From positions 372,001-436,000 of the forward strand of contig NZ_CP032696.1 of NCBI RefSeq assembly GCF_003627755.1: a stretch of 64,000 nt of DNA, read 5' to 3'. The position numbers and the translations under genes were made by a program. The notes below the pieces were generated by a model. That model saw only the letters and a list, made by a program, of their open reading frames with translations. It ran no database searches and had not been told where the DNA came from. The stretch comes from Rhizobium jaguaris (GTDB lineage Bacteria > Pseudomonadota > Alphaproteobacteria > Rhizobiales > Rhizobiaceae). Positions 1 through 64,000 of this stretch are shown here, piece after piece (the stretch's first letter is position 1; each line of letters opens with the position of its first letter).

Positions 1-948
1 GCGGCAATCATACGTGCAACGCTCTTTGGCCTTTCGGCCATTGCCCTCCTTGCCCTTCTGCCGCTCATAGCCCGCGATCAACTGGCCGGCGGGCCGATCG
101 TCTACGGCGTTCTGTTCGCCGGTTTCGGAACCGGCGCATGCTTCGCCGGCATGAACAATCAGCGTTTGAGGAAGCTGGTTCCTCAGGAGTGGTTGATGGC
201 GATCGCCTCGGTTGCCCGCGCGCTCTGCTGCATCTCCGTCGCGATGACGTCATCGGTCACCGTGGCAGCGCTCTGCCTTGCGCTTGGCGGTGCCGGCTGG
301 GTCATCACCTGGACCGGGTTCGACGTCTGGGTGCAGTTGGCCAGCCCACGCTGGGTCGTCGGGCGTACGCTCTCGATCTACTATGCGTTCCTGTCGGGCG
401 GGATGGCTGCGGGCAGCTGGCTCTGGGGCACCGTCGCCCAGACCTATTCGCTTGCATCTTCTCTCGAACTTGCGGCAGCGGCTCTGTTACTCGTCGCCGC
501 ATCAGGGTTCGTACTGGCGGTGCATCTGGCGGCAGAGGGAGACCAGCAGGGCTCGGTATATCCGGCGCCAGCGGTGGCGCTTGATCTGAAGCCGAAGCGG
601 CCCAATTGCAGCGAGGACGGAATAGCCATAGACGACGGCGACCTGGACGTCTTCCTCGATCATATGCGCACTCGCAGATACGCCTTGGCCCGGGCAGGCG
701 CGCGCGACTGGACGCTCCAGCGAAATCTCCGAAAGCCCTCCCGGTGGACGGAAACGTTCCGCATGCCGACCTGGATGGATTTCCTACGTCTGCATCATCG
801 CCTTTCTCCATCGGATCAGGACGTCATCCAGCATCTCGCCGCTTTGCATATGAGTGACAAGCCTCCGGAAACAGATCTTGTGATTGAGCGCACAACAGAC
901 GCACGCCGGAGCCGGAGCCAGCCGGTCACGCGTATGTCGCGTCCTTGA
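1..948 (+). CDS. MFS_3/EntS-type exporter with C-terminal extension (5' end off window)
   Basis: The reading frame is open from base 1 to the stop at 948, so the gene starts outside the window. What remains is the last third of a major facilitator with hydrophobic helices, followed by a soluble tail of about 120 residues. It aligns by eye along its whole length with the next exporter (1299-2939): both share a LASPRWVVGRT stretch between helices, the VALDLKP linker and the tail with RxWTETFR / RMPTWMDF. The family exports small molecules such as siderophores or drugs across the inner membrane; the substrate here is unknown. The tail resembles small antibiotic-monooxygenase-like domains (inference). 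Confidence 0.85.
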   Translation, partial: AAIIRATLFGLSAIALLALLPLIARDQLAGGPIVYGVLFAGFGTGACFAGMNNQRLRKLVPQEWLMAIASVARALCCISVAMTSSVTVAALCLALGGAGWVITWTGFDVWVQLASPRWVVGRTLSIYYAFLSGGMAAGSWLWGTVAQTYSLASSLELAAAALLLVAASGFVLAVHLAAEGDQQGSVYPAPAVALDLKPKRPNCSEDGIAIDDGDLDVFLDHMRTRRYALARAGARDWTLQRNLRKPSRWTETFRMPTWMDFLRLHHRLSPSDQDVIQHLAALHMSDKPPETDLVIERTTDARRSRSQPVTRMSRP

Positions 949-960
949 GGTGAGCACGCG

Positions 961-1293
961 ATGAAACCATCCGAAGAGCAGCAACACTCAAATCCGCGTT
1001 ACCTCCGGAAATCGTCAGTCACGGTCGTGCCGACCGAAGGCAATAGCGCCCGGCCTTACACAGCTCCTGACCTGCTGACGGCATCAACCCCAGCCGCGCA
1101 GGCTCATTCGGCTGTCCTTGAACCTGCTTCAACGACAGCCGCTTTTTATTCGATGTTCGATTCAGGTCTTGCCGCGCTGCGCCGACGCAACCCTGTCTAT
1201 TCGCCGAGCGCTGGCAAGCGAACGCTCCGTTCCATCACCGCTGAACGGCTTTCGGTCTCGACGACCGCAGACGACAAGCATGAAAGAGACTAA
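961..1293 (+). CDS. Small hypothetical protein between two MFS genes
   Basis: This 110-residue open frame begins 12 bases after the upstream MFS stop. A GAGGTGA ribosome-binding sequence lies about 8 bases before the ATG, and the next MFS gene starts 5 bases after its stop, so the three could be one transcript. The product is polar, rich in Ser, Thr and Ala, with no membrane segment and no motif I recognise. It could be a spurious frame in a spacer. The third MFS copy at 34.7 kb is also followed by a short Arg/Ser-rich frame with a good ribosome-binding site. Confidence 0.4.
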   Translation: MKPSEEQQHSNPRYLRKSSVTVVPTEGNSARPYTAPDLLTASTPAAQAHSAVLEPASTTAAFYSMFDSGLAALRRRNPVYSPSAGKRTLRSITAERLSVSTTADDKHERD

Positions 1294-1298
1294 TCGAC

Positions 1299-2939
1299 AT
1301 GGACGCGATTGATGACAGAGCATCCACAGGCCTGTTGGCGCCGCTGAAGAATTCGACCTTCCGTTCCATCTTCCTCGCGTCCCAGCTTTCGAGCCTGGGT
1401 TGGCTGATGCAGACGGTGGCGCTCAGTTGGCTGATGGCAACCGTTTCGACTTCGGACGTGATGGTTGCGCTGGTCCAGGCTTCGTCCACCCTGCCCGCCT
1501 TTTTTCTTGCGATCTTCGTTGGAGCGATCGCCGACAACTACAGCCGGCGCGCGGTCATGATCGTCGGGCGAAGCTTGATGATGGCAGCCTCCGCAATGCT
1601 GACGATCCTGATGGCCTTCGGCATCACCGACCCATGGATGATCCTCGCCTTCAGCTTCCTGGACGGTTGCGGCATAGCGCTGAGCGACCCGGCCTGGCGC
1701 GCTTCGCTGGGCGACATGCTGGAGCGCCGCCATCTGCCTGCGGCCGTCACCCTTCTCAATGTCGGGTTCAACACGGTGCGCAGCGTCGGCCCGGCTCTCG
1801 GCGGCATCATCGTTGCGGTGTTCGGGCCGCTCGTCACTTTTGCGCTCACCACCCTGGGATTCGTCGCTCCCATCACCGCCTTATGGCGAAACAAATGGAA
1901 GGTGCAGGGGTCATCCCTCCCGCGGGAAGCGTTGATGACTGCCATCTATGATGGACTGCGCTTTACGGCGATATCCTCCGAAATCAAGTCGACGATCGTG
2001 CGCGGAACCCTTTTCGGCTTTGCCAGCACCTCGACCTTGGCGCTGCTGCCGCTCGTGGCCCGCGATATCCTGCAGGCAGGCCCTGTCAGTTACGGCATCC
2101 TTATGGGCGGCTTCGGCGCCGGCGCATTGTTGGCAGGGCTCATCAACCCAAGGCTCAGACGGATGCTCACCCAGGAATGGCTCGTGGTGCTGGCCTGCAT
2201 GTCCAGCACGGTCTGCGCGATCTCGCTTGCGTTGACCACAACGCTCACGCCGGCAACGGTCGCCCTGGCATTTGGCGGCGCCGGTTGGGTGACCGGGTGG
2301 TCGGGGCTAGGAACGAATGTACAACTCGCGAGCCCCCGGTGGGTCGTTGGGCGGACGATCTCGATCTATAGCGCTTTCACTTATGGCGGCATAGCCGGCG
2401 GCAGCTGGGTCTGGGGTCTGGTCGCGGAACATTATTCGCTCACTGCGGCCTTAGCGGCCTCGGCCGGTGCGGCGCTGCTGGTTGCCGCCCTCGGTCTCAA
2501 ACTGCCGATCAGCAACCGCTCCGAGTCAGAGCTGGAACCGTTGGGCAGCTTCAGCGCGCCGCCGGTCGCTCTGGACTTGAAACCACGAAGCGGCCCGATC
2601 CTCGTCACGACCGAATATTCTATCCCTGAGGAAAATGCCGAACCCTTCCTCGATCTGATGCGAGAGCGTCGACGTGTGCAAAGCCGCGTTGGTGCTCGGC
2701 AATGGACGCTCACCCGCGACGTTCAGGATTCGTCGCGTTGGGTGGAGACCTTTCGCACTCCGACCTGGATCGATTTCCATCGCCTGCATCATCGTCTGAG
2801 CGCGGCCGACAAGCTTCTCGACGACGAATTCATGAAACTGAGCCAGTACACCAGGCCGCCACGGACGACGATCTTGCTGGAGCGTTCCACCAGTGCGGCG
2901 CGCAAGTCTGCGCCAGTGCCTTACCTTTCGCAGAAGTGA
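1299..2939 (+). CDS. MFS_3/EntS-type exporter with C-terminal soluble domain
   Basis: A complete 546-residue transporter. About the first 400 residues form the 12-helix MFS core, starting with the APLKNSTFRSIFLASQ entry typical of EntS-like MFS_3 proteins and carrying the family loop GAIADNYSRR between helices 2 and 3. After residue 410 comes a soluble domain of about 130 residues (VALDLKP linker, PTWIDFHRLHHRL), also seen in the gene at the window start but absent from the copy at 34.7 kb. It is an inner-membrane exporter of unknown substrate. Tandem duplication is likely; the two copies keep the same order of blocks. Confidence 0.85.
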   Translation: MDAIDDRASTGLLAPLKNSTFRSIFLASQLSSLGWLMQTVALSWLMATVSTSDVMVALVQASSTLPAFFLAIFVGAIADNYSRRAVMIVGRSLMMAASAMLTILMAFGITDPWMILAFSFLDGCGIALSDPAWRASLGDMLERRHLPAAVTLLNVGFNTVRSVGPALGGIIVAVFGPLVTFALTTLGFVAPITALWRNKWKVQGSSLPREALMTAIYDGLRFTAISSEIKSTIVRGTLFGFASTSTLALLPLVARDILQAGPVSYGILMGGFGAGALLAGLINPRLRRMLTQEWLVVLACMSSTVCAISLALTTTLTPATVALAFGGAGWVTGWSGLGTNVQLASPRWVVGRTISIYSAFTYGGIAGGSWVWGLVAEHYSLTAALAASAGAALLVAALGLKLPISNRSESELEPLGSFSAPPVALDLKPRSGPILVTTEYSIPEENAEPFLDLMRERRRVQSRVGARQWTLTRDVQDSSRWVETFRTPTWIDFHRLHHRLSAADKLLDDEFMKLSQYTRPPRTTILLERSTSAARKSAPVPYLSQK

Positions 2940-2973
2940 CAATCGATTTCGAAACTCGCTGGACTCCTGGACG

Positions 2974-3174
2974 ATGAACGTGCCGACCCTTTGCCCGCTT
3001 CAGTCTGCATGCCTCTTGTGGCTGTCGCGCGGCAAGACAATCAAGGAAATCGCTCATGTCGAGGGCCAAAGCGTGGCTGTGATCGAGCGCTGCCTTGCCG
3101 ATACGCTGGCGGTGCTGGGAGTAGATACCCTCGAGGATGCAGCCCGAATAATGCAGCGTTCTCCATTCAACTAG
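2974..3174 (+). CDS. Short LuxR-type helix-turn-helix protein
   Basis: This 66-residue frame matches the GerE/LuxR DNA-binding fold only: a start like the LTPREREVLxWLxxGKTxxEIA consensus (here LCPLQSACLLWLSRGKTIKEIA in overlapping parts), then a recognition-helix region VAVIERCLADTLAVLGV and an AARI end. There is no sensory domain, so it is either a stand-alone LuxR-type regulator or the last part of a decayed one. The ATG at 2974 was chosen because the HTH begins right after it; the longer frame from 2893 has no visible ribosome-binding site and overlaps the MFS stop. Confidence 0.55.
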   Translation: MNVPTLCPLQSACLLWLSRGKTIKEIAHVEGQSVAVIERCLADTLAVLGVDTLEDAARIMQRSPFN

Positions 3175-3352
3175 ATCCTGTCAGAGATCCGGGACTTTGC
3201 CGCGCGGGCACCGGACGCCGAGCCTCTCGTGTGGCTCCGAGGCAACAAACGCTCAGACGGCAGAGGTCGCAAAGGGGCTTGAAAATGTCGCAGAACTCGA
3301 ACAGAAAGACGCTGGCCGAGCTGGCCACGCCAACACGAGGAGTGGAGTTGAT

Positions 3353-3939
3353 ATGATCTCCCGACTGAAGGAGCGGTTCGGCAAGAAGTTTGAAGAGGAA
3401 GTGCAGTTCTTCAGCGGGACAAGAAAGGCGTCGGTGCGCTCATCCCCACCTCAATTCATGCCGCACGCCGCATGGCAAGCGTGGTCGATCCGTCGTCGGG
3501 ACTCGCAGTTCTGGAGCTTGGTGCGGGAACCGGCGTCATCACCCGGGCGATCCTGGAGACAGGTATCGACCCGCAGAAACTTGTATCGGTGGAATATTCG
3601 AAGCCTTTCTATGACGGTCTGACGCGGCGGTTCCCCGGCGTGGATTTCCGATTGGGCGACGCCTTCGCGTTGGATGATGTGCTTGCCGAGCGAAGCGACG
3701 AACAATTCGATTGTGTCGTCAGCGCCGTCCCAATGTTGAGTTTCCCGATGGAGCGCCGCGTGGCACTCCTTGAGGATTTGCTCGCCCGCATACCAGCCGG
3801 GCGACCGGTGATCCAGATAACCTATGGCCCACTGTCGCCGGTGATCAAGATGCCGGATCGCTACGAAGTTTCACATTACGACTTTGTTGTTCGCAATATT
3901 CCCCCGGCGCAGCTCTGGGCCTATCGACGAATGGTTTAG
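3353..3939 (+). pseudogene. pmtA: Phospholipid N-methyltransferase (PmtA-like), frameshifted
   Basis: The N-terminus MISRLKERFGKKFEEEVQFF (from the ATG at 3353, GGAG just upstream) is that of rhizobial PmtA. After base ~3420 the homologous sequence continues in another frame (KKGVGALIPTSIHAARRM, then 3472-3939), which contains the SAM-binding motif LELGAGTGVITRAIL. A small deletion at about 3417-3424 has broken the frame. PmtA methylates phosphatidylethanolamine towards phosphatidylcholine at the inner membrane. The C-terminal piece has an internal ATG (3472) but lacks the N-terminal part, so activity is doubtful. A base error in the assembly is the alternative. Confidence 0.7.
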
Positions 3940-3977
3940 GTTTTGCCCGACGAAGCCGCCGCATAGCAGGAGTGCTC

Positions 3978-4451
3978 TTGGAAAAGTATGTCAGCGCCAA
4001 ACTCCACGGCATCAGGGTCACCGATGCGAAGCTCAACTATCACGGCTCGATCACGATCGACGCGGACTTCTGCCGTGCGGTTGGCTTCAAGCCGCTGGAA
4101 TATGTCGACATCTGGAACAAGATGTCGGGGGCGAGGATCAGCACCTACGTTCTCTATGGCGAGGCGGGCTCCAGATGCTGCATCCTCAACGGAGCTGCGG
4201 CGCGAACATGCCAACAAGGCGACGAGATCATCATTGCTTCGAGCATGTTCTGCGAAATCGACGACATTATCGACCATAAGCCTCGCGTCCTGGTCTTCGG
4301 TCCCGGAAACGAGATCATCGACCGCATTACCTACGAGGTTTTCCGTCGCCCGGACGGCGCACTCGATATGGCTTTGAAGACCGAGACGGTGGAGAACGAG
4401 TACGGATTTCCGGCCTCCCTCACGCAACAGCCGCCTGAAAACTCTCAGTAG
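3978..4451 (+). CDS. panD: Aspartate 1-decarboxylase-like protein (PanD family)
   Basis: PanD makes beta-alanine from aspartate for pantothenate synthesis and activates itself by cleaving a Gly-Ser bond to form a pyruvoyl group. The protein shows the family layout: KYVSAKLHGIRVTDAKL, the processing site YHGSITID, the NGAAAR motif, and a final strand near PRVLVFG. It is about 157 residues, slightly longer than usual. I chose the TTG at 3978 because AGGAG ends 5 bases before it; a GTG at 3972 would overlap that site. The upstream neighbour is the broken pmtA. Role in this context is unclear; aspartate also figures in the nearby metabolic island. Confidence 0.75.
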   Translation: MEKYVSAKLHGIRVTDAKLNYHGSITIDADFCRAVGFKPLEYVDIWNKMSGARISTYVLYGEAGSRCCILNGAAARTCQQGDEIIIASSMFCEIDDIIDHKPRVLVFGPGNEIIDRITYEVFRRPDGALDMALKTETVENEYGFPASLTQQPPENSQ

Positions 4452-4758
4452 GCTCTGTTCACTTCGGCTCTCGGTCGGAGTTTCTGCCGTCGATTTGTTG
4501 TGAAACCTGGACTGCGACCAGTGCCGCGCGATGGTGCGGCTGAGGTGGCGAGACCTCGTCCGAGTGTTCGTCGCGTTGGTGTCCTGCCGTCCGATCAAAC
4601 GCCGACAACATCGCCCATGAATACACGCCTTGGCATTGAGCCAGCGGCATTGCCGTGCCGCTTGCGAGCGGCAGGTCGCAAGGCAGGCTTTGCTGTGGTT
4701 ATCATTGATCTGATGCGCCCGGTAAGACGGGCAATTCGCGTGGGGATGTTGAAACTTC
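4452..4758. other. Intergenic stretch between convergent genes
   Basis: About 300 bases between the panD stop and the end of the minus-strand ProC-like gene. I see no convincing gene, insertion-sequence end or clear hairpin with a T-tract here. Confidence 0.4.
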
Positions 4759-5574
4759 CTACCGTTTTTCCTTGGAGCGCTTCCGCATATCCGACTGACG
4801 AGCACGGGATGCTGGCAAGTCGCGATGAACGGTTTCCAGCGCTTCAAGCCAAGGGGCTGCCGCGTTTGTCCGCGCGAGATAGTCTAGCCCGGTCTTCGTG
4901 AAAGTTCCCGGAGTTGCTATAGCGTCAGAAATCGCAGCGAGCGAGACATCCTGCCGTAATGCTGCATAGGCGGCCGCTCCGGCGATGTTACCCGCAGCCA
5001 TCACCCGGGCCTGGTCTGGCCTGAGTCCACGCTCGGCAAACCAATTTTCCAGCTTAGCGATGAAGCGGTAAGTCCAGCCCGCCAAACAGGCTCCGATCAT
5101 CGCGAGGTCGAGTTGGTCCTCGGTGCCGAGAACTAAGACTTTGCCGGCCGCAGCCAAAACGGCTTCGACGTCCGGACATGCGGGAAACATGGGAATAAGG
5201 CCGTCATCAATGGCCTCGATGTAGCTTGATGGCATGATGCGCACGACCCGGATGCTGTCGCCTTTTGCGGCACGAAGTTCCGCGGTCGTGATACCGGCGA
5301 CGGCTGAAATGAGCGTCTGGTTCGGCCGTAGCGTCAGCGTAGACAATGCGAAGGCGAGTTGCTCCGGCCGCACTGCAAGTAGGACCCAGTCGGCTTGCTC
5401 AGTCAAACTGACGTCGTCCACTGCGACAGGACAATCATAACGGGTCGAAAGGTCGCGAGCCTTTTTTAGGTTGTGCGGCGAGAGTAGGATCCGCCCGGTA
5501 TGGCCACCCCTTCGCAGGGCAGCAATCAGGTAGGCGGAAAAATCTCCAGTGCCAATAACCCCTATAGTCGTCAT
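4759..5574 (-). CDS. Pyrroline-5-carboxylate reductase-like oxidoreductase
   Basis: About 271 residues beginning with MTTIGVIGTGDFSAYLIAAL, a Rossmann NAD(P)-binding start of the ProC family. The chain continues with the family pattern: ADWVLLAVRP in the first half, an ISAVAGIT stretch, VVRIMPS (compare VRxMPN in ProC), and a helical C-terminal half ending near ATPGTFTKTGLDYL (compare PGGTTxxGL). The ATG at 5574 has GGAG 7 bases upstream; a longer frame to 5607 has none. It is the last gene of the minus-strand operon with the ABC importer and probably reduces an imino acid or cyclic imine made during catabolism (inference). Confidence 0.65.
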   Translation of the reverse strand: MTTIGVIGTGDFSAYLIAALRRGGHTGRILLSPHNLKKARDLSTRYDCPVAVDDVSLTEQADWVLLAVRPEQLAFALSTLTLRPNQTLISAVAGITTAELRAAKGDSIRVVRIMPSSYIEAIDDGLIPMFPACPDVEAVLAAAGKVLVLGTEDQLDLAMIGACLAGWTYRFIAKLENWFAERGLRPDQARVMAAGNIAGAAAYAALRQDVSLAAISDAIATPGTFTKTGLDYLARTNAAAPWLEALETVHRDLPASRARQSDMRKRSKEKR

Positions 5575-5692
5575 CGCATGACTCCATATGCCTATTCGCA
5601 GAAACACCGCCCCCGGGAGAGGCGGGTGCCTTTGGAACCTCGAGCCGCGCAGCTATCGCTGAAATGTCCGTAAAGGGAAGAGACCTTCCGGA

Positions 5693-6442
5693 TTAGACCA
5701 GCTGACTGTCTGCCTCCATCGCATCGAGACGGGACAACACCATCGCCAGATGTGATTTGTGAACGGTGGCCACCAAGCGAACATCTCTCAGTTCGAGGCT
5801 TCGGCGGATCATTCGTAGCTCATCCAGAAGGTCTTCGACCTGCTGACGAAAATTCATCTTTTCCAGAAGCAAAAACCAGAACCTTGCCGATTGAAAGAAC
5901 AAGATATCGTTGAAGTCTCTAAGCGGTCCGTTGCTGCTCAAGCCGTGCAGGATCTTATGCAGGCAGATAATGATTTCGGCGAATTGCCGTTTATCTTTGC
6001 CATCCAATAGCTGGCGGCAGGACTGTTCCAACTCTTGAATTTCGTCGAGAATGTCGTCGGTTACCGGAAGCGGTGACGATTCCGCCATCGCGTCCATCAG
6101 CCGCATGCGCACGATATAGATGTCTCGCATCGAACTGAGGTCGATCGAGGTGACCTCAGTTCCGTTGCCGTGCTGGCTTACGATCAGACCGTCATACTCC
6201 AGCCGTTGCAAAACGGTGCGCAGCGGCGTTCGGCTGACACCGAACTCCGAGGCGAGCTCCCTCTCATTGAGCCGGCTACCCGGCTGATAGTCGAGAAGGC
6301 AAATCCGCCGTCTCAGTTCCAGGTATATTTCCTGCTTACTCATTTTGCCGGCGGACCTCTCTTCTTCCGAGGACCCATCGTGAGCGTCGTTCAAGGGGAC
6401 GACGCCGACGCCGTTGGAGAGTGGGAATTCGCTACTCGACAT
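5693..6442 (-). CDS. GntR-family regulator (FCD-type)
   Basis: About 249 residues. After a 40-residue leader comes a winged helix-turn-helix (IYLELRRRICLLDYQPGSRL, then ELASEFGVSRTPLRTVLQRL), the classic GntR signature. The C-terminal two thirds are all-helical as in FCD effector-binding domains, which usually bind small acids or amino acids. The ATG at 6442 has AAGGAAG just upstream; a longer frame to 6508 overlaps the preceding gene. It lies inside the importer operon and is the obvious candidate to control the divergent promoters at 10.36-10.57 kb, where two GGT-N2-ACC palindromes are found. Confidence 0.8.
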   Translation of the reverse strand: MSSSEFPLSNGVGVVPLNDAHDGSSEEERSAGKMSKQEIYLELRRRICLLDYQPGSRLNERELASEFGVSRTPLRTVLQRLEYDGLIVSQHGNGTEVTSIDLSSMRDIYIVRMRLMDAMAESSPLPVTDDILDEIQELEQSCRQLLDGKDKRQFAEIIICLHKILHGLSSNGPLRDFNDILFFQSARFWFLLLEKMNFRQQVEDLLDELRMIRRSLELRDVRLVATVHKSHLAMVLSRLDAMEADSQLV

Positions 6443-6482
6443 ATTGATCTTCCTTGCGCCCCCTTTGGTCCGCCGTGCTTCG

Positions 6483-7286
6483 TCACGTTCCGATGCGTAA
6501 TACAGCATTGAGCTGACGCAAGTACGCTATAACGCTTTGCGACGTTATCCGACCAGTGGCCGGGTTTTCGTCACTCGGCCGGTTCTGAATCGACATCGAA
6601 AAATCAGAACTGTCGGATCGAACGCTGACCGTGTGGGTGTTTACCTGCAGACCAGGGTCTGCCCAGATTTCCATCTTCGTGCGATCCGGTCCAACTCCGG
6701 CCAAGCTGACCGCTGCCGCTACGTTGACGTTTGCAGGAAATTCCCGGGCAACTTCGCTCACTGTTCCCTGTAGGATGCAGACAGCGTCCCGAAGGTTCTC
6801 CAGGTTCACCCCGTTTCGTACAATATAGGGAGCAGCCAATAGGCTTGCCGGAGGCTTCCTGGTGACGATCCTCACCTCGTGGATCTTTCCAACTGCAACC
6901 GCCTTGATCGCATCAAGCCCCAACATCGCGCCAGATGGGATGACAATTCGCGCTCCAGACGAACGAGCCAGATCCGCGAGATCATTTCTCGTGAGAAGTT
7001 GGCTCGCGGACATCGCGATAAGCGTCTTGCCTGCATTGAGGACGGGAAGCGCAACAAGCTCGAAGATCTGTGGAGGCAGTGCCTCGAGCACGACGTCGCA
7101 CTCGCTCGCCAACTCGTGCGGCGACAAATTTGGGACGCGTACCGTCAGGTGGCGGACGAATTTTTCAGCACGGTCCGCATTGCGCGCTGAAAAGGCGCCC
7201 AGCCGGCATCCCTCGATGTCTCCCCGATCCAGCGCCTTTGCCACTGTTGAGCCGACGGCCCCGATGCCCGCTATTCCAACTTTCAT
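6483..7286 (-). CDS. L-aspartate dehydrogenase family protein
   Basis: About 267 residues, starting MKVGIAGIGAVGSTVAKAL, a Rossmann fold with GxGxxG. The central part (CDVVLEALPP, SARGARIVIPSGAMLGLDA-like text at residues 110-130) and the C-terminal block VNVAAAVSLAGVGPDRTKME match the aspartate dehydrogenase / NadX family. Members interconvert L-aspartate and iminosuccinate/oxaloacetate plus ammonia with NAD(P)H. The start at 7286 has GGAG a few bases upstream and lies 13 bases after the ATPase stop, so it is co-transcribed with the importer. In this operon it could either degrade aspartate or reduce iminosuccinate produced by the dehydratase at 19.8 kb (inference). Confidence 0.75.
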   Translation of the reverse strand: MKVGIAGIGAVGSTVAKALDRGDIEGCRLGAFSARNADRAEKFVRHLTVRVPNLSPHELASECDVVLEALPPQIFELVALPVLNAGKTLIAMSASQLLTRNDLADLARSSGARIVIPSGAMLGLDAIKAVAVGKIHEVRIVTRKPPASLLAAPYIVRNGVNLENLRDAVCILQGTVSEVAREFPANVNVAAAVSLAGVGPDRTKMEIWADPGLQVNTHTVSVRSDSSDFSMSIQNRPSDENPATGRITSQSVIAYLRQLNAVLRIGT

Positions 7287-7299
7287 CGCTGCTCCAACG

Positions 7300-8115
7300 T
7301 CAATCCGCTGCCTTGACCGCACTCAGAAACTGCTGCGTTCGTTTGCTTTGAGGATTGGTGAACAGCTCATCGGGCGAATTTTGCTCCTCGATCTTGCCGG
7401 CATAGAAAAAGCAGATCCGGTCCGATATGTCTCGTGCAAATCCCATCTGGTGGGTCACCATCAACATCGTCAACTTATGCTTCGGCACCAGGTCCTTGAT
7501 GACATTTGTAACCTCGCCGATGACTTCCGGATCGAGCGCCGACGTCACCTCATCGAACAACATGACCTTCGGCCTCATCGCCAAGGCACGGGCTATCGCC
7601 ACGCGTTGTTGCTGGCCGCCGGAAAGACGAGCGGGATGCTGATCCTTCTTGTCGATCATACCCACCAAGGAGAGAAGCTCTTCCGCGCGCCCTCGTGCAT
7701 CTTGGCGTGACAGCCCCAGCACCTGCACAGGTCCCTCCATACAATTTTGGAGGGCCGTCATGTGCGGGAACAAATTGAAGTGTTGAAAGCACATGCCGAT
7801 CGACGATCGGGCCTTGCGGAGATACTTGGCGTCGGCCGGGACCAGAACACCGTTTTTTGGCATATGGGTCAGCGGCTTTCCGTCAACGTAGATCACGCCG
7901 CCATTGATCTTTTCGAGCGTCATCAGCATACGCAGAACAGTCGTTTTGCCCGATCCTGACGGTCCGATTACCGTGACCAGCTCGCTCGGCGCCACATCGA
8001 GGTTGAGATTGTCGAGCACGACGAAGTCGCCGTAAGTTTTTCTTACGTTCATGAAGCGCACCATCGGGATGTCCGGGCCGGTGAGTTCAAGCGGAAAGGA
8101 GGAGAGGTCTTCCAT
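7300..8115 (-). CDS. Amino-acid ABC transporter ATP-binding protein
   Basis: This 271-residue ATPase has Walker A GPSGSGKT, the Q-loop in MCFQHFNLFPH, the signature LSGGQQQRVAIARAL, Walker B VMLFDEVTSALDPE and the switch histidine in VTHQMG. That is the HisP/GlnQ/EhuA class, which powers polar amino-acid and ectoine importers at the inner membrane. The start codon overlaps the upstream permease stop by one base, showing tight translational coupling. A 24-residue extension precedes the conserved start of the domain. Confidence 0.9.
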   Translation of the reverse strand: MEDLSSFPLELTGPDIPMVRFMNVRKTYGDFVVLDNLNLDVAPSELVTVIGPSGSGKTTVLRMLMTLEKINGGVIYVDGKPLTHMPKNGVLVPADAKYLRKARSSIGMCFQHFNLFPHMTALQNCMEGPVQVLGLSRQDARGRAEELLSLVGMIDKKDQHPARLSGGQQQRVAIARALAMRPKVMLFDEVTSALDPEVIGEVTNVIKDLVPKHKLTMLMVTHQMGFARDISDRICFFYAGKIEEQNSPDELFTNPQSKRTQQFLSAVKAAD

Positions 8116-8780
8116 CAGTACATTCCTAATTTGCGACGGACCCAGGCTTCGAAGCCACGGATCGCGCTAGCCGAGACCAGCGAGATGACTAGAAAGATGA
8201 TGCCTACAATCGTGTAAGGCTCGAGATAGCGGTAGTTTTGTCCCCCTATCGCGTTTGCCGTCTGCATGAGCTCAGCAACGCCGATGACCGAAAGCATGGG
8301 CGTATCTTTGAATATCCCGACCAGATAATTGCCCATTCCGGCTACGGACGGCGGGAGCGCTTGTGGTAGAATCACGCGCCTGTAAGTCTGCACGGTTGAC
8401 AGATTGATCGCCGTGCAGGCTTCCCATTGGCCTTTGGGAACGGCTTCCATCCCGCCTCTATAAACCTCGGAAAGGTATGCGGCGTAGTGGAGGCCGATAG
8501 CGATCATGCCTGCCACCCAAGGGCTAAGCGAGATCCCATATTCCGGGCCGACGAAGTAGACGAAAAAGATTTGCAGCACGAGAGGGGTCGAGCGCAGAAA
8601 CTCCACCATCTCCCGTATTGTAAGCGTCAGGGGGCGAAACGGTGTGCGTTGGGCGACCGCCAATACCAGACCAAGCACAGCCGCAATCGCGTAGCCGATG
8701 CCCGCTGCCATCAATGTGTTCAGCGTGGCCCAAAGCATGCGGGGAAGGATCTCAGTTGTGAATTCCCAGTTCCATTGCAT
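8115..8780 (-). CDS. Amino-acid ABC transporter permease (second)
   Basis: 221 residues with the HisM/HisQ permease fold: five or so hydrophobic helices and the inner-membrane coupling motif EVYRGGMEAVPKGQWEAC (EAA loop), followed by RRVILPQALPPSVAGMGN. It forms the channel together with the permease encoded 3 bases upstream and takes energy from the ATPase encoded immediately downstream. Typical of importers for polar amino acids and for ectoine in rhizobia. Confidence 0.9.
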   Translation of the reverse strand: MQWNWEFTTEILPRMLWATLNTLMAAGIGYAIAAVLGLVLAVAQRTPFRPLTLTIREMVEFLRSTPLVLQIFFVYFVGPEYGISLSPWVAGMIAIGLHYAAYLSEVYRGGMEAVPKGQWEACTAINLSTVQTYRRVILPQALPPSVAGMGNYLVGIFKDTPMLSVIGVAELMQTANAIGGQNYRYLEPYTIVGIIFLVISLVSASAIRGFEAWVRRKLGMY

Positions 8781-8783
8781 GGC

Positions 8784-9449
8784 TCAAGTCCTTCCCAGTC
8801 GACGCGCCATGACCCGTTCCATCAAACGCATGAACGGCGTGATCAGGAACCGAGCGAAGATGTAATAGATGACGAGAGCGGTTCCGAAAGTCCACGTGGA
8901 TAGATAGGTAGAGTTATTGAGCTGCCGCGCTTCGAACATGAGATCCGGTACCGCGATGAGGGCGACGAGAGCGGTACTTTTCAGCAGTTCGATCACCAGG
9001 TTGCCCCATGCCGGCAGCATGATGGCCAGCGCTTGGGGAATTATGATCCGCCGCATGCGCCTTGCAGGAGGCATCGACAATGCATAGGACGCCTCCCATT
9101 GGCCGCGGGGTACCGACTGGATCGCGCCCCGGACAAGTTGGGCGCCATAGGCGCCGAGATTGAGCCCGACTGCCAGGAAACCCGTGAGAAAGGGGTCCAG
9201 CGTGACCCCAAAGAGCGGCAGCACAAAAAAGAGCCAGAAAAGCTGAACGAGGAGCGACGTGCCGCGAAAAAACTCGACGTAGACTACGGCCGCCGCCTTC
9301 ACAGCGAGTTGCGATGACAACAGCATAAGGCCGAAAACGTGCGCGAGCACAGTCGCCAGCGCCAAAGAACATAGAAACAGCAGTCCGGTGACGAGCGCGC
9401 CGTCAATAAAGCGGCCGCCGTACTCAGAGATGAACGAGATATATGCCAT
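8784..9449 (-). CDS. Amino-acid ABC transporter permease (first)
   Basis: 221 residues with hydrophobic helices and the EAA coupling loop (QLVRGAIQSVPRGQWEAS, then RRIIIPQALAIMLPAWGN), the same family as the next gene. The pair make a heterodimeric inner-membrane channel. It lies 62 bases after the binding-protein gene, which is normal for amino-acid importer operons where the binding protein is made in excess. Confidence 0.9.
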   Translation of the reverse strand: MAYISFISEYGGRFIDGALVTGLLFLCSLALATVLAHVFGLMLLSSQLAVKAAAVVYVEFFRGTSLLVQLFWLFFVLPLFGVTLDPFLTGFLAVGLNLGAYGAQLVRGAIQSVPRGQWEASYALSMPPARRMRRIIIPQALAIMLPAWGNLVIELLKSTALVALIAVPDLMFEARQLNNSTYLSTWTFGTALVIYYIFARFLITPFMRLMERVMARRLGRT

Positions 9450-9511
9450 TGAAGCTCACTTCAACAATATAGGCGAGCTGCGCGTAAAGCAGCCCGCCTA
9501 ACCTTGGGAGG

Positions 9512-10357
9512 TTATCGGTTTGAGCAAACCCAATCGGTCTTAGCGTCGCCCGGAAGCTGAGCCTTGGTGTACTGAAACTTGCCCACAGCCTCGAGCATCT
9601 CGGGAGTGCCGAGATATTTGGCCTGGGCTTCATTGTAGGCTTTGAGGAAGTCCTTGTCTTCCTTCTTGAACGCGATTGCGACCCAGTTGAAGGTCCATTC
9701 GGGAAGGGCGGATGAGTCTGTCACTTCGATGTCATCGGGAGCACTTTTGACGAGGTCCTTCATCGCGAAGTCGTTGCCGGCGCCCGCGTCGGCACGACCT
9801 GCTTTGACAGCGGCAAGAACTTCCGTGAGGCTCGGAAGCTGCATGATCTTGTCTTCGGCTACCCCTTCCTTGAGCGCCGCATCGACGTTTACGAAGCCCG
9901 CGACGGTCGCCATCGCCGAGTCGTTCTTCTTGATGTCCTGGTATGTTTCGATGTGCTTCGGGTTACCCTTCTTGACGATGAACGAATCGCCGAACTTGCC
10001 CATCGGCTCAGCAAAGCTCACGTTGGCGCAGCGTTTGCCGGTGATGTACATGCCGCCGGTAATGATATCGAAACGACCAGCCTGCAGCCCTGGGATCAAG
10101 CCGCCCCAGTCGGTCACGACCGGCTCGATGTTGGTGTACCCCATGGATTTCAGGACGCCGAGAGCGAGAGCGTTCGCGAAGCCCAACGGCTCATTTTTGT
10201 CGCCCGGGTAGGCCCAGGGAATTTCGTGAGCAAAGCCAATCCGGATCGATTTTCCGGCTTTGGCGCGGTCGGTAAGATCATCGGCATTGGCGTGAGAGAC
10301 ACCGACAAAGAGAGCGCTCGCGGCGGCGATTGCGGTGAAGATGTTTGTCATTCTCAT
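9512..10357 (-). CDS. Periplasmic solute-binding protein, EhuB-like
   Basis: 281 residues with a Sec signal peptide (hydrophobic stretch to about residue 24, ending SHANA). The mature part is the SBP_bac_3 fold. The text GGLIPGLQAGRFDIITGGMY followed by ITGKRC closely resembles EhuB, the ectoine/hydroxyectoine binding protein of Sinorhizobium (established family). Whether the ligand is ectoine or another compatible solute cannot be told. The ATG at 10357 has GGGGG 5 bases upstream. It opens the minus-strand operon and is divergent from the M24 gene. Confidence 0.8.
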   Translation of the reverse strand: MRMTNIFTAIAAASALFVGVSHANADDLTDRAKAGKSIRIGFAHEIPWAYPGDKNEPLGFANALALGVLKSMGYTNIEPVVTDWGGLIPGLQAGRFDIITGGMYITGKRCANVSFAEPMGKFGDSFIVKKGNPKHIETYQDIKKNDSAMATVAGFVNVDAALKEGVAEDKIMQLPSLTEVLAAVKAGRADAGAGNDFAMKDLVKSAPDDIEVTDSSALPEWTFNWVAIAFKKEDKDFLKAYNEAQAKYLGTPEMLEAVGKFQYTKAQLPGDAKTDWVCSNR

Positions 10358-10398
10358 TTGTTCCCCCTTTTATCGGGCTTGTTGCAGAATTGCTCTAT

Positions 10399-10408
10399 TG
10401 GTGTACCA
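10399..10408. promoter_or_regulatory. Candidate GntR operator upstream of the importer operon
   Basis: The sequence TGGTGTACCA has inverted TGGT/ACCA half-sites around two bases and lies 41 bases upstream of the importer start. GntR/FCD regulators commonly bind sites of the GT-Nx-AC type. A related site (AGGTATACCT) sits at the same distance from the divergent gene. Confidence 0.5.
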
Positions 10409-10527
10409 CTGAGAGGGCGGGTATAGCAAGAGAATCTTTAAGATCGGCCGAATATTCCCGCAATCCGGGCCAAATCGCGGGATCTGCAAAAAATTGGCTT
10501 GCAGTTTCCTCGCGGCGAGATTACGAA

Positions 10528-10537
10528 AGGTATACCT
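10528..10537. promoter_or_regulatory. Candidate GntR operator upstream of the M24 operon
   Basis: AGGTATACCT is a perfect 10-base palindrome, 37 bases before the ATG at 10575. It shares the GGT-N2-ACC core with the site at 10399-10408, so the two operons are probably under one regulator, most simply the GntR protein encoded at 5693-6442 (inference). Confidence 0.5.
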
Positions 10538-10574
10538 CTAGCCAACATCGGAACAATTTAACCGAGGAACACCC

Positions 10575-11732
10575 ATGACGTACCAATCACCGTTTCCCCA
10601 GGACGAACTTGATCGCCGCCTCGCCAAAGCGAAAAGGGCTTTGGTGGATAACAACCTTGATGGCGTCGTGATTTCCGTCCCGGAAAACATCTACTATTTG
10701 ACCGGATTGGATCATTGGGGCTTCTTCGCAGCGCATGTCCTTGTGCTGAACCGGAATGGGGAAATGGCGCTGAGCTGCCGCGCCATGGAAAGGATCACCG
10801 TCGAGAACCAGGTAACGAACGCGAAGTTCTACGGGCATAAGGACCATGAAGAACTCTCCGACTACGTTCATCAGGCGATGAAGGATCTGGGGCTTGCCGG
10901 CGCGCGCGTGGGTATCGAAAAGCGCAGCCTTTTTCTCACGGCGCGGCATGCTGAACGTATCCAGGCAGACGGCACTGGCGTTGTCTGGGTCGATGCCTCC
11001 GGGATCCTCGACGATATCCGTCTCATCAAGTCCCCGCTGGAAATGGAATATACCCGAAAGGCCGCCCACGCCGTCGACCTGGGAACGTTGGCAGCTGTCG
11101 AGGCGGTTCGGGACGGCGCGTCGGACTACGAGGTCGCCGCGGCTTATCACCACAAGATGATCCTTGAGGGCAGCGAATATCCAGGCTTCGGTCCGTTTAT
11201 CCGTCCGACCAGCCGCCTCGGCGAGGAGCACACCACATGGCGCGGTGAGATATTCCGGAACGGCGATGCCGTCTTCCTTGAAACCTGCGCAGCCTATCGC
11301 AAATATCAGTCGCCGATGGGCCGATTGGTCTATGTGGGGAGTGCGCCGAAGGGCGTTGAAGCGTCCGCCGAATTAGCCATCCGAGGCATGAAAGCGATTT
11401 GCGACGCGCTCAAGCCCGGTGCGGAAGCCGGCGACGCCTACGAAGCGTGGCATGAAGTGGCAGCCAGCGCAGGCCTTGTCGATTATCACCGCCATCACTG
11501 CGGCTACCTTGTCGGGATCGGCTTCCCGCCAAGCTGGACAGGCGGCTCGATGGTCACCAGCCTGTTCCCGAAGTCTACCCGCAAGATTGAAGTCGGCATG
11601 GTCGTGCACGCTCACTCCTGGTTCACCAACACCAAGGTCGCCGACTATTTCATTTCCAACACCGTCATGGTGACGGAGAACGGCGGCGAGATCCTGACGA
11701 ACAAAACGCCCGAGACTCTGATCGTACGCTGA
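10575..11732 (+). CDS. M24-family hydrolase resembling ectoine hydrolase (DoeA)
   Basis: 385 residues with the creatinase/aminopeptidase P layout: an N-terminal domain (NIYYLTGLDHWGFFAAHVLV) and a C-terminal pita-bread domain (RLIKSPLEMEYTRKAAHAVD onwards). The GYLVGIGFPPSW motif is like the GYPIGLSYPPDW text of ectoine hydrolase DoeA rather than the peptidases. The usual five metal ligands are not obvious, as in creatinase and DoeA, which cleave C-N bonds without that metal pair. GAGG lies 7 bases before the ATG. It probably opens a cyclic or amidino compound brought in by the importer (inference). Confidence 0.7.
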   Translation: MTYQSPFPQDELDRRLAKAKRALVDNNLDGVVISVPENIYYLTGLDHWGFFAAHVLVLNRNGEMALSCRAMERITVENQVTNAKFYGHKDHEELSDYVHQAMKDLGLAGARVGIEKRSLFLTARHAERIQADGTGVVWVDASGILDDIRLIKSPLEMEYTRKAAHAVDLGTLAAVEAVRDGASDYEVAAAYHHKMILEGSEYPGFGPFIRPTSRLGEEHTTWRGEIFRNGDAVFLETCAAYRKYQSPMGRLVYVGSAPKGVEASAELAIRGMKAICDALKPGAEAGDAYEAWHEVAASAGLVDYHRHHCGYLVGIGFPPSWTGGSMVTSLFPKSTRKIEVGMVVHAHSWFTNTKVADYFISNTVMVTENGGEILTNKTPETLIVR

Positions 11733-11799
11733 AACCTGGGGCGTGCGCTTAGAGGAAACGCCTCAGCGCACGCTCTTCGCAACGATAAGGGAGGGCATG

Positions 11800-12015
11800 A
11801 TGCAGAAACTGACCAAAGACACGCTGACCGGCATCTGCGCGCAGATGGCATCGCACAGCTGGTCTGAAGCTGAAATCAACGAGCTGGTTGATCCTCAATT
11901 GGGAATAATCACAGGGTTCCAAGATTTGCTCAGCGAACTCGAACAGCTCCGAAAAATCGATCTCGGGACTACGCCCCCTGCAATGAGCGTTCAAGGTGCA
12001 GACAGGCATGACTGA
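11800..12015 (+). CDS. AtzG-like small subunit (DUF4089 type)
   Basis: About 71 residues. It has the size and pattern of AtzG, the GatC-like partner that stabilises the amidase AtzE: a helical piece around LTGICAQMASHSW and a later helix QDLLSELEQLRKIDL, then PAMSV close to the end. Two adjacent ATGs exist (11797, 11800); GGGAGG gives normal spacing to the second. It overlaps the amidase start by 8 bases, as expected for subunits made together. The assignment rests on position, size and pattern. Confidence 0.65.
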   Translation: MQKLTKDTLTGICAQMASHSWSEAEINELVDPQLGIITGFQDLLSELEQLRKIDLGTTPPAMSVQGADRHD

Positions 12016-13414
12016 CAATATCGCATTCCAAGATGTACGGAGCCTGAAGTCGATGCTTCAGGGCGGACAGATAACGCCATCGGAATTGGTGGACACCTTC
12101 GCGGAACGCATCGAGCGACATAACGGGCTGTCAAAAGCGTTCATCACGACGACGATCGATGCCGCGCGCGAAGAGGCAGCGACCGTGTCGCGCGGCGACT
12201 TGGATCGTTCGCCCTTTGCTGGAATACCTTATGCCTCCAAGGATTTGTTTGACGTCCAGGGCGTATTGACGACTGCGGGGTCCAAGGTCTTCCATGATCG
12301 GGTCGCAAAGACCGACGCCTATGCAGTCGCCAAGCTGCGCTCGGCCCAGGCGATCAGTTTGGGCAAAACCAACCTGCATGAATTCGCCTACGGCGCGACC
12401 GGTGAAAACGAGGTCTACGGCACCGCCGTCAACGCATACGATGCGACGCGTCTTGCGGGGGGATCGTCGAGCGGTTCGGCCGCTGCAGTCGCTTTCGGCC
12501 TCGTTCCGGCGGCGCTTGGAACCGATACCGGCGGGTCAGTTCGTGCCCCGGCAGCACTCAACGGGCTGGTTGGGCTCAAGCCAACGATCGGGCGGGTCCC
12601 CACTTCAGGGGTCGTTCCTTATTGCTGGACCCTCGACCACGTCGGATTGATGACCCGAACGATCGCTGACTGTGCGGATCTCCTCGGTATCGTGGCCGGC
12701 TACGATGCGAGCGACTCCACGTCGGTCAACCGTCCGGTCGACAACTACACCGAGGCACTTAGTCAAGAAATAGCTGGTGTACGCGTCGGCATCCCCCGCA
12801 ACTTCTACTACGACCGAGCCGACGACGAGATCCTGACTGCCCTTGAACGGGTGAAACAGTATCTCGTCTCATGCGGCGCCAAGCTAGTGCCGGTGACCTT
12901 CCCGGACATGGAGCACAGCCGCACCGTTTCTCTAACCGTGCAAATGCCCGAAGCGCTCAGCGCGCACTCGGCCTATCTGCAGGAACGAGGCGAGCTCTAC
13001 GGCGCGGATTTCCGGGCCGGCCTGGCGCTAGGGCAATGCATCCTTGCGGAGCACTACGTGAAGGCGAAGCGATTTGTCGAAGTTTATCGCCAGCAGACGA
13101 ACAAACTCTTCGACGACGTCGACCTGATTCTTACTCCAGCAACGCCGGAGATTGCGCAGAAGGTTGGCACCGTCAAGGTAAGAAGGAATGGTATCGACGA
13201 GGCAGTGGGCAACGCCATAACCCGCTATACGACGTTCTTCAACATGACCGGGCACCCAGCTTTGACGATGCCATGCGGGATGCACACGGAAGGCCTCCCG
13301 ATCGCATTGCAGCTCGTGGGCCGCTACTTCGACGAAAAGACGGTCTTGCGGACCGCGCACGCCATCGAGCGCAGCGAAAGGTTCTCAATCCCGCGACCTA
13401 AGGTGGACAGGTGA
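12008..13414 (+). CDS. Amidase-signature hydrolase, AtzE/GatA-like
   Basis: About 468 residues with the full amidase-signature core: catalytic Lys in PYASKDLFD, the Gly/Ser stretch GGSSSGSAAAVAFG, and the nucleophile region DTGGSVRAPAALNG, so the Ser-cisSer-Lys triad is present. The C-terminus (GHPALTMPCG, then EGLPIALQLVG) is also typical. The AtzG-like gene in front suggests a GatCA-like heterotetramer such as AtzEG, which hydrolyses carboxybiuret; the true substrate here is unknown and is probably an amide released in the pathway. I prefer the ATG at 12008 over the GTG at 11996. Confidence 0.85.
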   Translation: MTDNIAFQDVRSLKSMLQGGQITPSELVDTFAERIERHNGLSKAFITTTIDAAREEAATVSRGDLDRSPFAGIPYASKDLFDVQGVLTTAGSKVFHDRVAKTDAYAVAKLRSAQAISLGKTNLHEFAYGATGENEVYGTAVNAYDATRLAGGSSSGSAAAVAFGLVPAALGTDTGGSVRAPAALNGLVGLKPTIGRVPTSGVVPYCWTLDHVGLMTRTIADCADLLGIVAGYDASDSTSVNRPVDNYTEALSQEIAGVRVGIPRNFYYDRADDEILTALERVKQYLVSCGAKLVPVTFPDMEHSRTVSLTVQMPEALSAHSAYLQERGELYGADFRAGLALGQCILAEHYVKAKRFVEVYRQQTNKLFDDVDLILTPATPEIAQKVGTVKVRRNGIDEAVGNAITRYTTFFNMTGHPALTMPCGMHTEGLPIALQLVGRYFDEKTVLRTAHAIERSERFSIPRPKVDR

Positions 13415-13415
13415 T

Positions 13416-13628
13416 ATGCCAAGCGCCTTTCTAAGACGAGGTTTTTCGCGGCTCTTTTCGGCGAGCGTATCGAGGGGCAATCGCAGCGTGACGGCCTCTC
13501 AGTCGTTGGCTGCGGGCGAAGGCCTTCCTGCCGCCCTACGCCTGGTGGGTCCCCGCTTCAACGAGGCGTTGGTTTTGGACATTGCGCGAGCAATGGAGCA
13601 GAGCCAACCCTTCTCAGACCGCCCGTAG
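13416..13628 (+). pseudogene. Leftover C-terminal end of a second amidase
   Basis: The last 35 residues of this 70-residue frame (GLPAALRLVGPRFNEALVL, then ARAMEQSQPFSDRP) repeat the extreme C-terminus of the amidase just upstream (GLPIALQLVGRYFDEKTVL, then AHAIERSERFSIPRP). The first half shows no homology. This looks like the tail of a duplicated or previously fused amidase gene. The first ATG follows the amidase stop by one base, so it may still be translated. Confidence 0.6.
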
Positions 13629-13639
13629 GGAGGGTTCAA

Positions 13640-14878
13640 ATGGTATTCGCGCTCCTAAAATATGGTCTTTCGAAAGCCTATCCGGCACGTGAGGAGATTC
13701 CACGAACGCCGGATCTAAAGTCGCATTACGATGTCGTGATTGTAGGCGGCGGGGGGCATGGCGCCTCGCTGGCCTACCACTTGGCCAAACACCATGGCAT
13801 CAAGAACATCGCCATTCTCGAGAAAGGCTATCTCGGAGGCGGCAATACCGCGCGAAACACCACCGTCATTCGGTCGAATTACACCGATCAGCGCTCGATC
13901 AGGTTCTACGCGAGGTCGCTCAGACTTTACGAAGCGCTGTCCAACGAACTCGACTATAACATGATGTATTCGCGTCGGGGCCAGCTCACGCTGTCTCACT
14001 CCGACGGAGTGTCGCGTTCGCTCCGACTTCGCGCAGACGCCGGCAACTTCTGCGGCGAGGCAAACGAGATCGTCGATCGCAAGCAGATCAAAGACCTTGT
14101 GCCATCACTGAACCTCGACATCAAAGGGATGCCGATCCTTGGCGGTCTTTGGCATCCGAATGCGGCCATAGCGCGCCATGACGCCGTGGTCTGGGGATAT
14201 GCTATCCGCGCGTGTGAGCGTGGCGTTGAACTTCACCAGCGGACCGAGGTTGTCGGGATGGACGTCGTCGGCGACAAGGTGACGCGCGTTCGTACCAATC
14301 GTGGCGACGTCTCGGCAGGGATCGTGGTCCAATGTGTCGCCGGATATTCATCGGTCGTCGCGAAGATGGTCGGATTGAAGCTGCCGATCCGCAGCTACCC
14401 GCTTCAGGCAATGGTCACCCATCCTATCAAGCCATTTCTTGATCCGATGGTCTCCTCCACCGCGCTTCATTGCTACATTTCGCAATCCGCGCGAGGCGAG
14501 CTCGTCATCGGGGGCAGCTCTGACCCTTACGAACTCTACAACACACGTTCGACGCTCGAACTCAAAGAGAGCCTAGCAGCATCGGCTCTCGAAATGTTCC
14601 CATTTATTGGCGAACTGAAGGTGTTGCGCCAGTGGGCCGGCATCACCGACATGACGCCGGACTATAGCCCGATCATGGGTCGAAGCCCGCTCTCGAACTA
14701 CTGGCTTGACGCCGGTTGGGGCACCTGGGGCTTCAAGGCAACGCCCGCCAGCGGGTTCTTCCTCGCCAAAGCTATTTCGGACAATCGCATTCCTGAGGAG
14801 ATCCAGCCATTCCAGTTGGACCGCTTTGAGCGGTTCGATTTGGTCAACGAGATGGGCGCGACGGCCGCGAGCCACTGA
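13640..14878 (+). CDS. soxB: Sarcosine oxidase subunit beta
   Basis: 412 residues, starting with a FAD-binding dinucleotide fold (YDVVIVGGGGHGASLAYHLA, then ILEKGYLGGGNTARNTT). The C-terminal part has RQWAGITDMTPDYSPIMG and WGTWGFKATPASG, typical of the DAO/SoxB family. SoxB is the catalytic subunit that oxidises N-methylglycine in the cytoplasm, with covalent FMN and FAD. GGGAGGG lies 5 bases before the ATG. It starts a compact soxBDAG set in the standard order. Confidence 0.92.
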   Translation: MVFALLKYGLSKAYPAREEIPRTPDLKSHYDVVIVGGGGHGASLAYHLAKHHGIKNIAILEKGYLGGGNTARNTTVIRSNYTDQRSIRFYARSLRLYEALSNELDYNMMYSRRGQLTLSHSDGVSRSLRLRADAGNFCGEANEIVDRKQIKDLVPSLNLDIKGMPILGGLWHPNAAIARHDAVVWGYAIRACERGVELHQRTEVVGMDVVGDKVTRVRTNRGDVSAGIVVQCVAGYSSVVAKMVGLKLPIRSYPLQAMVTHPIKPFLDPMVSSTALHCYISQSARGELVIGGSSDPYELYNTRSTLELKESLAASALEMFPFIGELKVLRQWAGITDMTPDYSPIMGRSPLSNYWLDAGWGTWGFKATPASGFFLAKAISDNRIPEEIQPFQLDRFERFDLVNEMGATAASH

Positions 14879-14889
14879 GGAGCTGATAC

Positions 14890-15165
14890 ATGAAAATCAT
14901 GACATGCCCTCTGAACGGGCCGCGCAACATCACAGAATTCCAGTGCCACGGCGAGGTCCATCAGCAACCGGATCCCGCGACCACAGGCGACAAAGAATGG
15001 GCAGCCTATATCTGGATGTCCAACAATACGGCGGGGGTCGTACGCGAGTGGTGGTGTCACACACCTACAAATTTTTGGTTCCTCGCAGAACGCAACACGA
15101 TGACCGATGAAATTTTGGCCACGTTCCCCATACCGGCAGATGGACCTCTGGGAGAGGTGTTATGA
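14890..15165 (+). CDS. soxD: Sarcosine oxidase subunit delta (variant zinc motif)
   Basis: 91 residues, the small zinc-binding subunit that helps assemble the heterotetramer. The usual CPxCG start is CPLNG here, so the second Cys of the pair is replaced by Asn; Cys19, Cys56 and His57 remain. The rest (ITEFQCHGE, VVREWWCHTPTNFWFLAER, TDEI) fits a variant branch of the family. The 3' end overlaps soxA by 4 bases. Confidence 0.85.
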   Translation: MKIMTCPLNGPRNITEFQCHGEVHQQPDPATTGDKEWAAYIWMSNNTAGVVREWWCHTPTNFWFLAERNTMTDEILATFPIPADGPLGEVL

Positions 15166-18047
15166 ATAAATCGACACAGCGGCAGGGGCTGCTTATCGAC
15201 GCATCAGAGACGATCAAATTCACCTTCGACGGCCGCGAGTATGAAGGGGTTGCGGGAGATACGATCGCCTCGGCGCTCGCGGCCAATGGCGAATGGATCC
15301 TGTCACGATCCTTCAAGTATCACCGGCCCCGTGGCGTTCTCACGATGGCGGCACAGGATGCCAACACGCTCGTCCAAATCGGAAACGAGGTGAGTGTTTT
15401 CGCGGATCGTCATCCGATCTCGAACGGTTTGGCGGTTCGGGCGCAAAACGTCAGCAAATCAGCGCGCAAGGATAGCGGCTTTGCAATGAACCGGCTCTCG
15501 CGGTTCATGCCGGTCGGCTTCTACTATCGGACCTTCTTTAAGCCCAAGGGTGTTTGGGAACGAATCTGGGAGCCACGCATCCGGGCCAAGGCGGGCTTGG
15601 GCAAGCTCGATATCAGCAAGCCGACCGAAGGCTACTACGACAAGGCCTATGGCTGGTACGACGTCATCGTTGTCGGCGCAGGTCCGGCGGGCCTGGCCGC
15701 TGCGATCGCCGCGGCTGATGCTGGGGCATCCGTGCTTATCGTGGATGAGAACCCGATCATCGGCGGCGCACTCAATTACGCACGCGTGAAAATTGAGCGG
15801 GACCTCATCAGCGAAGTCGAAGCTCATCGCAACATCGAAATCTGGACCGATGCGACCTGCAATGCCTGGTATTCCGATAACTGGCTTCCGGTCATTCGCG
15901 GGAACCGGCTGCACAAGCTGCGCGCAGAGCAAGTTGTTTTTGCGACCGGTCTGATCGAGCAGCCATCTCAGTTCCGTAACAATGACCTGCCCGGAATTAT
16001 GCAGGGCTCGGCCGCTCAGCGGCTGGTCCGGCTGTACGGCGTCAAGCCTGGCAATCGTGCAGTCGTTCTCGCCAGTAATGATGAAGCCTATGGCGTCGCG
16101 CTCGACCTCTTGGACGCGGGCGTGAAACTGGCTGCGATCTGCGATTTGCGGAAGAATGGCCATAGCGGGCCGAACCGCTCAGAGGTCGTTGCGCGGCAGG
16201 TCGAGGTCCTTGATGGTTGGTGCGTCTGGGAAGCGCAGCCTGAAAAGGATTACGTTCACGTTCGCGCCGTCGAAGTTGCAGAGATCGATGCTCAGGGTAC
16301 CGCCGGTAACAAGCGCCAAAAGATTGATTGTGATCTCGTCTGCATGTCTGTCGGCTACGTTCCCGCCTACCAGTTGCCGCTCCAATCAGGCGGTAGGTTG
16401 TCTTACGACAGCGCGGCCGCGCAGTTCAAAATATCCGGCCAGCACGATGCGATCCTTCTTGCTGGATCGGTCGACGGCTATTTTGACACGGAAGATTGCG
16501 TTGCTCACGGGACGGCGCAAGGCGCCCGGGCCGCAACCAAATGTGGGTACGAGATCAAAGATCTGCCCGCTCTGCCAGCGCGTCGCCCAGGTTCTCCCAA
16601 CCATCCCTGGCCGATCTTTCCCCATCCGGAGGGCAAGGATTTTGTTGATTTCGACGAGGACCTGCAAGTCAAGGATATTAAGAATGCGGTCGCAGACGGA
16701 TACCGTGAACTCGAACTGGTAAAACGCTTTTCGACGGTCGGAATGGGTCCGAGCCAAGGCCGCCATGCCGCCTTGGCGACAGCTATGATCGTCGCGAAAG
16801 AGACCAAGCGCTCCGTCAGCGACGTCGGCGTCACGACCGCGCGTCCTCCCGTTACCACGGAGAAGATCGCAACGCTCGCGGGACGGAAGTTCACGCCGAT
16901 GCGCCGAACACCGATGCATGAACAGCATGCCGCCCAAGGGGCATCGTGGCTCCTGGCCGGCAATTGGATGCGACCCGCATTTTACGGCCGCGGACAAGAC
17001 GACAAGACGCTCATCGCGGAAGAGGCGCTGAATGTCAGAAACAATGTCGGCATGATCGATGTGTCCACTTTGGGCGGTCTGGATATTCGCGGTCCTGATG
17101 CGGCAGAGTTTCTGAACCGGATGTACACGTTTGCCTACGTCAAGCTACCCGTTGGCAGAACGCGCTATCTCCTGATGACGAATGAAGCGGGCACCGTGAT
17201 CGATGACGGTGTCGCCTGCCGTCGCGCAGAACAGTACTTCTATGTCACGGCGACCACGACGGGTGTCGATCGGATCTATCGCAACATGCTCTGGTGGAAT
17301 GCGCAATGGCGCCTCGACGTCGATATCGCGAACGTCACGGCCGCTTACGCGGGGGTCAACCTAGCAGGGCCCAATGCACGCAGGGTCCTGGAAAAGCTGA
17401 CCGATGACATTGCCCTCTCGTCACAGGAGTTCCCGTATCTTGCTTACCGGGAGGGAATGGTGGCCGGCATTCCGGCACGCGTATTCCGCGTCGGCTTCAT
17501 CGGAGAACTTGGGTACGAGATCCACGTCCCTTCCCGCTTCGGCGCAGAGCTTTGGCGTGCAATAGGCGAAGCGGGACAAGCCCTCGGAATTCGGCCATTC
17601 GGTCTTGAAGCGCAGAGACTAATGCGGCTCGAGAAGGGGCATGTGATCATTGGCCAGGACACTGACGGCATGACAACGCCGGAGGAACTTGACATGAGCT
17701 GGGCCGTGGCCAATTCGAAGCCCTTCTTCATTGGAAAGCGCAGCCTGGAGCTTCGTGGCAAGACGCTGTCGAGCAGAAAGCTCGTCGGGTTTGCGATTGA
17801 TCGGATGCCCGCCTCTGCGCTCCAGGAATCAAACCTCGTCGTGAAAAATGGGTCGATCGTTGGGTTCATAACGTCGATTGCTTATTCTCCAACTTTGGGA
17901 AAGGTCATCGGATTGGCATACGCCGACAGGCTTGACGCGAGCCTTGGGAGCCGAATTTCCCTGCGGTCGAGCGACGGCGTCGAGCATCAGGCCGAAGTCG
18001 TTTCTTCTCATTTTTACGACCCCGAAAATCTGCGGCAGGAGATGTGA
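15162..18047 (+). CDS. soxA: Sarcosine oxidase subunit alpha
   Basis: 961 residues with the expected domain order: an N-terminal ferredoxin-like domain (FDGREYEGVAGDTIASAL, RSFKYHRPRG), a NAD/FAD two-dinucleotide region from about residue 165 (YDVIVVGAGPAGLAAAIAAA), and a C-terminal GcvT-like THF domain from about residue 580 (WMRPAFYG, PVGRTRYLLMTNEAGTVIDD, LGYEIHVPSRFGAELW). The last domain catches the formaldehyde as 5,10-methylene-THF. It overlaps soxD and soxG by 4 bases each. Confidence 0.93.
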   Translation: MNKSTQRQGLLIDASETIKFTFDGREYEGVAGDTIASALAANGEWILSRSFKYHRPRGVLTMAAQDANTLVQIGNEVSVFADRHPISNGLAVRAQNVSKSARKDSGFAMNRLSRFMPVGFYYRTFFKPKGVWERIWEPRIRAKAGLGKLDISKPTEGYYDKAYGWYDVIVVGAGPAGLAAAIAAADAGASVLIVDENPIIGGALNYARVKIERDLISEVEAHRNIEIWTDATCNAWYSDNWLPVIRGNRLHKLRAEQVVFATGLIEQPSQFRNNDLPGIMQGSAAQRLVRLYGVKPGNRAVVLASNDEAYGVALDLLDAGVKLAAICDLRKNGHSGPNRSEVVARQVEVLDGWCVWEAQPEKDYVHVRAVEVAEIDAQGTAGNKRQKIDCDLVCMSVGYVPAYQLPLQSGGRLSYDSAAAQFKISGQHDAILLAGSVDGYFDTEDCVAHGTAQGARAATKCGYEIKDLPALPARRPGSPNHPWPIFPHPEGKDFVDFDEDLQVKDIKNAVADGYRELELVKRFSTVGMGPSQGRHAALATAMIVAKETKRSVSDVGVTTARPPVTTEKIATLAGRKFTPMRRTPMHEQHAAQGASWLLAGNWMRPAFYGRGQDDKTLIAEEALNVRNNVGMIDVSTLGGLDIRGPDAAEFLNRMYTFAYVKLPVGRTRYLLMTNEAGTVIDDGVACRRAEQYFYVTATTTGVDRIYRNMLWWNAQWRLDVDIANVTAAYAGVNLAGPNARRVLEKLTDDIALSSQEFPYLAYREGMVAGIPARVFRVGFIGELGYEIHVPSRFGAELWRAIGEAGQALGIRPFGLEAQRLMRLEKGHVIIGQDTDGMTTPEELDMSWAVANSKPFFIGKRSLELRGKTLSSRKLVGFAIDRMPASALQESNLVVKNGSIVGFITSIAYSPTLGKVIGLAYADRLDASLGSRISLRSSDGVEHQAEVVSSHFYDPENLRQEM

Positions 18048-18673
18048 ACATGGGCGCTGTTGCGAAAAGCCCATTCGGCCACCGCTTCGACCAAGCGGCG
18101 CCGGTCAGAAACGACAAAGGGGTTATCATCCGTGATTTTTCCCGGTTGGGGCGGACAGGTTTTAAGGGTGCGGGCACGACGGAATGGCTGACGACGAAAG
18201 TCCGCATCCTCCCAGATCGCCCGAACAGGGCTGTCGCTTCTGCTGACAGCGCTTTGATCGCGCGTTTGGGAAAAGAAGAATATCTCATCCTCGATCAGAA
18301 AGTTGCAGGACGCGAATTCTGCAGCGACCTGGAGGCCGCCTGGAATGCTGACAGCGCGCAGGGCGCTACCCGGATCGGCTACCCGCTCCCTCGCGCTGAC
18401 AGCCACAGTTGGCTTTATCTGGAGGGAAACTCTGTCGCACAGATGATGTCGAAGATCTGCGGGGTCGATCTGCGTGATGGCAAATTCGAACCAGGAGAGG
18501 TGGCGCAAACGGTTGTGGCACGGATCGGCGCGGTCTTGATCCGTCAAATGGACAAGGGTTCCTACGGGATCCACATGCTGACGGATTTCGCCTCGGCCGA
18601 TTACCTCTGGGATGTGCTGGAAGATGCTTGCGCAGAATTCGGCGGTGGCTTTGCCGGAACCGGGAGGACGTAA
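18044..18673 (+). CDS. soxG: Sarcosine oxidase subunit gamma
   Basis: 209 residues of the SoxG family: RLGKEEYLILDQKVAGREF in the first half, AGEVAQTVVARIGAVLIRQ-like text, and FASADYLWDVLEDA near the end. It is a GcvT-like structural subunit of the heterotetramer. It starts with a 4-base overlap to soxA and its stop lies directly in front of the aldolase gene, whose ribosome-binding site is inside the end of soxG. Confidence 0.88.
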   Translation: MNMGAVAKSPFGHRFDQAAPVRNDKGVIIRDFSRLGRTGFKGAGTTEWLTTKVRILPDRPNRAVASADSALIARLGKEEYLILDQKVAGREFCSDLEAAWNADSAQGATRIGYPLPRADSHSWLYLEGNSVAQMMSKICGVDLRDGKFEPGEVAQTVVARIGAVLIRQMDKGSYGIHMLTDFASADYLWDVLEDACAEFGGGFAGTGRT

Positions 18674-18674
18674 A

Positions 18675-19757
18675 ATAGTTACGTTTCACTTCAATTCGGA
18701 CAACGGTGTTCCGGTCTGCGAACAGGTGATGGCGGCTCTGATCAGCTGCAACCATGGTATTGAGACTGCCTACGGTGCCGACCAATATACAGCGCGACTA
18801 GGACCTGCCTTCTCCGACTTCTTTGAGCGCGAAGCGTTTGTTTTTCCAGTGCCCACAGGCACCGCCGGAAATGGGCTGGCTCTCGGTGCCATTACCCCGC
18901 CCTACGGCACCATCTTCTGCCACGAGGGCGCACACATCGTGACGACGGAGGCCGGCGCGCCCGAGTTTTACAGTGGTGGCGGCCGGATGACTTTGCTTTC
19001 TGGCGACCATGATAAAATATCGGCCGAAACGTTGGCTCAGGCCCTGCAAAATCACGGCATCGGCAATGTGCACCACATGGCCGCCAGTGCGATCAGCCTC
19101 ACTCAGGCAACGGAGGCAGGTGTCGTCTACGAGCCGGCCGAATTGCAGGAATTGAGCGCGGTCGCCCATAATGCTGGACTGAAGGTCCATGTGGACGGAG
19201 CACGTTTGGCAAATGCGATAGCCCATCTCGGGGTCTCCCCTGCGGAGGCAACCTGGAAATCAGGCGTCGATATTCTGACCTTCGGTACGACCAAGAATGG
19301 AACAATGAATGCGGAAGCCGTCATTACTTTCGATCCGGAGATCGCCGGCCGGCTGACATTCATGCACAAGCGTGCTGGCCACCTGTTTTCGAAGATGCGC
19401 TACATGTCGGCTCAACTCCTCAGCTACCTGGAGGGGGATGTATGGCATCGAAATGCTTCGCAGGCGAACCGGAATGCGGCGCGGGTTGTGAATGCTTTGA
19501 AACAGTGCGCCGATGTCCAGGTGGCGTATCCAGTACAAATCAATGAAGTGTTCGCCATGCTGCCGCCCACCCTCACGGAGGCTCTCCGGCAAAGGGAGAT
19601 TCAGTTGCGGCCGTGGAACCTGAAAGGCGCGGGCCAAGGATATCGCTTGGTGATGTCCTATTGCGACAGCGCCGACGACATCCGGCTGTTCGAGGAAGCT
19701 TGCGGCTCAGTGCCAACTTCTCGACGGCCACTTGATCCGGACAACGCCGACGTTTGA
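18675..19757 (+). CDS. ltaE: Low-specificity L-threonine aldolase-like enzyme, start codon unusual
   Basis: About 360 residues of the beta-eliminating lyase / LtaE fold: TFHFNSDNGVPVC at the start, HEGAHIVTTEAGAPEF, HVDGARLANAIA, and the PLP lysine in FGTTKNGTMNAEAV. Such enzymes split or form beta-hydroxy amino acids (threonine, allo-threonine, hydroxyaspartate) from glycine plus an aldehyde. No ATG, GTG or TTG exists at the family start; a perfect GGAGGA (18663-18668) is followed at 6 bases by ATA (18675). Upstream in-frame ATGs (from 18612) lie inside soxG without a good site. ATA may be a rare start or a mutated ATG. Confidence 0.85.
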   Translation: MVTFHFNSDNGVPVCEQVMAALISCNHGIETAYGADQYTARLGPAFSDFFEREAFVFPVPTGTAGNGLALGAITPPYGTIFCHEGAHIVTTEAGAPEFYSGGGRMTLLSGDHDKISAETLAQALQNHGIGNVHHMAASAISLTQATEAGVVYEPAELQELSAVAHNAGLKVHVDGARLANAIAHLGVSPAEATWKSGVDILTFGTTKNGTMNAEAVITFDPEIAGRLTFMHKRAGHLFSKMRYMSAQLLSYLEGDVWHRNASQANRNAARVVNALKQCADVQVAYPVQINEVFAMLPPTLTEALRQREIQLRPWNLKGAGQGYRLVMSYCDSADDIRLFEEACGSVPTSRRPLDPDNADV

Positions 19758-19815
19758 TCGAACTGATCAGCGAGCGCCATGCGAATTACAATGCAGTTCT
19801 AACGAAAGCCGTGCC

Positions 19816-20781
19816 ATGCTTGAATTTTCCATGATCCTAAAGGCTTCCCAGGTCCTTGCGGGCGTCACCCGGGTCACGCCCTTACTTGAATCTGAACTGC
19901 TTAACCGCAAAATCGGCTTCCGTCTTCTTGTCAAAGCAGAATGCTTGCAGCGCACGGGGTCATTCAAAATCCGCGGCGCCTACGTCAAGATCGCTTCGTT
20001 GAGCACCGAAGAACGCGCCGCCGGCGTGGTGGCCTTCTCCTCAGGAAACCATGCACAAGGCGTTGCGGCCGCGGCCACCGAGATGGGGGTGCCCGCGACA
20101 ATCGTCATGCCGGAGGACGCACCTGCAGTGAAGTTGCGCAATACTGCGGAGTATGGCGCAAAAGTCATTACCTATGATCGTGTGACAGGAGACCGAGCGA
20201 AGATTGCACGAGACATAGCGGCCGAAACGGGTGCAACCTTGATCCCTCCATACGACGATTATGTTTTGATGTCGGGGCAAGGCACAATCGGTCTCGAAGT
20301 TGCAGACCAGCTGGCGAAGCTGAAAACGTCTGCAGACGCTCTCGTGTGCCCGGTCGGCGGCGGCGGGCTGATCGCGGGAATAGCGACCGCGATGGCACAA
20401 GCCTCTCCCGGCACCAAAATCTATGCTGCCGAACCAGAACACTTCGACGATACCAAGCGCTCGCTGGTGGCGGGAAAACGCATCGGAAACGAGCCCGGTC
20501 ACAGTTCGATCTGCGATTCCATCGTGACGCAAATCCCTGGCGAAAACACCTTCCCCATCAACCAGAAACTGGTTGCCGAGGGGTATGCGGTTTCAGAGGC
20601 CGATGTCATCGCTGCGATGCATACGCTTGCGGACGATCTGAAAATTGTTGCCGAACCAGGCGGCGCCACCGCTGTTGCCGCCGTTTTGCGGGACCGAAAG
20701 AGGTGGAGAGGCAAAACGGTTGTTGCGATCGTATCCGGAGGGAATGTCGATCTCGATACCTGGCGCGGCTATCTGACTTGA
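19816..20781 (+). CDS. Threonine dehydratase-like PLP enzyme (EutB/BhcB type)
   Basis: About 321 residues, one catalytic domain and no ACT regulatory domain, so it is catabolic. PLP lysine in RTGSFKIRGAY, SSGNHAQGVA substrate loop, and the phosphate-binding GGGGLIAGIA. The family covers threonine/serine dehydratases, serine racemase, EutB of hydroxyectoine use, and BhcB that dehydrates beta-hydroxyaspartate. Substrate is not decidable from sequence. It follows the aldolase and is accompanied by RidA downstream, which would clear the enamine made by such a dehydratase. The ATG at 19816 was chosen because the fold begins soon after. Confidence 0.8.
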   Translation: MLEFSMILKASQVLAGVTRVTPLLESELLNRKIGFRLLVKAECLQRTGSFKIRGAYVKIASLSTEERAAGVVAFSSGNHAQGVAAAATEMGVPATIVMPEDAPAVKLRNTAEYGAKVITYDRVTGDRAKIARDIAAETGATLIPPYDDYVLMSGQGTIGLEVADQLAKLKTSADALVCPVGGGGLIAGIATAMAQASPGTKIYAAEPEHFDDTKRSLVAGKRIGNEPGHSSICDSIVTQIPGENTFPINQKLVAEGYAVSEADVIAAMHTLADDLKIVAEPGGATAVAAVLRDRKRWRGKTVVAIVSGGNVDLDTWRGYLT

Positions 20782-20912
20782 CCGGCTGACGCCACTGTAG
20801 TGTGGCTCCCCATCTTTTGCAGTCGCTCGCGCCAACTCGGATACCAGCTTTCGCTTTAGTTGCCCGCTTTCCAAACAGCGGACGAATTCCTGCAACCTTG
20901 TAAAGGCTACCA

Positions 20913-21797
20913 ATGACCACCTATGTCCTTACCGCAACCTGCCAGTCTACGAGAGGAATTGTAGCAGCCATCTCCGGATTTCTCTGCGAAATGGGCTGCA
21001 ATATCGTCGATAGCTCGCAGTTCGATGACCTTAGTACCGGCCGATTTTTCATGCGTGTCTCTTTCGTCTCGGAAGAAGGGATCGGCGCCGAAGCACTCAC
21101 CGAGGGTCTCAAGCCAATCGCCGAGAAGTTCCGCATGGAGGCGGAGCTACATCTTCAAACGCAAAGAATGAAAGTCCTCCTGATGGTATCCCGGTTTGGG
21201 CACTGCCTAAACGACCTCCTTTACCGCTGGCGTATCGGGGCACTGCCGATCGACATCGTCGGGGTGGTCTCGAACCACTTTGACTACCAGAAGGTCGTGG
21301 TGAACCACGATATTCCCTTCCACCATATCAAGGTGACGAAGGAAAATAAGCCGCAGGCCGAAGCGCAGCTTTTGGACCTTGTGGAGCAGACCGGCACCGA
21401 GCTCGTCGTGCTTGCACGCTATATGCAGGTATTGTCGGATGCGATGTGCCGAAAAATGTCCGGCAAGATCATCAATATTCATCACTCCTTCCTGCCGAGC
21501 TTCAAGGGTGCCAACCCCTACAAGCAGGCCTATGAGCGCGGCGTGAAGCTGATCGGCGCGACGGCACACTATGTCACTGCCGATCTCGACGAGGGGCCGA
21601 TTATCGAGCAGGATACTGTCCGGATCAACCATGCGCAAAGCGCCGAAGACTATGTCTCGATAGGTCGCGACGTCGAAAGCCAAGTGCTTGCGCGCGCCAT
21701 TCACGCTCACATCCACCATCGTGTCTTCTTGAACGGCAATCGAACAGTCGTTTTTCCGGCCAGCCCTGGCAGCTACGCGTCGGAGCGTATGGGATGA
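20913..21797 (+). CDS. purU: Formyltetrahydrofolate deformylase
   Basis: 294 residues. The N-terminal ACT domain (residues 1-80, [20 protein letters not shown]) is followed by a formyltransferase fold with [20 protein letters not shown] and a metal-free catalytic stretch [17 protein letters not shown], so it belongs to PurU. It hydrolyses 10-formyl-THF to formate and THF. It overlaps folD by 4 bases; together with FolD it turns the methylene-THF from sarcosine oxidase into formate and frees THF. Confidence 0.93.
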
Positions 21798-22729
21798 GGC
21801 GTGCAACGATCATCGACGGAAAAGCGGTCGCGGCTTCGGTAATCGACGTGGTGAAGACCGCGGCTGCGGCCCTGGAGCAGCAGGACGGCGTCACGATTGG
21901 CCTGGCCGTCATTATTGTCGGCGATGATCCGGCAAGCCACACCTATGTGACCTCCAAGAGCCGCATGGCCAAGGAGTGCGGCTTCAAATCAGTTCAGCAC
22001 ACCCTGCCGACACATACGAGCCAGGGCGATCTCGCCACCTTGGTGAACACGCTCAATGCGGACAGCACCGTTCACGGTATATTGGTCCAATTGCCGCTGC
22101 CCACGCATCTCGATAGCGAAGCAATCATCCAGGCGATCCAGCCGGAAAAGGACGTTGATGGCTTGAGCGTCGTCAACGCCGGCAAGCTTGCAACCGGAGA
22201 CCTCAAGACCGGGCACGTTTCGTGCACACCGGCCGGTGCGATGGTTTTTGTTCGGCGTATCCATGGTGAGGATCTCTCCGGCCTTACCGCGGTCGTTATC
22301 GGCCGCTCGAATCTGTTCGGCAAGCCGATGACTCAACTGCTGCTCAATGCCAATGCGACGGTAATGACGGCTCATTCGCGTACAAAAAACCTTCCCGACA
22401 TCTGCCGCCAAGCCGATATCCTCGTGGCGGCCGTCGGCCGTGCCGAAATGGTCAAGGCCAGTTGGGTGAAGGAGGGCGCCACCGTGATTGATGTCGGCAT
22501 CAACCGCGTCGCCGCGCCAGAAAGCGGCGTGGGAAAGACACGTCTGGTCGGAGACGTTGCTTTCAGCGAAGTGGCCGAGGTCGCCGGAATTATCACACCT
22601 GTGCCAGGCGGCGTGGGTCCCATGACAATCGCGATGCTGATGGCAAACACGGTTATCGCGGCTTACCGTTCGGTTGGCAGAAACCTCAGCCCGAAGCTGG
22701 AGTTATGGCCCAGTCAAGATAGCGCCTAA
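21794..22729 (+). CDS. folD: Methylenetetrahydrofolate dehydrogenase/cyclohydrolase
   Basis: 311 residues of the FolD family: [65 protein letters not shown] and [14 protein letters not shown]. It oxidises methylene-THF to methenyl-THF and hydrolyses this to 10-formyl-THF. The usual CTPLG is CTPAG. A weak hairpin (22718-22739, GATAGC/GCTATC) overlaps the stop and could end the transcript, although no T-tract follows. Confidence 0.93.
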
Positions 22730-22843
22730 TTGGGCTATCGAATGTTGCATTGAATTGAGGTGCCCATCCAATCGAGCAGCGTCATCGGCAACGCTCCGTG
22801 AGTCACCTAGAAAAAACCTTCATTACCACAGGAATGCTGGCGC

Positions 22844-23281
22844 ATGAAAAGAACGGGCCATTTCAACACGCCAATTGCCAATGGCAATTATCTTATCGCA
22901 AAGCGGCATCGGGACTTGGTGTTCACCTCGGGCATGACTCCGCGATCAAAAGGCGTGATCGTCCATGTCGGGACGGTGGACAGCGAGGATGCGATCGATG
23001 ACTACAAGGATGCGGTTGAACTCGCCGCTTCAAATGCCCTTGCCGCAGCGCGAACGGTCCTCACCGAAGGGGAACAGATCGCGGGTGTCTTGACCTTGAC
23101 TGTTTTCATCGCAGCAAACCCGGGTTTCAAGAAACATTCGCAGATTGCCGATTTTGCTTCGGACCACCTGTTGGAAGAGATCGGACCCGGTGCGATTGGC
23201 ACGAGGGCGGCAGTGGGCGTGACCTCGTTGCCTGGAGGGGCTGTCGTCGAAATTCAGATGACCGCCGTTATCGGAAATTAG
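22844..23281 (+). CDS. RidA/YjgF-family enamine deaminase
   Basis: 145 residues. The start resembles other RidA proteins of the YjgH branch (SGMTPRSKG, GTVDSEDAIDDYKDAVELAA, VFIAANPGFKKHSQIADFAS, GTRAAVGVTSLPGGAVVEIQ). The catalytic Arg of the family fits GTRAAVGV. RidA hydrolyses reactive enamines or imines released by PLP dehydratases. It is separated from folD by about 110 bases but runs in the same direction and closes the catabolic set. Confidence 0.85.
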   Translation: MKRTGHFNTPIANGNYLIAKRHRDLVFTSGMTPRSKGVIVHVGTVDSEDAIDDYKDAVELAASNALAAARTVLTEGEQIAGVLTLTVFIAANPGFKKHSQIADFASDHLLEEIGPGAIGTRAAVGVTSLPGGAVVEIQMTAVIGN

Positions 23282-23476
23282 CAGCTGCTGCCGGACGGCG
23301 AATTGATTTGCGTACTTTGTCTGGCCGTCCCGGCAACAATTGTAACCGGAAGCGGGCCTTCGATTAAAGAGTGGTATAGGAAGGTTGGCGGCGCCGTGCC
23401 CGAAGGTCGATCATGTCCGCATGCGTGACGTGGATCGGTCCGCTTACATAGCCGACCCAAGTTCCGTGGGCTTCAA

Positions 23477-23680
23477 TTAAATCAGCCGCACGTTTTCAGC
23501 CTTCGACTTGCCGGTCTTGCGATCCTGGCCGACTTCGTAGCTTACCTTCTGTCCCTCACTGAGAGAGCTACCACCCTGCAAGGCAGACACGTGCACAAAC
23601 ACGTCAGCCCCACCATTATCCGGGGTAATGAAGCCAAACCCTTTGTCTCCATTGAAAAACTTAACGGTACCAGTGGCCAT
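23477..23680 (-). CDS. Cold-shock protein (CspA family)
   Basis: 67 residues with the RNA-binding motifs [15 protein letters not shown] and DVFVHVSAL, a single OB-fold. It binds single-stranded RNA and may act as an RNA chaperone. ATG at 23680 has AGGA about 8 bases upstream; the TTG at 23686 would add three residues. It converges with the RidA gene. Confidence 0.92.
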
Positions 23681-23892
23681 GAACAAATCCTCGAAGCTAT
23701 CACGGCTGATTGCCGCCGCCGAAAGCTTTAAGGCGACGGAGTTTTCTTCGCAATCGGTTTGGCCTTTTCAGTTTCGTCACTGTCGCGGCAAATTCAGCGT
23801 TTGGCCAAGGGGCCGGCGAAAACCTCGCGACGCTTCAAATCGCTTGGCAGCTGCCTCATATGCGACGATGATCATTGCCGTGCTGCTGTGCT

Positions 23893-24120
23893 ATGGCTCC
23901 CGCTTTGAAACGTCCTCGTCTGTTACCGCATAGAGATTTTCCGGATTATGCTTATCTGCCGGGTCGCCAGCCGCATCCCGTGCGAGATCCCGCCGGACAC
24001 AGCTATCACGTCGGTCCCCTGCCCCTGGCAGAGATAGCACCGTCGGACTCGGACAGTTTCGCCTGGGGCCAAGATCTCTTCAATCACAGCTACTACTGGG
24101 AGGCGCACGAGGCTTGGGAA
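23893..24120 (+). pseudogene. DUF309-family gene cut off by the Tn3 transposon
   Basis: The frame reads LPHRDFPDYAYLPGRQPHPV, DPAGHSYHVGPLP and LFNHSYYWEAHEAWEG, the N-terminal half of a DUF309 protein. At 24121 the transposon end begins, and the frame runs on into it to 24198. The missing half of the domain is not found beyond the far end of the element. Confidence 0.7.
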
Positions 24121-24158
24121 GGGGTCGGTTCCGGCTGGGGGCGGAATGACACTCTAAG
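24121..24158 (+). repeat. Tn3 terminal inverted repeat, left
   Basis: 38 bases beginning GGGGTCGGTTCCGG and ending ACTCTAAG. It matches the right repeat (28184-28221 read on the minus strand) with only a few differences. It also contains the last codons of tnpA. Confidence 0.9.
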
Positions 24159-26882
24159 CGCTTGCGGCCTTGGGCCAGAGATATTCGCCTGTCAGTAATA
24201 TGTGCGCCCAACCCAGCGGGGAGATGTGCGCCAGAAGTTCGGGCGGCACATCGAGTCCTTCGCTTCGCCGTTCGGCGACCGCGTGGCCGATGTGGACGGT
24301 GTTCCAGTAGATGATGATTGCGGTGAGCAGGTTGAGGCCAGCAATCCGGTAATGCTGCCCTTCGGTGGTGCGGTCACGGATTTCGCCTTGGCGGCCGATG
24401 CGCAACGCATTCTTGAGAGCATGGTGAGCCTCGCCCTTGTTGAGACCGATCTGGGCGCGCCGCTGCATGTCCGTGTCGAGGATCCACTCAATTATAAAGA
24501 GTGTTCGCTCCACACGGCCGACCTCACGCAGCGCAACCGCCAGATCGTTCTGGCGGTTGCGCAAATCCTTCGGCGTCCCTGCCGGATTGAACACGTAGAG
24601 GCGCTTGGAGGGCAAATCGCGGATGCGCAGGGCGAGCCGATATCCGAGCATGCCGCTGGTCCCGAACAGGTGATCTGTAAAGCCGGCCGTATCGGCATGT
24701 TGCTCTCCAACCTGCCGACCGGCCTCATTCATCAGAAGACCATCAAGAATGTATGGGGCCTCGCTGACCGTCGCGGGAATAGTTTGTGACGCGAACGGCG
24801 CGAACTGGTCATTGACGTGAGTGTAAGCCTTGAGGCCGGGCTCGTTTCCATATTTGGCGTTGACCATGTTCATGGCCTCTCCCTGCCGGGCTGAAGGGAA
24901 GAACTGACCATCGCTCGATGCGGTCGTGCCCATGCCCCAGAACCGGGACATCGGCAGCTTTGCCTGCGCAGCAACCACGATCGCCAGCGCCTGATCCATT
25001 GCCTCGCTCTCGACATGCCACCGGGCAAGGCGCGAGAGCTGCCAGTAATCATGCGTGTTTGTGGCCTCCGCCATCTTACGCAGGCCAAGGTTCAGCCCTT
25101 CCGCGAGCAACACGTTGAGCAGGCCGATCTGGTCACCGCATGGAACCCCGGTTCTCAAATGGGTAAAGGCTTCGGTGAATCCGAGCGCAGCATCCGGCGA
25201 TAGAGATCGAGTATCAGTTCCTCGGCGCTGTCCGGAACGTCAGCCGTGAGCCGATCAATCCGCAAGGTGCCATCCTCGATGCTGCCATGAGGGATGGTTC
25301 CATTGCGCGCTGCCCGAGCGAGCCGCTTCAGACCATCGTTGAGGCGGGCCCTTTTATCTGTCAGCCAAAGCTGCGGATCAAGGGGAACGGCCAGCCTGGT
25401 GTTCGTCTGTGCTGTGGTCAACGGCACCAGGACCTGCTTGAGATCGCCATAGCGGCGCGAATGATCGAGCCAGATGTCACCGGATCGGAAAGCATCCCGG
25501 AGATGGAACAGGACTGCCACCTCACGGAGGCGGTTGTCGCCCTGGTCTTGTGCTCGAAGATGCCGGTGCCATTTCGAATTCGGACGTAAGAAGCTGTCGG
25601 CTGCCGATGGTGACGCTTGCATTTGCCCGATGGCTTTCGCCGCCGCGATCAAAGGCTGAGCCACTGACGCTGCCTTGAGTTTCAGGCATCGCAGCATGCG
25701 GGGTGCGTAGCGGCGGAAGCGATGATATCCTTGTCCGACATGAGCCAATGGATCGTCGGCCAGCGTATTGCTGAGCTGAGCGCCGGTCGCGACCAGTTGT
25801 TCCAGCCGACCCCATTCTGCCGATTTGGAGACCGCCATTTCCAACGGCACACCATCATTGCGGGCTTCGAGCAAAGATGCTCCCAGAGCGGTGAAGGCGC
25901 GCAGAGTATCGGTGACCGCTGCCTTGGAACCAGCTATTCGCTCATCATGCAGCCGTTTCGCCTCGAGCCAGGTCTTTCCCACGATCCGGTCATGGGTCTC
26001 GACCACAGTATCGGCGATCGCCGCCTCCCATTCCACGGCGCAGACAGCAATGATCGCCCAGCGCCGATCCGAGCTGACGTCCAGCAAGCCATCAGTAAAG
26101 TAGCGCTCGCCCTGCCGACGCAGGCGAGCGACACGGTGCGGTGGGATACCGGCAACTACCTGCGCGTCGAGATTCAGGCCACCCAGCAATTCCAGCCTGT
26201 CGAGCAGCCGGTTCGCCGCTGCGGAATTGTTGCCGACCTCGAACTGGCGAAGCCAGATGAAACGGCTGATATTGGCATCGAGCAATTCGGTCAGCAGCCC
26301 ATCAAGCCGTTCGCGCGCAACATTATCGAGCCTTTCCGCAATCCGCGTATCGATCCGCCGTTCCGCAGCAACCAGCGCGTCCGCACATAGTCGCTCGATT
26401 GTCGATACCGCTGGCAAGATCGTCAGAGTTTCACGACAACGGGCGACCAGGCGCTGAGCGATATCCTCGTTCGAACGGGCATCTTCAGCCTGATCGAAAA
26501 GCCAGTCCCGCAAATCACGGGCACCACGACCTGCGAAGGTCTTGTAACCGTAGATCTCACGCAACGCCTCCATATGCTCTTGGCGGGTCTGGCGCCGGGC
26601 GGCATAAGTGAGAAGCGCATCTGCCGAGACACCGATCTGAGCCCCGATGAACGACAGGACTTCATGCGGGATCACCTCGCCTGGAGCCAGCGCGCGCCCT
26701 GGATATCGCAATGCGCAAAGTTGCAAGGCGAATCCCAGTCTATTCTCCGGCCTGCGGCGTTCATGGATGTGTCCAAGATCGTCGTCGCCCAGTGTGTAAT
26801 GCCGAAGCAGTGACGATTCATCGGTCGGGAGATCAAGCAGTGCTGAGCGCTGTCGCTCGGTGAGAATATGTCGCCTCGGCAT
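24154..26882 (-). pseudogene. tnpA: Tn3-family transposase, two internal deletions
   Basis: From the ATG at 26882 (MPRRHILTERQRSALLDLP) the DUF4158 and catalytic regions are recognisable. At about 25155-25200 the frame breaks with loss of roughly a dozen codons (text jumps from LYRR to GFTEAFTHLRTG in another frame). Further on, PKDLR joins directly to NRQNDLAVALRE; in intact relatives about 45 residues lie here, including the second catalytic Asp. First Asp (TTASSDGQFF) and Glu (NKGEAHHALKNALRIGRQGE) remain. The element could move only with help from another transposase. Confidence 0.85.
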
Positions 26883-26884
26883 CC

Positions 26885-26927
26885 CGATTGTCCCTATTGA
26901 AGTATAGTCTGTTCTGGACAACAATCG
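26885..26927. promoter_or_regulatory. Candidate res site between tnpA and tnpR
   Basis: CGATTGTCC (26885-26893) and GGACAACAATCG (26916-26927) form an imperfect inverted pair around an AT-rich centre, in the 93-base gap between the divergent tnpA and tnpR starts. That is where resolvase-binding sites and the divergent promoters of such transposons lie. Confidence 0.5.
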
Positions 26928-26975
26928 GCTCCTGCAAATCAAGGCCTTTCGGCAGCAAAATCCACGAGGGTTCAA

Positions 26976-27605
26976 TTGGGACAGCGGGTCGCCATCTACT
27001 GCCGCGTTTCGACCGCCGATCAGTCGTGTTGGCGGCAAGAAAGTGATCTGACGGCATCTGCCGGCCGTGCCGGCTACGACGTGGTGGCGACTTTCAAGGA
27101 AACGGGCTCCGGAGCGAAACTCGATCGGGCGGAGCGGAAGAAAGTCCTTGCTCTCGCCCAGGCTAGACAGATCGATTCCATCTTGGTGACGGAATTGTCC
27201 AAGTGGGGACGATCGACAATCGACCTGCTCAACACGCTGCGTGAACTGGAAAGCTGGAAGGTTTCTGTAATCGCCATGAACGGCATGACCTTTGATCTTT
27301 CATCACCGCATGGGCGGATGCTGGCAACGCTTCTCTCCGGGATTGCGGAGTTTGAGCGCGACCTGATCAGCGAACGGGTTAAATCCGGCCTCGCTGCAGC
27401 AAAAGCACGGGGCAAAAAACTCGGCCGTCAGGCAGGTGAGCGCCCCAAATCCGATCGGCTTGCGCCGAAAGTGATGGCATCAGTTGCCGAAGGCCGAAGC
27501 TACCGCTGGATTGCTCGCGATCTTGGCATCAGCAAGAACACCGTCGCGGAAATAGCAAAGCGCAGCAAATCGTCCGCGCCTTCAAAGATAGGGGTCTCGC
27601 CATGA
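26976..27605 (+). CDS. tnpR: Serine resolvase
   Basis: 209 residues. The N-terminal resolvase domain has the nucleophile Ser12 in YCRVSTADQS, followed by ETGSGAKLDRAERKK, LSKWGRSTIDLL and GIAEFERDLISERVKSGLAAA; the C-terminus is a helix-turn-helix (RSYRWIARDLGISKNTVAEI). It resolves cointegrates at res. It reads divergently from tnpA and overlaps the next gene by 4 bases. Confidence 0.92.
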   Translation: MGQRVAIYCRVSTADQSCWRQESDLTASAGRAGYDVVATFKETGSGAKLDRAERKKVLALAQARQIDSILVTELSKWGRSTIDLLNTLRELESWKVSVIAMNGMTFDLSSPHGRMLATLLSGIAEFERDLISERVKSGLAAAKARGKKLGRQAGERPKSDRLAPKVMASVAEGRSYRWIARDLGISKNTVAEIAKRSKSSAPSKIGVSP

Positions 27606-28156
27606 ACAGGCGATCACGCCCTTCATCCGATCCATATCGCAAGGCTCGCTTCAGAGAAATTGCACGTGAGATCGTCGCGAAAGACCGTTACAACCGAAAA
27701 TACGGAATATCCGTCGACACTGCGGGCGCTATCGCCAATGCGCTTGAGAGAGCATACCGGGACGGGCTCCATGACGGTGAGCACGGGGCCGTTCCCGTAG
27801 CCGAGCAACCGGACAACGGACCGATAGAATGGGCGCTGATACCGCCGCGGCCGAGGGACGCGTTCTGGACCATTTGCCTGTTCACCCTGTCGCGTGGCGA
27901 CGGACCTGCCCCCGGCGGACGTCTTGTTCCTGCCCTCACGGAACGTGGAACGCCGGGATGGATGCTCGACTTGCAGGAGCGGACTTATGAGAAATCTTTC
28001 GGTGACAGAACGATCGCACCCCTCATTCGCCTTGGTCTCATCGAGGACGCTTCCGATGATCCGGCACACCGGGTTGTCTCGAAACGAGGAACGGAAACCT
28101 GGAGCCAATTCGTCCAGCGGGGCGGTCAATATCCGGACGACCTCACCAATCTCTAG
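27602..28156 (+). CDS. Transposon passenger gene of unknown function
   Basis: 184 residues, start overlapping the tnpR stop by 4 bases (ATGA). The N-terminal part is basic and helical (RKARFREIAREIVAKDRYNR, IANALERAYRDGLHDGEHG); the C-terminal half resembles a winged-helix effector-free module (MLDLQERTYEKSFGDRTIAP, LIRLGLIEDA). I do not recognise a family. It is the only gene besides tnpA and tnpR between the two 38-base ends, and its stop lies 27 bases from the right repeat, so it travels with the transposon. Confidence 0.65.
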   Translation: MNRRSRPSSDPYRKARFREIAREIVAKDRYNRKYGISVDTAGAIANALERAYRDGLHDGEHGAVPVAEQPDNGPIEWALIPPRPRDAFWTICLFTLSRGDGPAPGGRLVPALTERGTPGWMLDLQERTYEKSFGDRTIAPLIRLGLIEDASDDPAHRVVSKRGTETWSQFVQRGGQYPDDLTNL

Positions 28157-28183
28157 CGCAAATGAAAGCTGAACGTAATCGCG

Positions 28184-28221
28184 CTTACAGTGTCATTTCG
28201 CCCCAAACCGGAACCGACCCC
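28184..28221 (-). repeat. Tn3 terminal inverted repeat, right
   Basis: 38 bases; on the minus strand it begins GGGGTCGGTTCCGG and ends ACTGTAAG. It mirrors the left end. Confidence 0.9.
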
Positions 28222-28632
28222 TTCATTCTCGATCCGACAGAGATTTCCAGACCATTGGCGGGACAGAAGGTCATCGTCTGTGACTATCCGGACGGTCGCC
28301 TCGAGATCATGCATGAGAGTTATTCCCTGCCCTACAGAACCTTCGACAAGCTGCGATCGGTGCATCGCTCGGCGGTCGTTGAGAACAAGCGATTGGACGA
28401 CATCCTGTCGATCGTCGCAGAGATGCAGGCCGGCAGAGAACAGCAGCGCAGCAAGAGCGGCCCCCGACGCACCGGACAGACGGATCATATGTTCGGCATT
28501 CGCGACGGCAGCACAGCCAACGGCTACCAGAAGCGTGGACGCAAGCCGGGGCCGAGGACGGATTTCATGAACGATCCTGCGGTGATTGCGCGGCGAGAGA
28601 AAGCGTTATTGAAGCAGCCAGCGGCGGAATAA
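28222..28632 (+). pseudogene. C-terminal remnant of an integrase-core transposase (ISNCY-like)
   Basis: The frame is open from inside the transposon end. Its host part begins PFILDPTEISRPLAGQKVIV and continues RLEIMHESYSLPYRTFDKL, matching the beta-barrel tail that follows the catalytic core in ISNCY-type transposases, and ends with a basic Lys/Arg-rich stretch. The catalytic core is missing and not found left of the Tn3 element. Confidence 0.6.
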
Positions 28633-28638
28633 AGATCG

Positions 28639-29376
28639 TCAATGCACGCCGATGTCGCTTTGCGTATCCGATTCCAACTGCAGGCAGGCTGCCCAAAGTG
28701 GCGTCTTGTGGAAGAGTCCGTCCTGGAGAAGAGTCAGCCCCTCTCGTGCCTCATAGAGCAAGCCGAGCCAGCACAAACGTTGGAAGACGCCGTACTGGAG
28801 ATCGGATTTCAACTCCCAGGCTTCTATGGTCATTTCGGTGTCAGACAGAGGCGCCATGTCCGGATAGAGGATCTTCACAAGGTCCATTGGCGTGCAACCT
28901 TCTCTGGACTTGATATTGAGAAGATTGAGGAACATGCGCCACCAGCGTAACCGCGCCCGCACCTCCTCTTCGCGCTCGGTGGCGTGGACATACGAATAAA
29001 GATAATCCGTGGCGATCAGATCGAAGAAGGCGTTCGGGTTCACCAGAAACTCCCGGCCGCGTCTGGTTGGCAACAGCACATCTTTTTTCCGGCGAAGAAG
29101 CTTCAGGTGGCGGGTCATGTCGCGCACGACCCAAAGCGGCGGCATGTCGCTTTCATTGAGCACCTTGTTCATGCTGTAGAGGTCTTCTGCTGTGAACCCT
29201 GGCCAGAGGAAGTGCACAGCGGCCCAATGCACGAACTTGCGGTTCATGGCGCCGGTCGCGGTCAATCCTATGCCACCCTCACCGTCAGCATAGGCAACCG
29301 AAAGAAACATGCCGCGAAGAAGTGGTGACAGCGCGGCGATGTCGACGTCACCTTGCAGTTTGATTTCTGGAAGCAT
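28639..29376 (-). CDS. Conserved-looking hypothetical protein
   Basis: About 245 residues if started at MLPEIKLQGD (29376); the frame is open to 29442 with two earlier ATGs. It is mostly helical, with FVHWAAVHFLWPGFTAEDLY, a basic patch KLLRRKKDVLLPTRRGREFL that looks like a winged-helix wing (compare LTxxGREFL), and a Trp-rich middle (RLRWWRMFLNLLNI). No membrane segment or signal. No known family assigned. It is convergent with the transposase remnant. Confidence 0.6.
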   Translation of the reverse strand: MLPEIKLQGDVDIAALSPLLRGMFLSVAYADGEGGIGLTATGAMNRKFVHWAAVHFLWPGFTAEDLYSMNKVLNESDMPPLWVVRDMTRHLKLLRRKKDVLLPTRRGREFLVNPNAFFDLIATDYLYSYVHATEREEEVRARLRWWRMFLNLLNIKSREGCTPMDLVKILYPDMAPLSDTEMTIEAWELKSDLQYGVFQRLCWLGLLYEAREGLTLLQDGLFHKTPLWAACLQLESDTQSDIGVH

Positions 29377-29442
29377 CGTGTGGCTGTGATCCCTACCCCG
29401 CCCCATGCGGGTGCAAGCGACTATCAACCGGCGACCGAACAA

Positions 29443-29898
29443 TTGCTAGTGAGAAGGCTAAAGCCGAAGGGGTGCGTTTCACCCGCCCCGATCTGATCTT
29501 GCAACCGGATCAGCCGGTCAGATCGGGGCTGGTCGTCAGTGCCAGTGTCGCCTTTCTAACTGGCCAGCGGCGTCGCATCTCCCTCGCGCAGGACGTCATC
29601 GATCCGACTCCGAAAATATGTGGACTCAATATCGCTAAGCAAGTTGCGCCTCCCATTGTAGTCAACATAATAATTGCTACTGAATAAATGCGAGTAATCG
29701 CGTTTCCCTCTATTTTACAAAGTTTGCGATCGAGGCTCAGAGGTCGTTCTTGCTAAATCGATATGGCAATGTTGTCCGCAATTTTCTACTTGCGCGCTAG
29801 AATAAGCGAGCCCATCTTTACCTTTACGATCAGCGGATGATTCGATGATGGGCAGCAGCGGCGGTTACCTTGGGCTAACAAGCAGCGATGGGGGAGAG
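29443..29898. other. Intergenic region before rmuC
   Basis: About 450 bases, AT-rich in the right half. The only clear structure is the inverted repeat at 29486-29528. No gene supported. Confidence 0.4.
29486..29528. repeat. 11-base perfect inverted repeat
   Basis: CCCCGATCTGA (29486-29496) and TCAGATCGGGG (29518-29528) are exact complements around 21 bases. No T-tract follows, so it is not a typical terminator. It could be an operator, a remnant of an insertion sequence end or an attachment site. Confidence 0.6.
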
Positions 29899-31545
29899 AT
29901 GAGCTTGCAACAGGAGTACATTCAGTGGGCGTTACTAGGAGGAGCGGCACTGGCTTCGCTGATAGCCATGATCATCACTATGGTTACACTTGGCAAGCTC
30001 TCGAAGACAATGACTGCAGCCATTGACCCAGTGCTCTCGAATCTGACGGCTTTTGAAGGGGCGCAAGATCGGCTGGAGCGTACCGTAAGAGAGGATTTGA
30101 GGAGCGCCCGTGAAGAAGGAGCCTCATCCGCCAAAGAGCTACGCGAAGAAGTTTCAAAAAATATAAGCAACTTATCGGAAACTCTTCGCAATCAATCTAT
30201 CGAGACATCGCGTCACCAGAAAGAGCACTTGGACCAAGTGTCACAGAACCTGCGTCAGAATGCGAGCGATACCTCTGCACAGCAGGAGAAGAATCAGGAG
30301 GCCCTGCTAACGTCCGTCAAGGAAATCCGCGAGCAGGTCGGAAAAAATCTTGAGACGATGAAGGAGGACGGGGCAGCACAGACAAAAGCCCTGAGCGAAA
30401 ACCTCACAGGCAGCCTTGATCGGTTCGCTTTGGCATACCGGGAGCAAACGCAACAGCTCTTCGACATTCAACGCGGCCAACACGACGATTTTGCAAAACG
30501 ACTCGAAGCGCTCAGCGAAACTGGAGCCAAGGCGGGGGAAGCACTGAAGCTCAGCGTTGAAACTCAGCTTGGCGTTCTTCGGAAGGAGAACGGCGACAAG
30601 CTTGAACAGATGCGCGTCACAGTAGACGAAAAGCTCCAAGGAACCCTGGATAAGCGTCTGGGCGAATCCTTCAAGATGGTGAGCGAACGCCTTGAAGCCG
30701 TACACCAAGGCCTTGGCGAGATGCAAAGTCTTGCAACAGGGGTTGGCGATTTGAAGCGTGTTCTCACAAACGTAAAATCCCGCGGTTCATGGGGCGAGGT
30801 TCAGCTAGGTGCCTTGCTTGAACAAATCCTCACTCCGACGCAATACATCTCCAACGCTGCCATTTCGGAAATCGGAAATGAGCGCGTTGAATACGCCATC
30901 CGCCTCCCTGGTAATGCGGAAGGCGAAGAGGTGTTGTTGCCGATCGACGCGAAATTCCCCATAGAAGATTATGAGCGGCTGCAGGCTGCGTCAGAAGTGG
31001 GCGACATCTCATCTGTCGAAGAGGCATCCAAAGCATTAGAAACCCGCATCAAAAATTCTGCGAAAGACATCTCCAGTAAATACGTTCGGCCGCCAAAGAC
31101 CACAGATTTCGCGATTCTCTTCCTTCCGACCGAAGGTCTTTATGCAGAAGTCATCAGACGGCCCGGCCTCAGCGACGACCTGCAACGGAATCATCGGGTG
31201 GTCATCGCCGGTCCCACCACGCTCACAGCTCTTCTGAGTAGCCTCCAAATGGGCTTCCGGACTTTGGCGATTCAAAAGAGGTCTAGCGAAGTTTGGCAAG
31301 TGCTTGCGGAGGTAAAGGACGAATTTGGCAAATTTCGCCCGGTTCTGGAAAAGGTAAAAAGGAAGTTGCAAGAGGCGTCAAACCAAATCGACAAGGTCGA
31401 AGTTCGCGAAAGGGCAATCAAGCGAAAACTTAGGAATGTCGAAACGCTTCCCGCGAATGATGGTACCGCAACCCTGGGGAGCCTCGAAGAGGAACTTGGC
31501 TTCGACGACGAGGAGACATCTGACGAATTTGTAGCAACGGCTTGA
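29899..31545 (+). CDS. rmuC: RmuC-family DNA recombination protein
   Basis: About 548 residues. One membrane helix near the N-terminus (WALLGGAALASLIAMIITMV), then a long coiled coil rich in Glu, Lys and Gln (residues 40-290), then the RmuC nuclease-like domain: SRGSWGEVQLGALLEQILTP, LPIDAKFPIEDYERL, FAILFLPTEGLYAEVI and IAGPTTLTALLSSLQMGF. RmuC limits inversions between short repeats. ATG at 29899 sits right behind GGGGGAGAG; an upstream ATG at 29845 is possible. It stands alone next to the RloAB pair. Confidence 0.9.
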   Translation: MSLQQEYIQWALLGGAALASLIAMIITMVTLGKLSKTMTAAIDPVLSNLTAFEGAQDRLERTVREDLRSAREEGASSAKELREEVSKNISNLSETLRNQSIETSRHQKEHLDQVSQNLRQNASDTSAQQEKNQEALLTSVKEIREQVGKNLETMKEDGAAQTKALSENLTGSLDRFALAYREQTQQLFDIQRGQHDDFAKRLEALSETGAKAGEALKLSVETQLGVLRKENGDKLEQMRVTVDEKLQGTLDKRLGESFKMVSERLEAVHQGLGEMQSLATGVGDLKRVLTNVKSRGSWGEVQLGALLEQILTPTQYISNAAISEIGNERVEYAIRLPGNAEGEEVLLPIDAKFPIEDYERLQAASEVGDISSVEEASKALETRIKNSAKDISSKYVRPPKTTDFAILFLPTEGLYAEVIRRPGLSDDLQRNHRVVIAGPTTLTALLSSLQMGFRTLAIQKRSSEVWQVLAEVKDEFGKFRPVLEKVKRKLQEASNQIDKVEVRERAIKRKLRNVETLPANDGTATLGSLEEELGFDDEETSDEFVATA

Positions 31546-31615
31546 GGCGCGGCTACTTGCGGCGCCAAGCAATGCGGTCTTCAAGCCGTCGCACGGTGCA
31601 TTATTAAGCATGAGC

Positions 31616-31912
31616 TCAACGCAAAGCTAAAGAGAGCTGTCGCCGATCGACGCGGCACAATCTAAAGCCTGTGCCATATCCGAGCTCGTCGAGGATGACG
31701 AGACCGGACTGGACAAGGCGGTTGGCGATCTGGCCAGAACGACCTTGGGCTTTCTCCTGAACGTTGCGCCTGTCGTGGGTTAGCACGAAACCGCCGAGAT
31801 GAGGGCCGAGATGGCGGGGCGCACCCATCAGCTGCTGTGCCGGTTTCAGCGTGAGGGCCAGCCGGCGATCATCCGGATTGAGGTTCAGCTCGCGAACCGC
31901 GTTCGCTGACAA
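31616..31912 (-). pseudogene. Possible IS21 IstB remnant
   Basis: Only the short text [19 protein letters not shown] resembles the Walker B segment of IstB helper ATPases. The rest of the 98-residue frame does not match and no insertion-sequence ends were found. Weak call; nothing else is seen in the 380 bases between rmuC and rloB. Confidence 0.3.
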
Positions 31913-31926
31913 GCTCCTCTAGCGAT

Positions 31927-32589
31927 TCAATGAAATCTGTCGGCGATCTTCAGTAATTCCGCTGTCACTACGTCGGCGTCCGTGTAAGGGTCGTTGCCGT
32001 TATTTTTGTCGAACCGGTCGCGAAGAACAGCAGCACGGCTATTTGCGGCGGGAAGGCGGTCCTTCGTATCTTGGTAAACCGTTTTGCTGTTTTTGGCATA
32101 GGTCGGGTAGCAGGCGTGCTTGCGCAACTCTGCATAGACTTCGTTCCGATGGATCGGCGCGAGCACATCGCGAAAATGCAGTAATATCCATAGCTCAAAG
32201 TTGGGCACCGATGGGATGGCTTTGAAGGGAACGGCTGTCCCCTCGTCGTTTTTCAGTTTCTTGTTGGTCGCTTCGGCTTTGGAGAACGCATTGTGGTAGC
32301 TGTCGTGGTCATCGCGATCGAACACCACATAAACGCGGTCAAAAGCCTTGCTTTCCTTAAATTGATCGATGGCATATTCCACGATCCGCAGCGGCGCGGT
32401 TCCGTAGTCCGACGGGACGATTTTGATATCCGCGTTCGGAAGCCGTTTTTCGCGGCGAATGGCCTCAAAATAGTTAACTTCGGTCTTTTCGCCTTCACAG
32501 ACAATCAGCATGCGGTCATACGGCCGCTTTCGGCCCTGCCGACGGGCTAACCGACTCTCAGTACGTTCAAAGCGGTGTTTTCTGGCCAA
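31927..32589 (-). CDS. rloB: RloB-like protein (AbiLii type, TOPRIM-like)
   Basis: 220 residues. The basic start RRQGRKRPYDRMLIVCEGEK carries the family's first acidic site (CEGEKTEVNYFEAI), followed by VYVVFDRDDHDSY (DxD of a TOPRIM-like fold) and NFELWILLHF. RloB proteins accompany an AAA ATPase in phage-abortive systems such as AbiL, presumably as the nuclease effector. The start is TTG (32589), 2 bases after the ATPase stop, so it is coupled to it. Confidence 0.85.
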   Translation of the reverse strand: MARKHRFERTESRLARRQGRKRPYDRMLIVCEGEKTEVNYFEAIRREKRLPNADIKIVPSDYGTAPLRIVEYAIDQFKESKAFDRVYVVFDRDDHDSYHNAFSKAEATNKKLKNDEGTAVPFKAIPSVPNFELWILLHFRDVLAPIHRNEVYAELRKHACYPTYAKNSKTVYQDTKDRLPAANSRAAVLRDRFDKNNGNDPYTDADVVTAELLKIADRFH

Positions 32590-32591
32590 GA

Positions 32592-33836
32592 CTAACGATC
32601 CACTGTTCCGAGAATCGGAATGCCACCGTAACGGCCACCAAGGTAGCCCTTTTCGAGGGCTTCACCCTTGCGGGGCGAAAAATCGAGCAACGGGAAAAGG
32701 TGCGAAACTTGCTCTGCGTCCTTTTCTGTAAACCAGATCTGGTCCCGTCGCAGTTTGTGCCCCTCAAGGAGCGAGACGTCGTGTGTCGAAAAGATCAGCT
32801 GTGCGCCTTTAGGATTCGTCGTCGGATTGTTGAACATATCCAGGATCTTTTGCACCAGCAGCGGATGCAGGCTCCGGTCGAGTTCATCCACGATAAGCAG
32901 GCGACCCCGCTGGAGGATATCGAAAATTGGCCCGGCAAGATTGAAAAGGATCTGGGTGCCGGCAGATTCGTCGGTGATGTCGAATTCGTACTGCTGCCCT
33001 TCGGCAAGGTGCCCGAATTGCGGAACATCAAGTTCCGCATCTCGAATGTCCGAGAGGCCAGAAGCGATGTTAAGCTGGAATTGACGACCCGGGCGCTTAG
33101 CAAATGACACGGAGGAAATGCCGGTATCCGCCGCCGTCATCAGCGATACGACACGCTGCAGGTTCTTCGGATCTTGAGCGTACCTTGCCGAGAAGTCAAA
33201 GCCTATGCTCCCGCCTTCCGGGAAGATGGCCATGTCCTCGGAAAACTGCTGATACAGGGGTTTAAGCTGCTCGCTGTTGAGCTGGACAGCCGTTGTCAGA
33301 AACAGCGTTTCTTTCCGGGTCGCGTTTTCCCACACCTTTTTCGATCCCAGGAAATAGTCACTGTACGTATAGTCGTAGCGGCTTCTTTTCTTCTCGTTGT
33401 AGGCGCGCGAGAACCAGACTTGTGGTTTGGCACGCTCATAAACGAGTAGCCATTCGCTGATGACGCGCCGCCGCGTCTGCTCAAATCCGTACTGATAGCG
33501 CCTGCCGTCGATGATGAACGTCGCCTCGAAGAGCGTCGGCTTAGTGTCAAAGTCCGGGCGCATCCGGAAGGGCGTAAGATTGTTTTCTTGATCCGGCTGA
33601 ACCTGGTTCGAGGTCGTAACCATGGCCTGCATGAATTGAAAGGCTCGGATGATGTTCGACTTGCCACTTGCGTTCGCACCATAGACGGCCGCCGCATTGA
33701 GAACCCGCTTGACCTTCTCGAGGCCGGCTTCTCGGGTGTGCGTGCTTTCCAGCGTTGAATCTGGACTGGCGGCCAGGCTCAGCACGGCCTCATCACGAAA
33801 CGACCGAAAGTTTTTGACGCGAAACTCCAGAAGCAT
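32592..33836 (-). CDS. rloA: RloA-like AAA/OLD-type ATPase
   Basis: About 414 residues starting MLLEFRVKNFRSFRDEAVLS, an AAA_15/21 ATPase of the SMC/OLD class. Walker A is YGANASGKSNIIRAF, the signature region is near LAEGQQYEFDITDESAGTQ, Walker B LLIVDELDRSLHP and the following STHDVSLLEG. It would sense infection and control the RloB effector. The ATG at 33836 begins the conserved fold; a frame to 33884 exists but lacks support. Confidence 0.85.
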   Translation of the reverse strand: MLLEFRVKNFRSFRDEAVLSLAASPDSTLESTHTREAGLEKVKRVLNAAAVYGANASGKSNIIRAFQFMQAMVTTSNQVQPDQENNLTPFRMRPDFDTKPTLFEATFIIDGRRYQYGFEQTRRRVISEWLLVYERAKPQVWFSRAYNEKKRSRYDYTYSDYFLGSKKVWENATRKETLFLTTAVQLNSEQLKPLYQQFSEDMAIFPEGGSIGFDFSARYAQDPKNLQRVVSLMTAADTGISSVSFAKRPGRQFQLNIASGLSDIRDAELDVPQFGHLAEGQQYEFDITDESAGTQILFNLAGPIFDILQRGRLLIVDELDRSLHPLLVQKILDMFNNPTTNPKGAQLIFSTHDVSLLEGHKLRRDQIWFTEKDAEQVSHLFPLLDFSPRKGEALEKGYLGGRYGGIPILGTVDR

Positions 33837-34729
33837 AGTCGCTATCACTCCATTATAAACGCACGATAAGCACAAAATATGCATAATTGCAATCTATTTC
33901 GGCGCGTTGGTCGAAATCATCCGGATAGAGCAATCCTAAACCGGTCGACGAACCGAAGACCTGAGTCACCCAGTTTACGGATTTACTGGACGACTCCCTG
34001 AGAGGGGAAGCTTTCCCTCCTTGGTCGACCGATGCAGCAGAAAACCGGGGCGTAAAGGCGGCCGCAAGGCCAAACGCCTCAGTCCTCCAGTACTTGGCCT
34101 TCAATCTCAGCGATCGCGCCCTCTTCGAGCACCTGGCGGTGAGCAGCCCGGCGTCATCCAACCGCTCGCGCAGCGTCTCGAGGCCAAACAGGAGCGCGGC
34201 GAAAAAGATGATCTTCATTAAATTGCGTGACGTCGCTGCCGATAGACGACGGGTGAGGTCCTCCATCGACGCGGAACGCTACTGACTAACACGTGAATTC
34301 CGCCCCCGCAGTTGAATTCAGTCCGGCATTCCTGTGAAAACGTCAGGCAACGGATTGTCGAGTTTGTCGAGGCCGCGACATGGTGGCGTTCGGTCTACCT
34401 TATTGCGCACCCCCTTAAGCTATTGAACTCGTCTGCAGAAGATTTTTCTGTGCAGTTGGCACGACTTTTGAAATTCACCCGTCGCGCGGGCGGAATGAGC
34501 CGCCGCGCGATCTGGAAGGCGTTCAAAAAGTCACCTCGCCGCAAATGCTTTCAAAAAGATAACGAAGGCCAGGATGTGAACGTGCGGGGTCTGAACTGTG
34601 TCTGGCCGATTTCCGATCATCACGACCCTCGCACAAAACCGGAAAGACTTTGAAGCTGATCCCTGCGGCCTCCCCGAGCGATCGCGCGGGGAAGGTGCCA
34701 GTCAGCCGGACTAGACGGAGCGCAATGAC
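33837..34729. other. Region without a supported gene
   Basis: About 890 bases between the RloA start and the third MFS gene. A minus-strand frame at 33853-34266 (137 codons, MKIIFFAALLFGLETLRERL near the start) ends 16 bases before rloA, so it could be a small upstream gene, but I see no known family and no clear ribosome-binding site. Nothing else is supported. Confidence 0.35.
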
Positions 34730-36052
34730 TTGGCGAAAATAAGCAGTGTGGCGGGCGTAGCGGCGGATGCAACATTACTAAGCACCTTTGCGCCGCTCAA
34801 GAACCCGACCTTTCGTTCGATCTGGCTCGCCATGCAGGTTTCCAGCCTTGGCTCGTTGATGGAGGCAGTAGCCACCAGTTGGCTGATGGCTACTGTCTCA
34901 CCTTCTGATCTGATGGTCGCGCTTGTACAGGCGTCATCAACGCTGCCCACGTTCATTCTGTCTGTCTTTGCCGGGGCCATCGCCGATAATTTCAGCCGTG
35001 GTAGGGTCATGTTTTCCGGCAGGTGCCTGATGATCCTAGCATCTGCGATGCTTACCGCGCTTGTAGCGTTGGCCTTTGTCGATCCGTGGCTTATCCTCAG
35101 TTGCAGCTTTTTGCTCGGATGTGGCGCCGCTCTCAACGGTCCCGCTTGGGAGGCGTCAATCGGCGATATTGTGGATCGACGCGATCTTCCCGCTGCCATA
35201 ACGCTTACGTCAGTCGGATTCCATACTGTCCGGACGGTGGGCCCGGCGCTTGGTGGCATCGTCATTGCGTCGCTCGGCGCTATGACGGCTTTCTCCCTGA
35301 CCACACTTTGCTATCTTTTGCCACTATGCGCCTTACGGCGCTGCAACTGGAAGGCCCGCTCTTCAACTCTCCCGCGCGAGTCGATGATTGCGGCGATCAA
35401 TGCCGGAGTGCGCTTCACGGCGACGTCTTCGGAACTAAAGGTAGCGATCGCGCGTGGAACGCTCTTTGGTCTGGCCAGCATCTCCATACTCGCGCTGCTC
35501 CCTCTGATTGTTCGCGACCAATTCGCGGGCGGGGCGATCGCATATGGCATTTTGATGGGAGGGTTCGGCACCGGCGCCGTCCTCGGCGGCATCTCCAACA
35601 GCGTGTTCAGGCGGAAGCTGCCTCAGGAACGGCTAATAGCGCTCGCGTGCGCCGCCTGTGCGACGTGCTCCATTTCCCTTGCTCTGATCCCTGAACTCGC
35701 ATTGGCGGCGGTCGCACTCGCCCTGGGGGGTGCGGGTTGGGTCATCGCCTGGTCTAGCCTTACCGTGAGTGTGCAGCTGGCGAGCCCGCGGTGGATCGCA
35801 GGTCGCACCATCTCGATCTATTTTGCATTAACGCACGGCGGTATCGCGGCAGGCAGTTGGGTGTGGGGTGTGATAGCGCAGAATTTCTCCCCGGCTTTGT
35901 CGCTGGAAGCCTCCGCTGGAGCTCTGTTGCTGATCGCTACCGGGTGCCTCTTGCGGGTTCGCAGGCCTCGAGAGTCGGAGCTTGGTTCTTTAAATGGGCT
36001 CAACGCGGTTGCCAAAAGGTGGCATCAGCGCGAGGAGCCCAATGAGCAATGA
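34730..36052 (+). CDS. MFS_3/EntS-type exporter without the C-terminal domain
   Basis: 440 residues, third paralogue of the exporters at 1-948 and 1299-2939: shares APLKNPTFRSIWLAMQ, GAIADNFSRGRVM, DLPAAITLTSVGFHTVRTVG and VQLASPRWIAGRTISIYFA. The chain stops soon after the last helix (ESELGSLNG) and lacks the soluble tail of the others. Start is TTG at 34730, with GGAG 9 bases upstream. Substrate unknown. Confidence 0.85.
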   Translation: MAKISSVAGVAADATLLSTFAPLKNPTFRSIWLAMQVSSLGSLMEAVATSWLMATVSPSDLMVALVQASSTLPTFILSVFAGAIADNFSRGRVMFSGRCLMILASAMLTALVALAFVDPWLILSCSFLLGCGAALNGPAWEASIGDIVDRRDLPAAITLTSVGFHTVRTVGPALGGIVIASLGAMTAFSLTTLCYLLPLCALRRCNWKARSSTLPRESMIAAINAGVRFTATSSELKVAIARGTLFGLASISILALLPLIVRDQFAGGAIAYGILMGGFGTGAVLGGISNSVFRRKLPQERLIALACAACATCSISLALIPELALAAVALALGGAGWVIAWSSLTVSVQLASPRWIAGRTISIYFALTHGGIAAGSWVWGVIAQNFSPALSLEASAGALLLIATGCLLRVRRPRESELGSLNGLNAVAKRWHQREEPNEQ

Positions 36053-36320
36053 AGGACTGAACGATCTCAAGGTCGAGAGGAGCTGTCCCCGCTTCGTTCC
36101 GGAATTACGCGCAAGGAGCCGCAGAAGCTTTGGTCTGCAACGGCTCCGCCGATCTTCTTCCCTCACCGCGAGCGGTCATTCCCCGCGAACCAGCAAGCTC
36201 GGCTGTCGCCGTCTTCCACGGACGCTTTGGTCCTTGAATGCAGCAGGCCAATCCGTCGCCGTTCGACCGCCATCGAGGCCATATCGGACGGCTTCGAACA
36301 ACTCTGAGGAGATTAAGACA
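36042..36320 (+). other. Short Arg/Ser-rich frame after the MFS gene
   Basis: An ATG at 36042 overlaps the MFS end and has GAGGAG 4 bases upstream. The frame is open to 36485, but its second part is the decayed DUF736 sequence. The first 90 residues are low-complexity and basic, with no recognisable fold. Real translation is uncertain. Confidence 0.3.
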
Positions 36321-36540
36321 ATGGCTCAGATCGGTACCCCGCGACGAAACGGGCGCCTACAACGGCACCATCAAAACCCTCAGCTTCATGTCAAGGCCAG
36401 CATCAAACCGGCGGCCGGGACAACGAGCTCCGCAGACTTCGAGGACACCGCGATCGGTGTCGAGTTCGGCGCGGAGCGCTCGTGAGACGAGAGCCGAGTA
36501 TCTCTCGCTCAGGATGCAGGCCTCTTCTTCACGGCGCCGG
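36321..36540 (+). pseudogene. Decayed DUF736 gene
   Basis: The start MAQIGT (36321) is that of DUF736 proteins. The homologous text then switches frames: ETGAYNGTIKTLSF in one frame, KASIKPA and EDTAIGVEFGAER in another, ETRAEYLSLRMQ in a third. Intact DUF736 reads continuously through these pieces, so at least two or three frameshifts have hit it. DUF736 genes are common on rhizobial plasmids near conjugation or antirestriction genes. Confidence 0.65.
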
Positions 36541-36942
36541 ACAACACCTTTCCCGTTCAAGGTGACGAGGGCGAGGGCGAGCACGGGTACGGTGTTATTG
36601 ACACAGTCGACGACCAAGACATCTCGCCTACCCCACTCCGCAGCCGCTGGGTCGCAGTCCTGCTGTTTGCAGTCACCCTCGGGCATTGGTCAGGCAGCCG
36701 TACCGACGCCTTCATCGCCGGCCTTCCGACTGCGGCGCGCATGCTTGAGCATGTCACGCCGACCGCCGTCGACATCGATGTCGTCTCACGCTCGCCGGCC
36801 CAGGATCTTCGGCTCTTGTGTCTTGGATTGGTTGTGATCGCTTGATGGATTCGCTCGCTCATCTTGTTGATTGAAATGCTGCAAATAAACACTTAGCTTC
36901 TACTTCGCGCCCCGAGTATCTCTGTTTGCGGAGGTGGCTTGA
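36541..36942. other. Stretch without a supported gene
   Basis: About 400 bases. One plus-strand frame continues from the decayed DUF736 and contains a hydrophobic piece (RWVAVLLFAVTLG), but it lacks a start and a match to any family I know. Confidence 0.3.
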
Positions 36943-37170
36943 GTGATCTCCAGGTACGTTCATGAGAGGGACATACCCTTGGATTCCCAAGCGCTTGGCA
37001 CCTGCCAACGCGCATTTGATGCCATTCTTGCTGAACTTAGTATAAGTCGTGAACACGAACGAGCCGAAAACATTGCCGCCTTTGTGATCAAATTGTACCA
37101 GCAGGGTATTCATGATGAGGAAAAACTCTTTCAGCTGGGCATAACGGCGAGCGGTAACTTGAAATCCTGA
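36943..37170 (+). CDS. Small conserved-looking hypothetical protein
   Basis: 75 residues with GTG start and GGAGG 8 bases upstream. The helical core LGTCQRAFDAILAELSI, ENIAAFVIKLYQQGIHDEEK resembles a small family found in rhizobial genomes, of unknown function. Sits between decayed DUF736 and a transposase remnant, so it may be an island survivor. Confidence 0.5.
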   Translation: MISRYVHERDIPLDSQALGTCQRAFDAILAELSISREHERAENIAAFVIKLYQQGIHDEEKLFQLGITASGNLKS

Positions 37171-37189
37171 ACAGGAGTACAACTCTGCT

Positions 37190-37378
37190 TTGTCGCGCGA
37201 GAGTTCCATCAAGTACGAAATCCGCTATCGCGCCGACCTGCGTGTCGCAACCACCGTTGCCGAATCTGCAGTCAATTTCCTGGTCGCCAAGAGCATTGGG
37301 AAGAAGCGACAGATGCGCTGGTCTCAGTACGGTGGGTACATCTTTCTAATTCAATCGACGATGCGCAAGGCCAATTGA
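37190..37378 (+). pseudogene. C-terminal remnant of an ISKra4-like transposase
   Basis: The text RVATTVAESAVNFLVAKSIG followed by KKRQMRWS matches the C-terminal end of ISKra4-type transposases, which usually reads VAESxVNxxxxxRMxKxQQMRWS. The catalytic core is absent. It ends just before the efflux gene, which reads in the opposite direction. Confidence 0.55.
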
Positions 37379-37383
37379 TTGCA

Positions 37384-38838
37384 TTAGTTCCCTGTCTTCT
37401 TGGCAGCGACCTTGACGACCTTGGCCGGCGTTGCGGCGACAGTCGGCTTTTCCGCGGAAACAAAACCGGCGCCGATTGCGACGTTCAGAGAGATATAGTC
37501 CAGAGCGCTTTGTTGGATAGCCGTAGCCAGGCTTTCCTGCGCATCAGAAACCGAGCGCTGTGCATCGAGAACATCGAGCAGCGAGGAGGCGCCGTCCTTG
37601 TAGCTTGCCGTCGAAAGTTCGAGGGCTTCCTGGTAGGATTTCACCTGCGCGCGAAGTGCGGCGACAGTCTGAGCATCGCGGCTGACGGCCGACAGGGCGT
37701 TTTCGACCTGTTCGATACCGGACAACACGGTCTGCTTCCAGACGATATACTGTTCGCGGCTGGCGGACCCGGCTTTCTTGACGTTGGCACGCAACGCGCC
37801 GCCGTCGAAGATCGGCAGCGACAGGTTTGGGCCGAACGACCAGCTTGTCTTGCTGCCACTGATAGACTTCGTGTGGATGTAGGACGGCGAGATCGCACCA
37901 CTGAGCGAGATCGTGGGGAAGAGTTGGGCTTCCGCCACGCCGATCTTGGCGGTCGCAGCAGCGAGGTTACGCTCGGCGACACGAATGTCGGGTCGGTTAC
38001 GGATGAGGTCAGCCGGAACGCCCGTGTCAACGCGGCCCCGGAATACCGGCTGGCTGCCGCCGCTGTGCAACTGAGCGATAATGGTCGCCGACGGCACGTT
38101 CAGCAGGGTTGCAATATGATGCAGCGCACGACGGTAACTGATTTCGAGACCCGGAATTTCCGAAAGCGTCGAGTTAACGAGGCCTTCGGCCTGGACCACG
38201 TCGAGGCGGGACACGGCGCCGGCATCGAACTGGAATTTGGTGAGTTCAAACGTTTCCCGGCGAGACTTCAGGTTATCCTGCGCGATTGCGACGCGGGCCT
38301 GATAGTAGCGGACGTTGACGTAGCTGTTAGCCAGATCCTGCAGATAGGTCAGGCGAGCGACGTCGACACCGGAGTAAGCCGCATCCAGCGATGCATTGGC
38401 GCTTTCCTTGGCACGGCGGTATTGACCCCAGAGGTCAAGCAGCCACGAAGCCGTGGCATTGCCGCCGATGGTGTTTTCCGTTTCCCTCTTGGTGCGCTGG
38501 CTGCCCTTTTCGCCGTTGGTCTTATGACCGCCTGACACCAGAAGGCTCGGCAATCCGCCGGCGCCGGCGGTGATGACTTCAGCCTGTGCTTGATTGATGC
38601 GTTCCAGCGCCTGCTGGATGCTAAGGTTTTCTGCAAGTCCTTGCTCAGCCAAGGCGTTCAGCTTCCTATCGCCGAAAGCGGTCCACCATTGCGAACCGGA
38701 GACGTCGCCGTTGACCTTCGTACCGCCATCCGAGAATTTGGCCGCGAGCGGCATTTCCGGTGGCTTATGATCGGGGCCGCTGACGCAACCTGCCAGAAGA
38801 AGAAGCAAGGCGGGGGCGGCAGTACGAATGGATATCAT
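37384..38838 (-). CDS. RND-type outer-membrane efflux lipoprotein (NodT/OprM family)
   Basis: 484 residues. Lipoprotein signal with lipobox LLAGC (Cys about residue 18), then two TolC repeats: QWWTAFGDRKLNALAEQGLA, LDLWGQYRRAKESANASLDA and PADLIRNRPDIRVAERNLAA, GPNLSLPIFDGGALRANVKK. It forms the outer-membrane channel of a tripartite efflux pump. No membrane-fusion or RND gene lies next to it; the RND fragment at the right end of the window is 25 kb away. Confidence 0.9.
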   Translation of the reverse strand: MISIRTAAPALLLLLAGCVSGPDHKPPEMPLAAKFSDGGTKVNGDVSGSQWWTAFGDRKLNALAEQGLAENLSIQQALERINQAQAEVITAGAGGLPSLLVSGGHKTNGEKGSQRTKRETENTIGGNATASWLLDLWGQYRRAKESANASLDAAYSGVDVARLTYLQDLANSYVNVRYYQARVAIAQDNLKSRRETFELTKFQFDAGAVSRLDVVQAEGLVNSTLSEIPGLEISYRRALHHIATLLNVPSATIIAQLHSGGSQPVFRGRVDTGVPADLIRNRPDIRVAERNLAAATAKIGVAEAQLFPTISLSGAISPSYIHTKSISGSKTSWSFGPNLSLPIFDGGALRANVKKAGSASREQYIVWKQTVLSGIEQVENALSAVSRDAQTVAALRAQVKSYQEALELSTASYKDGASSLLDVLDAQRSVSDAQESLATAIQQSALDYISLNVAIGAGFVSAEKPTVAATPAKVVKVAAKKTGN

Positions 38839-39948
38839 CAGATTATTTCACAATTCAATTTACATGATCACTGTCTTGCGGGGGGGCGACGTGACCTCTT
38901 GCGCGGCGGCGTTTCTGTGATCTCTTCCGATATTTAGTCATCCCGATGAGCTGGTAGGCCGTTGGGTTTTAGACTCTAGGGGGAGGCGGTATATTGTAAG
39001 AAGACATCGACGAGCGGAGATGCTCGACAGACCAGGCTACGATCGACGGGACCGCGCCCATGAGAGACTCGCGCTACGCTTAACCACGACAGCACGCGCA
39101 TGAATCTTCTTCAACTTGCATATGTCTCGAAAGTACTCAGCTCCAGGCGAGCGGCGGCGAGAACGCTGGCGCGTTGTTCGAATGTGCTCAACTGACTTTG
39201 GTAGGTGCTGGCTCGGGATCGTCGACCGATAACGAATTGCCAACACCGAATCCCACCGCATCTGCACGCATGCGACGACCCCAGCTCTTGCATCTTCATC
39301 TTTCTTCTACGCTTCCTAATGGCATTCGACTGATTGGAAAAATTGATTCTTTGGATCACGCCTATTTGCGCCATGGATCACGGCGCGGGTTTTCGTGGGT
39401 TTGGGCTCATGTTTGAAATTCACCTCCATATTGAAACTCGACGTTCTCTGACGAGCCAATGTTGACACTCTTCGTCGATCCATGGTGATTTTGCCAAGCG
39501 CTCCAAATCGCGCTAATACTTGAAAAATCATCGAAATAGCTTGTGTAGAAGGCAAGAGGCCAGGGCGAAGCTGTAACAAGGAAAGCTGCTGCTGTCGCGC
39601 GGCGGGTCGGGTCGTAGGGCTTCCTGCGTCTATGGATAGTGGAACAGCCGTTTCACGGGACGGAAGGTTCTCACCTTCACCGACGATGTCATCACAGATC
39701 CGGATCTGCATATAAAACTTCTTCGTCGGAGTGTATGTCGCAAGTCGTAAAGCAAGGGGCGTGCCAGAAGGCGCGCCCATTCGTTTTCAATGAATTAGCA
39801 AGTTCTTGGTGCCATCCGGTGAAACAGTGGCGCCACCTTTGTCGGGTTCGCTGCAAATAAGTGGGGAGGAAATCATTCGCCTCATGGCGTGGCAGATTGG
39901 AGGTGGAAGCCGCCGGCCCCGGCGAAAGAGCAGAAAGTCAATGATGCT
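38839..39948. other. 1.1-kb region without a supported gene
   Basis: Only short frames without ribosome-binding sites or known motifs. The single structured element is a hairpin at 39757-39778. A small RNA is possible but not shown. Confidence 0.4.
39757..39785 (+). terminator. Candidate hairpin terminator
   Basis: GGGCGTGCC, loop AGAA, then GGCGCGCCC: nine pairs with one G-U. A short T-rich run (ATTCGTTTT) follows. No upstream gene is annotated on the plus strand, so it could end an unannotated RNA. Confidence 0.4.
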
Positions 39949-40185
39949 TCAGGTATGCGCCGGCGGGCGTGCTTTCTTGCCGTGGGTGGAAAGGACGGCA
40001 ATCATCGCATCTGCCAAATGACAAAGCGCCCTCCCCAGCTCCGTAACCTTATAGCTTTCTCCTTCGGCAGCTCGAATGGCATGGCGTTCAAGTTCGACCT
40101 GCCGGAGAACGTTGCAAACGAGGAAACCCAGGAGTTTGTGGTCGGTACCATCAACCGCCGACGCTGGTTTCCCGACCGGCGGCAA
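39949..40185 (-). CDS. Small hypothetical protein, HxlR/MarR-like tail
   Basis: 78 residues. The second half (ELERHAIRAAEGESYKVTEL, GRALCHLADAMIAVL) looks like the end of a winged-helix regulator (compare YxLTxxGRxLxPxLxxL), but the DNA-binding helix is not visible, so this may be a fragment. It overlaps the end of the DUF6074 gene by 35 bases in another frame. Confidence 0.35.
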   Translation of the reverse strand: MPPVGKPASAVDGTDHKLLGFLVCNVLRQVELERHAIRAAEGESYKVTELGRALCHLADAMIAVLSTHGKKARPPAHT

Positions 40186-40399
40186 TTTCGAGCTCTATCT
40201 GGACTGCCTTGAGGAACAGGCCTGCCTGGGCGCGGATATCTTCGTCTTCGGCCCCAGCAATCCTCATCGCAGCAACGAAGTGGATCATTTCCGATCGCCA
40301 GAACCTGTTCGCCTCTTCGCCATGAAGAGCCTGCAAGAGGGCCGAGCAGCGTTTCACTTCTGCCAGCCGCCGATCAGCTGGAAACAGTATCGTTTTCAT
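40151..40399 (-). CDS. DUF6074-family protein
   Basis: 82 residues with GGAGG 4 bases before the ATG. It carries the DUF6074 pattern: PADRRLAEVKRCSALLQALH, EEANRFWRSEMIHFVAAMRI and a final LFLKAVQIELE helix. The family is restricted to rhizobia and relatives and has no known role. It suggests plasmid or island DNA. Confidence 0.6.
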   Translation of the reverse strand: MKTILFPADRRLAEVKRCSALLQALHGEEANRFWRSEMIHFVAAMRIAGAEDEDIRAQAGLFLKAVQIELEIAAGRETSVGG

Positions 40400-40789
40400 T
40401 TAACCTCCAACCAGCGAATCTCAACTGGTGGGCGGTAGGGTCGCCGGAAGATGTTTCCAAAAGCTGAATGGACGCCTCCTCTAGGATGATCAAGGCGGTA
40501 CCAGCGTTCGGTTTTTGTGCGGCTATCTGATTTGAGCCACCCTTCGATTTTGATGACATTCGCTCCAAAGGTCCGCCTGACGCTCTTGAAGGGATCAGGA
40601 CCTAAGACCCCGCAGTCACGAACTCTAACACCATTACGATTTTCTTAGTTTACACCGAAGCTTAGGCGGTCTGGTACGGCTGGTTTGGGGCCGGAAACGG
40701 AAGGTCTGCTATGGGGCGCGTTTATTGGATAGCAGCCGATGGCGTCGTCAACTTAACGAACCGTGGAAATCGGTGTGCGATTATTGGCC
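40400..40789. other. Gap between DUF6074 and the IS6 transposase
   Basis: About 390 bases; the right half presumably contains the left end of the IS6-family element, but I could not find a convincing pair of terminal repeats. Confidence 0.3.
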
Positions 40790-41491
40790 ATGACACACCG
40801 TGATCCGCTCTACCGCCGCCATCGATTTCCCGCTGAAATCATTGCTCATGCCGTGTGGCTTTATTTCCGCTTCCCTCTCAGCCTGCGGATGGTGGAGGAC
40901 ATGTTGGCTGCCCGTGGGATCATTGTCTCGCATCAGACGGTCCGACTTTGGGCGGAGAAATTTGGTCGGGCCTTTGCCAACGACATCCGTCGTCGATCAT
41001 CCGGTCAACTCGGTGACAAATGGTATCTCGACGAGATCGTCATTTCGATCCGTGGCAAAATCCATTGGCTCTGGCGCGCCGTGGATCAGGACGGCTTTGT
41101 TCTGGAGGTTCTGGTGCAAAGCCGCCGCAATGCGAAGGCGGCCAAGCGCCTGATGCGCAAACTCCTGAAGGGCCAGGGTCAAACTCCACGGGTGATGATC
41201 ACCGACAAGCTTCGGTCCTACGATGCTGCCAAGCGAGAGGTAATGCCGGGCGTCGAGCATCGCTCGCACAAAGGCTTGAACAATCGGGCGGAGAATTCCC
41301 ATCAGCCCGTACGGCGGCGAGAACGGATCATGAAACGCTTCAAGTCGCAGCGACAGCTACAACGCTTCGTCTCCATCCATGACCCGATTGCCAACCTCTT
41401 TCACATCCCGCGCCACGACATCCCATCCAGCCATCACCGAGAACTGCGCACAGCGGCCATGAGCCTGTGGGGGAAAATCGCTCGGGCGTGA
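40790..41491 (+). CDS. IS6-family transposase
   Basis: About 233 residues starting MTHRDPLYRRHRFPAEIIAH. It has an N-terminal HTH (RMVEDMLAARGIIVSHQTVR) and the DDE triad: Asp in WYLDEIVISIRGK, Asp in MITDKLRSYDAA, Glu in NNRAENSHQPVRRRER, typical for IS6 (IS26-like). No frameshift is seen, so it may be active. Element ends were not resolved. Confidence 0.9.
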   Translation: MTHRDPLYRRHRFPAEIIAHAVWLYFRFPLSLRMVEDMLAARGIIVSHQTVRLWAEKFGRAFANDIRRRSSGQLGDKWYLDEIVISIRGKIHWLWRAVDQDGFVLEVLVQSRRNAKAAKRLMRKLLKGQGQTPRVMITDKLRSYDAAKREVMPGVEHRSHKGLNNRAENSHQPVRRRERIMKRFKSQRQLQRFVSIHDPIANLFHIPRHDIPSSHHRELRTAAMSLWGKIARA

Positions 41492-41779
41492 ACGATAAAG
41501 TCGGCCAGCATCAGAGTCTGTGCCCTATTGCCATTAAGTTTACGATGCCACCCGATGTCGCCATCGTTAGGACCGGAGAAGGAGAACTGTCCTGAACAAG
41601 ATCACAGAAGGCCTCAACGACCGCCCTAAAAGTTCCACCATCGCCCAGAGCGCATGCGCGAAATAGCCTGAAAAGGCTATTTGAGGTCAATCAATTTTTC
41701 ATTAAAAATAGACAAGGGGTCCAGTTGTTTGCCGTCACTCCAAGCTCGCGACAAAAAGCAGTGAATTGGGTGGAGCAAG

Positions 41780-42775
41780 TTGACCGAGATTTTGACGCTT
41801 AAACTCGAGGCGACGTCACTCACGACGAGTGAGGTCTCCGAATGGCTTAACGGTGAAAAGCACGACAATTTCTATCGGCCTCTCAGTACCGACAGCCGTG
41901 GTCTTTTCTCATTCGGTGTTCGTGGCGCGGGCGAGATGGTGGGCTGGACCGGATCGACTTCAACGGACCGCACCTTTTCCGTCACGATCGAGAATGATGA
42001 CTTCATGTTTTTCATCGAACATGGCACCTGCTACGACCTGGCAACAGGCGGCATATGTCATGCGATTACGCCCTGCACGGGGTTGCTGACGAGGGCTGAT
42101 CGCTATTCCGGCGTTCACATTCACGCAGGCTCTGTTGCGGAAGGGTTCTGTGTCCCAAGGAGTGCGGTAAACACCGCTCTGATCAACACCTTCGAACGTC
42201 TGCCGCCCGTCGATTTCGAATTCGCTCCCCGGCAGGACCTGACAGCGGGACCGGCGGCACCTCTTTTCAAGCTCATGCGGTTCTTCCGGGATGAGATCTG
42301 CGCCGATCAAAACCTCGTAGTCTCTCCCATTGCCTTGACCAGCTTCCAAGAGATGTTCTGTCTGCTGATGGTGCAGAATCTGCCTCACACGCTTTCAGAT
42401 ACGGGATCGCCGGTGCAGACCATTGCCCCTCGCCAGCTTCGAAGAGCGCTGGAGTTTGCCAGGGCACATATTGCAATGCCTATCACGATCGCGGACATGG
42501 CGGCTGCCGCCGGTGTCAGTGTGCGGGCACTGCAGATCAATTTTCGACGATTTTTGGATGTCACTCCAATGGCTTATCTGAGGCAGCTCCGCCTTGACGG
42601 CGCACGTCGCGATTTGATGACTGCCACGCCGTCCGCGACGGTCAGTGAAATCGCGCGCCGATGGGGGTTTATGCAGCCGGGCCGTTTCTCTCAGGAGTAT
42701 CGTGCGGCTTTCGGTGTCCTGCCGAAATACGATCTCGGGCGCAGCTATGAGAAGAATCGGAGTGCGGCGTCATAA
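41780..42775 (+). CDS. AraC-family transcriptional regulator
   Basis: 331 residues: an N-terminal effector domain of about 215 residues, then two helix-turn-helix motifs (MPITIADMAAAAGVSVRALQ and SATVSEIARRWGFMQPGRFS, followed by EYRAAFGVLP). Start TTG at 41780 with GGAG 4 bases upstream. No obvious target neighbours; it lies between two insertion sequences. Confidence 0.88.
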   Translation: MTEILTLKLEATSLTTSEVSEWLNGEKHDNFYRPLSTDSRGLFSFGVRGAGEMVGWTGSTSTDRTFSVTIENDDFMFFIEHGTCYDLATGGICHAITPCTGLLTRADRYSGVHIHAGSVAEGFCVPRSAVNTALINTFERLPPVDFEFAPRQDLTAGPAAPLFKLMRFFRDEICADQNLVVSPIALTSFQEMFCLLMVQNLPHTLSDTGSPVQTIAPRQLRRALEFARAHIAMPITIADMAAAAGVSVRALQINFRRFLDVTPMAYLRQLRLDGARRDLMTATPSATVSEIARRWGFMQPGRFSQEYRAAFGVLPKYDLGRSYEKNRSAAS

Positions 42776-43011
42776 CGCACACGTCCATACCCGTTCCATA
42801 TCGACGGTCCCACATCCTGATGATGGACAATTGAAGGCGGCGATCCTGTTCGATCCCTTGCTGCCGTTTTGCGAATTCACTATTCAGAATGCGCTGTTTT
42901 CACCACACGGATTAGAGCTGAAAAAGCTTCGTTAACCAATTGATGAACAAGTATTACATCAGACCAATTCTACGTCCATGACGCTACACCTAGAGCACGT
43001 CCATTTTATTC

Positions 43012-43046
43012 GGGGTCATATCCGGGGTCTGACGCATTTTTGATGA
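43012..43046 (+). repeat. ISL3 left inverted repeat
   Basis: 35 bases, GGGGTCATATCC at the start. Pairs with 44612-44646. Confidence 0.75.
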
Positions 43047-43055
43047 GGATTTCTT

Positions 43056-44566
43056 TCATATTGCGCCGATCAACCGTGCCTGAAGCAGGTCCAGCTTGGC
43101 ACGCCCGTACATTTGCCTTTTGACAAGCTTCAGCTTGTTGATCTGTCCTTCGACCTGGCTGTTCGACCAAGGTTCGGTGATGGCCGCGGACACCGCTGCC
43201 TTGTCTTTCAGTATCCCGTTGGCGAAGGGGGCGAACAGACTGTCGCGTGCATCAGCGATCCATTGATCGAGTTCTGTCTTGGCCTTCCGTCGGATCATCG
43301 TCTGGAAGCGATCAATTAGATTGCGGGCCTGGATCAAGGTAGGGACGCTGGCCTCTATGGCCGCGACGGTAATCGTGTCGGCTTTGCTCAGTTGATCACG
43401 AGCAGTTGTCATCAATCGAGCGATCGTTCTGGCAGATGGCACTTTTTGAAGTTGCTGATCGCAGACCCGTTCAGACCGCCGTCGCCTTGCCGCCCACTCC
43501 CCGACGACACGAGAACAACCACGGAAACCTTTGCGTTTTAGCTGCCGCCAGAGTTCAGCGCCGCCTCAAGAGAACTTTGTCTTGCACGGAAGACATCGGT
43601 TCTGTGACCGCGGACGATCTGGCGAACTGTTCCGCGGCTATAGCCTGTTTGTCGGACGATTTCCTTTATTGGAACACCATCGGAGGCGAGCTTGCCGATC
43701 GTCGAATTCGCGTCCTCGCGCCGCAGATAGCTGTCATATTGCAGTCGTTCAGCGCGGGTGAGCAGCTCAGGATTGATCGTGGTAGCACCAATTGCGGCCC
43801 GGATTGCTCGCATGGATTTGCGTACGACGTCGAGGAATGCTGCGCTGGCGTTCTCCATCAAATGCCAACGATCTGCGACCTGAATGGCGTGTGGTAAAGC
43901 CTTAGCAGCAGCTTCACGATAGCCGCCGCCTCGGTCGCGGGAAACAATCGCAATTTCGGGGTGCTGAGCAAGGAAGGTGGAAACTGTCGCGATCTCCCGA
44001 TCGGGCAGAAGCTTTATAATCCTTCGCCTCTCAAGATCACATACGACGGTGCCATAGCGGTGATTGCGGCGGAAAGCCCAATCGTCGACGCCGACGACGC
44101 TTAGCGCGTCATCCGGCACCGCGGATTTTCTTCTCACTGCGCGGATGAGCGTGTCATTGCTGACTGGGATCATCAAGCGTTTGGCAAAGGCTGCTGCAGG
44201 CCGCCCTCCCAGAGCCAATCCGAGATGATGCACGACGGTGTCAAGCCAAGCAGTTCGACGACCGCGCTCCGGAACGACAAGCTCGCCAAACCTCTCGACG
44301 AAAATTTGACGACGGCAGAATGTCATCTCACAGACAAAGCGCCGTGCCGACAACCGCAGTTGGACCCTGACGCCAGCACAAGGCAAATCGGCAATTATCC
44401 GAACGTAGCGGCTATGAACACGATCCGACATTCGACTGCACAAAGGGCAGGAACGTCGATCAGCGGCAGCCCGCGCGGAAACAATGATAACCCCGTCGCT
44501 CTCGTCGGAACGCTCAACAATCAATCCGGCCGGGATCAGGGATGACAGACGAAATTTGGTCGCCAT
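43056..44566 (-). pseudogene. ISL3-family transposase, frameshifted
   Basis: The N-terminal part (44566-43538) has the zinc-finger start RRSCPLCSRMSDRVHSRYVR, VVGVDDWAFRRNHRYGTVVC (first Asp) and VSRDRGGGYREAA (second Asp). The text after RQSSLEA jumps to another frame (ELWRQLKRKGFRG, VVGEWAARRR) and ends with the C-terminal piece (43442-43056) WSNSQVEGQINKLKLVKRQM carrying the final Glu. A deletion of some dozen codons with a frameshift at about 43560 inactivates it. Confidence 0.85.
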
Positions 44567-44611
44567 GGTGCTGATTCCTTTCTGATAACCGCACCAGTTT
44601 CGACTGCGAAA

Positions 44612-44646
44612 TCATCAAATATGAGTCAGATCCGAAGGTTGACCCC
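44612..44646 (-). repeat. ISL3 right inverted repeat
   Basis: 35 bases; read on the minus strand it starts GGGGTCAACCTTCGG. Pairs with 43012-43046. Confidence 0.75.
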
Positions 44647-44780
44647 TCGCCGTTGCTGCGTAAGCCATTGATTTACATACACGAAATGGAAATCGAGCGA
44701 GGGTCACGATCGGCGCCGGTGATGACCTCACCGAGGTTGCGAATTTGCCTGCCAAGTCGTGCACTTATTGCCTTTCGGCT

Positions 44781-45083
44781 GGGGAGGTCAACCTTCGGTG
44801 CTGATTCACAGACGCGGCTCGTAGCCGACCAGCCGGGCGACCAGCATCTTCGCCTCTGCGAAGCCAACCCCGTGCGTCATCAGCGAAAACACATCCCCTT
44901 CGCGTCGGAGAGCGGATCGAACCAGCCTTTTCCATCATGGATCACGATGACGATCTCGTCGCCGCGCCGGTATTTGACTGCGCGTCGCGTACTCTCTTGT
45001 CTGTCGATCGCATAGCCGGCCTGATCCAGCGCGGCCGCGCAGACCACCCTGTGTCGTAGTTCATCGAGTTCGTCCTGTTCCAT
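44781..45083 (-). pseudogene. N-terminal remnant of a DUF3991/TOPRIM protein
   Basis: From the ATG at 45083 the text MEQDELDELRHRVVCAAALD, STRRAVKYRRGDEIVIV, GWFDPLSDAKG is that of plasmid DUF3991/TOPRIM primase-like proteins. A small frameshift follows DAKG; the other frame continues DVFSLMTHGVGFAEAKMLVA, then RLVGYEPRL and a stop. That stop lies in a sequence (minus strand, just before GAAGGTTGACC) similar to an ISL3 end, so the gene was cut by an element now lost. Confidence 0.6.
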
Positions 45084-45293
45084 GTCCTTCTTTCGTGCGC
45101 CGCAGGCGCCGCCTTTCCTTCAGGTTTCCTTCCCGCACCTCGCGGCGCCTCTTCCGAACGCCGCGAAGAGCAAAGGAGGCAAGGGCGCGGCTGGCAACCT
45201 GCAATTTGCACCTTGCGCCACCGCTGCGTGCCAGCCGCGGTGCAGCTTGCCGCCACAGCTCGCAAGAGGCATCTCCGGGAGGAGGAAGCCGGC

Positions 45294-45476
45294 TCAATGA
45301 GCCGGCCCGTATTCAAAGGGATCGTATTCGGCGAGGGTCTCGACCTCGTCGTCTTCGAGTTCGGCGCTCGGCAGAACGCCGTATTGGCCCTCGACCTGGA
45401 ACAAGGTCACCGGAACCATGAGGGTGCAGGCAAGTGGGACAGCGTAGGAGTGAGCGAGTGAAAGGTTTTGCGACAT
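45294..45476 (-). CDS. Small conserved hypothetical protein
   Basis: 60 residues with GGAGG 6 bases before the ATG at 45476. Text: SQNLSLAHSYAVPLACTLMV, FQVEGQYGVLPSAE, then an acidic tail (EDDEVETLAEYDPFE). Similar short proteins accompany DUF3991 genes on rhizobial plasmids; function unknown. About 210 GC-rich bases separate it from the DUF3991 remnant downstream. Confidence 0.55.
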   Translation of the reverse strand: MSQNLSLAHSYAVPLACTLMVPVTLFQVEGQYGVLPSAELEDDEVETLAEYDPFEYGPAH

Positions 45477-45527
45477 CTGAAGCCTCCATCGGAAGCGGGC
45501 CAATTTCCGCTTGATGGCTCCATCAGT

Positions 45528-45625
45528 GTCCGGCTCCGGTCGCGATCACTGCGATAGCGAAGCAGAGCGGCCGCAGCTTGCTAGCGAACCCTTCACGGGT
45601 TGATCGTTGAGATCCGGAGCCGGAC
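45528..45625. repeat. 12-base inverted repeat enclosing a 74-base, possibly structured, spacer
   Basis: GTCCGGCTCCGG (45528-45539) is exactly complementary to CCGGAGCCGGAC (45614-45625). Inside, a further hairpin AACCC-TTCAC-GGGTT is visible. This could be a folded RNA or a DNA site. Not a tRNA by my reading. Confidence 0.5.
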
Positions 45626-45877
45626 TAGGAATGCCATCGAGCAAAAACGGGGTTGGGTCGTTTCGAGGCGGTTGAGGAATCGCACCAGCTTGCGCGGACA
45701 AGGTCGTGCTTTACAGTGCGCATGGTCGATCGCCGATCTTCGGACGCGGCGGCCGGGCACCGGGCACACACAGCTCGATGTTGATGAGCTTGTTGCGAGT
45801 TTATAGGTGCTTTCATTGAACATACATTGAAATTGAGGGGCGAAAGACCTATGGTGTCGAGACAAAAGGATTTTGCC

Positions 45878-46156
45878 ATGCCCAGAGCCGCAGCTGAGAA
45901 TACGAACCGCTTCCCCATGCAGATTCCGCCAGCCGAGAAAGCGCGGCTGATGCGCGCGGCTGCGCTTGAGCGCACGAGCCTGAAAGAGTTCGTATTGCGC
46001 AACGCGCTTGTGGCGGCGGAAGCCGTCATCGAGAAAGCCGAGCGGATCAGCCTGGATGAAGAACAGACCCGCTTCATACTGGATCTGATGGATAACCCGC
46101 CACAGCCGAACGCAAAACTGAAAGCAGCAGCTCGCTTGCTCGCTGCCCGCAAATGA
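45878..46156 (+). CDS. tacA: TacA-type antitoxin (DUF1778, ribbon-helix-helix)
   Basis: 92 residues. After RFPMQIPPAEKARLMRAAAL comes the DUF1778 pattern (SLKEFVLRNALVAAEAVIEK) and the C-terminal toxin-binding tail (SLDEEQTRFILDLMDNPPQP, NAKLKAAARLLAARK). AAGGA lies 7 bases before the ATG at 45878. It neutralises the acetyltransferase toxin encoded next (4-base overlap) and usually represses its own promoter. Confidence 0.9.
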   Translation: MPRAAAENTNRFPMQIPPAEKARLMRAAALERTSLKEFVLRNALVAAEAVIEKAERISLDEEQTRFILDLMDNPPQPNAKLKAAARLLAARK

Positions 46157-46689
46157 CTGTTCCGGACTGGCATGAAGAGCCGATCGCCAAAGGGCATGAT
46201 CGCAAGGGCTTCGATTGTGGTCAGGCCGATCTCAACGACTTTCTGGCGAGGTATGCCCGACAGGCTCATGAGAGCGGCGCCTCAAAGACCTACGTGGCGG
46301 TCGGCAATACGGACAACAAGACGATTCTCGGTTTCTACACACTGAGCCCGGCCCAGGTAGACTTTGACCTGGCGCCCGAGACGGCACGTCCATCCGGTGG
46401 CGGACGACATCCGATCGGTGGGTTTCGCCTCGGCCGCCTGGCGGTCAGCACATCTTATCAGGGCCGAGGTCTTGGCGGCGAATTGTTGATTGCCGCTGCC
46501 CGGCGATGCATCCAGGTTTCATCACAGGTCGGTGGTTCGCTGCTGCTGATTGACGCCAAGGATGAACGAGTCGCGGAGTGGTACAAGTCCTATGGCGCGC
46601 TCGAAATTCCCAAGTTGCGTCTTTCTCTCGTTCTGCCCTATTCCGTTTTCATCGATGTGATGGAGCAGGCGGGTAAACCGATCCTTTAG
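46153..46689 (+). CDS. tacT: TacT-type GNAT toxin
   Basis: 178 residues. GNAT acetyltransferase: FDCGQADLNDFLARYARQ, then LGRLAVSTSYQGRGLGGELL (acetyl-CoA loop Q/RxxGxG) and a final WYKSYGALEIPKLRLSLVL. TacT acetylates charged tRNA and stops translation. Overlaps tacA by 4 bases. Intact by length and motifs. Confidence 0.9.
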   Translation: MTVPDWHEEPIAKGHDRKGFDCGQADLNDFLARYARQAHESGASKTYVAVGNTDNKTILGFYTLSPAQVDFDLAPETARPSGGGRHPIGGFRLGRLAVSTSYQGRGLGGELLIAAARRCIQVSSQVGGSLLLIDAKDERVAEWYKSYGALEIPKLRLSLVLPYSVFIDVMEQAGKPIL

Positions 46690-46723
46690 GAAACCACTGG
46701 CCGCTATTTCGAGGGAATAGAGA

Positions 46724-47184
46724 TTATCTAAGGTCTCGGGTCTTAACTCTGATCTGATCGATATGACCGTAAGGGTCGATGATATCGCGAACCTTCGGCA
46801 TGCCACGCGGATCCGGCGTCGGTGACCCATGATGAAACTCGTCGCCCCGCCCATGCGGGAGCGGAAACGCTTTGTCTCGCGATCCAATGCTCGCAAGATC
46901 GCCGGAAAATCCGTCAGCCGATGCGCGACGAGATGCACCACCTCGCCTTCGCGCTGGATCTTGCCGTAGACGCCGATCATACCGGCGCCGAGCACGACGC
47001 GTCGGTATTTCTCGAAGGTCTTGACCCAGACGACGAGGTTCGCATGGCCGGTCTCGTCCTCGATGGTGATGAAGGCCGCTGACGCACGAGGACCAGCCCC
47101 ACGGCTTCGAGCCATTTGCCGTCGCGGGCGTTCATGGCGTCCTCGCAGGTAACGATTTGCCGTCTCGACTTTGAGCAAGATCAA
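46724..47184 (-). pseudogene. dnaE2: C-terminal remnant of error-prone DNA polymerase DnaE2
   Basis: FITIEDETGHANLVVWVKTF and EKYRRVVLGAGMIGVYGKIQ are the OB-fold end of DnaE2. Upstream text (ARDGKWLEAVGLVLVRQR) and downstream text (PLPHGRGDEFHHGSP, MPKVRDII, VKTRDLR then stop at 46724) are in other frames, so at least two frameshifts are present. The polymerase core is missing. Confidence 0.75.
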
Positions 47185-47288
47185 ATATAAAAATTTCGAA
47201 ATCCAGCAATTAGCTTCAGTTACTGCGGAGGGCTACCACAGATAGGAAAATAAACCCTCCGAGACCTAAAGGCAGTACGCCTAAGCGA

Positions 47289-47816
47289 CTACCGGACAGT
47301 CACGCAGGTGACCGGGCTAAGCTGGGCAATCTCGGTGGATACACTGCCGAGCACTAGTTGCGACAGGCTCGAAAGGCCCCTCGCTCCAGAGACGACGAGG
47401 TCGGGACGCTCCTCCTGGATCACTTTGGCGATCTGTTCGACGGCATCGCCTTCCATCAGATGTGTTGAAACTTGCTTTACGCCGTGTGCCCTGACGACGG
47501 AGCTGGCTCTGTTGAGAACTTCAGTGCCGAGAGCCTGCAAGACGCGAATGGAGGCTGGATCCGTCGCCGAAAATCTGACTGGAAGACCGGGCACGAGTTG
47601 GGCAGAGGCCTGAGGGTCTCCGCCGTCCTGATGATGTAAATCATCGAGATGCTCTGTTTCCACCATGCGTCGGAGATCTTCGTCGATTTCACCGGAAAGC
47701 ATCACGTGCACCAAATGGACCTCGGCCTGGTGTTGCGCTGCAAGATCGGCACCGATCTCGACCGCCTTCTGTGCATGAGCGGACCCATCCGTGGCAATTA
47801 GGATTTTCTTGAACAT
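47289..47816 (-). CDS. Universal stress protein (UspA family)
   Basis: 175 residues: MFKKILIATDGSAHAQKAVE, LVHVMLSGEI, then the ATP-binding end IQEERPDLVVSGARGLSSLS and LGSVSTEIAQLSPVTCVTVR. The usual GxRGxxxxxxxxLGSV phosphate motif is present as GARGLSSLSQLVLGSV. ATG at 47816 has GGAGG 8 bases upstream. Confidence 0.88.
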   Translation of the reverse strand: MFKKILIATDGSAHAQKAVEIGADLAAQHQAEVHLVHVMLSGEIDEDLRRMVETEHLDDLHHQDGGDPQASAQLVPGLPVRFSATDPASIRVLQALGTEVLNRASSVVRAHGVKQVSTHLMEGDAVEQIAKVIQEERPDLVVSGARGLSSLSQLVLGSVSTEIAQLSPVTCVTVR

Positions 47817-48055
47817 GGCATATCCTCCCGAGCCGGTTTCAATGCGGACAATAGCCGTGCAGATTCCCATTAGAGTGACCCCTCTTATGCAAGCCGAATT
47901 GAGGGGATCAAAGCTGATCGGTATTTCCGATCCGACAGCAACCGCATGACGGACCCGGTCTGCATCCAAGATATGGCCCAGGTTTAATGTTAGCGCATAC
48001 CGAGCGTTGAATCCAACGGCCACCCGAGCACAAGCCCTCCCTTTTCGAAGCAGTA

Positions 48056-49510
48056 TCAGAATGACCCGAGAAAGGTCCCCAAAACGATGACTGCGATCAG
48101 TGCCAGGATCGCGCCTATAATTCCGACGACGACGATGTCGCGGTAGCTTTCTCCGTGGGTCGACCCACAAACGGCAAGCAGCGTAACGACCGCACCGTTG
48201 TGAGGCAGGCTATCGAGTGTACCTGCCCCGATGACCGCGACACGGTGCAAGAGCGCCGGGTCGAGACCTGTTTCCTGCGCGCGCGCCAGGTAGGTACTGC
48301 CAAGCGCATCGAGAGCGATGGTCAGACCGCCGGAGGCTGAGCCGGTGAGCGCCGCCAGGATATTGGTGGCCACGGCAATCGAGACGAGCGGTCCTCCACC
48401 GATACCGAGCACCCAGTCGCGCACAATCTCAAAGGCGGGCATAGCCGCGACGACCGCTCCAAAGCCTACTAGACTGGCGACGGAGACCGCCGGAAGGACG
48501 GACGCGTTGGCACCTGCGTCCATCGTCGCGCGCAACGTTGGCAATCGGCGGAAATTCAGCGCGACGACGGTCGCGACCGCGGCGGCCAGCGCCGTGACGA
48601 CGGCCCACACACCGCTTACCGCGGAGCGGGAAATCCCGCCCCATCGAGCTTCCGAAAGAAACCCGAGATCAAGCGACGGCAGGATTATCAACGACATGCT
48701 GAGATTGACGAGAATAACCACAGCGAGCGGCAACACCGCGACCAGGATGGGTGGTATCGCTTGGGCACGCTTGCCACGCGCGATTTCGGCGGGGTCGAAT
48801 TCCCTGCCGACCGAGGCGCGTTCGCGCATCTGCTCGTCGGAAGCGAGATCGTCTGATGTCGCGAGCGAGCCCTCTCCAAACTCTTCGCCGGATTTGCGCG
48901 CCGCCGCCTCGATGCGACGAAGCCACCATAGGCCGAAGCAAAGCATGATCGCGGAAGCGAAGATGCCGAGTCCCGGCGCGGCAAATGGCGTCGTGCCGAA
49001 GAAGGGCATCGGGATGGCATTCTGTATCGAGGGCGTTCCGGGAAATGCCGACATGGTGAAAGTAGACGTTCCAAGCACGATCGCCGCGGGCATCAGCCGC
49101 CGCGGAATACCAGCCGACCGGAACAGTTCCTGCGCCATCGGCGCGAGAACGAAGAAGGCAACAAAAAGGCTGACACCGCCATAGGTGATCAGCGCACCGG
49201 CGATGACGACGGAGAGGATCGCGTGGTTCTTTCCGAGCCGCCGCATCATGAAATCGGCGATGGCGGTTATTGAACCGCTGTCCTCCATCAGTTTGCCGAA
49301 GAGTGCGCCGAGCAGGAACAGCGGAAAAAACTGAGCAAGGAAATGCGCGGCACTGTTCATGAAGGTCAGTGTCCAGTGTGCCAGCACCGGTTCGCCGGCA
49401 AAGAGCGCGGCGACGAGAGCGCCAAGCGGCGCCAGCAGCAGCACGCTCCAGCCCCGGAAGGCGAGCCAGACCAGCAGCCCGAGCCCAATCAGGATGCCGA
49501 GAAGCCCCAC
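48056..49510 (-). CDS. GntP-family permease
   Basis: 484 residues with about 12 hydrophobic helices. Family features: the start LIGLGLLVWLAFRGWSVLLL, GALFGKLMEDSGSITAIADF, TYGGVSLFVAFFVLAPMAQE and the end TGSASGGLTIALDALGS, DSLPHNGAVVTLLAVCG. GntP transporters carry gluconate, citrate or 3-hydroxybutyrate into the cell. It follows the patatin gene by 3 bases, which fits uptake and use of storage lipid or hydroxybutyrate (inference). Confidence 0.88.
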   Translation of the reverse strand: MGLLGILIGLGLLVWLAFRGWSVLLLAPLGALVAALFAGEPVLAHWTLTFMNSAAHFLAQFFPLFLLGALFGKLMEDSGSITAIADFMMRRLGKNHAILSVVIAGALITYGGVSLFVAFFVLAPMAQELFRSAGIPRRLMPAAIVLGTSTFTMSAFPGTPSIQNAIPMPFFGTTPFAAPGLGIFASAIMLCFGLWWLRRIEAAARKSGEEFGEGSLATSDDLASDEQMRERASVGREFDPAEIARGKRAQAIPPILVAVLPLAVVILVNLSMSLIILPSLDLGFLSEARWGGISRSAVSGVWAVVTALAAAVATVVALNFRRLPTLRATMDAGANASVLPAVSVASLVGFGAVVAAMPAFEIVRDWVLGIGGGPLVSIAVATNILAALTGSASGGLTIALDALGSTYLARAQETGLDPALLHRVAVIGAGTLDSLPHNGAVVTLLAVCGSTHGESYRDIVVVGIIGAILALIAVIVLGTFLGSF

Positions 49511-49513
49511 CTG

Positions 49514-50554
49514 TCAGACCCCTTCCAGTAAGATATCGAGATCAAGCGACGAGCGGCGGCCGAGATCGCCGCCATGGGCCTTTAGAAATGCATCGGCGGA
49601 TCTGCGCCCCTCCTTGTGCAGCATGGTCAGAAACTCCCATTCCGCATTGAGTTTTGACGAGTAGCCAAGATCGGTCATGGCGTCGCTTGCGACCCGGTGG
49701 ATGCGCATTGACGCCCAGCGCGCGCCTTCATCATCATCCAACTGCGCGACCTTCCGCAGCAAGGCGATCATCTTCAGTTCCTTCAGAAGGACAGCGTTGA
49801 AAGAGACTTCGTTGATACGATTAAGGATCTCACGCGCGGACCGAGGTGTGCCCGGCCTCTCGACCGGATTGATCTGCACGAGGATGGTGTCCTGTGACGT
49901 GCATTCGCGGGCCAGCGGCGTGATCGTCGGGTTGCCGGCGTAGCCGCCATCCCAATAGGCTTCACCATCGATCTCGACGGCTTGAAACAGCGTCGGCAGG
50001 CATGCGGAAGCAAGCAGCACGTCCGGGGTCAGCTCGCTGTTACGGAAAACGCGGCCGCGGCCGGTGCGGACATTCGTTGCCGTCACGAACAGCTTGATTG
50101 GACTGGCCGCGAGCTGCTCGAAATCGACTGTTTCCGCCAAGATGGCGCGGAGCGGGTTGCTACCGCCAGGATTGAGATCGTACGGCGAGAATATACGCGC
50201 CATCATGTCCATCGCCACGAAAACCGGCGAGTTATCGAGCGTCCAGCGGCCGAGTAGGAAATCGAGAGGACCGCGTCGAAAGGGACTGAAGCGTGCCGCC
50301 TCGGATACTTTGCGCCAGAATGCCTCCAGCGCGTCGCGAGCGCCGGCGGCGCCGTTCGCGGTATAACCGTGCGCCATGACCGCCGCGTTCATGGCTCCGG
50401 CCGAAGTGCCGGAAATCCCCTCGATCAGCAGCCATGGCTCCTCCAAAAGGCGATCGAGGACACCCCAGGAAAAAGCACCGTGGGCGCCGCCGCCCTGAAG
50501 GGCTAGGTCGACGCGGAGTGGCTCCCGTTGCATTGCCTTCGCAGCTGCCAGCAT
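49514..50554 (-). CDS. Patatin-like phospholipase
   Basis: 346 residues. Oxyanion hole GGGAHG (LALQGGGAHGAFSWGVLDRL), nucleophile in GTSAG (GISGTSAGAMNAAVMAHGY) and the Asp of DGGYAGNPTI complete the Ser-Asp dyad. No signal peptide. Bacterial patatins hydrolyse lipids or polyhydroxybutyrate. Operon with the GntP permease. Confidence 0.92.
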   Translation of the reverse strand: MLAAAKAMQREPLRVDLALQGGGAHGAFSWGVLDRLLEEPWLLIEGISGTSAGAMNAAVMAHGYTANGAAGARDALEAFWRKVSEAARFSPFRRGPLDFLLGRWTLDNSPVFVAMDMMARIFSPYDLNPGGSNPLRAILAETVDFEQLAASPIKLFVTATNVRTGRGRVFRNSELTPDVLLASACLPTLFQAVEIDGEAYWDGGYAGNPTITPLARECTSQDTILVQINPVERPGTPRSAREILNRINEVSFNAVLLKELKMIALLRKVAQLDDDEGARWASMRIHRVASDAMTDLGYSSKLNAEWEFLTMLHKEGRRSADAFLKAHGGDLGRRSSLDLDILLEGV

Positions 50555-50726
50555 CGGCCTCGCCCATTTTTAGATTGTGCGGCGCACAAACAGTATCGCA
50601 GACTTGCGCGCCAGTCACCTTCTGCTTTCATGAGGCATCGCTTTTGCGATTTGCGGTACGCCCCTTTCCAAGATATTCACACCCTCGCCCGGGAACACGG
50701 CCAGCGCCGCCTCCCGGATTGAAGCT

Positions 50727-50940
50727 TCAATCGGTTGTATCGAGCCGCGCCCAGCGTGCCATCTCGCCCAATGAAACGGCTCCGGCGCCCCGGCCCGCAG
50801 GAGCCTCTGCAGAGGTAGTCGGAGCCGCTCCGCAGAACATCTGCATCAGCATCTCCATGACGACGGCGACGCGGTCATCGGCAATCGAACAGTAGATCTG
50901 CCGGGATTCGCGACGCGTCTGGACGACTCCGGCTGAAGTG
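50727..50940 (-). pseudogene. C-terminal remnant of an ArsR-type regulator
   Basis: Read on the minus strand the text AGVVQTRRESRQIYCSIADD, RVAVVMEMLMQMFCG, ending RLDTTD and a stop at 50727, matches the wing and last helix of ArsR repressors (compare AGLVxTRREGRxIYYSL). The helix-turn-helix upstream is missing. Confidence 0.6.
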
Positions 50941-51381
50941 TGGCCCAGTCGACCGCCTTGATAGGATCTGAACCAACGACCCCGTCGTTGTAAAGCCTCC
51001 TCTCCGGTTCCCTTGTCGAGAAAGATTGGCCAGAGCCGTCTATTCGCTCTCGGGACGCGTTACGGTCATTCTCCCCCGAGAAATTCGAGGAAAGCTGCGG
51101 ATGGATAACCGCATGTCCGGCAAAGAAAACCAACTTCTCCTTAAGCGCGCGGGATCGGCTTGCCATATTCTCGAAATCGGGAACGACAGCCTCCGTTTCA
51201 AAGCCAACTCGGTCGCCGCAGCACACAAGAGAGAAAAAAGCCGATCCCTTGACCAAACTCTGATCTGATAACGATACTTGGAGGTGATTCACTTCTCGGT
51301 AGAAAAACCGGCTCAGTTCTGCGCGGAAACTAACCAGGAAGCTGTCATAAACCTTGCTTCGGTCTCGTATAGACAGATTTC
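50941..51381. other. Spacer before vapBC
   Basis: About 440 bases with no supported gene. Confidence 0.4.
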
Positions 51382-51397
51382 GTACATACGTATATAC
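51382..51397. promoter_or_regulatory. Candidate vapB operator (16-base near palindrome)
   Basis: GTACATACGTATATAC differs from its reverse complement at only one base pair. It lies 29 bases before the vapB ATG, as usual for sites bound by the antitoxin. Confidence 0.55.
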
Positions 51398-51402
51398 AGC
51401 AT

Positions 51403-51412
51403 TGTCATGACA
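51403..51412. promoter_or_regulatory. Second palindrome before vapB
   Basis: TGTCATGACA is a perfect 10-base palindrome, 14 bases before the ATG. Confidence 0.45.
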
Positions 51413-51426
51413 GCAAGGATCGTCAC

Positions 51427-51669
51427 ATGCTTAGTATCCGAGATCAGGAAGTTCGCACCTTGGCGGAAACCGTTATGCGCAAACGTGGCGCCTCCAACCT
51501 AACCGCTGCTATCAAGCTTGCGTTGCAGCACGAGATTGAGCGGGCTGACGAAGCTGTGCCTTTGAAACAGCACGTCGCAGAGATTCGTGCCCGCGCACTT
51601 GCCAAGGCAAAACGCCCGCCGGCCGCGCCCTTGACCAAAGAGGAACGCGACGCACTCTGGGGCCAATGA
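51427..51669 (+). CDS. vapB: VapB-type antitoxin (PSK/Rv0623-like)
   Basis: 80 residues: LSIRDQEVRTLAETVMRKRG, ASNLTAAIKLALQHEIER, and the helical tail RALAKAKRPPAAPLTKEERD, a standard PSK-family antitoxin that binds DNA through its N-terminus and VapC through its tail. AAGGA is 7 bases before the ATG. Overlaps vapC by 4 bases. Confidence 0.88.
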   Translation: MLSIRDQEVRTLAETVMRKRGASNLTAAIKLALQHEIERADEAVPLKQHVAEIRARALAKAKRPPAAPLTKEERDALWGQ

Positions 51670-52082
51670 TGTTCATCGAGACCTCAGCATTCGTCGCCAT
51701 TCTTGCGGGAGAACCGGAGGCCGACTCGTACCTAGCGGCGGTCGATCGCACTCCACGCCGGCAAACCGGCGCGCATATCCGGCTTGAGGCGACCATCAAT
51801 CTGGCGCGTATTCTTGGCTTAGAAGTCCTTGATGCTCAAGAAATGTTCGACGCCTTTCTTCAAGCAGCCAAAATTACCGTGGTTCCGATCACCGATACGA
51901 TCGCTCGGCGCGCAGTGGAAGCTTTTGCCGTATATGGCAAAGGAAGAGGTCATCCCGCCCAACTCAATTTCGCTGACTGCCTGTCCTATGCCTGCGCAGA
52001 CACGCTCAACATTCCGATGCTATTCAAAGGGCGTGATTTTATAGAAACGGATCTCAAGAGCGCTTTACCCGGCGAGCGCTGA
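51666..52082 (+). CDS. vapC: VapC-type PIN ribonuclease toxin
   Basis: 138 residues of the PIN fold: FIETSAFVAILAGEPEADSY at the start, RLEATINLARIL (Glu), GHPAQLNFADCLSYACA (Asp), FKGRDFIETDL (Asp). The first catalytic position is Glu (IETSA) where most VapC proteins have Asp (IDTSA), which may lower but not necessarily abolish metal binding. Cytoplasmic tRNA- or rRNA-cleaving toxin by family. Confidence 0.88.
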   Translation: MMFIETSAFVAILAGEPEADSYLAAVDRTPRRQTGAHIRLEATINLARILGLEVLDAQEMFDAFLQAAKITVVPITDTIARRAVEAFAVYGKGRGHPAQLNFADCLSYACADTLNIPMLFKGRDFIETDLKSALPGER

Positions 52083-52637
52083 ATCGCTTCAGTCGATCCG
52101 CCTGCGGACCAAGATCGAGCGGACGTGTCCGAGCGTCGCATCATCATCATCATCATCAACATTCGGCACTATATCATCAGCTGAGAGGGCACAACCTTTC
52201 ATATAGGCCGTCGCTATGGAATACTTGCTGGCTTTTGACGGAGTGGGAGAACGAGTTGCTCTTGATAGGTCTCGAACAGACCGACGCGGCCTGGCGAACC
52301 CTGCCAATGTGGCGGGACGCGATGGGGTGAATCGGCCTCCGGCGTCTGCACGTGCTCTTGCAAACCTTCCACCCCATCGGCGCATCGATCGTCGTGGTCT
52401 GCTTATGCCACTTGACCACCGTCGTCAGCATCTTGATCGGCTTTTAAGTTGGAATGAAGCGTAGGACTATTTCAAATTCCATTCCACTTGATGCACGCGC
52501 TTCATCTCGCAATTTGGCAGACAAGCAAGTGCACCCGACCTTGTGAAGACCAATTGACAGTTGGCGAATAGTTTTATTTTAGATCAATAACTTACGAAAA
52601 ATTTGGCGCAATCAGAGATTTTTCAAAGATGAAACTA
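52083..52637. other. Gap with a short CAT repeat
   Basis: About 550 bases without a supported gene. A (CAT)6 microsatellite lies at 52139-52156; on the minus strand it would encode a poly-Asp run ending a short frame (52089-52385) of unknown origin. The right part is AT-rich. Confidence 0.35.
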
Positions 52638-52657
52638 TCGCGTATCTAAATACGCGA
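52638..52657. promoter_or_regulatory. Perfect 8-4-8 palindrome in front of a decayed gene
   Basis: TCGCGTAT, four bases, then ATACGCGA, within AT-rich DNA and 12 bases before the ATG at 52670. Looks like an operator of a TA or regulator gene. Confidence 0.5.
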
Positions 52658-52669
52658 AAGTTACATAAT

Positions 52670-52855
52670 ATGCCCCTCTATCTTGTCGGCGAAAACATCG
52701 ACAAAATGCGTGGCCACCGTCGGGCGAAGGCTGGAAAACTGGTCCACCTCATGCGCGATATCTATGTCGACGCCGACGACGATATAGACCAGACAATACG
52801 GACCCATGCTGTACGCATCACCAACGGCCAGGATGGCGAGACATTCTTCGGATGA
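52670..52855 (+). pseudogene. N-terminal fragment of a possible AbiEi/HipA-like protein
   Basis: 60 residues: MPLYLVGENIDKMRGHRRAK, GKLVHLMRDIYVDADDDIDQ, THAVRI, then unrelated text. The start resembles the winged-helix N-terminus of AbiEi-type proteins, also found in front of HipA-like proteins in rhizobia (from memory, not verified). It breaks off at about 52840, where the opposite-strand AbiEii remnant begins. Confidence 0.35.
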
Positions 52856-52899
52856 TCTGCGGGAGCGCGTCGTTGGCGCGGTGACGCGCGATGGTCTGT

Positions 52900-53120
52900 C
52901 GTGCCGGGCGGCAGCCAGGTGCTTCGGCATTGGCATCAGAGTGAAGTCGAGATCCTCCGAAAACCGGTAAGTCTGGCAGTAGCATTTCTTCAAGCACGTT
53001 CCGCCTTTGAACATCCACGTTTCGCGCAACGCTTCAGGCTCCGTCTCAGAACAGACCTTTTCCAGATAGTTCCGCGGAATGTAGCGCACGCGTTCGACGC
53101 CGTTGATGTCGGGCTTAAGA
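52900..53120 (-). pseudogene. AbiEii-type nucleotidyltransferase remnant
   Basis: The text LKPDINGVERVRYIPRNYLE, then WMFKGGTCLKKCYCQTYRFS, EDLDFTLM contains the AbiEii motif GG(T/S)...RFSEDLD of MNT-type toxins. It is cut on both sides, C-terminally at about 52905. A second, different AbiE locus follows at 53625. Confidence 0.6.
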
Positions 53121-53547
53121 TTTAGCGATAGTGTAGTCTCGGTGCGATCGGTGTCGCCAGCGGGATCGCCAAGGCGGCCAACAGTCTCCCGACATCCCGC
53201 GACGGAAAAATTGTCGCTAATGCTAATGACGTCGCAGTCGGCATTCCCAGGCTGAATGACGAACTGATTATAGTCACCCTTAAATCCGTGCGATACCGGG
53301 CTGTGGACATGAATGTCCCACTTCCGCCATTCCGCCCCCCCGCGGCCAGTTGCTTCCGGTCACGCCGTCCCCCAATCACTTCTCCCAGCGTCAGACCGTC
53401 GAAACGTGCGTTCTATCTACGCGGCGGTCATAATCCTTTGGTTGATTGCGGCATTATTGATACCTTTTGTGGTGCTACTTTCTAGCCGAATCATAGGGGT
53501 TTCTTGCCGGAGCATTCTTTGAGAGCGACGGTTTGAAATAAAACGAT
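53121..53547. other. Gap between AbiEii remnant and abiE locus
   Basis: About 430 bases, no supported gene; the right third is AT-rich and probably carries the abiE promoter. Confidence 0.35.
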
Positions 53548-53570
53548 TTTGCGAAGCAACGCTTCGCAAA
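53548..53570. promoter_or_regulatory. Candidate AbiEi operator
   Basis: TTTGCGAAGC, three bases, GCTTCGCAAA: a perfect 10-3-10 inverted repeat 54 bases before the abiEi ATG. AbiEi antitoxins are known to bind inverted repeats upstream of their own gene. Confidence 0.6.
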
Positions 53571-53624
53571 CTTAAGCATATTCAAACCTTGGCGGCGGTT
53601 TAAAATTATGTTCTTTTACTAAGA

Positions 53625-54422
53625 ATGACTGGACAAAACACCGGCAAGCTAAACTTCCTTGAACGAACCCTTCCCGATGGGCTTTTGGTCGACGCGGCGT
53701 GGATGGAACGCCACGGTTATTCTACCAGTCTGCGCAGCCAGTATGTTGCCGCAGGATGGCTCACTCAGCCCGTTAGAGGGACTTATAAACGCCCTCGCGG
53801 CGAACTCACATGGGAAAAGGTCGTAGTTTCACTCCAGACACTAATGGGCAGCGCGCTTGCCGTCGGCGGCCGTACAGCCCTCGATCTGCAAGGCTTCAGC
53901 CACTATATTTCGGCGTCAGGCCCGTCTGTTATTCACCTTTATGGCATGGCCTCGCCACAGGGATGGCTTACAAAGCTGCCGCTGCCGCAGATGTTCCTGT
54001 TTCATAAATCTTCGACGCTATTTCGGTCGTTGCCAGAGAAACCTTGGCTGCAAGAAGGGACCCTCCGACAGGTACCGGTCGCTTCGGAATGGCAAATGAC
54101 GATCTCAACGCCGGAGCGCGCCCTGCTAGAGATGCTGGATGAACTTCCGACCCATGAAAGTTTCCATCAGGTTGATGTGCTGATGGAAGGCCTCAGTTCG
54201 CTCAGTCCCCGGAGGCTGCAATCGCTGATTTCCGATTGCCACAGTGTGAAAGTGAAACGGCTGTTCTTTTGGTTCGCTGCCCGTCATGCGCATTCCTGGG
54301 TGAAGCAGATTGACCGTAGTGCGGTCGATCTGGGGACCGGCAAGCGGTCTCTGGTGAAAGGCGGGCGCCTTGATCCCGACTTACTGATAACTGTTCCGGA
54401 CGATCTCGATGCCCCTCTCTGA
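53625..54422 (+). CDS. abiEi: AbiEi-type antitoxin (type IV TA)
   Basis: 265 residues. An N-terminal winged helix (MERHGYSTSLRSQYVAAGWL, VRGTYKRP) and a C-terminal AbiEi_1 domain (SVIHLYGMASPQGWLTKLPL, ISTPERALLEMLDELP, KVKRLFFWFAARHAHSWV). It represses its operon and counteracts the nucleotidyltransferase toxin AbiEii. The toxin gene starts 14 bases before its stop and is truncated. Confidence 0.85.
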   Translation: MTGQNTGKLNFLERTLPDGLLVDAAWMERHGYSTSLRSQYVAAGWLTQPVRGTYKRPRGELTWEKVVVSLQTLMGSALAVGGRTALDLQGFSHYISASGPSVIHLYGMASPQGWLTKLPLPQMFLFHKSSTLFRSLPEKPWLQEGTLRQVPVASEWQMTISTPERALLEMLDELPTHESFHQVDVLMEGLSSLSPRRLQSLISDCHSVKVKRLFFWFAARHAHSWVKQIDRSAVDLGTGKRSLVKGGRLDPDLLITVPDDLDAPL

Positions 54423-54758
54423 ACGATATCGACACCAGGTCGCGCTCCTGATAGCCGCAATGCCGTTCATGGCGGCGGAGAAAGAATTCGCCCTCAAAGG
54501 CGGCACCGCCATAAACCTCTTCGTGCGCGACATGCCGCGGCTGTCAGTCGATATCGACCTGACTTATCTGCCGGTCGCCGGAAGGCCGGAATCGCTTGCC
54601 GCCATCGATGCGGCCATGAAGCGCATGGCCACCGCAATCCGCGCGGGCTTGCGCGGTGTACGTGTAACCGAGGTCATTAACGTCCGCGAGAAGATCGTGA
54701 CGAAACTGACCGTTCAACGCAGAGAGCTGGCTCGGGAAATTTGGACAGCAAGGATAAG
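54409..54758 (+). pseudogene. AbiEii-type toxin, truncated by an IS3 element
   Basis: The start YRHQVALLIAAMPFMAAEKE, then FALKGGTAINLFVRDMPRLS, VDIDLTYLP has the nucleotidyltransferase motif GG(T)...RxSxDIDL. After about 115 residues the IS3 left end (54759) cuts it. The rest was not found right of the element, so the flanks were also rearranged. The antitoxin is left without its toxin. Confidence 0.75.
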
Positions 54759-54806
54759 TGGAATTTCTGCCTGACTTCGGCTTAGATGCCGGGAACAGGA
54801 GATACC

Positions 54807-55118
54807 ATGACAAGACGACCGCGCCGGAACCATAGCCCGGCTTTCAAGGCGAAAGTGGCGCTTGCCGCCATTAGGGGCGAACAGACGCTGGTGGAATTAT
54901 CCCAGCAGTTCGACGTGCATGCCAATCAGATCAAGCAGTGGAAAGACCAGCTCCTTGAGGGGGCGACGGGCGTTTTCGGCGATGACGCCAAAGCGGAACC
55001 GGCGGCTCCGACCGTCGATGTCAAAACCCTGCACGCCAAGATTGGGGAACTGACGTTAGAGAATGATTTTTTATCCAGTGCGCTCGGCAAAGCCGGATTG
55101 CTGAGCGGAAAGAAATGA
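54807..55118 (+). CDS. IS3 OrfA (HTH protein)
   Basis: 103 residues: TRRPRRNHSPAFKAKVALAA, GEQTLVELSQQFDVHANQIK, WKDQLLEGATGVFGDD, then a leucine-rich helix. Standard OrfA with helix-turn-helix; GGAG 5 bases before the ATG at 54807. Overlaps orfB by 4 bases. Confidence 0.88.
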   Translation: MTRRPRRNHSPAFKAKVALAAIRGEQTLVELSQQFDVHANQIKQWKDQLLEGATGVFGDDAKAEPAAPTVDVKTLHAKIGELTLENDFLSSALGKAGLLSGKK

Positions 55119-55934
55119 TCAATCGCGAGCACAAACTGTCCGTCGTTCGCCAGGCGAAGCTTCTCGGCTTCAGCCGTGGCAGCGTCTATTATTCGCCGCG
55201 TCCTGCGTCAGACGGCGATCTGGCTCTGATGCGGCGGATTGACGAACTGCATCTCGATTATCCCTTCGCCGGAAGTCGCATGTTGCAAGGGCTTTTGAAG
55301 GCCGACGGGCTTGTCGCGGGGCGGCTTCACGTCGCGACGCTGATGAAGAAGATGGGCATTGAGGCGATCTACCGTCGTCCGAATACGTCGAAACCAGCAC
55401 TTGGTCACAAGGTCTATCCATATCTGCTCAGGAAGCTGGCGGTCACCAGACCCAACCAGGTATGGGCAATGGACCTGACCTACGTCCCCATGGCGCGGGG
55501 CTTTGTCTATCTCTGCGCCGTCGTCGATTGGTTCAGTCGCCGAGTGCTTTCATGGCGGCTGTCGATCACGATGGAGACGGCTTTTTGTATCGAGGCGGTC
55601 GAGGAAGCTCTTTGCCGATATGGCAGGCCAGAGATCTTCAATACCGACCAGGGATCGCAGTTCACCTCCGTTGACTTTTAAGAAGGCCGGGATTGAAATC
55701 TCGATGGATGGCAAGGGCGCATGGCGCGACAACGTCTTCGTCGAGCGGCTCTGGCGGTCGATCAAATATGAGGAGATCTATCTCCATGCCTACAAAAGCG
55801 TGCCGGAGGCTCGTGCCGGAATTGGTCGTTATATAAGCTTTTACAACCAACGACGCCCACATTCATCGCTTGACCGGCAGACGCCGGATCAGGCTTACTT
55901 CAACGCGCTGACACCGATGATGGTAGCAGCATAA
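55115..55934 (+). pseudogene. IS3 OrfB transposase, frameshifted
   Basis: The first part (55115-55681) has the HTH_21 region and DDE core: first Asp in WAMDLTYVPM, second Asp in IFNTDQGSQFTS. Then a stop appears, while the continuation KKAGIEISMDGKGAWRDNVF with the last Glu (VERLWRSIKYEEI) is in another frame to 55934. A small deletion at about 55672 explains it. Confidence 0.85.
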
Positions 55935-55950
55935 TCGAGGCGGAAATCCA

Positions 55951-56289
55951 CTTAGCGAAACGCCCGGAACTGTTCAGACAAACCGAGCCAACTCAGTAAA
56001 TGACCCAGTCTTGATGATCCAATGGAGATCTCCACGGCATTGACTGGATTGAGGTTCGCGTCGGCAACGAGCGCGTATTCGGGGAAGAGGCTAATGATAA
56101 TCTCTATGGCGACAATGTCCGCGACAAACCGCGGATCAGCCAAATTTAGACGCGATGTCGATGCCGATGAGCAGCCGGTTTGCTCCTTCGGCACCGCCAC
56201 CACCGTTTCCTGACGCCGGCGCCAATGGAACCTGTCATGATCCGATCGTTTCAATCGTCAAAAAAACAGCAGTTTAATCCAGTCGCGCG
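55951..56289. other. Gap right of the IS3 element
   Basis: About 340 bases; it does not contain the missing half of the AbiEii gene. No supported gene. Confidence 0.4.
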
Positions 56290-57231
56290 ATGATTGTAGA
56301 AGACCAAGACCGCCTGACTGCCGATTCCGAAGGGTTCAAGGTAACAACATTCATGCATGATGCTGTCGTTATTCGTTCCGGTATTGCACAGGCAGTTATC
56401 AACCGAAGAGGAGCAGAGCTAATTGGGTGGCAGGTCGGTGTAAACGACCTCCTTTGGCCGGGAGACTCCCAAGGTTGGAACCAAACTTGTCCCCTGATGT
56501 TCCCTTCATGCGGATGGAGTGAGTCTTCGCTTGCCGAAATAAAAGGGCAATATTATCCGATGCCCGTTCACGGCTTTGTCAGTATGCTGGAATTTGATGT
56601 GGTTTCCAGCTCAGAAAGTGAGGTGACATTAGAAGCATCTGACGATGAATTCACGAAAACAATGTTTCCGTTTTATTTTCTTTTTAGGATTACGTACAAA
56701 ATTGTAGAGAGTCGACTGAACATTGATATTTCCGTAAAAAACACGTCCTATAGTGCATTCTTGCCTTATTCCATCGGAATACATCCGGGATTTAGATGGC
56801 CGTTACTGTCTTCGCGCAAAGATAGCTGGCGCCTGCAGTTCGATAAATCAGAATCCCCACTCGTCCCATGCATATCTTCCCAAGGGCTAATTCGAGGTGA
56901 CCAACGGAAAATTTCGTTCCGCGGACGGCGCCTTCATCTAGATGAAACTCTTTTCAAAAATGAAGCCCTTTGTTTTTTGAATGCGAACAGTAAAAGGCTG
57001 TCGCTTGTTGGAGAGAAGGTCACAATCAGAATTGACGCGCCAGATGCACGCAACTGGGTTGTATGGTCTCTTCCACAGCAGGACTTTCTGGCGCTAGAAC
57101 CATGCACCGGTCATGGTGACATAGAGGGCAGGCGCATTCCATTTGACGAGCGGGAATACAATGTCAATCTCGCTCCAGGAGAAGAGCAACAATTCCGAGT
57201 ACGATTTGAGTTTTTGCAGCATGAAGATTAG
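56290..57231 (+). CDS. Aldose 1-epimerase-family protein
   Basis: 313 residues: AVINRRGAELIGWQVGVNDL, FPSCGWSE, MPVHGFVSMLEFDV (first catalytic His region), IGIHPGFRWPL (second His) and LALEPCTGHGD (Glu). This is the LacX-like branch of galactose mutarotases, interconverting sugar anomers. The DNA is clearly AT-richer than its neighbours and uses more A/T third positions, suggesting transfer from another source. Confidence 0.82.
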   Translation: MIVEDQDRLTADSEGFKVTTFMHDAVVIRSGIAQAVINRRGAELIGWQVGVNDLLWPGDSQGWNQTCPLMFPSCGWSESSLAEIKGQYYPMPVHGFVSMLEFDVVSSSESEVTLEASDDEFTKTMFPFYFLFRITYKIVESRLNIDISVKNTSYSAFLPYSIGIHPGFRWPLLSSRKDSWRLQFDKSESPLVPCISSQGLIRGDQRKISFRGRRLHLDETLFKNEALCFLNANSKRLSLVGEKVTIRIDAPDARNWVVWSLPQQDFLALEPCTGHGDIEGRRIPFDEREYNVNLAPGEEQQFRVRFEFLQHED

Positions 57232-57430
57232 CCCTCAAAAGACTGGCATTATCCGGCATGTCAGCGGCGCAGCTTTTCTTCGCGGAGTTGGGCTTGGCAC
57301 ATCCAGAGCAACGCCCCGAATTCAGCTTACCGCGCGGGCAGGCCGCCTTCACATCGCGAACATACGGTCTAATCGCCGTTGTGATCCAGCACGGCTGCAT
57401 TGAGATCGATACTAAAAGTGGCTTGTGTCG

Positions 57431-58018
57431 TTACGGAGCCAGCCCGACCCCATAGCGTTCAGCGATACGCCAGAACCAGTCCCGATCGAGATCCGCCTCA
57501 CGTGCCACCTCCGCAATCGCGTTGGCCGATCGGTCGAACAACGCATAGCAGAGTTCGGTATCGTCATGCCTGGCGTGGTAGGCGATGCCATCCGCACCTA
57601 AAGGGTGGCGAGCCAGCGCCTGCGACCAAGTCTGCGGCACGTCGTACGACAACCCCTGATGCGATACTTCAGCTGTTGCGCCGAGGCGAGCGAGGCCCGG
57701 TCCGGCGAGCCGGATCAGCCTCAATTCTCTGGTCAGGGTCAGCCGAACATAGGCTTTTCGATGGAGGAGGTCCGTATCGATCAGCGTGCGGCCGGGAATG
57801 CGCAGAAATGTCTCCGCGAAGGCCCCGTTGATCTTCTTTGCAGCGTACAGAACGCCGTAGGAGGCATCGGGTGCATTGAACCGCCCACGCGTCGAGGTGT
57901 CGAAGAAGATCGGCTCCCATTTCGCCGTATAGAAGCGATGGAGCACTGCTCCTGCCTGAAGTTCCACATGTTCCGGTTGGCGCCGGTCCAGATCGGCGGG
58001 AGGCAGTGGGCCGCTCAC
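57431..58018 (-). CDS. RES-domain toxin (NAD-degrading type)
   Basis: 195 residues. RES domain residues by comparison with MbcT-like toxins: Arg28 (LHRFY), Arg46 (GRFNAP), Tyr58, Glu69 (FAETFLR). The usual Ser near GIxYxSRHD is Ala here (GIAYHARHD). RES toxins break down NAD. The gene overlaps the antitoxin stop by 4 bases. Antitoxin comes first in this operon. Confidence 0.85.
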   Translation of the reverse strand: MSGPLPPADLDRRQPEHVELQAGAVLHRFYTAKWEPIFFDTSTRGRFNAPDASYGVLYAAKKINGAFAETFLRIPGRTLIDTDLLHRKAYVRLTLTRELRLIRLAGPGLARLGATAEVSHQGLSYDVPQTWSQALARHPLGADGIAYHARHDDTELCYALFDRSANAIAEVAREADLDRDWFWRIAERYGVGLAP

Positions 58019-58704
58019 GCCCCCTGCTCACCGTGCCGCTTCGCGGCGTCAAGCACAAGGTCGAGATTGCCGGATTTCAGCAGGTCGATCGGCTTGCGAT
58101 TGCCCAGCCGCGCATCAGGATTGGTAAGGAAGTTGAGGATTGCCCACGGATTGCTGGTCTGCAGGGCCTCTCGGACCGCCTTGAGTCCAGCCACAACAGT
58201 GCCGTCGCGATTGAACTGCAGGGTCGGATAGCTACGACGATTGCTCGGACCGGGAACAGCGAGCAGGGAACCGGCCTGCACCCGCTTGTCGACGGCTTGC
58301 CGCGACACACCGCGCATGAGCGTGCGGACCTGATCGAGGTCATAGGCGCCGCCGGCGTCACGGAGATCCTCCTGCGCAATGCGAAGGCCCTTAAGCATCG
58401 CCCGACTGCGAGCGTCCGGTTCAAACGCCGATCTGTCGATCAGCGGCTTTTCATCCGCTTGCGCCGTGGCTGATTCCTTCTCAATTACCTCGGTCACCCG
58501 GGCGACATGACCGCGGACCGACTTCCTGATTGCGCTCACGGACTCCGGTTTCGCCGACACGATCGCAACATGAGCGCCGGCGGGCAGCTTGAATCCGGAG
58601 AGCGCCTTAACGGGGTCGCCCTTCATTGTGAACATTGTCAGCACTGCCGCGCCGCGCGTTTTCGCTGCGATGGTCGAAGCTCTTGTATTTGCCTTTTCTG
58701 CCAT
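58015..58704 (-). CDS. Xre/MbcA/ParS-type antitoxin of the RES module
   Basis: About 229 residues; longer than common MbcA proteins. The C-terminal 40 residues (NPWAILNFLTNPDARLGNRK, PIDLLKSGNLDLVL) are the toxin-binding MbcA/ParS domain; the middle (YDLDQVRTLMRGVSRQAVDK) is the DNA-binding region. Start at 58704 with AGGAG upstream. A clean palindrome (58747-58762) lies in front. Confidence 0.8.
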   Translation of the reverse strand: MAEKANTRASTIAAKTRGAAVLTMFTMKGDPVKALSGFKLPAGAHVAIVSAKPESVSAIRKSVRGHVARVTEVIEKESATAQADEKPLIDRSAFEPDARSRAMLKGLRIAQEDLRDAGGAYDLDQVRTLMRGVSRQAVDKRVQAGSLLAVPGPSNRRSYPTLQFNRDGTVVAGLKAVREALQTSNPWAILNFLTNPDARLGNRKPIDLLKSGNLDLVLDAAKRHGEQGA

Positions 58705-58746
58705 GTGTCTCATCTCCTGGCAGTTAACATAGACATTTGAGCAACT

Positions 58747-58762
58747 TTGACAAATTTGTCAA
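58747..58762. promoter_or_regulatory. Candidate operator of the first RES-Xre module
   Basis: TTGACAAATTTGTCAA is a perfect 16-base palindrome, 42 bases before the antitoxin start. Confidence 0.6.
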
Positions 58763-58872
58763 CTTTGTCGACTCCGGCAGCTCCGCCAACCCGGTCCTAA
58801 CTGAGCTTTTGAAGGATATGGCCCGAGAAGATTACCTCATTGCAATCAAAAGCAGCGGTTATCGTCCTAAGA

Positions 58873-58922
58873 GTTGATTTCCACCTGGAACTGATCCGGC
58901 TCAATTCCGGGTGGAAATCAAC
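58873..58922. repeat. Long hairpin, possible IS21-type end remnant
   Basis: GTTGATTTCCACC (58873-58885) pairs exactly with GGTGGAAATCAAC (58910-58922), with partial pairing between. Similar sequences are found next to IS21-family elements in rhizobia (from memory), but no transposase is here. Confidence 0.45.
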
Positions 58923-59074
58923 AAAGAAGCGCCAGAAAACGCCGGATGACGAACATACATGTCTCGCTGTCCGAGTGGAGGGTTTCGAGGCGAAGGTCGA
59001 AGCCCCCATCAATCACAGCGTTTTCGCATCGCAGTTCGCATGGAACTTGGATAATGACGACCCGCTGTTCGAGT

Positions 59075-59278
59075 TCATGACGCGGTTAGTAGGCGCCATG
59101 CTTGTCGCGGAGGACCAAATTGCAACGCTTGCACGGACGCATAGTTTTGGGATCGCTGCGGAATGTCTTTTTCTCTCACCTTGGCATTCTTGCGTTCGCG
59201 GCAATTCCGGCAGACGCAACTGCCCCATTCGTCGCGATGGGCCTTGTTGCCGCTTTTGCAAATCGGCACAACGTACAT
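59075..59278 (-). CDS. Small Cys-rich protein, possible zinc ribbon
   Basis: 67 residues beginning MYVVPICKSGNKAHRDEWGS, then CVCRNCRERKN. Three to four cysteines suggest a small metal-binding protein. AGGGA lies 8 bases before the ATG, and it follows the DUF5710 gene stop by 15 bases on the same strand, so co-transcription is plausible. Family unknown. Confidence 0.4.
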   Translation of the reverse strand: MYVVPICKSGNKAHRDEWGSCVCRNCRERKNAKVREKDIPQRSQNYASVQALQFGPPRQAWRLLTAS

Positions 59279-59293
59279 CGGCTGTTCCCTGAT

Positions 59294-59866
59294 CTAGTCG
59301 AGGAAGCCCAATTTGCGCGCCTTGGCGAGGGCGGCGTCATTCCCCGCCTGGAGCCACCAGGATTTGTCAGCCAACGACCAGCGGGCGCCGATGGCCTTCG
59401 CTTCTTCCTTCCGAGCGAACGGCACCTTGAGCATAGTACGCTCGACGCCGACAGGAGGTTCGTATGAAAAACGTCCGCCGGGCTGCTTGCCACGCCGCTT
59501 GTCGAGTTTCGCGAGCGCCTCATCGATCGCCGGGTCGTCGAGCGGTCTCAAGCTTCCCGCGTCCGTCCAGGCCGGCGGGTCGATACGTCGCCAGGTCTTG
59601 TAGGTGCCAGCAACCGGCACCGGCGCTAGAGTGTCCTTCAACTCGCCGCTCAGCGAGTAGACATCCATCAAGACCGATGGATTCCCAAAGTACGGCGCGG
59701 GCTGCGTGATAGGCCCGACGCCGACAATGCGCGCAAGGCTGTTGCCCCAAGTCGTCCTTCGTATCCAGAAGCCGGGGCCGCAGTTGGCAATGCACATCTC
59801 GAAGACATTCTCACCAGCTCTATCCTGCCAATTGCTTTCCTGCGTTGGGTTGGGCACCACCGTCAC
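59294..59866 (-). CDS. DUF5710-domain protein
   Basis: 190 residues. The C-terminal 55 residues (TMLKVPFARKEEAKAIGARW, SLADKSWWLQAGND) are a DUF5710 domain, found at the ends of plasmid primase- or antirestriction-type proteins. The N-terminal 130 residues (WIRRTTWGNSLARIVGVGPI, YFGNPSVLMDVYSLSGELKD) are unfamiliar. Suggests plasmid DNA; function unknown. Confidence 0.7.
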   Translation of the reverse strand: MTVVPNPTQESNWQDRAGENVFEMCIANCGPGFWIRRTTWGNSLARIVGVGPITQPAPYFGNPSVLMDVYSLSGELKDTLAPVPVAGTYKTWRRIDPPAWTDAGSLRPLDDPAIDEALAKLDKRRGKQPGGRFSYEPPVGVERTMLKVPFARKEEAKAIGARWSLADKSWWLQAGNDAALAKARKLGFLD

Positions 59867-60481
59867 CTCCGCTGCGTCTTCTTTTGTTGGGGAGAGATTG
59901 CCAAGAAATCACGTCCAGAAGTGTCGCTGTCTCCGAAATCCACAACCTTCTTTTCTCAAAGCAGGTTGGCCGGCGTATCCAGTCTGAAACCACGTGAAGA
60001 GCGAGCGGGACGAGCCACGCCAGAAATTGTGGGGCGCCTTGAAGCTCTTCTCCCCCGCCAAGCGACTTTCGCAGCCGGCAGCGAGGTTATGCTTCATGCT
60101 GATGTTTGTCGATGATCCGACGGGCAAATTGATGCAGTTGCGGTTCGTGCACCCGGAAAGCGCCTCAACAATTTCGAGGCGCTGGGGCTTTATCCGAAAC
60201 ATCACGGTGCGCCGGTTGCCTTCTTCAAGAAAATCCGCCAGCTATTCAAATCATGAGCTGGTTTTTAGGTAACAACGGCCACCAAATGCGGCCTAAACGC
60301 TTGACCAAGTAAGTCATGCGCGCCGCAATTCTGCAAACGTGGAGCGTGGCCTGCACCACGTGCCGATTTTGCTCGTTTTCATTTTACTAAGGGTTGCGCT
60401 GTACCGATTGTTTGGAGCACGAAGCTTTTTGCATGTCTTACCCGTTGATTTTTACGAAGACCTTCGTATATTGAAGGTGAA
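59867..60481. other. Gap with no supported gene
   Basis: About 610 bases; short frames only, no ribosome-binding site or known motif. Confidence 0.4.
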
Positions 60482-60771
60482 ATGGCTTTTAAGGGCGTCA
60501 GGTATCGCGTCATCAAGGCACTGAAGGAGGGTACTTATCAGCATTCGGCTCGTGGGAGCATTGAGGACAAGAATGCTTTGATGACTGGCGACATTTCCCC
60601 CAAGCAACTGATAAAGATCATCGATAGGTGCAATGGCAAGCATCATGAGAGTTCTGAACACCATGAGTTCAAGGGCGTTGAAGTCCACATCCTCAAGCGA
60701 GATGGCTGGTACTAAAGTTCTATTTCGTTGACCCTGACACGGTCTTCAGAAGTGTACATCCATCAAGGTAG
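60482..60771 (+). pseudogene. Small basic protein, possible MqsR-like toxin, with 3' frameshift
   Basis: The first 77 residues (MAFKGVRYRVIKALKEGTYQ, EDKNALMTGDISPKQLIKII, HHEFKGVEVHILKRDGWY) are intact. At 60713 a stop appears; one base inserted there would continue KFYFVDPDTVFRSVHPSR to a stop at 60771, which matches the expected end of such proteins. So a single-base deletion has removed the last ~20 residues. The size, position before a zinc-ribbon gene (6-base gap) and His-rich C-terminal strands resemble MqsR-type RNases, but this is inference. Confidence 0.6.
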
Positions 60772-60777
60772 GCGAAG

Positions 60778-61395
60778 ATGAAAATCTGGTATGCTGGAGA
60801 TAAGAGCAAGGCGCTCTGCGAAAATTGCCGGAAGGTCGTTGCGACAACTTTCGATTACCACGACGTGCCTTTCGAAAGCGGGATTGGGGTGGCAAAGCAG
60901 ATCATGGCGGCTACCTGCGACGAGTGTGGAACCGTTGTGGCTATCCCGCCGCAGTCGACGCCAGCCATCCGTGTTGCTCGCGAGATTGCCTCTAGGCCCT
61001 TGGAAGTGATGATGGCCGCGCCGTTCCTGGATACGTTGGACCTGGCGGCCTATCGCATTGATCCTTCTGCTGGCGTACTCCTGCGGAAAACACTGATCGC
61101 CTACTTCGTGCACAGGTCTCTAAGTGATGATTCGCTGGTCGAGCGACTTCGCACAAACGCGGCGGTTCATCGAGCGAAGTGGAAAAGCTGGCACGATGCC
61201 CCGACAAAACGTCTTTCGATGAAAGTGACGCCCCGCGTTGGCGACGAATTTGACGAACTCATCAAGAAAAGCGCGTTGAATAAGACAACATTGGTCAAAT
61301 CCATCGTGATGGATATTGGCTCTGAAATCGTTGAACCTGAAGAGCCGCAGATGATGCCCGAACTGCGTCGGATGGCTGCGGCGCTCGCCGCCTGA
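60778..61395 (+). CDS. Zinc-ribbon protein, possible MqsA-like antitoxin
   Basis: 205 residues. N-terminal zinc ribbon with Cys14/Cys17 (CENC) and Cys47/Cys50 (CDEC), as in MqsA/YgiT antitoxins. A helical middle follows and then RLSMKVTPRVGDEFDELIKK, SALNKTTLVKSIVMDIGSEI, which looks like a ribbon-helix-helix DNA-binding end rather than the usual MqsA helix-turn-helix. If so this is an unusual antitoxin architecture. Frame and length are intact. Coupled to the frameshifted gene before it. Confidence 0.65.
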   Translation: MKIWYAGDKSKALCENCRKVVATTFDYHDVPFESGIGVAKQIMAATCDECGTVVAIPPQSTPAIRVAREIASRPLEVMMAAPFLDTLDLAAYRIDPSAGVLLRKTLIAYFVHRSLSDDSLVERLRTNAAVHRAKWKSWHDAPTKRLSMKVTPRVGDEFDELIKKSALNKTTLVKSIVMDIGSEIVEPEEPQMMPELRRMAAALAA

Positions 61396-61618
61396 AGGCG
61401 AGCCGGTTAACCATCAGATCGACTCCTAACTCGTACGCTACACTCATTCGAGGCTCCGTTTTTCAACGGAACCAGGGCAGTCGGAATGCCATTTCAGGTC
61501 TGGTGGTTTTTGCTACCTAACCACTCGCAGGGTCGAGGCCCCGCCTGCGGCGGATAGAAACGGCCGGGTTTTTGAATGTCACCACAGTCTTGGAGCGAGG
61601 TGTCTTTTACCTCTGACC

Positions 61619-62308
61619 TCAAAGCCTCGTTATTTCCGGTCTGGGTGTTCCCTGCCACTCGAGCCGCCATATTGCCCCTTGCCGCAGGTTTTGGACGAGC
61701 GAGGGGTGAAAAGCTACCAGGCAGGTGCCTCCTATCGATCTGGCCGAAGGATAGATCAGCCCCGGGCTGTCCTTTTCCTTACGAAGCCACTTCGCAAGAG
61801 CTTGCCCTGCTGGGTAGGCGATCATGGGCTCCGAGCTCAGGCTAGGGTCCGTTGCGAAATCCGTGCCTCGCAGGTCGTGAAATTGACCCACGAAGTCGGC
61901 GATCAATTCCGCGTAGTCCGTCACGTTCTCGAAACGGTTGATCGCTTCAAGTTCGCGCGTCAGATGAAACGACACTTCAGCCAAGGCAGTCTTGGCTTGG
62001 AAGGCGCAATACCAGGCGCCGCGTTCATCGTCATTGAACCGGTTGCCGCCCGGGCGGGTGTAGGTGAACGCCGCGTTGATGAAAGTGTGACCTGGCCGGC
62101 CGAAGACGAGCTCCTTGGGATCAAGATCCAAAAGCCCGCCTTGCTGGGCTTGAAGGCGGCCGCTGGTCGCTCCCTCTAGTTCGGCTAGATCCTCCAACGC
62201 GCCATGGCTCGGCACAAGAGCCAACAACACGGGTTCCTTGAGCCGTGCGGTAGATATAAGGCGGACAGTGTCGCGCTGAACGATATCTGCGCGGGCAGGC
62301 TCGATCAA
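61619..62308 (-). CDS. RES-domain toxin, second module
   Basis: 229 residues. RES motifs: FTYTRPGGNRFNDDERGAWY (Arg90, Tyr100), AEVSFHLTRE (Glu111) and LIYPSARSIGG with the Ser retained. N-terminal 65 residues are extra. Overlaps the antitoxin by 4 bases. Different in sequence from the RES protein at 57.4 kb. Confidence 0.87.
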   Translation of the reverse strand: MIEPARADIVQRDTVRLISTARLKEPVLLALVPSHGALEDLAELEGATSGRLQAQQGGLLDLDPKELVFGRPGHTFINAAFTYTRPGGNRFNDDERGAWYCAFQAKTALAEVSFHLTRELEAINRFENVTDYAELIADFVGQFHDLRGTDFATDPSLSSEPMIAYPAGQALAKWLRKEKDSPGLIYPSARSIGGTCLVAFHPSLVQNLRQGAIWRLEWQGTPRPEITRL

Positions 62309-62742
62309 AGGCCACCTCGCAACGCGTCAATATGGCGCCTTACGAGCAGGAGTTTCGGAATGCCACCTTCGATCATCACGTCAATCGGCCGCCGGCCTTC
62401 GAAAAGCGGTCCCTTATTGGCAAGCTTCACCCATTCATCGGCCAATGGTTCCGAGAACAAAAGCCGTAGGCCCTTGAAAATTCCGATTAGGGCGCTGACC
62501 CTTGTCAAACTGTCTTGGGAGAGGCTTCCCGTCCACTCTCCTTTTTTCATTCTGAACCACGTTCGTTCCGATACATCGCCCAGGAGGGCACATATCTCAC
62601 CGCTGGTGAGGCGCCAAATCTCAGCCAACCGGACAACTCCAGACACAGCGGCTGGCGTCAGCCTTTCGCGCGCGTTTTCGTCGCCGAGATTAACAGGCGC
62701 CTGCGGTACTCCATTATCTCGAACTGCATGTGCTACGACCAT
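62305..62742 (-). CDS. Xre/MbcA/ParS antitoxin, second module
   Basis: About 145 residues: an Xre-like N-terminal part (LTPAAVSGVVRLAEIWRLTS, LGDVSERTWFRMKKGEWTGS), then the MbcA/ParS C-terminal domain (SEPLADEWVKLANKGPLFEG, RRPIDVMIEGGIPKLLLVRR). ATG at 62742 has GGAGG 5 bases upstream. Represses its own operon by family. Confidence 0.87.
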   Translation of the reverse strand: MVVAHAVRDNGVPQAPVNLGDENARERLTPAAVSGVVRLAEIWRLTSGEICALLGDVSERTWFRMKKGEWTGSLSQDSLTRVSALIGIFKGLRLLFSEPLADEWVKLANKGPLFEGRRPIDVMIEGGIPKLLLVRRHIDALRGGL

Positions 62743-62758
62743 GGCGGCCTCCATCTGA

Positions 62759-62783
62759 CAGTAAATATACTGCCAAATGGCAG
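62759..62783. promoter_or_regulatory. Overlapping operators of the second RES-Xre module
   Basis: CAGTA-N4-TACTG (62759-62772) and CTGCCA-AA-TGGCAG (62770-62783) overlap by three bases, directly upstream of the antitoxin start. Both are perfect inverted repeats. Confidence 0.55.
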
Positions 62784-62907
62784 AACTTCAAGAGCGTGAG
62801 AGAAGATCCAGACTCAGCCACAGAGTGGAAGACTCGCCTAAAAGCCGATGACGAAGTTTGATCGACAACGGAAAGCGCATAGTCAAAAAAGCGCCTGCGA
62901 GCCTCGA

Positions 62908-64000
62908 TCAAGGTGTGGGTTCGATGACTTTATGCAGAGCTGGGGTCATCTCTGGCGATTTCTTCGTGTCGCCGGCCAGATCGCCTTGCAAATTACCGAG
63001 CTCCGTCTCCCGCCCGCAGGTCGCGTGGCGTCGCCGCGTCTGGCGGCCGAGCGATCTGAATGCAGTGTGTAGATCGTCGATGAAGGTGAAGATGACCGGG
63101 ATGACGATGAGGCTGAGAAGTGTCGAGATCATCACCCCGCCGATCACCACGATGGCCATCGGCTGCCGGAAACTCGAATCGCCGCCCGTCAGGCTGAGAG
63201 CGACCGGAAGCATGCCCGAGGCCATGGCAATGGTGGTCATGACGATCGGCCGCGCTCGCTTCTGGCAGGCATCGACGAGCGCATCGAACCGGGACATGCC
63301 TTGGCGACGTGACATGATCGCGTATTCGATAAGGAGGATGGAGTTCTTCGTTACTACGCCCATGAGCATGAGCAGCCCGATGACGGCCGGCATCGAGAAG
63401 CTCGTTCCAGTCATCACCAGCGGCACCAGTGCGCCGCCGAGCGAGAGCGGCAGGGCCATCAGCAGAGTGAGCGGCTGCAGGAAATCGTGGAACAGCAGGA
63501 CGAGCACCGCATAGATGCAGAACACGCCGATTGCCATCGCGAGGGCGAAGCTCTGGAACAGCTCCGAACTGCGCTGAAGTTCGCCGTGTTCCACCAGGGT
63601 AACGCCCGGCGGCAGGTGCTGGAGCGCCGGCAGCGCCTTCGCCTCGCGGTTGACGTCGCCCAGAATGCGGCCATTGAGTTCAACGGAAATCGTGGCATTG
63701 CGCATGCGGTCGATGCGGTCGATCTCAGACGGGCTGCCGGCAATGCGGATATCGGCAATCGAACCGAGATCGACATTGCCGTTCGTTCCCGCCACCCGCA
63801 TGTTCTTGATGTCGTCGAGCTTCGTGCGTGTGTCGGGGTTGAAGCGCACGACGATCGGGATCTGCCGCTGTGGCAGATTGAGCTTCGGAAGATCGGAGGA
63901 ATATTCTCCGTTCGTCGCCACGCGCACTGCGCTCGCGATCGCATTCGACGTTATGCCGAGTGCTGCAGCGCGCGTAAAATCAGGCTTGATCTGGATCTCG
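62908..64000 (-). CDS. RND-family efflux pump, C-terminal part (5' end off window)
   Basis: The frame is open through the right window edge. It contains the second half of an AcrB/HAE1-type pump: FALAMAIGVFCIYAVLVLLF, LMALPLSLGGALVPLVMTG, VTKNSILLIEYAIMSRRQGM and RPIVMTTIAMASGMLPVALS (RND motif region), ending with a soluble basic tail. It uses the proton gradient to export drugs through a tripartite pump; the matching outer-membrane protein could be the NodT-like one at 37.4 kb (weak inference). Confidence 0.9.
   Translation of the reverse strand, partial: EIQIKPDFTRAAALGITSNAIASAVRVATNGEYSSDLPKLNLPQRQIPIVVRFNPDTRTKLDDIKNMRVAGTNGNVDLGSIADIRIAGSPSEIDRIDRMRNATISVELNGRILGDVNREAKALPALQHLPPGVTLVEHGELQRSSELFQSFALAMAIGVFCIYAVLVLLFHDFLQPLTLLMALPLSLGGALVPLVMTGTSFSMPAVIGLLMLMGVVTKNSILLIEYAIMSRRQGMSRFDALVDACQKRARPIVMTTIAMASGMLPVALSLTGGDSSFRQPMAIVVIGGVMISTLLSLIVIPVIFTFIDDLHTAFRSLGRQTRRRHATCGRETELGNLQGDLAGDTKKSPEMTPALHKVIEPTP

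What the first reader, a model, noticed from the sequence alone, without database searches (positions are those of the whole stretch)
4759..23281. A possible new catabolic route: N-methyl amino acid use linked to a beta-hydroxyaspartate-like bypass
Two divergent operons join an EhuB-like importer, an ectoine-hydrolase-like M24 enzyme, an AtzG/AtzE-like amidase, sarcosine oxidase, L-threonine-aldolase-like and threonine-dehydratase-like enzymes, RidA, FolD, PurU and an aspartate dehydrogenase. Established: sarcosine oxidase gives glycine and methylene-THF; FolD and PurU turn that to formate; known BhcB (dehydratase) and iminosuccinate reductase make aspartate from glycine plus glyoxylate through beta-hydroxyaspartate. 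Inference: here LtaE could replace BhcC and aspartate dehydrogenase could replace BhcD, giving a variant of that cycle fed by a methylated compatible solute. BhcA-like transaminase is not present.
Basis: partly seen in the sequence, partly recalled or inferred. Interest (0 to 1): 0.72.

Follow-up and report, generated by a model that had tools for sequence, protein, structure and literature searches.

The report
Plasmid operons for a methylated solute
A rhizobial plasmid carries a conserved set of genes that appears to import and break down an unidentified N-methylated, ectoine-like compound, probably ending in aspartate; the genes are real and shared with marine relatives, but neither the compound nor the proposed glycine-to-aspartate cycle is shown.

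Summary
The genes are real. Two divergent operons on a 0.55-Mb contig of an 8-Mb Rhizobiaceae genome encode an Ehu-type importer, aspartate dehydrogenase (AspDH), GntR, a DoeA-type M24 hydrolase ("M24x"), amidase, SoxBDAG, an L-threonine-aldolase-type enzyme (LtaE), a 3-hydroxyaspartate-lyase-type dehydratase (THAL), PurU, FolD and RidA. The set recurs in rhizobia and, rearranged, in roseobacters and a Roseibium-type genome. Of 15 loci read, AspDH is in 14 (broken in 2), Sox 14, LtaE 14, THAL 13.

New here: a palindrome, GGTATACC and variants, lies before M24x in 15 of 15 such loci (twice in 14) and 0 of 19 other M24x contexts. In the two roseobacter loci lacking the amidase it also precedes a class-I amidotransferase, a probable replacement.

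N-demethylation with C1 release is well supported. The glycine-plus-glyoxylate cycle is not: no protein of the genome reaches the BhcB cut-off, AspDH persists without THAL, and M24x and LtaE relatives associate with hydroxyectoine genes. Preferred, unproven reading: the solute itself yields (3-hydroxy)aspartate. Against it, Sox beside M24x elsewhere passes sarcosine-oxidase cut-offs. Substrate unknown; nothing assayed. A new variant of compatible-solute catabolism.

The parts
4759..5607 (-). P5CR/ProC-like oxidoreductase, role unknown
   Evidence: PF03807 and PF14748; NCBIfam P5CR models far below cut-off; elsewhere in another gene group (L010) or a remote relative (L020)
5693..6508 (-). GntR/FCD regulator, candidate owner of the palindromes
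   Evidence: PF00392, PF07729
6483..7322 (-). L-aspartate dehydrogenase
   Evidence: NF009825 321.7 bits > 253; PDB 1H2H/1J5P, 2DC1; in the cluster in 14 of 15 loci, broken in 2
7300..8115 (-). EhuA ATPase
   Evidence: TIGR03005 384 > 345
8115..8780 (-). EhuD permease
   Evidence: TIGR03003 283 > 205
8784..9449 (-). EhuC permease
   Evidence: TIGR03004 234 > 197
9512..10357 (-). EhuB substrate-binding protein
   Evidence: TIGR02995 203 > 191; keeps Glu/aromatic/Arg positions of 2Q88 (roles recalled)
10400..10407 (.). operator-like palindrome 1 (GGTGTACC)
   Evidence: conserved across loci
10529..10536 (.). operator-like palindrome 2 (GGTATACC)
   Evidence: only exact copy in the window, 0.10 expected; conserved
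10575..11732 (+). M24x: DoeA-type M24 hydrolase, apparently metal-free
   Evidence: PF00557; nearest PDB DoeA 6TWK; clade and residues
11800..12015 (+). 71-aa small protein (AtzG-like by position only)
   Evidence: conserved in 9 aligned loci; no family match
12008..13414 (+). amidase-signature hydrolase, AtzE/GatA type
   Evidence: PF01425 375 bits; NF006631 350 < 461
13640..14878 (+). SoxB
   Evidence: TIGR01373 449 bits, below cut-off; 2GAG_B E 4.5e-111
14890..15165 (+). SoxD
   Evidence: PF04267
15162..18047 (+). SoxA with GCV_T folate domain
   Evidence: TIGR01372 865 bits, below cut-off; 1VRQ_A E 5.6e-132; PF01571
18050..18673 (+). SoxG
   Evidence: TIGR01375 40.5 bits, below cut-off; no Pfam match
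18672..19757 (+). LtaE-like PLP aldolase (exact start uncertain)
   Evidence: PF01212; nearest PDB 7YVR, 1V72
19816..20781 (+). THAL: PLP dehydratase, best model threo-3-hydroxy-L-aspartate ammonia-lyase
   Evidence: NF005454 322 < 452; tree
20913..21797 (+). PurU
   Evidence: TIGR00655 340 > 286
21794..22729 (+). FolD
   Evidence: NF010785 476 > 396
22844..23281 (+). RidA family
   Evidence: PF01042

Best explanation
A catabolic regulon for a small N-methylated zwitterion of ectoine-like type. EhuBCDA imports it. M24x, a DoeA-type hydrolase without the usual metal ligands, opens or cleaves it. The amidase (or, in Ruegeria and Shimia, a class-I glutamine-amidotransferase-type enzyme) hydrolyses an amide. 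SoxBDAG removes the N-methyl group as methylene-THF, which FolD and PurU turn into formate. The demethylated product is an aspartate-family amino acid: 3-hydroxyaspartate is dehydrated by THAL to iminosuccinate, which AspDH reduces to aspartate or RidA/water turns into oxaloacetate; LtaE offers a second exit to glycine and glyoxylate. The GntR protein controls both operons through the GGTATACC palindromes. Supported by sequence and comparison: gene families, conservation, the palindrome pattern, the interchange of the two amide hydrolases and the repeated M24x-Sox pairing. Inferred only: the substrate, the order of steps, every reaction specificity, the direction of LtaE and AspDH, and that this GntR binds these sites.
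For: Gene families. Of 15 loci read: AspDH in the cluster in 14 (2 with in-frame stops), Sox 14, LtaE 14, THAL 13, Ehu 13, AtzE-type amidase 13; M24x in 15, but loci were partly picked by M24x or LtaE. AspDH and THAL adjacent in Ruegeria and Shimia. Palindrome in front of M24x in 15 of 15 of these loci (two copies in 14), 0 of 19 other M24x contexts. The two loci lacking the amidase have a GATase1 gene with the palindrome upstream, 2 of 2. M24x is linked to Sox in two Sox lineages. The genome holds three other SoxA over cut-off and a separate true ectoine cluster, so the window set is a specialised extra. M24x lacks four of five prolidase metal ligands and the creatinase Glu pair and keeps the DoeA-type Glu in 8 of 8 (roles recalled). 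THAL scores 322 on the 3-hydroxyaspartate-lyase model, a true EutB 230.
Against: I can name no known compound that fits. THAL and its nearest kin tested (4 of 4 outside the cluster) are below the 3-hydroxyaspartate-lyase cut-off, and a true BhcB scores higher on that model, 358. The Sox subunits beside M24x in L151 and in Shinella pass the sarcosine-oxidase cut-offs (SoxA 1204 and 1207 > 1164, SoxB 609 and 666 > 529), which points to sarcosine, hence glycine, there. R. albus has M24x, amidase, LtaE and AspDH without Sox, THAL or Ehu in the stretch read. The AspDH of L151 has an in-frame stop, that of L018's genome is in two pieces with stops, and the L014 cluster has lost it, with EhuA also broken; that genome's AspDH lies beside another Ehu set. 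M24x of 65-71% also occurs without most of these partners (L152, L153, L155, L170, L171). THAL plus AspDH is equally compatible with the bypass.
Confidence: 0.38

Rival explanations
1. One reading: Sox makes glycine, LtaE joins glycine with glyoxylate to 3-hydroxyaspartate, THAL makes iminosuccinate and AspDH reduces it to aspartate, a non-homologous remake of BhcC and BhcD.
For: LtaE, THAL and AspDH occur together in the cluster in 12 of 15 loci (AspDH broken in one of them); THAL and AspDH adjacent in Ruegeria and Shimia; Sox with PurU and FolD gives glycine if the substrate is sarcosine, and related Sox sets beside M24x pass the sarcosine-oxidase cut-offs.
Against: No gene with a known glyoxylate-making role and no BhcA-like gene in the cluster; no BhcB over cut-off in the genome; THAL outside the BhcB clade; AspDH kept without THAL (L021) and, with a stop, without LtaE and THAL (L151).
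Confidence: 0.24
2. A hydroxyectoine-type diamino acid route: M24x opens a cyclic amidine, the amidase deacylates, and LtaE splits a beta-hydroxy diamino acid into glycine and an aminoaldehyde, while THAL plus a reductase dehydroxylates it as EutB plus EutC are proposed to do.
For: The Ehu genes score over ectoine cut-offs; a second M24x group lies in clusters with EutB and EutC (L067, L073-L077); P0076 fuses an LtaE relative to an EutA-type domain (217.6 bits, cut-off 318); EutA-type genes diverge from M24x in L170 and L171 (199 bits); an EutE-type gene (228 bits, cut-off 403) near a more distant LtaE in L032.
Against: Leaves SoxBDAG, PurU, FolD and AspDH unexplained; no Ssd or DoeD-type gene in the cluster; the genome already has a full ectoine cluster; THAL scores below EutB cut-offs (210/413) and lies outside the EutB clade.
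Confidence: 0.16
3. A creatine-type substrate: M24x cleaves an N-amidino- or N-acyl-sarcosine and Sox oxidises the sarcosine.
For: M24 includes creatinase; M24x is often next to Sox, as in the compact Shinella set of GntR, importer, two M24 genes and SoxBDAG, whose SoxA and SoxB pass the sarcosine-oxidase cut-offs.
Against: M24x lacks the creatinase E262 and E358 equivalents and falls far from creatinase in the tree; LtaE, THAL and AspDH would be unexplained except through the bypass.
Confidence: 0.13

Closest known systems
Ectoine/5-hydroxyectoine utilisation (ehuABCD-eutABCDE/doeABCD)
   Same: Ehu importer, M24 hydrolase of DoeA type, a PLP dehydratase of the EutB superfamily beside a reductase, GntR-superfamily regulator, end product probably aspartate.
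   Different: No DoeB, DoeC, DoeD, EutA or EutC in the cluster; M24x is its own clade; an amidase, Sox, LtaE, AspDH, PurU and FolD are added; the true ectoine cluster is elsewhere in the same genome.
Beta-hydroxyaspartate cycle (bhcABCD)
   Same: A dehydratase that may act on 3-hydroxyaspartate and a reductase that may act on iminosuccinate.
   Different: No BhcA-like gene in the cluster; THAL is not BhcB; the reductase is NadX-type AspDH and the aldolase LtaE-type (what BhcC and BhcD are is recalled).
Heterotetrameric sarcosine oxidase SoxBDAG with PurU/FolD
   Same: Four subunits, flavin-site His, folate-binding GCV_T domain, C1 enzymes next to it.
   Different: A separate long-stem clade, below the SoxA and SoxB cut-offs, beside three canonical SoxA in the genome.
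L-threonine aldolases of the 7YVR/1V72 type
   Same: Fold-type I PLP aldolase, same Lys motif.
   Different: The cluster members form a group of about 57-83% identity to the window protein, against about 50-56% for the next hits; the gene neighbourhoods of the metagenomic members were not read.

Membership tests
Beta-hydroxyaspartate cycle | BhcB dehydratase | tested here: not met
   Best genome match is the window THAL, 259.6 bits against 550; outside the BhcB clade of 9
Beta-hydroxyaspartate cycle | BhcA-type aspartate-glyoxylate aminotransferase in the cluster | tested here: not met
   No aminotransferase among the genes of 4759-23281; the rest of the genome was not searched for BhcA
Beta-hydroxyaspartate cycle | BhcC aldolase and BhcD reductase in the cluster | tested here: not met
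   The only aldolase and reductases there are LtaE-type, NadX-type and P5CR-like; genome not searched for BhcC or BhcD
Beta-hydroxyaspartate cycle | Condensation of glycine and glyoxylate | not testable with these tools
   needs an enzyme assay
Ectoine utilisation | EhuABCD importer | tested here: met
   all four over the TIGRFAM cut-offs; the EhuB of the true ectoine cluster scores far higher, 346 against 203
Ectoine utilisation | DoeA/EutD ectoine hydrolase | tested here: not met
   M24x 151 and 195 bits against 613 and 575; separate clade
Ectoine utilisation | DoeB, DoeC/Ssd and DoeD | tested here: not met
   no such gene in the cluster; present on another replicon
Heterotetrameric sarcosine oxidase family | SoxB, SoxD, SoxA and SoxG in one run, SoxA with GCV_T domain | tested here: met
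   SoxG weak
Heterotetrameric sarcosine oxidase family | Scores over the curated subfamily cut-offs | tested here: not met
   SoxA 865/1164 and SoxB 449/529
Creatinase | Guanidinium-binding Glu262 and Glu358 (numbering and roles recalled) | tested here: not met
   aligned positions differ in 8 of 8 M24x
L-aspartate dehydrogenase | Curated AspDH model | tested here: met
   NF009825 321.7 > 253; Ruegeria 308 and R. albus 309
threo-3-hydroxy-L-aspartate ammonia-lyase | NF005454 cut-off | tested here: not met
   best-matching model but 322 < 452; activity untested

The most novel reading that the evidence does not exclude
An undescribed, operator-defined catabolic pathway, shared by rhizobia and marine alphaproteobacteria, for an unrecognised N-methylated (3-hydroxy)aspartate-type cyclic osmolyte. 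It would join ectoine-type ring hydrolysis, interchangeable amide hydrolases and folate-linked demethylation to a 3-hydroxyaspartate node drained by a dehydratase plus aspartate dehydrogenase and by an aldolase.
Probability: 0.27. Interest if true: 0.68.

Novelty: new variant of a known kind. Interest (0 to 1): 0.5.

Why it matters
If right, an unrecognised N-methylated solute is used by legume symbionts and marine bacteria, and the conserved set gives a way to find it: the binding protein, the regulator with its palindromes and the M24 hydrolase can each serve as a probe. It would also add 3-hydroxyaspartate as a catabolic node outside the known cycle. A practical point: the database names seen here (ectoine transporter, Xaa-Pro peptidase, threonine aldolase, sarcosine oxidase) would mislabel much of the set.

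Tried and rejected
Creatinase was considered for M24x and set aside on residues and tree. Membership of the ectoine cluster was set aside because the true cluster is elsewhere in the genome. The true BHA cycle was set aside. A profile search for a structure match to the small protein gave only E > 1 hits. Draws for M24x, the starting genome counted in each: class, 3 of 385 at E 1e-70; family, 30 of 394, of which 28 at 43-50% identity and one at 70%; order, 6 of 397 at E 1e-130; the family of R. albus, 3 of 394 at E 1e-130. Paper searches for this combination found no description: 0 papers; 3; 0; 2; 2; 0; 359, 10 listed; all seen as listings only. (homarine), 43 and 44 were background. Preprints and most subscription journals are not in that library.

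Loci. The 15 are the window, L011, L149, L009, L010 (=L016), L015, L017, L105 (=L012), L014 (with L172), L018, L104 (=L019), L101 (=L020), L102 (=L022), L021 (with L103) and L151. They were found by DNA match, LtaE or M24x, so the presence of those genes is partly by selection. For L015, L017 and L018 the AspDH comes from the genome search, on the same contig. For L014 and L018 only EhuB of the importer was seen at first; one search added the rest for L014. Not counted and not read through: H3/H4 (one strain deposited twice), H23 and L013 (a 4.2-kb fragment). The 19 other M24x contexts scanned for the palindrome are L152-L155, L170, L171, L150, L066, L073, L077, L067, L068, L075, L071 and L069, L070, L072, L074, L076; L155 has only about 150 bases upstream of M24x. 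In tree scripts, tblastn pieces with stops, pieces under 70% of the query and copies of the window's own genes were left out.

I therefore lowered the main reading from 0.42 to 0.38 and the novel case from 0.30 to 0.27, and raised the bypass from 0.22 to 0.24 and the sarcosine-type rival from 0.10 to 0.13.

Full report
Observation. The leftward run is, from the centre, ehuB, ehuC, ehuD, ehuA, aspartate dehydrogenase (AspDH), a GntR/FCD regulator and a P5CR-like oxidoreductase. The rightward run is an M24 hydrolase (here M24x), a 71-aa protein, an amidase, soxB, soxD, soxA, soxG, an L-threonine-aldolase-type gene (LtaE), a threonine-dehydratase-type gene (THAL), purU, folD and a RidA family gene. 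The importer genes, AspDH, PurU and FolD pass curated cut-offs; M24x, amidase, SoxA, SoxB, SoxG, LtaE and THAL are clear family members but fall below them. The label AtzG for the 71-aa protein rests on size and position only. On the right, a Tn3-type transposase lies at 24154-27038.

Genome context. The window is on a 550,563-base contig of an 8.03-Mb, four-contig genome; the nearest record in the plasmid collection is from Rhizobium sp. CB3171 (94.5% over the whole interval). The same genome has a full ectoine cluster on another contig: DoeA 808 bits, EutB 510, EutC 552, DoeB 608 and EhuB 346, all over cut-off, with Ssd- and DoeD-type genes named by position and family. It has three SoxA proteins over cut-off (1587, 1420 and 1390 bits, against 864 for the window copy). 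No protein reaches the BhcB cut-off. So the window set is an extra, specialised system and not the cell's ectoine or standard sarcosine pathway.

Conservation. A scan with an LtaE alignment gave 22 loci. Ten of them, in Sinorhizobium, Mesorhizobium, Rhizobium, Pararhizobium, Ruegeria, Shimia and Roseovarius, carry partner genes; an eleventh (L013) is a 4.2-kb fragment with a close LtaE. I read 15 loci of this type in all, the window included (listed in Tried and rejected). Counts: AspDH in the cluster in 14 of 15, with in-frame stops in two (L018's genome, L151) and lost in L014, whose genome keeps a 71% copy beside another Ehu set; SoxBDAG 14; LtaE 14; THAL 13; Ehu 13; amidase 13. Roseovarius albus has only M24x, the small protein, amidase, LtaE, AspDH and GntR in the stretch read. 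A Roseibium-type genome (L151) has GntR and AspDH opposite M24x, small protein, amidase and a Sox set of another lineage, without LtaE or THAL of this type; its best LtaE match elsewhere is 42%. In Ruegeria and Shimia the order is ehuBCDA-AspDH-THAL-GntR, which ties THAL to AspDH.

Palindromes. The intergenic regions between ehuB and M24x align poorly between rhizobia and roseobacters except for two short palindromes, GGTATACC and the variants GGTGTACC/GGTACACC, one near each start. In 14 of the 15 loci there are two copies upstream of M24x, 127-129 bases apart in 11 rhizobial loci and 105, 106 and 146 in the other three; R. albus has one. None lies next to M24x in 19 other M24x contexts; in one of them, L155, only about 150 bases upstream are available. 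The exact 8-mer occurs once in the whole window, with 0.10 expected. In Ruegeria and Shimia, where no amidase was found in the stretch read, a class-I glutamine-amidotransferase-type gene next to GntR has the palindrome upstream (8567 in L101, 3196 in L102), and a relative of it (56%) directly follows M24x in L154. I read this as replacement of one amide hydrolase by another. That the GntR protein binds these sites is inference.

M24x. Nearest solved structures are ectoine hydrolase DoeA (E 7e-35), then prolidases; creatinase is much weaker. In an alignment of 17 sequences, 8 M24x proteins lack four of five prolidase metal ligands and the creatinase Glu positions (roles recalled) and share with 3 DoeA sequences a Glu at the first ligand position; they form one clade (100/100), apart from DoeA. 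It splits into the window type and a second type found in hydroxyectoine-like clusters of Rhizobiaceae: beside EutB and EutC (L067, L074, L075, L076), or with DoeA-type genes and SoxBDAG (L066, L073, L077, L150). Shinella sp. WSC3-e (L150) has the most compact form: GntR, Ehu, two M24 genes and SoxBDAG. A partial window-type M24x (69%) in L072 lies near GATase1-, DoeD-, Ssd-, EutA- and EutB-type genes.

Sox. The window-type SoxA forms a clade of 14 rows (13 loci) on a long stem. The SoxA of L066, L073, L077, L150 and L151 form another clade of 5 on the canonical side, so M24x has paired with two Sox lineages. The landmarks visible in the alignments (RSNY, ARHD and GFK in SoxB, DDG in the folate domain) match the solved enzyme (roles recalled). 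With FolD and/or PurU alongside in the rhizobial loci, N-demethylation with release of the C1 unit as formate is the best supported part. The methylated substrate is not known. The Sox of L150 and L151 pass the sarcosine-oxidase cut-offs, which argues for sarcosine there; the window type does not pass them.

THAL, AspDH, LtaE. THAL groups with other dehydratases whose best model is threo-3-hydroxyaspartate ammonia-lyase, apart from 9 BhcB and 9 EutB sequences. It is below that model's cut-off (322/452), as are its 4 nearest kin tested outside the cluster (307-326); a true EutB scores 230 but a true BhcB 358, so the score does not single out one reading. AspDH is a NadX-type family member over cut-off. 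LtaE belongs to a subfamily whose nearest structures are L-threonine aldolases 7YVR and 1V72. A 53% LtaE relative, P0076, is fused to an EutA-type domain (217.6 bits against a cut-off of 318); an EutE-type gene (228 against 403) lies near a more distant LtaE in L032, and a weaker DoeB relative (36%, no NCBIfam match at E 1e-60) in L025; EutA-type genes diverge from M24x in L170 and L171 (199 bits each, below cut-off). The literature proposes that EutABC act on hydroxyectoine or its open-chain intermediates (PMC5924519 and PMC13188858, passages read). These links suggest that LtaE and THAL handle a beta-hydroxy amino acid delivered by the solute.

Reading. The gene set is explained most economically if M24x and an amide hydrolase release an N-methyl amino acid of the aspartate family, Sox demethylates it, THAL plus AspDH (or LtaE) process the 3-hydroxy form, and AspDH links to oxaloacetate. 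It is not excluded, but it needs glyoxylate from an unnamed source, has none of the Bhc proteins in the cluster, and does not explain AspDH in clusters without THAL. Against my own reading: no known compound fits, the L151 argument rests on an AspDH with an in-frame stop, one cluster has lost AspDH, R. albus lacks Sox nearby, related Sox look like sarcosine oxidases, and M24x occurs in several places without most of these partners. No enzyme activity, expression or growth was tested.

Novelty. In the seven paper searches for this combination (listings only) I found no description of the cluster. I rate it a new variant of compatible-solute catabolism of moderate interest, because substrate and direction are open but directly testable.

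Noticed in passing
L150 (Shinella sp. WSC3-e plasmid), 7809-19085: Compact set of GntR, EhuADCB, two M24 genes and SoxBDAG, a second type of M24-Sox system; related sets sit beside or inside ectoine-type clusters in L066, L073 and L077.
   Followed up: partly
P0076 (metagenomic protein, 614 aa): LtaE-type aldolase fused to an EutA-type domain, suggesting that such aldolases act on hydroxyectoine-like intermediates.
   Followed up: partly
L172 (Mesorhizobium loti UFLA 01-765), 5934-9401 and 11683-12856: A second EhuB (78% to the window's) with its own pair of the palindrome (9281, 9401) beside a P5CR-like and an M24 gene; in the main cluster next to it AspDH is missing and EhuA reads in two pieces.
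   Followed up: partly
L129 (same contig as the window, C3:297000-316900): Another ectoine-like set on the same plasmid-like contig: EhuB (about 45% to the window EhuB), AsnC-like regulator, M24 hydrolase (NF038259 344 bits, below cut-off), DoeD-like and Ssd-like genes.
   Followed up: no
L154, 6289-13000: Ehu genes followed by two PhyH-type dioxygenases (one by eye), M24x and GATase1, with no Sox in the stretch; the dioxygenases might replace Sox.
   Followed up: no
window 13416-13628: Short frame that looks by eye like a leftover of an amidase C-terminus; in five rhizobial loci (L149, L105, L014, L018, L104) this gap holds a GlxA/GbdR-type regulator instead.
   Followed up: no
L014 4777, L018 4765, L105 9082: A further copy of the palindrome upstream of soxB in three of the five loci that have the GlxA-type gene.
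   Followed up: no
window 3972-4451 (+): Aspartate 1-decarboxylase (PF02261, 126 bits) just outside the cluster; not annotated beside it in L009, L010, L011 or L149.
   Followed up: no
window 24154-27038 (-): Tn3-type transposase split over two frames.
   Followed up: no
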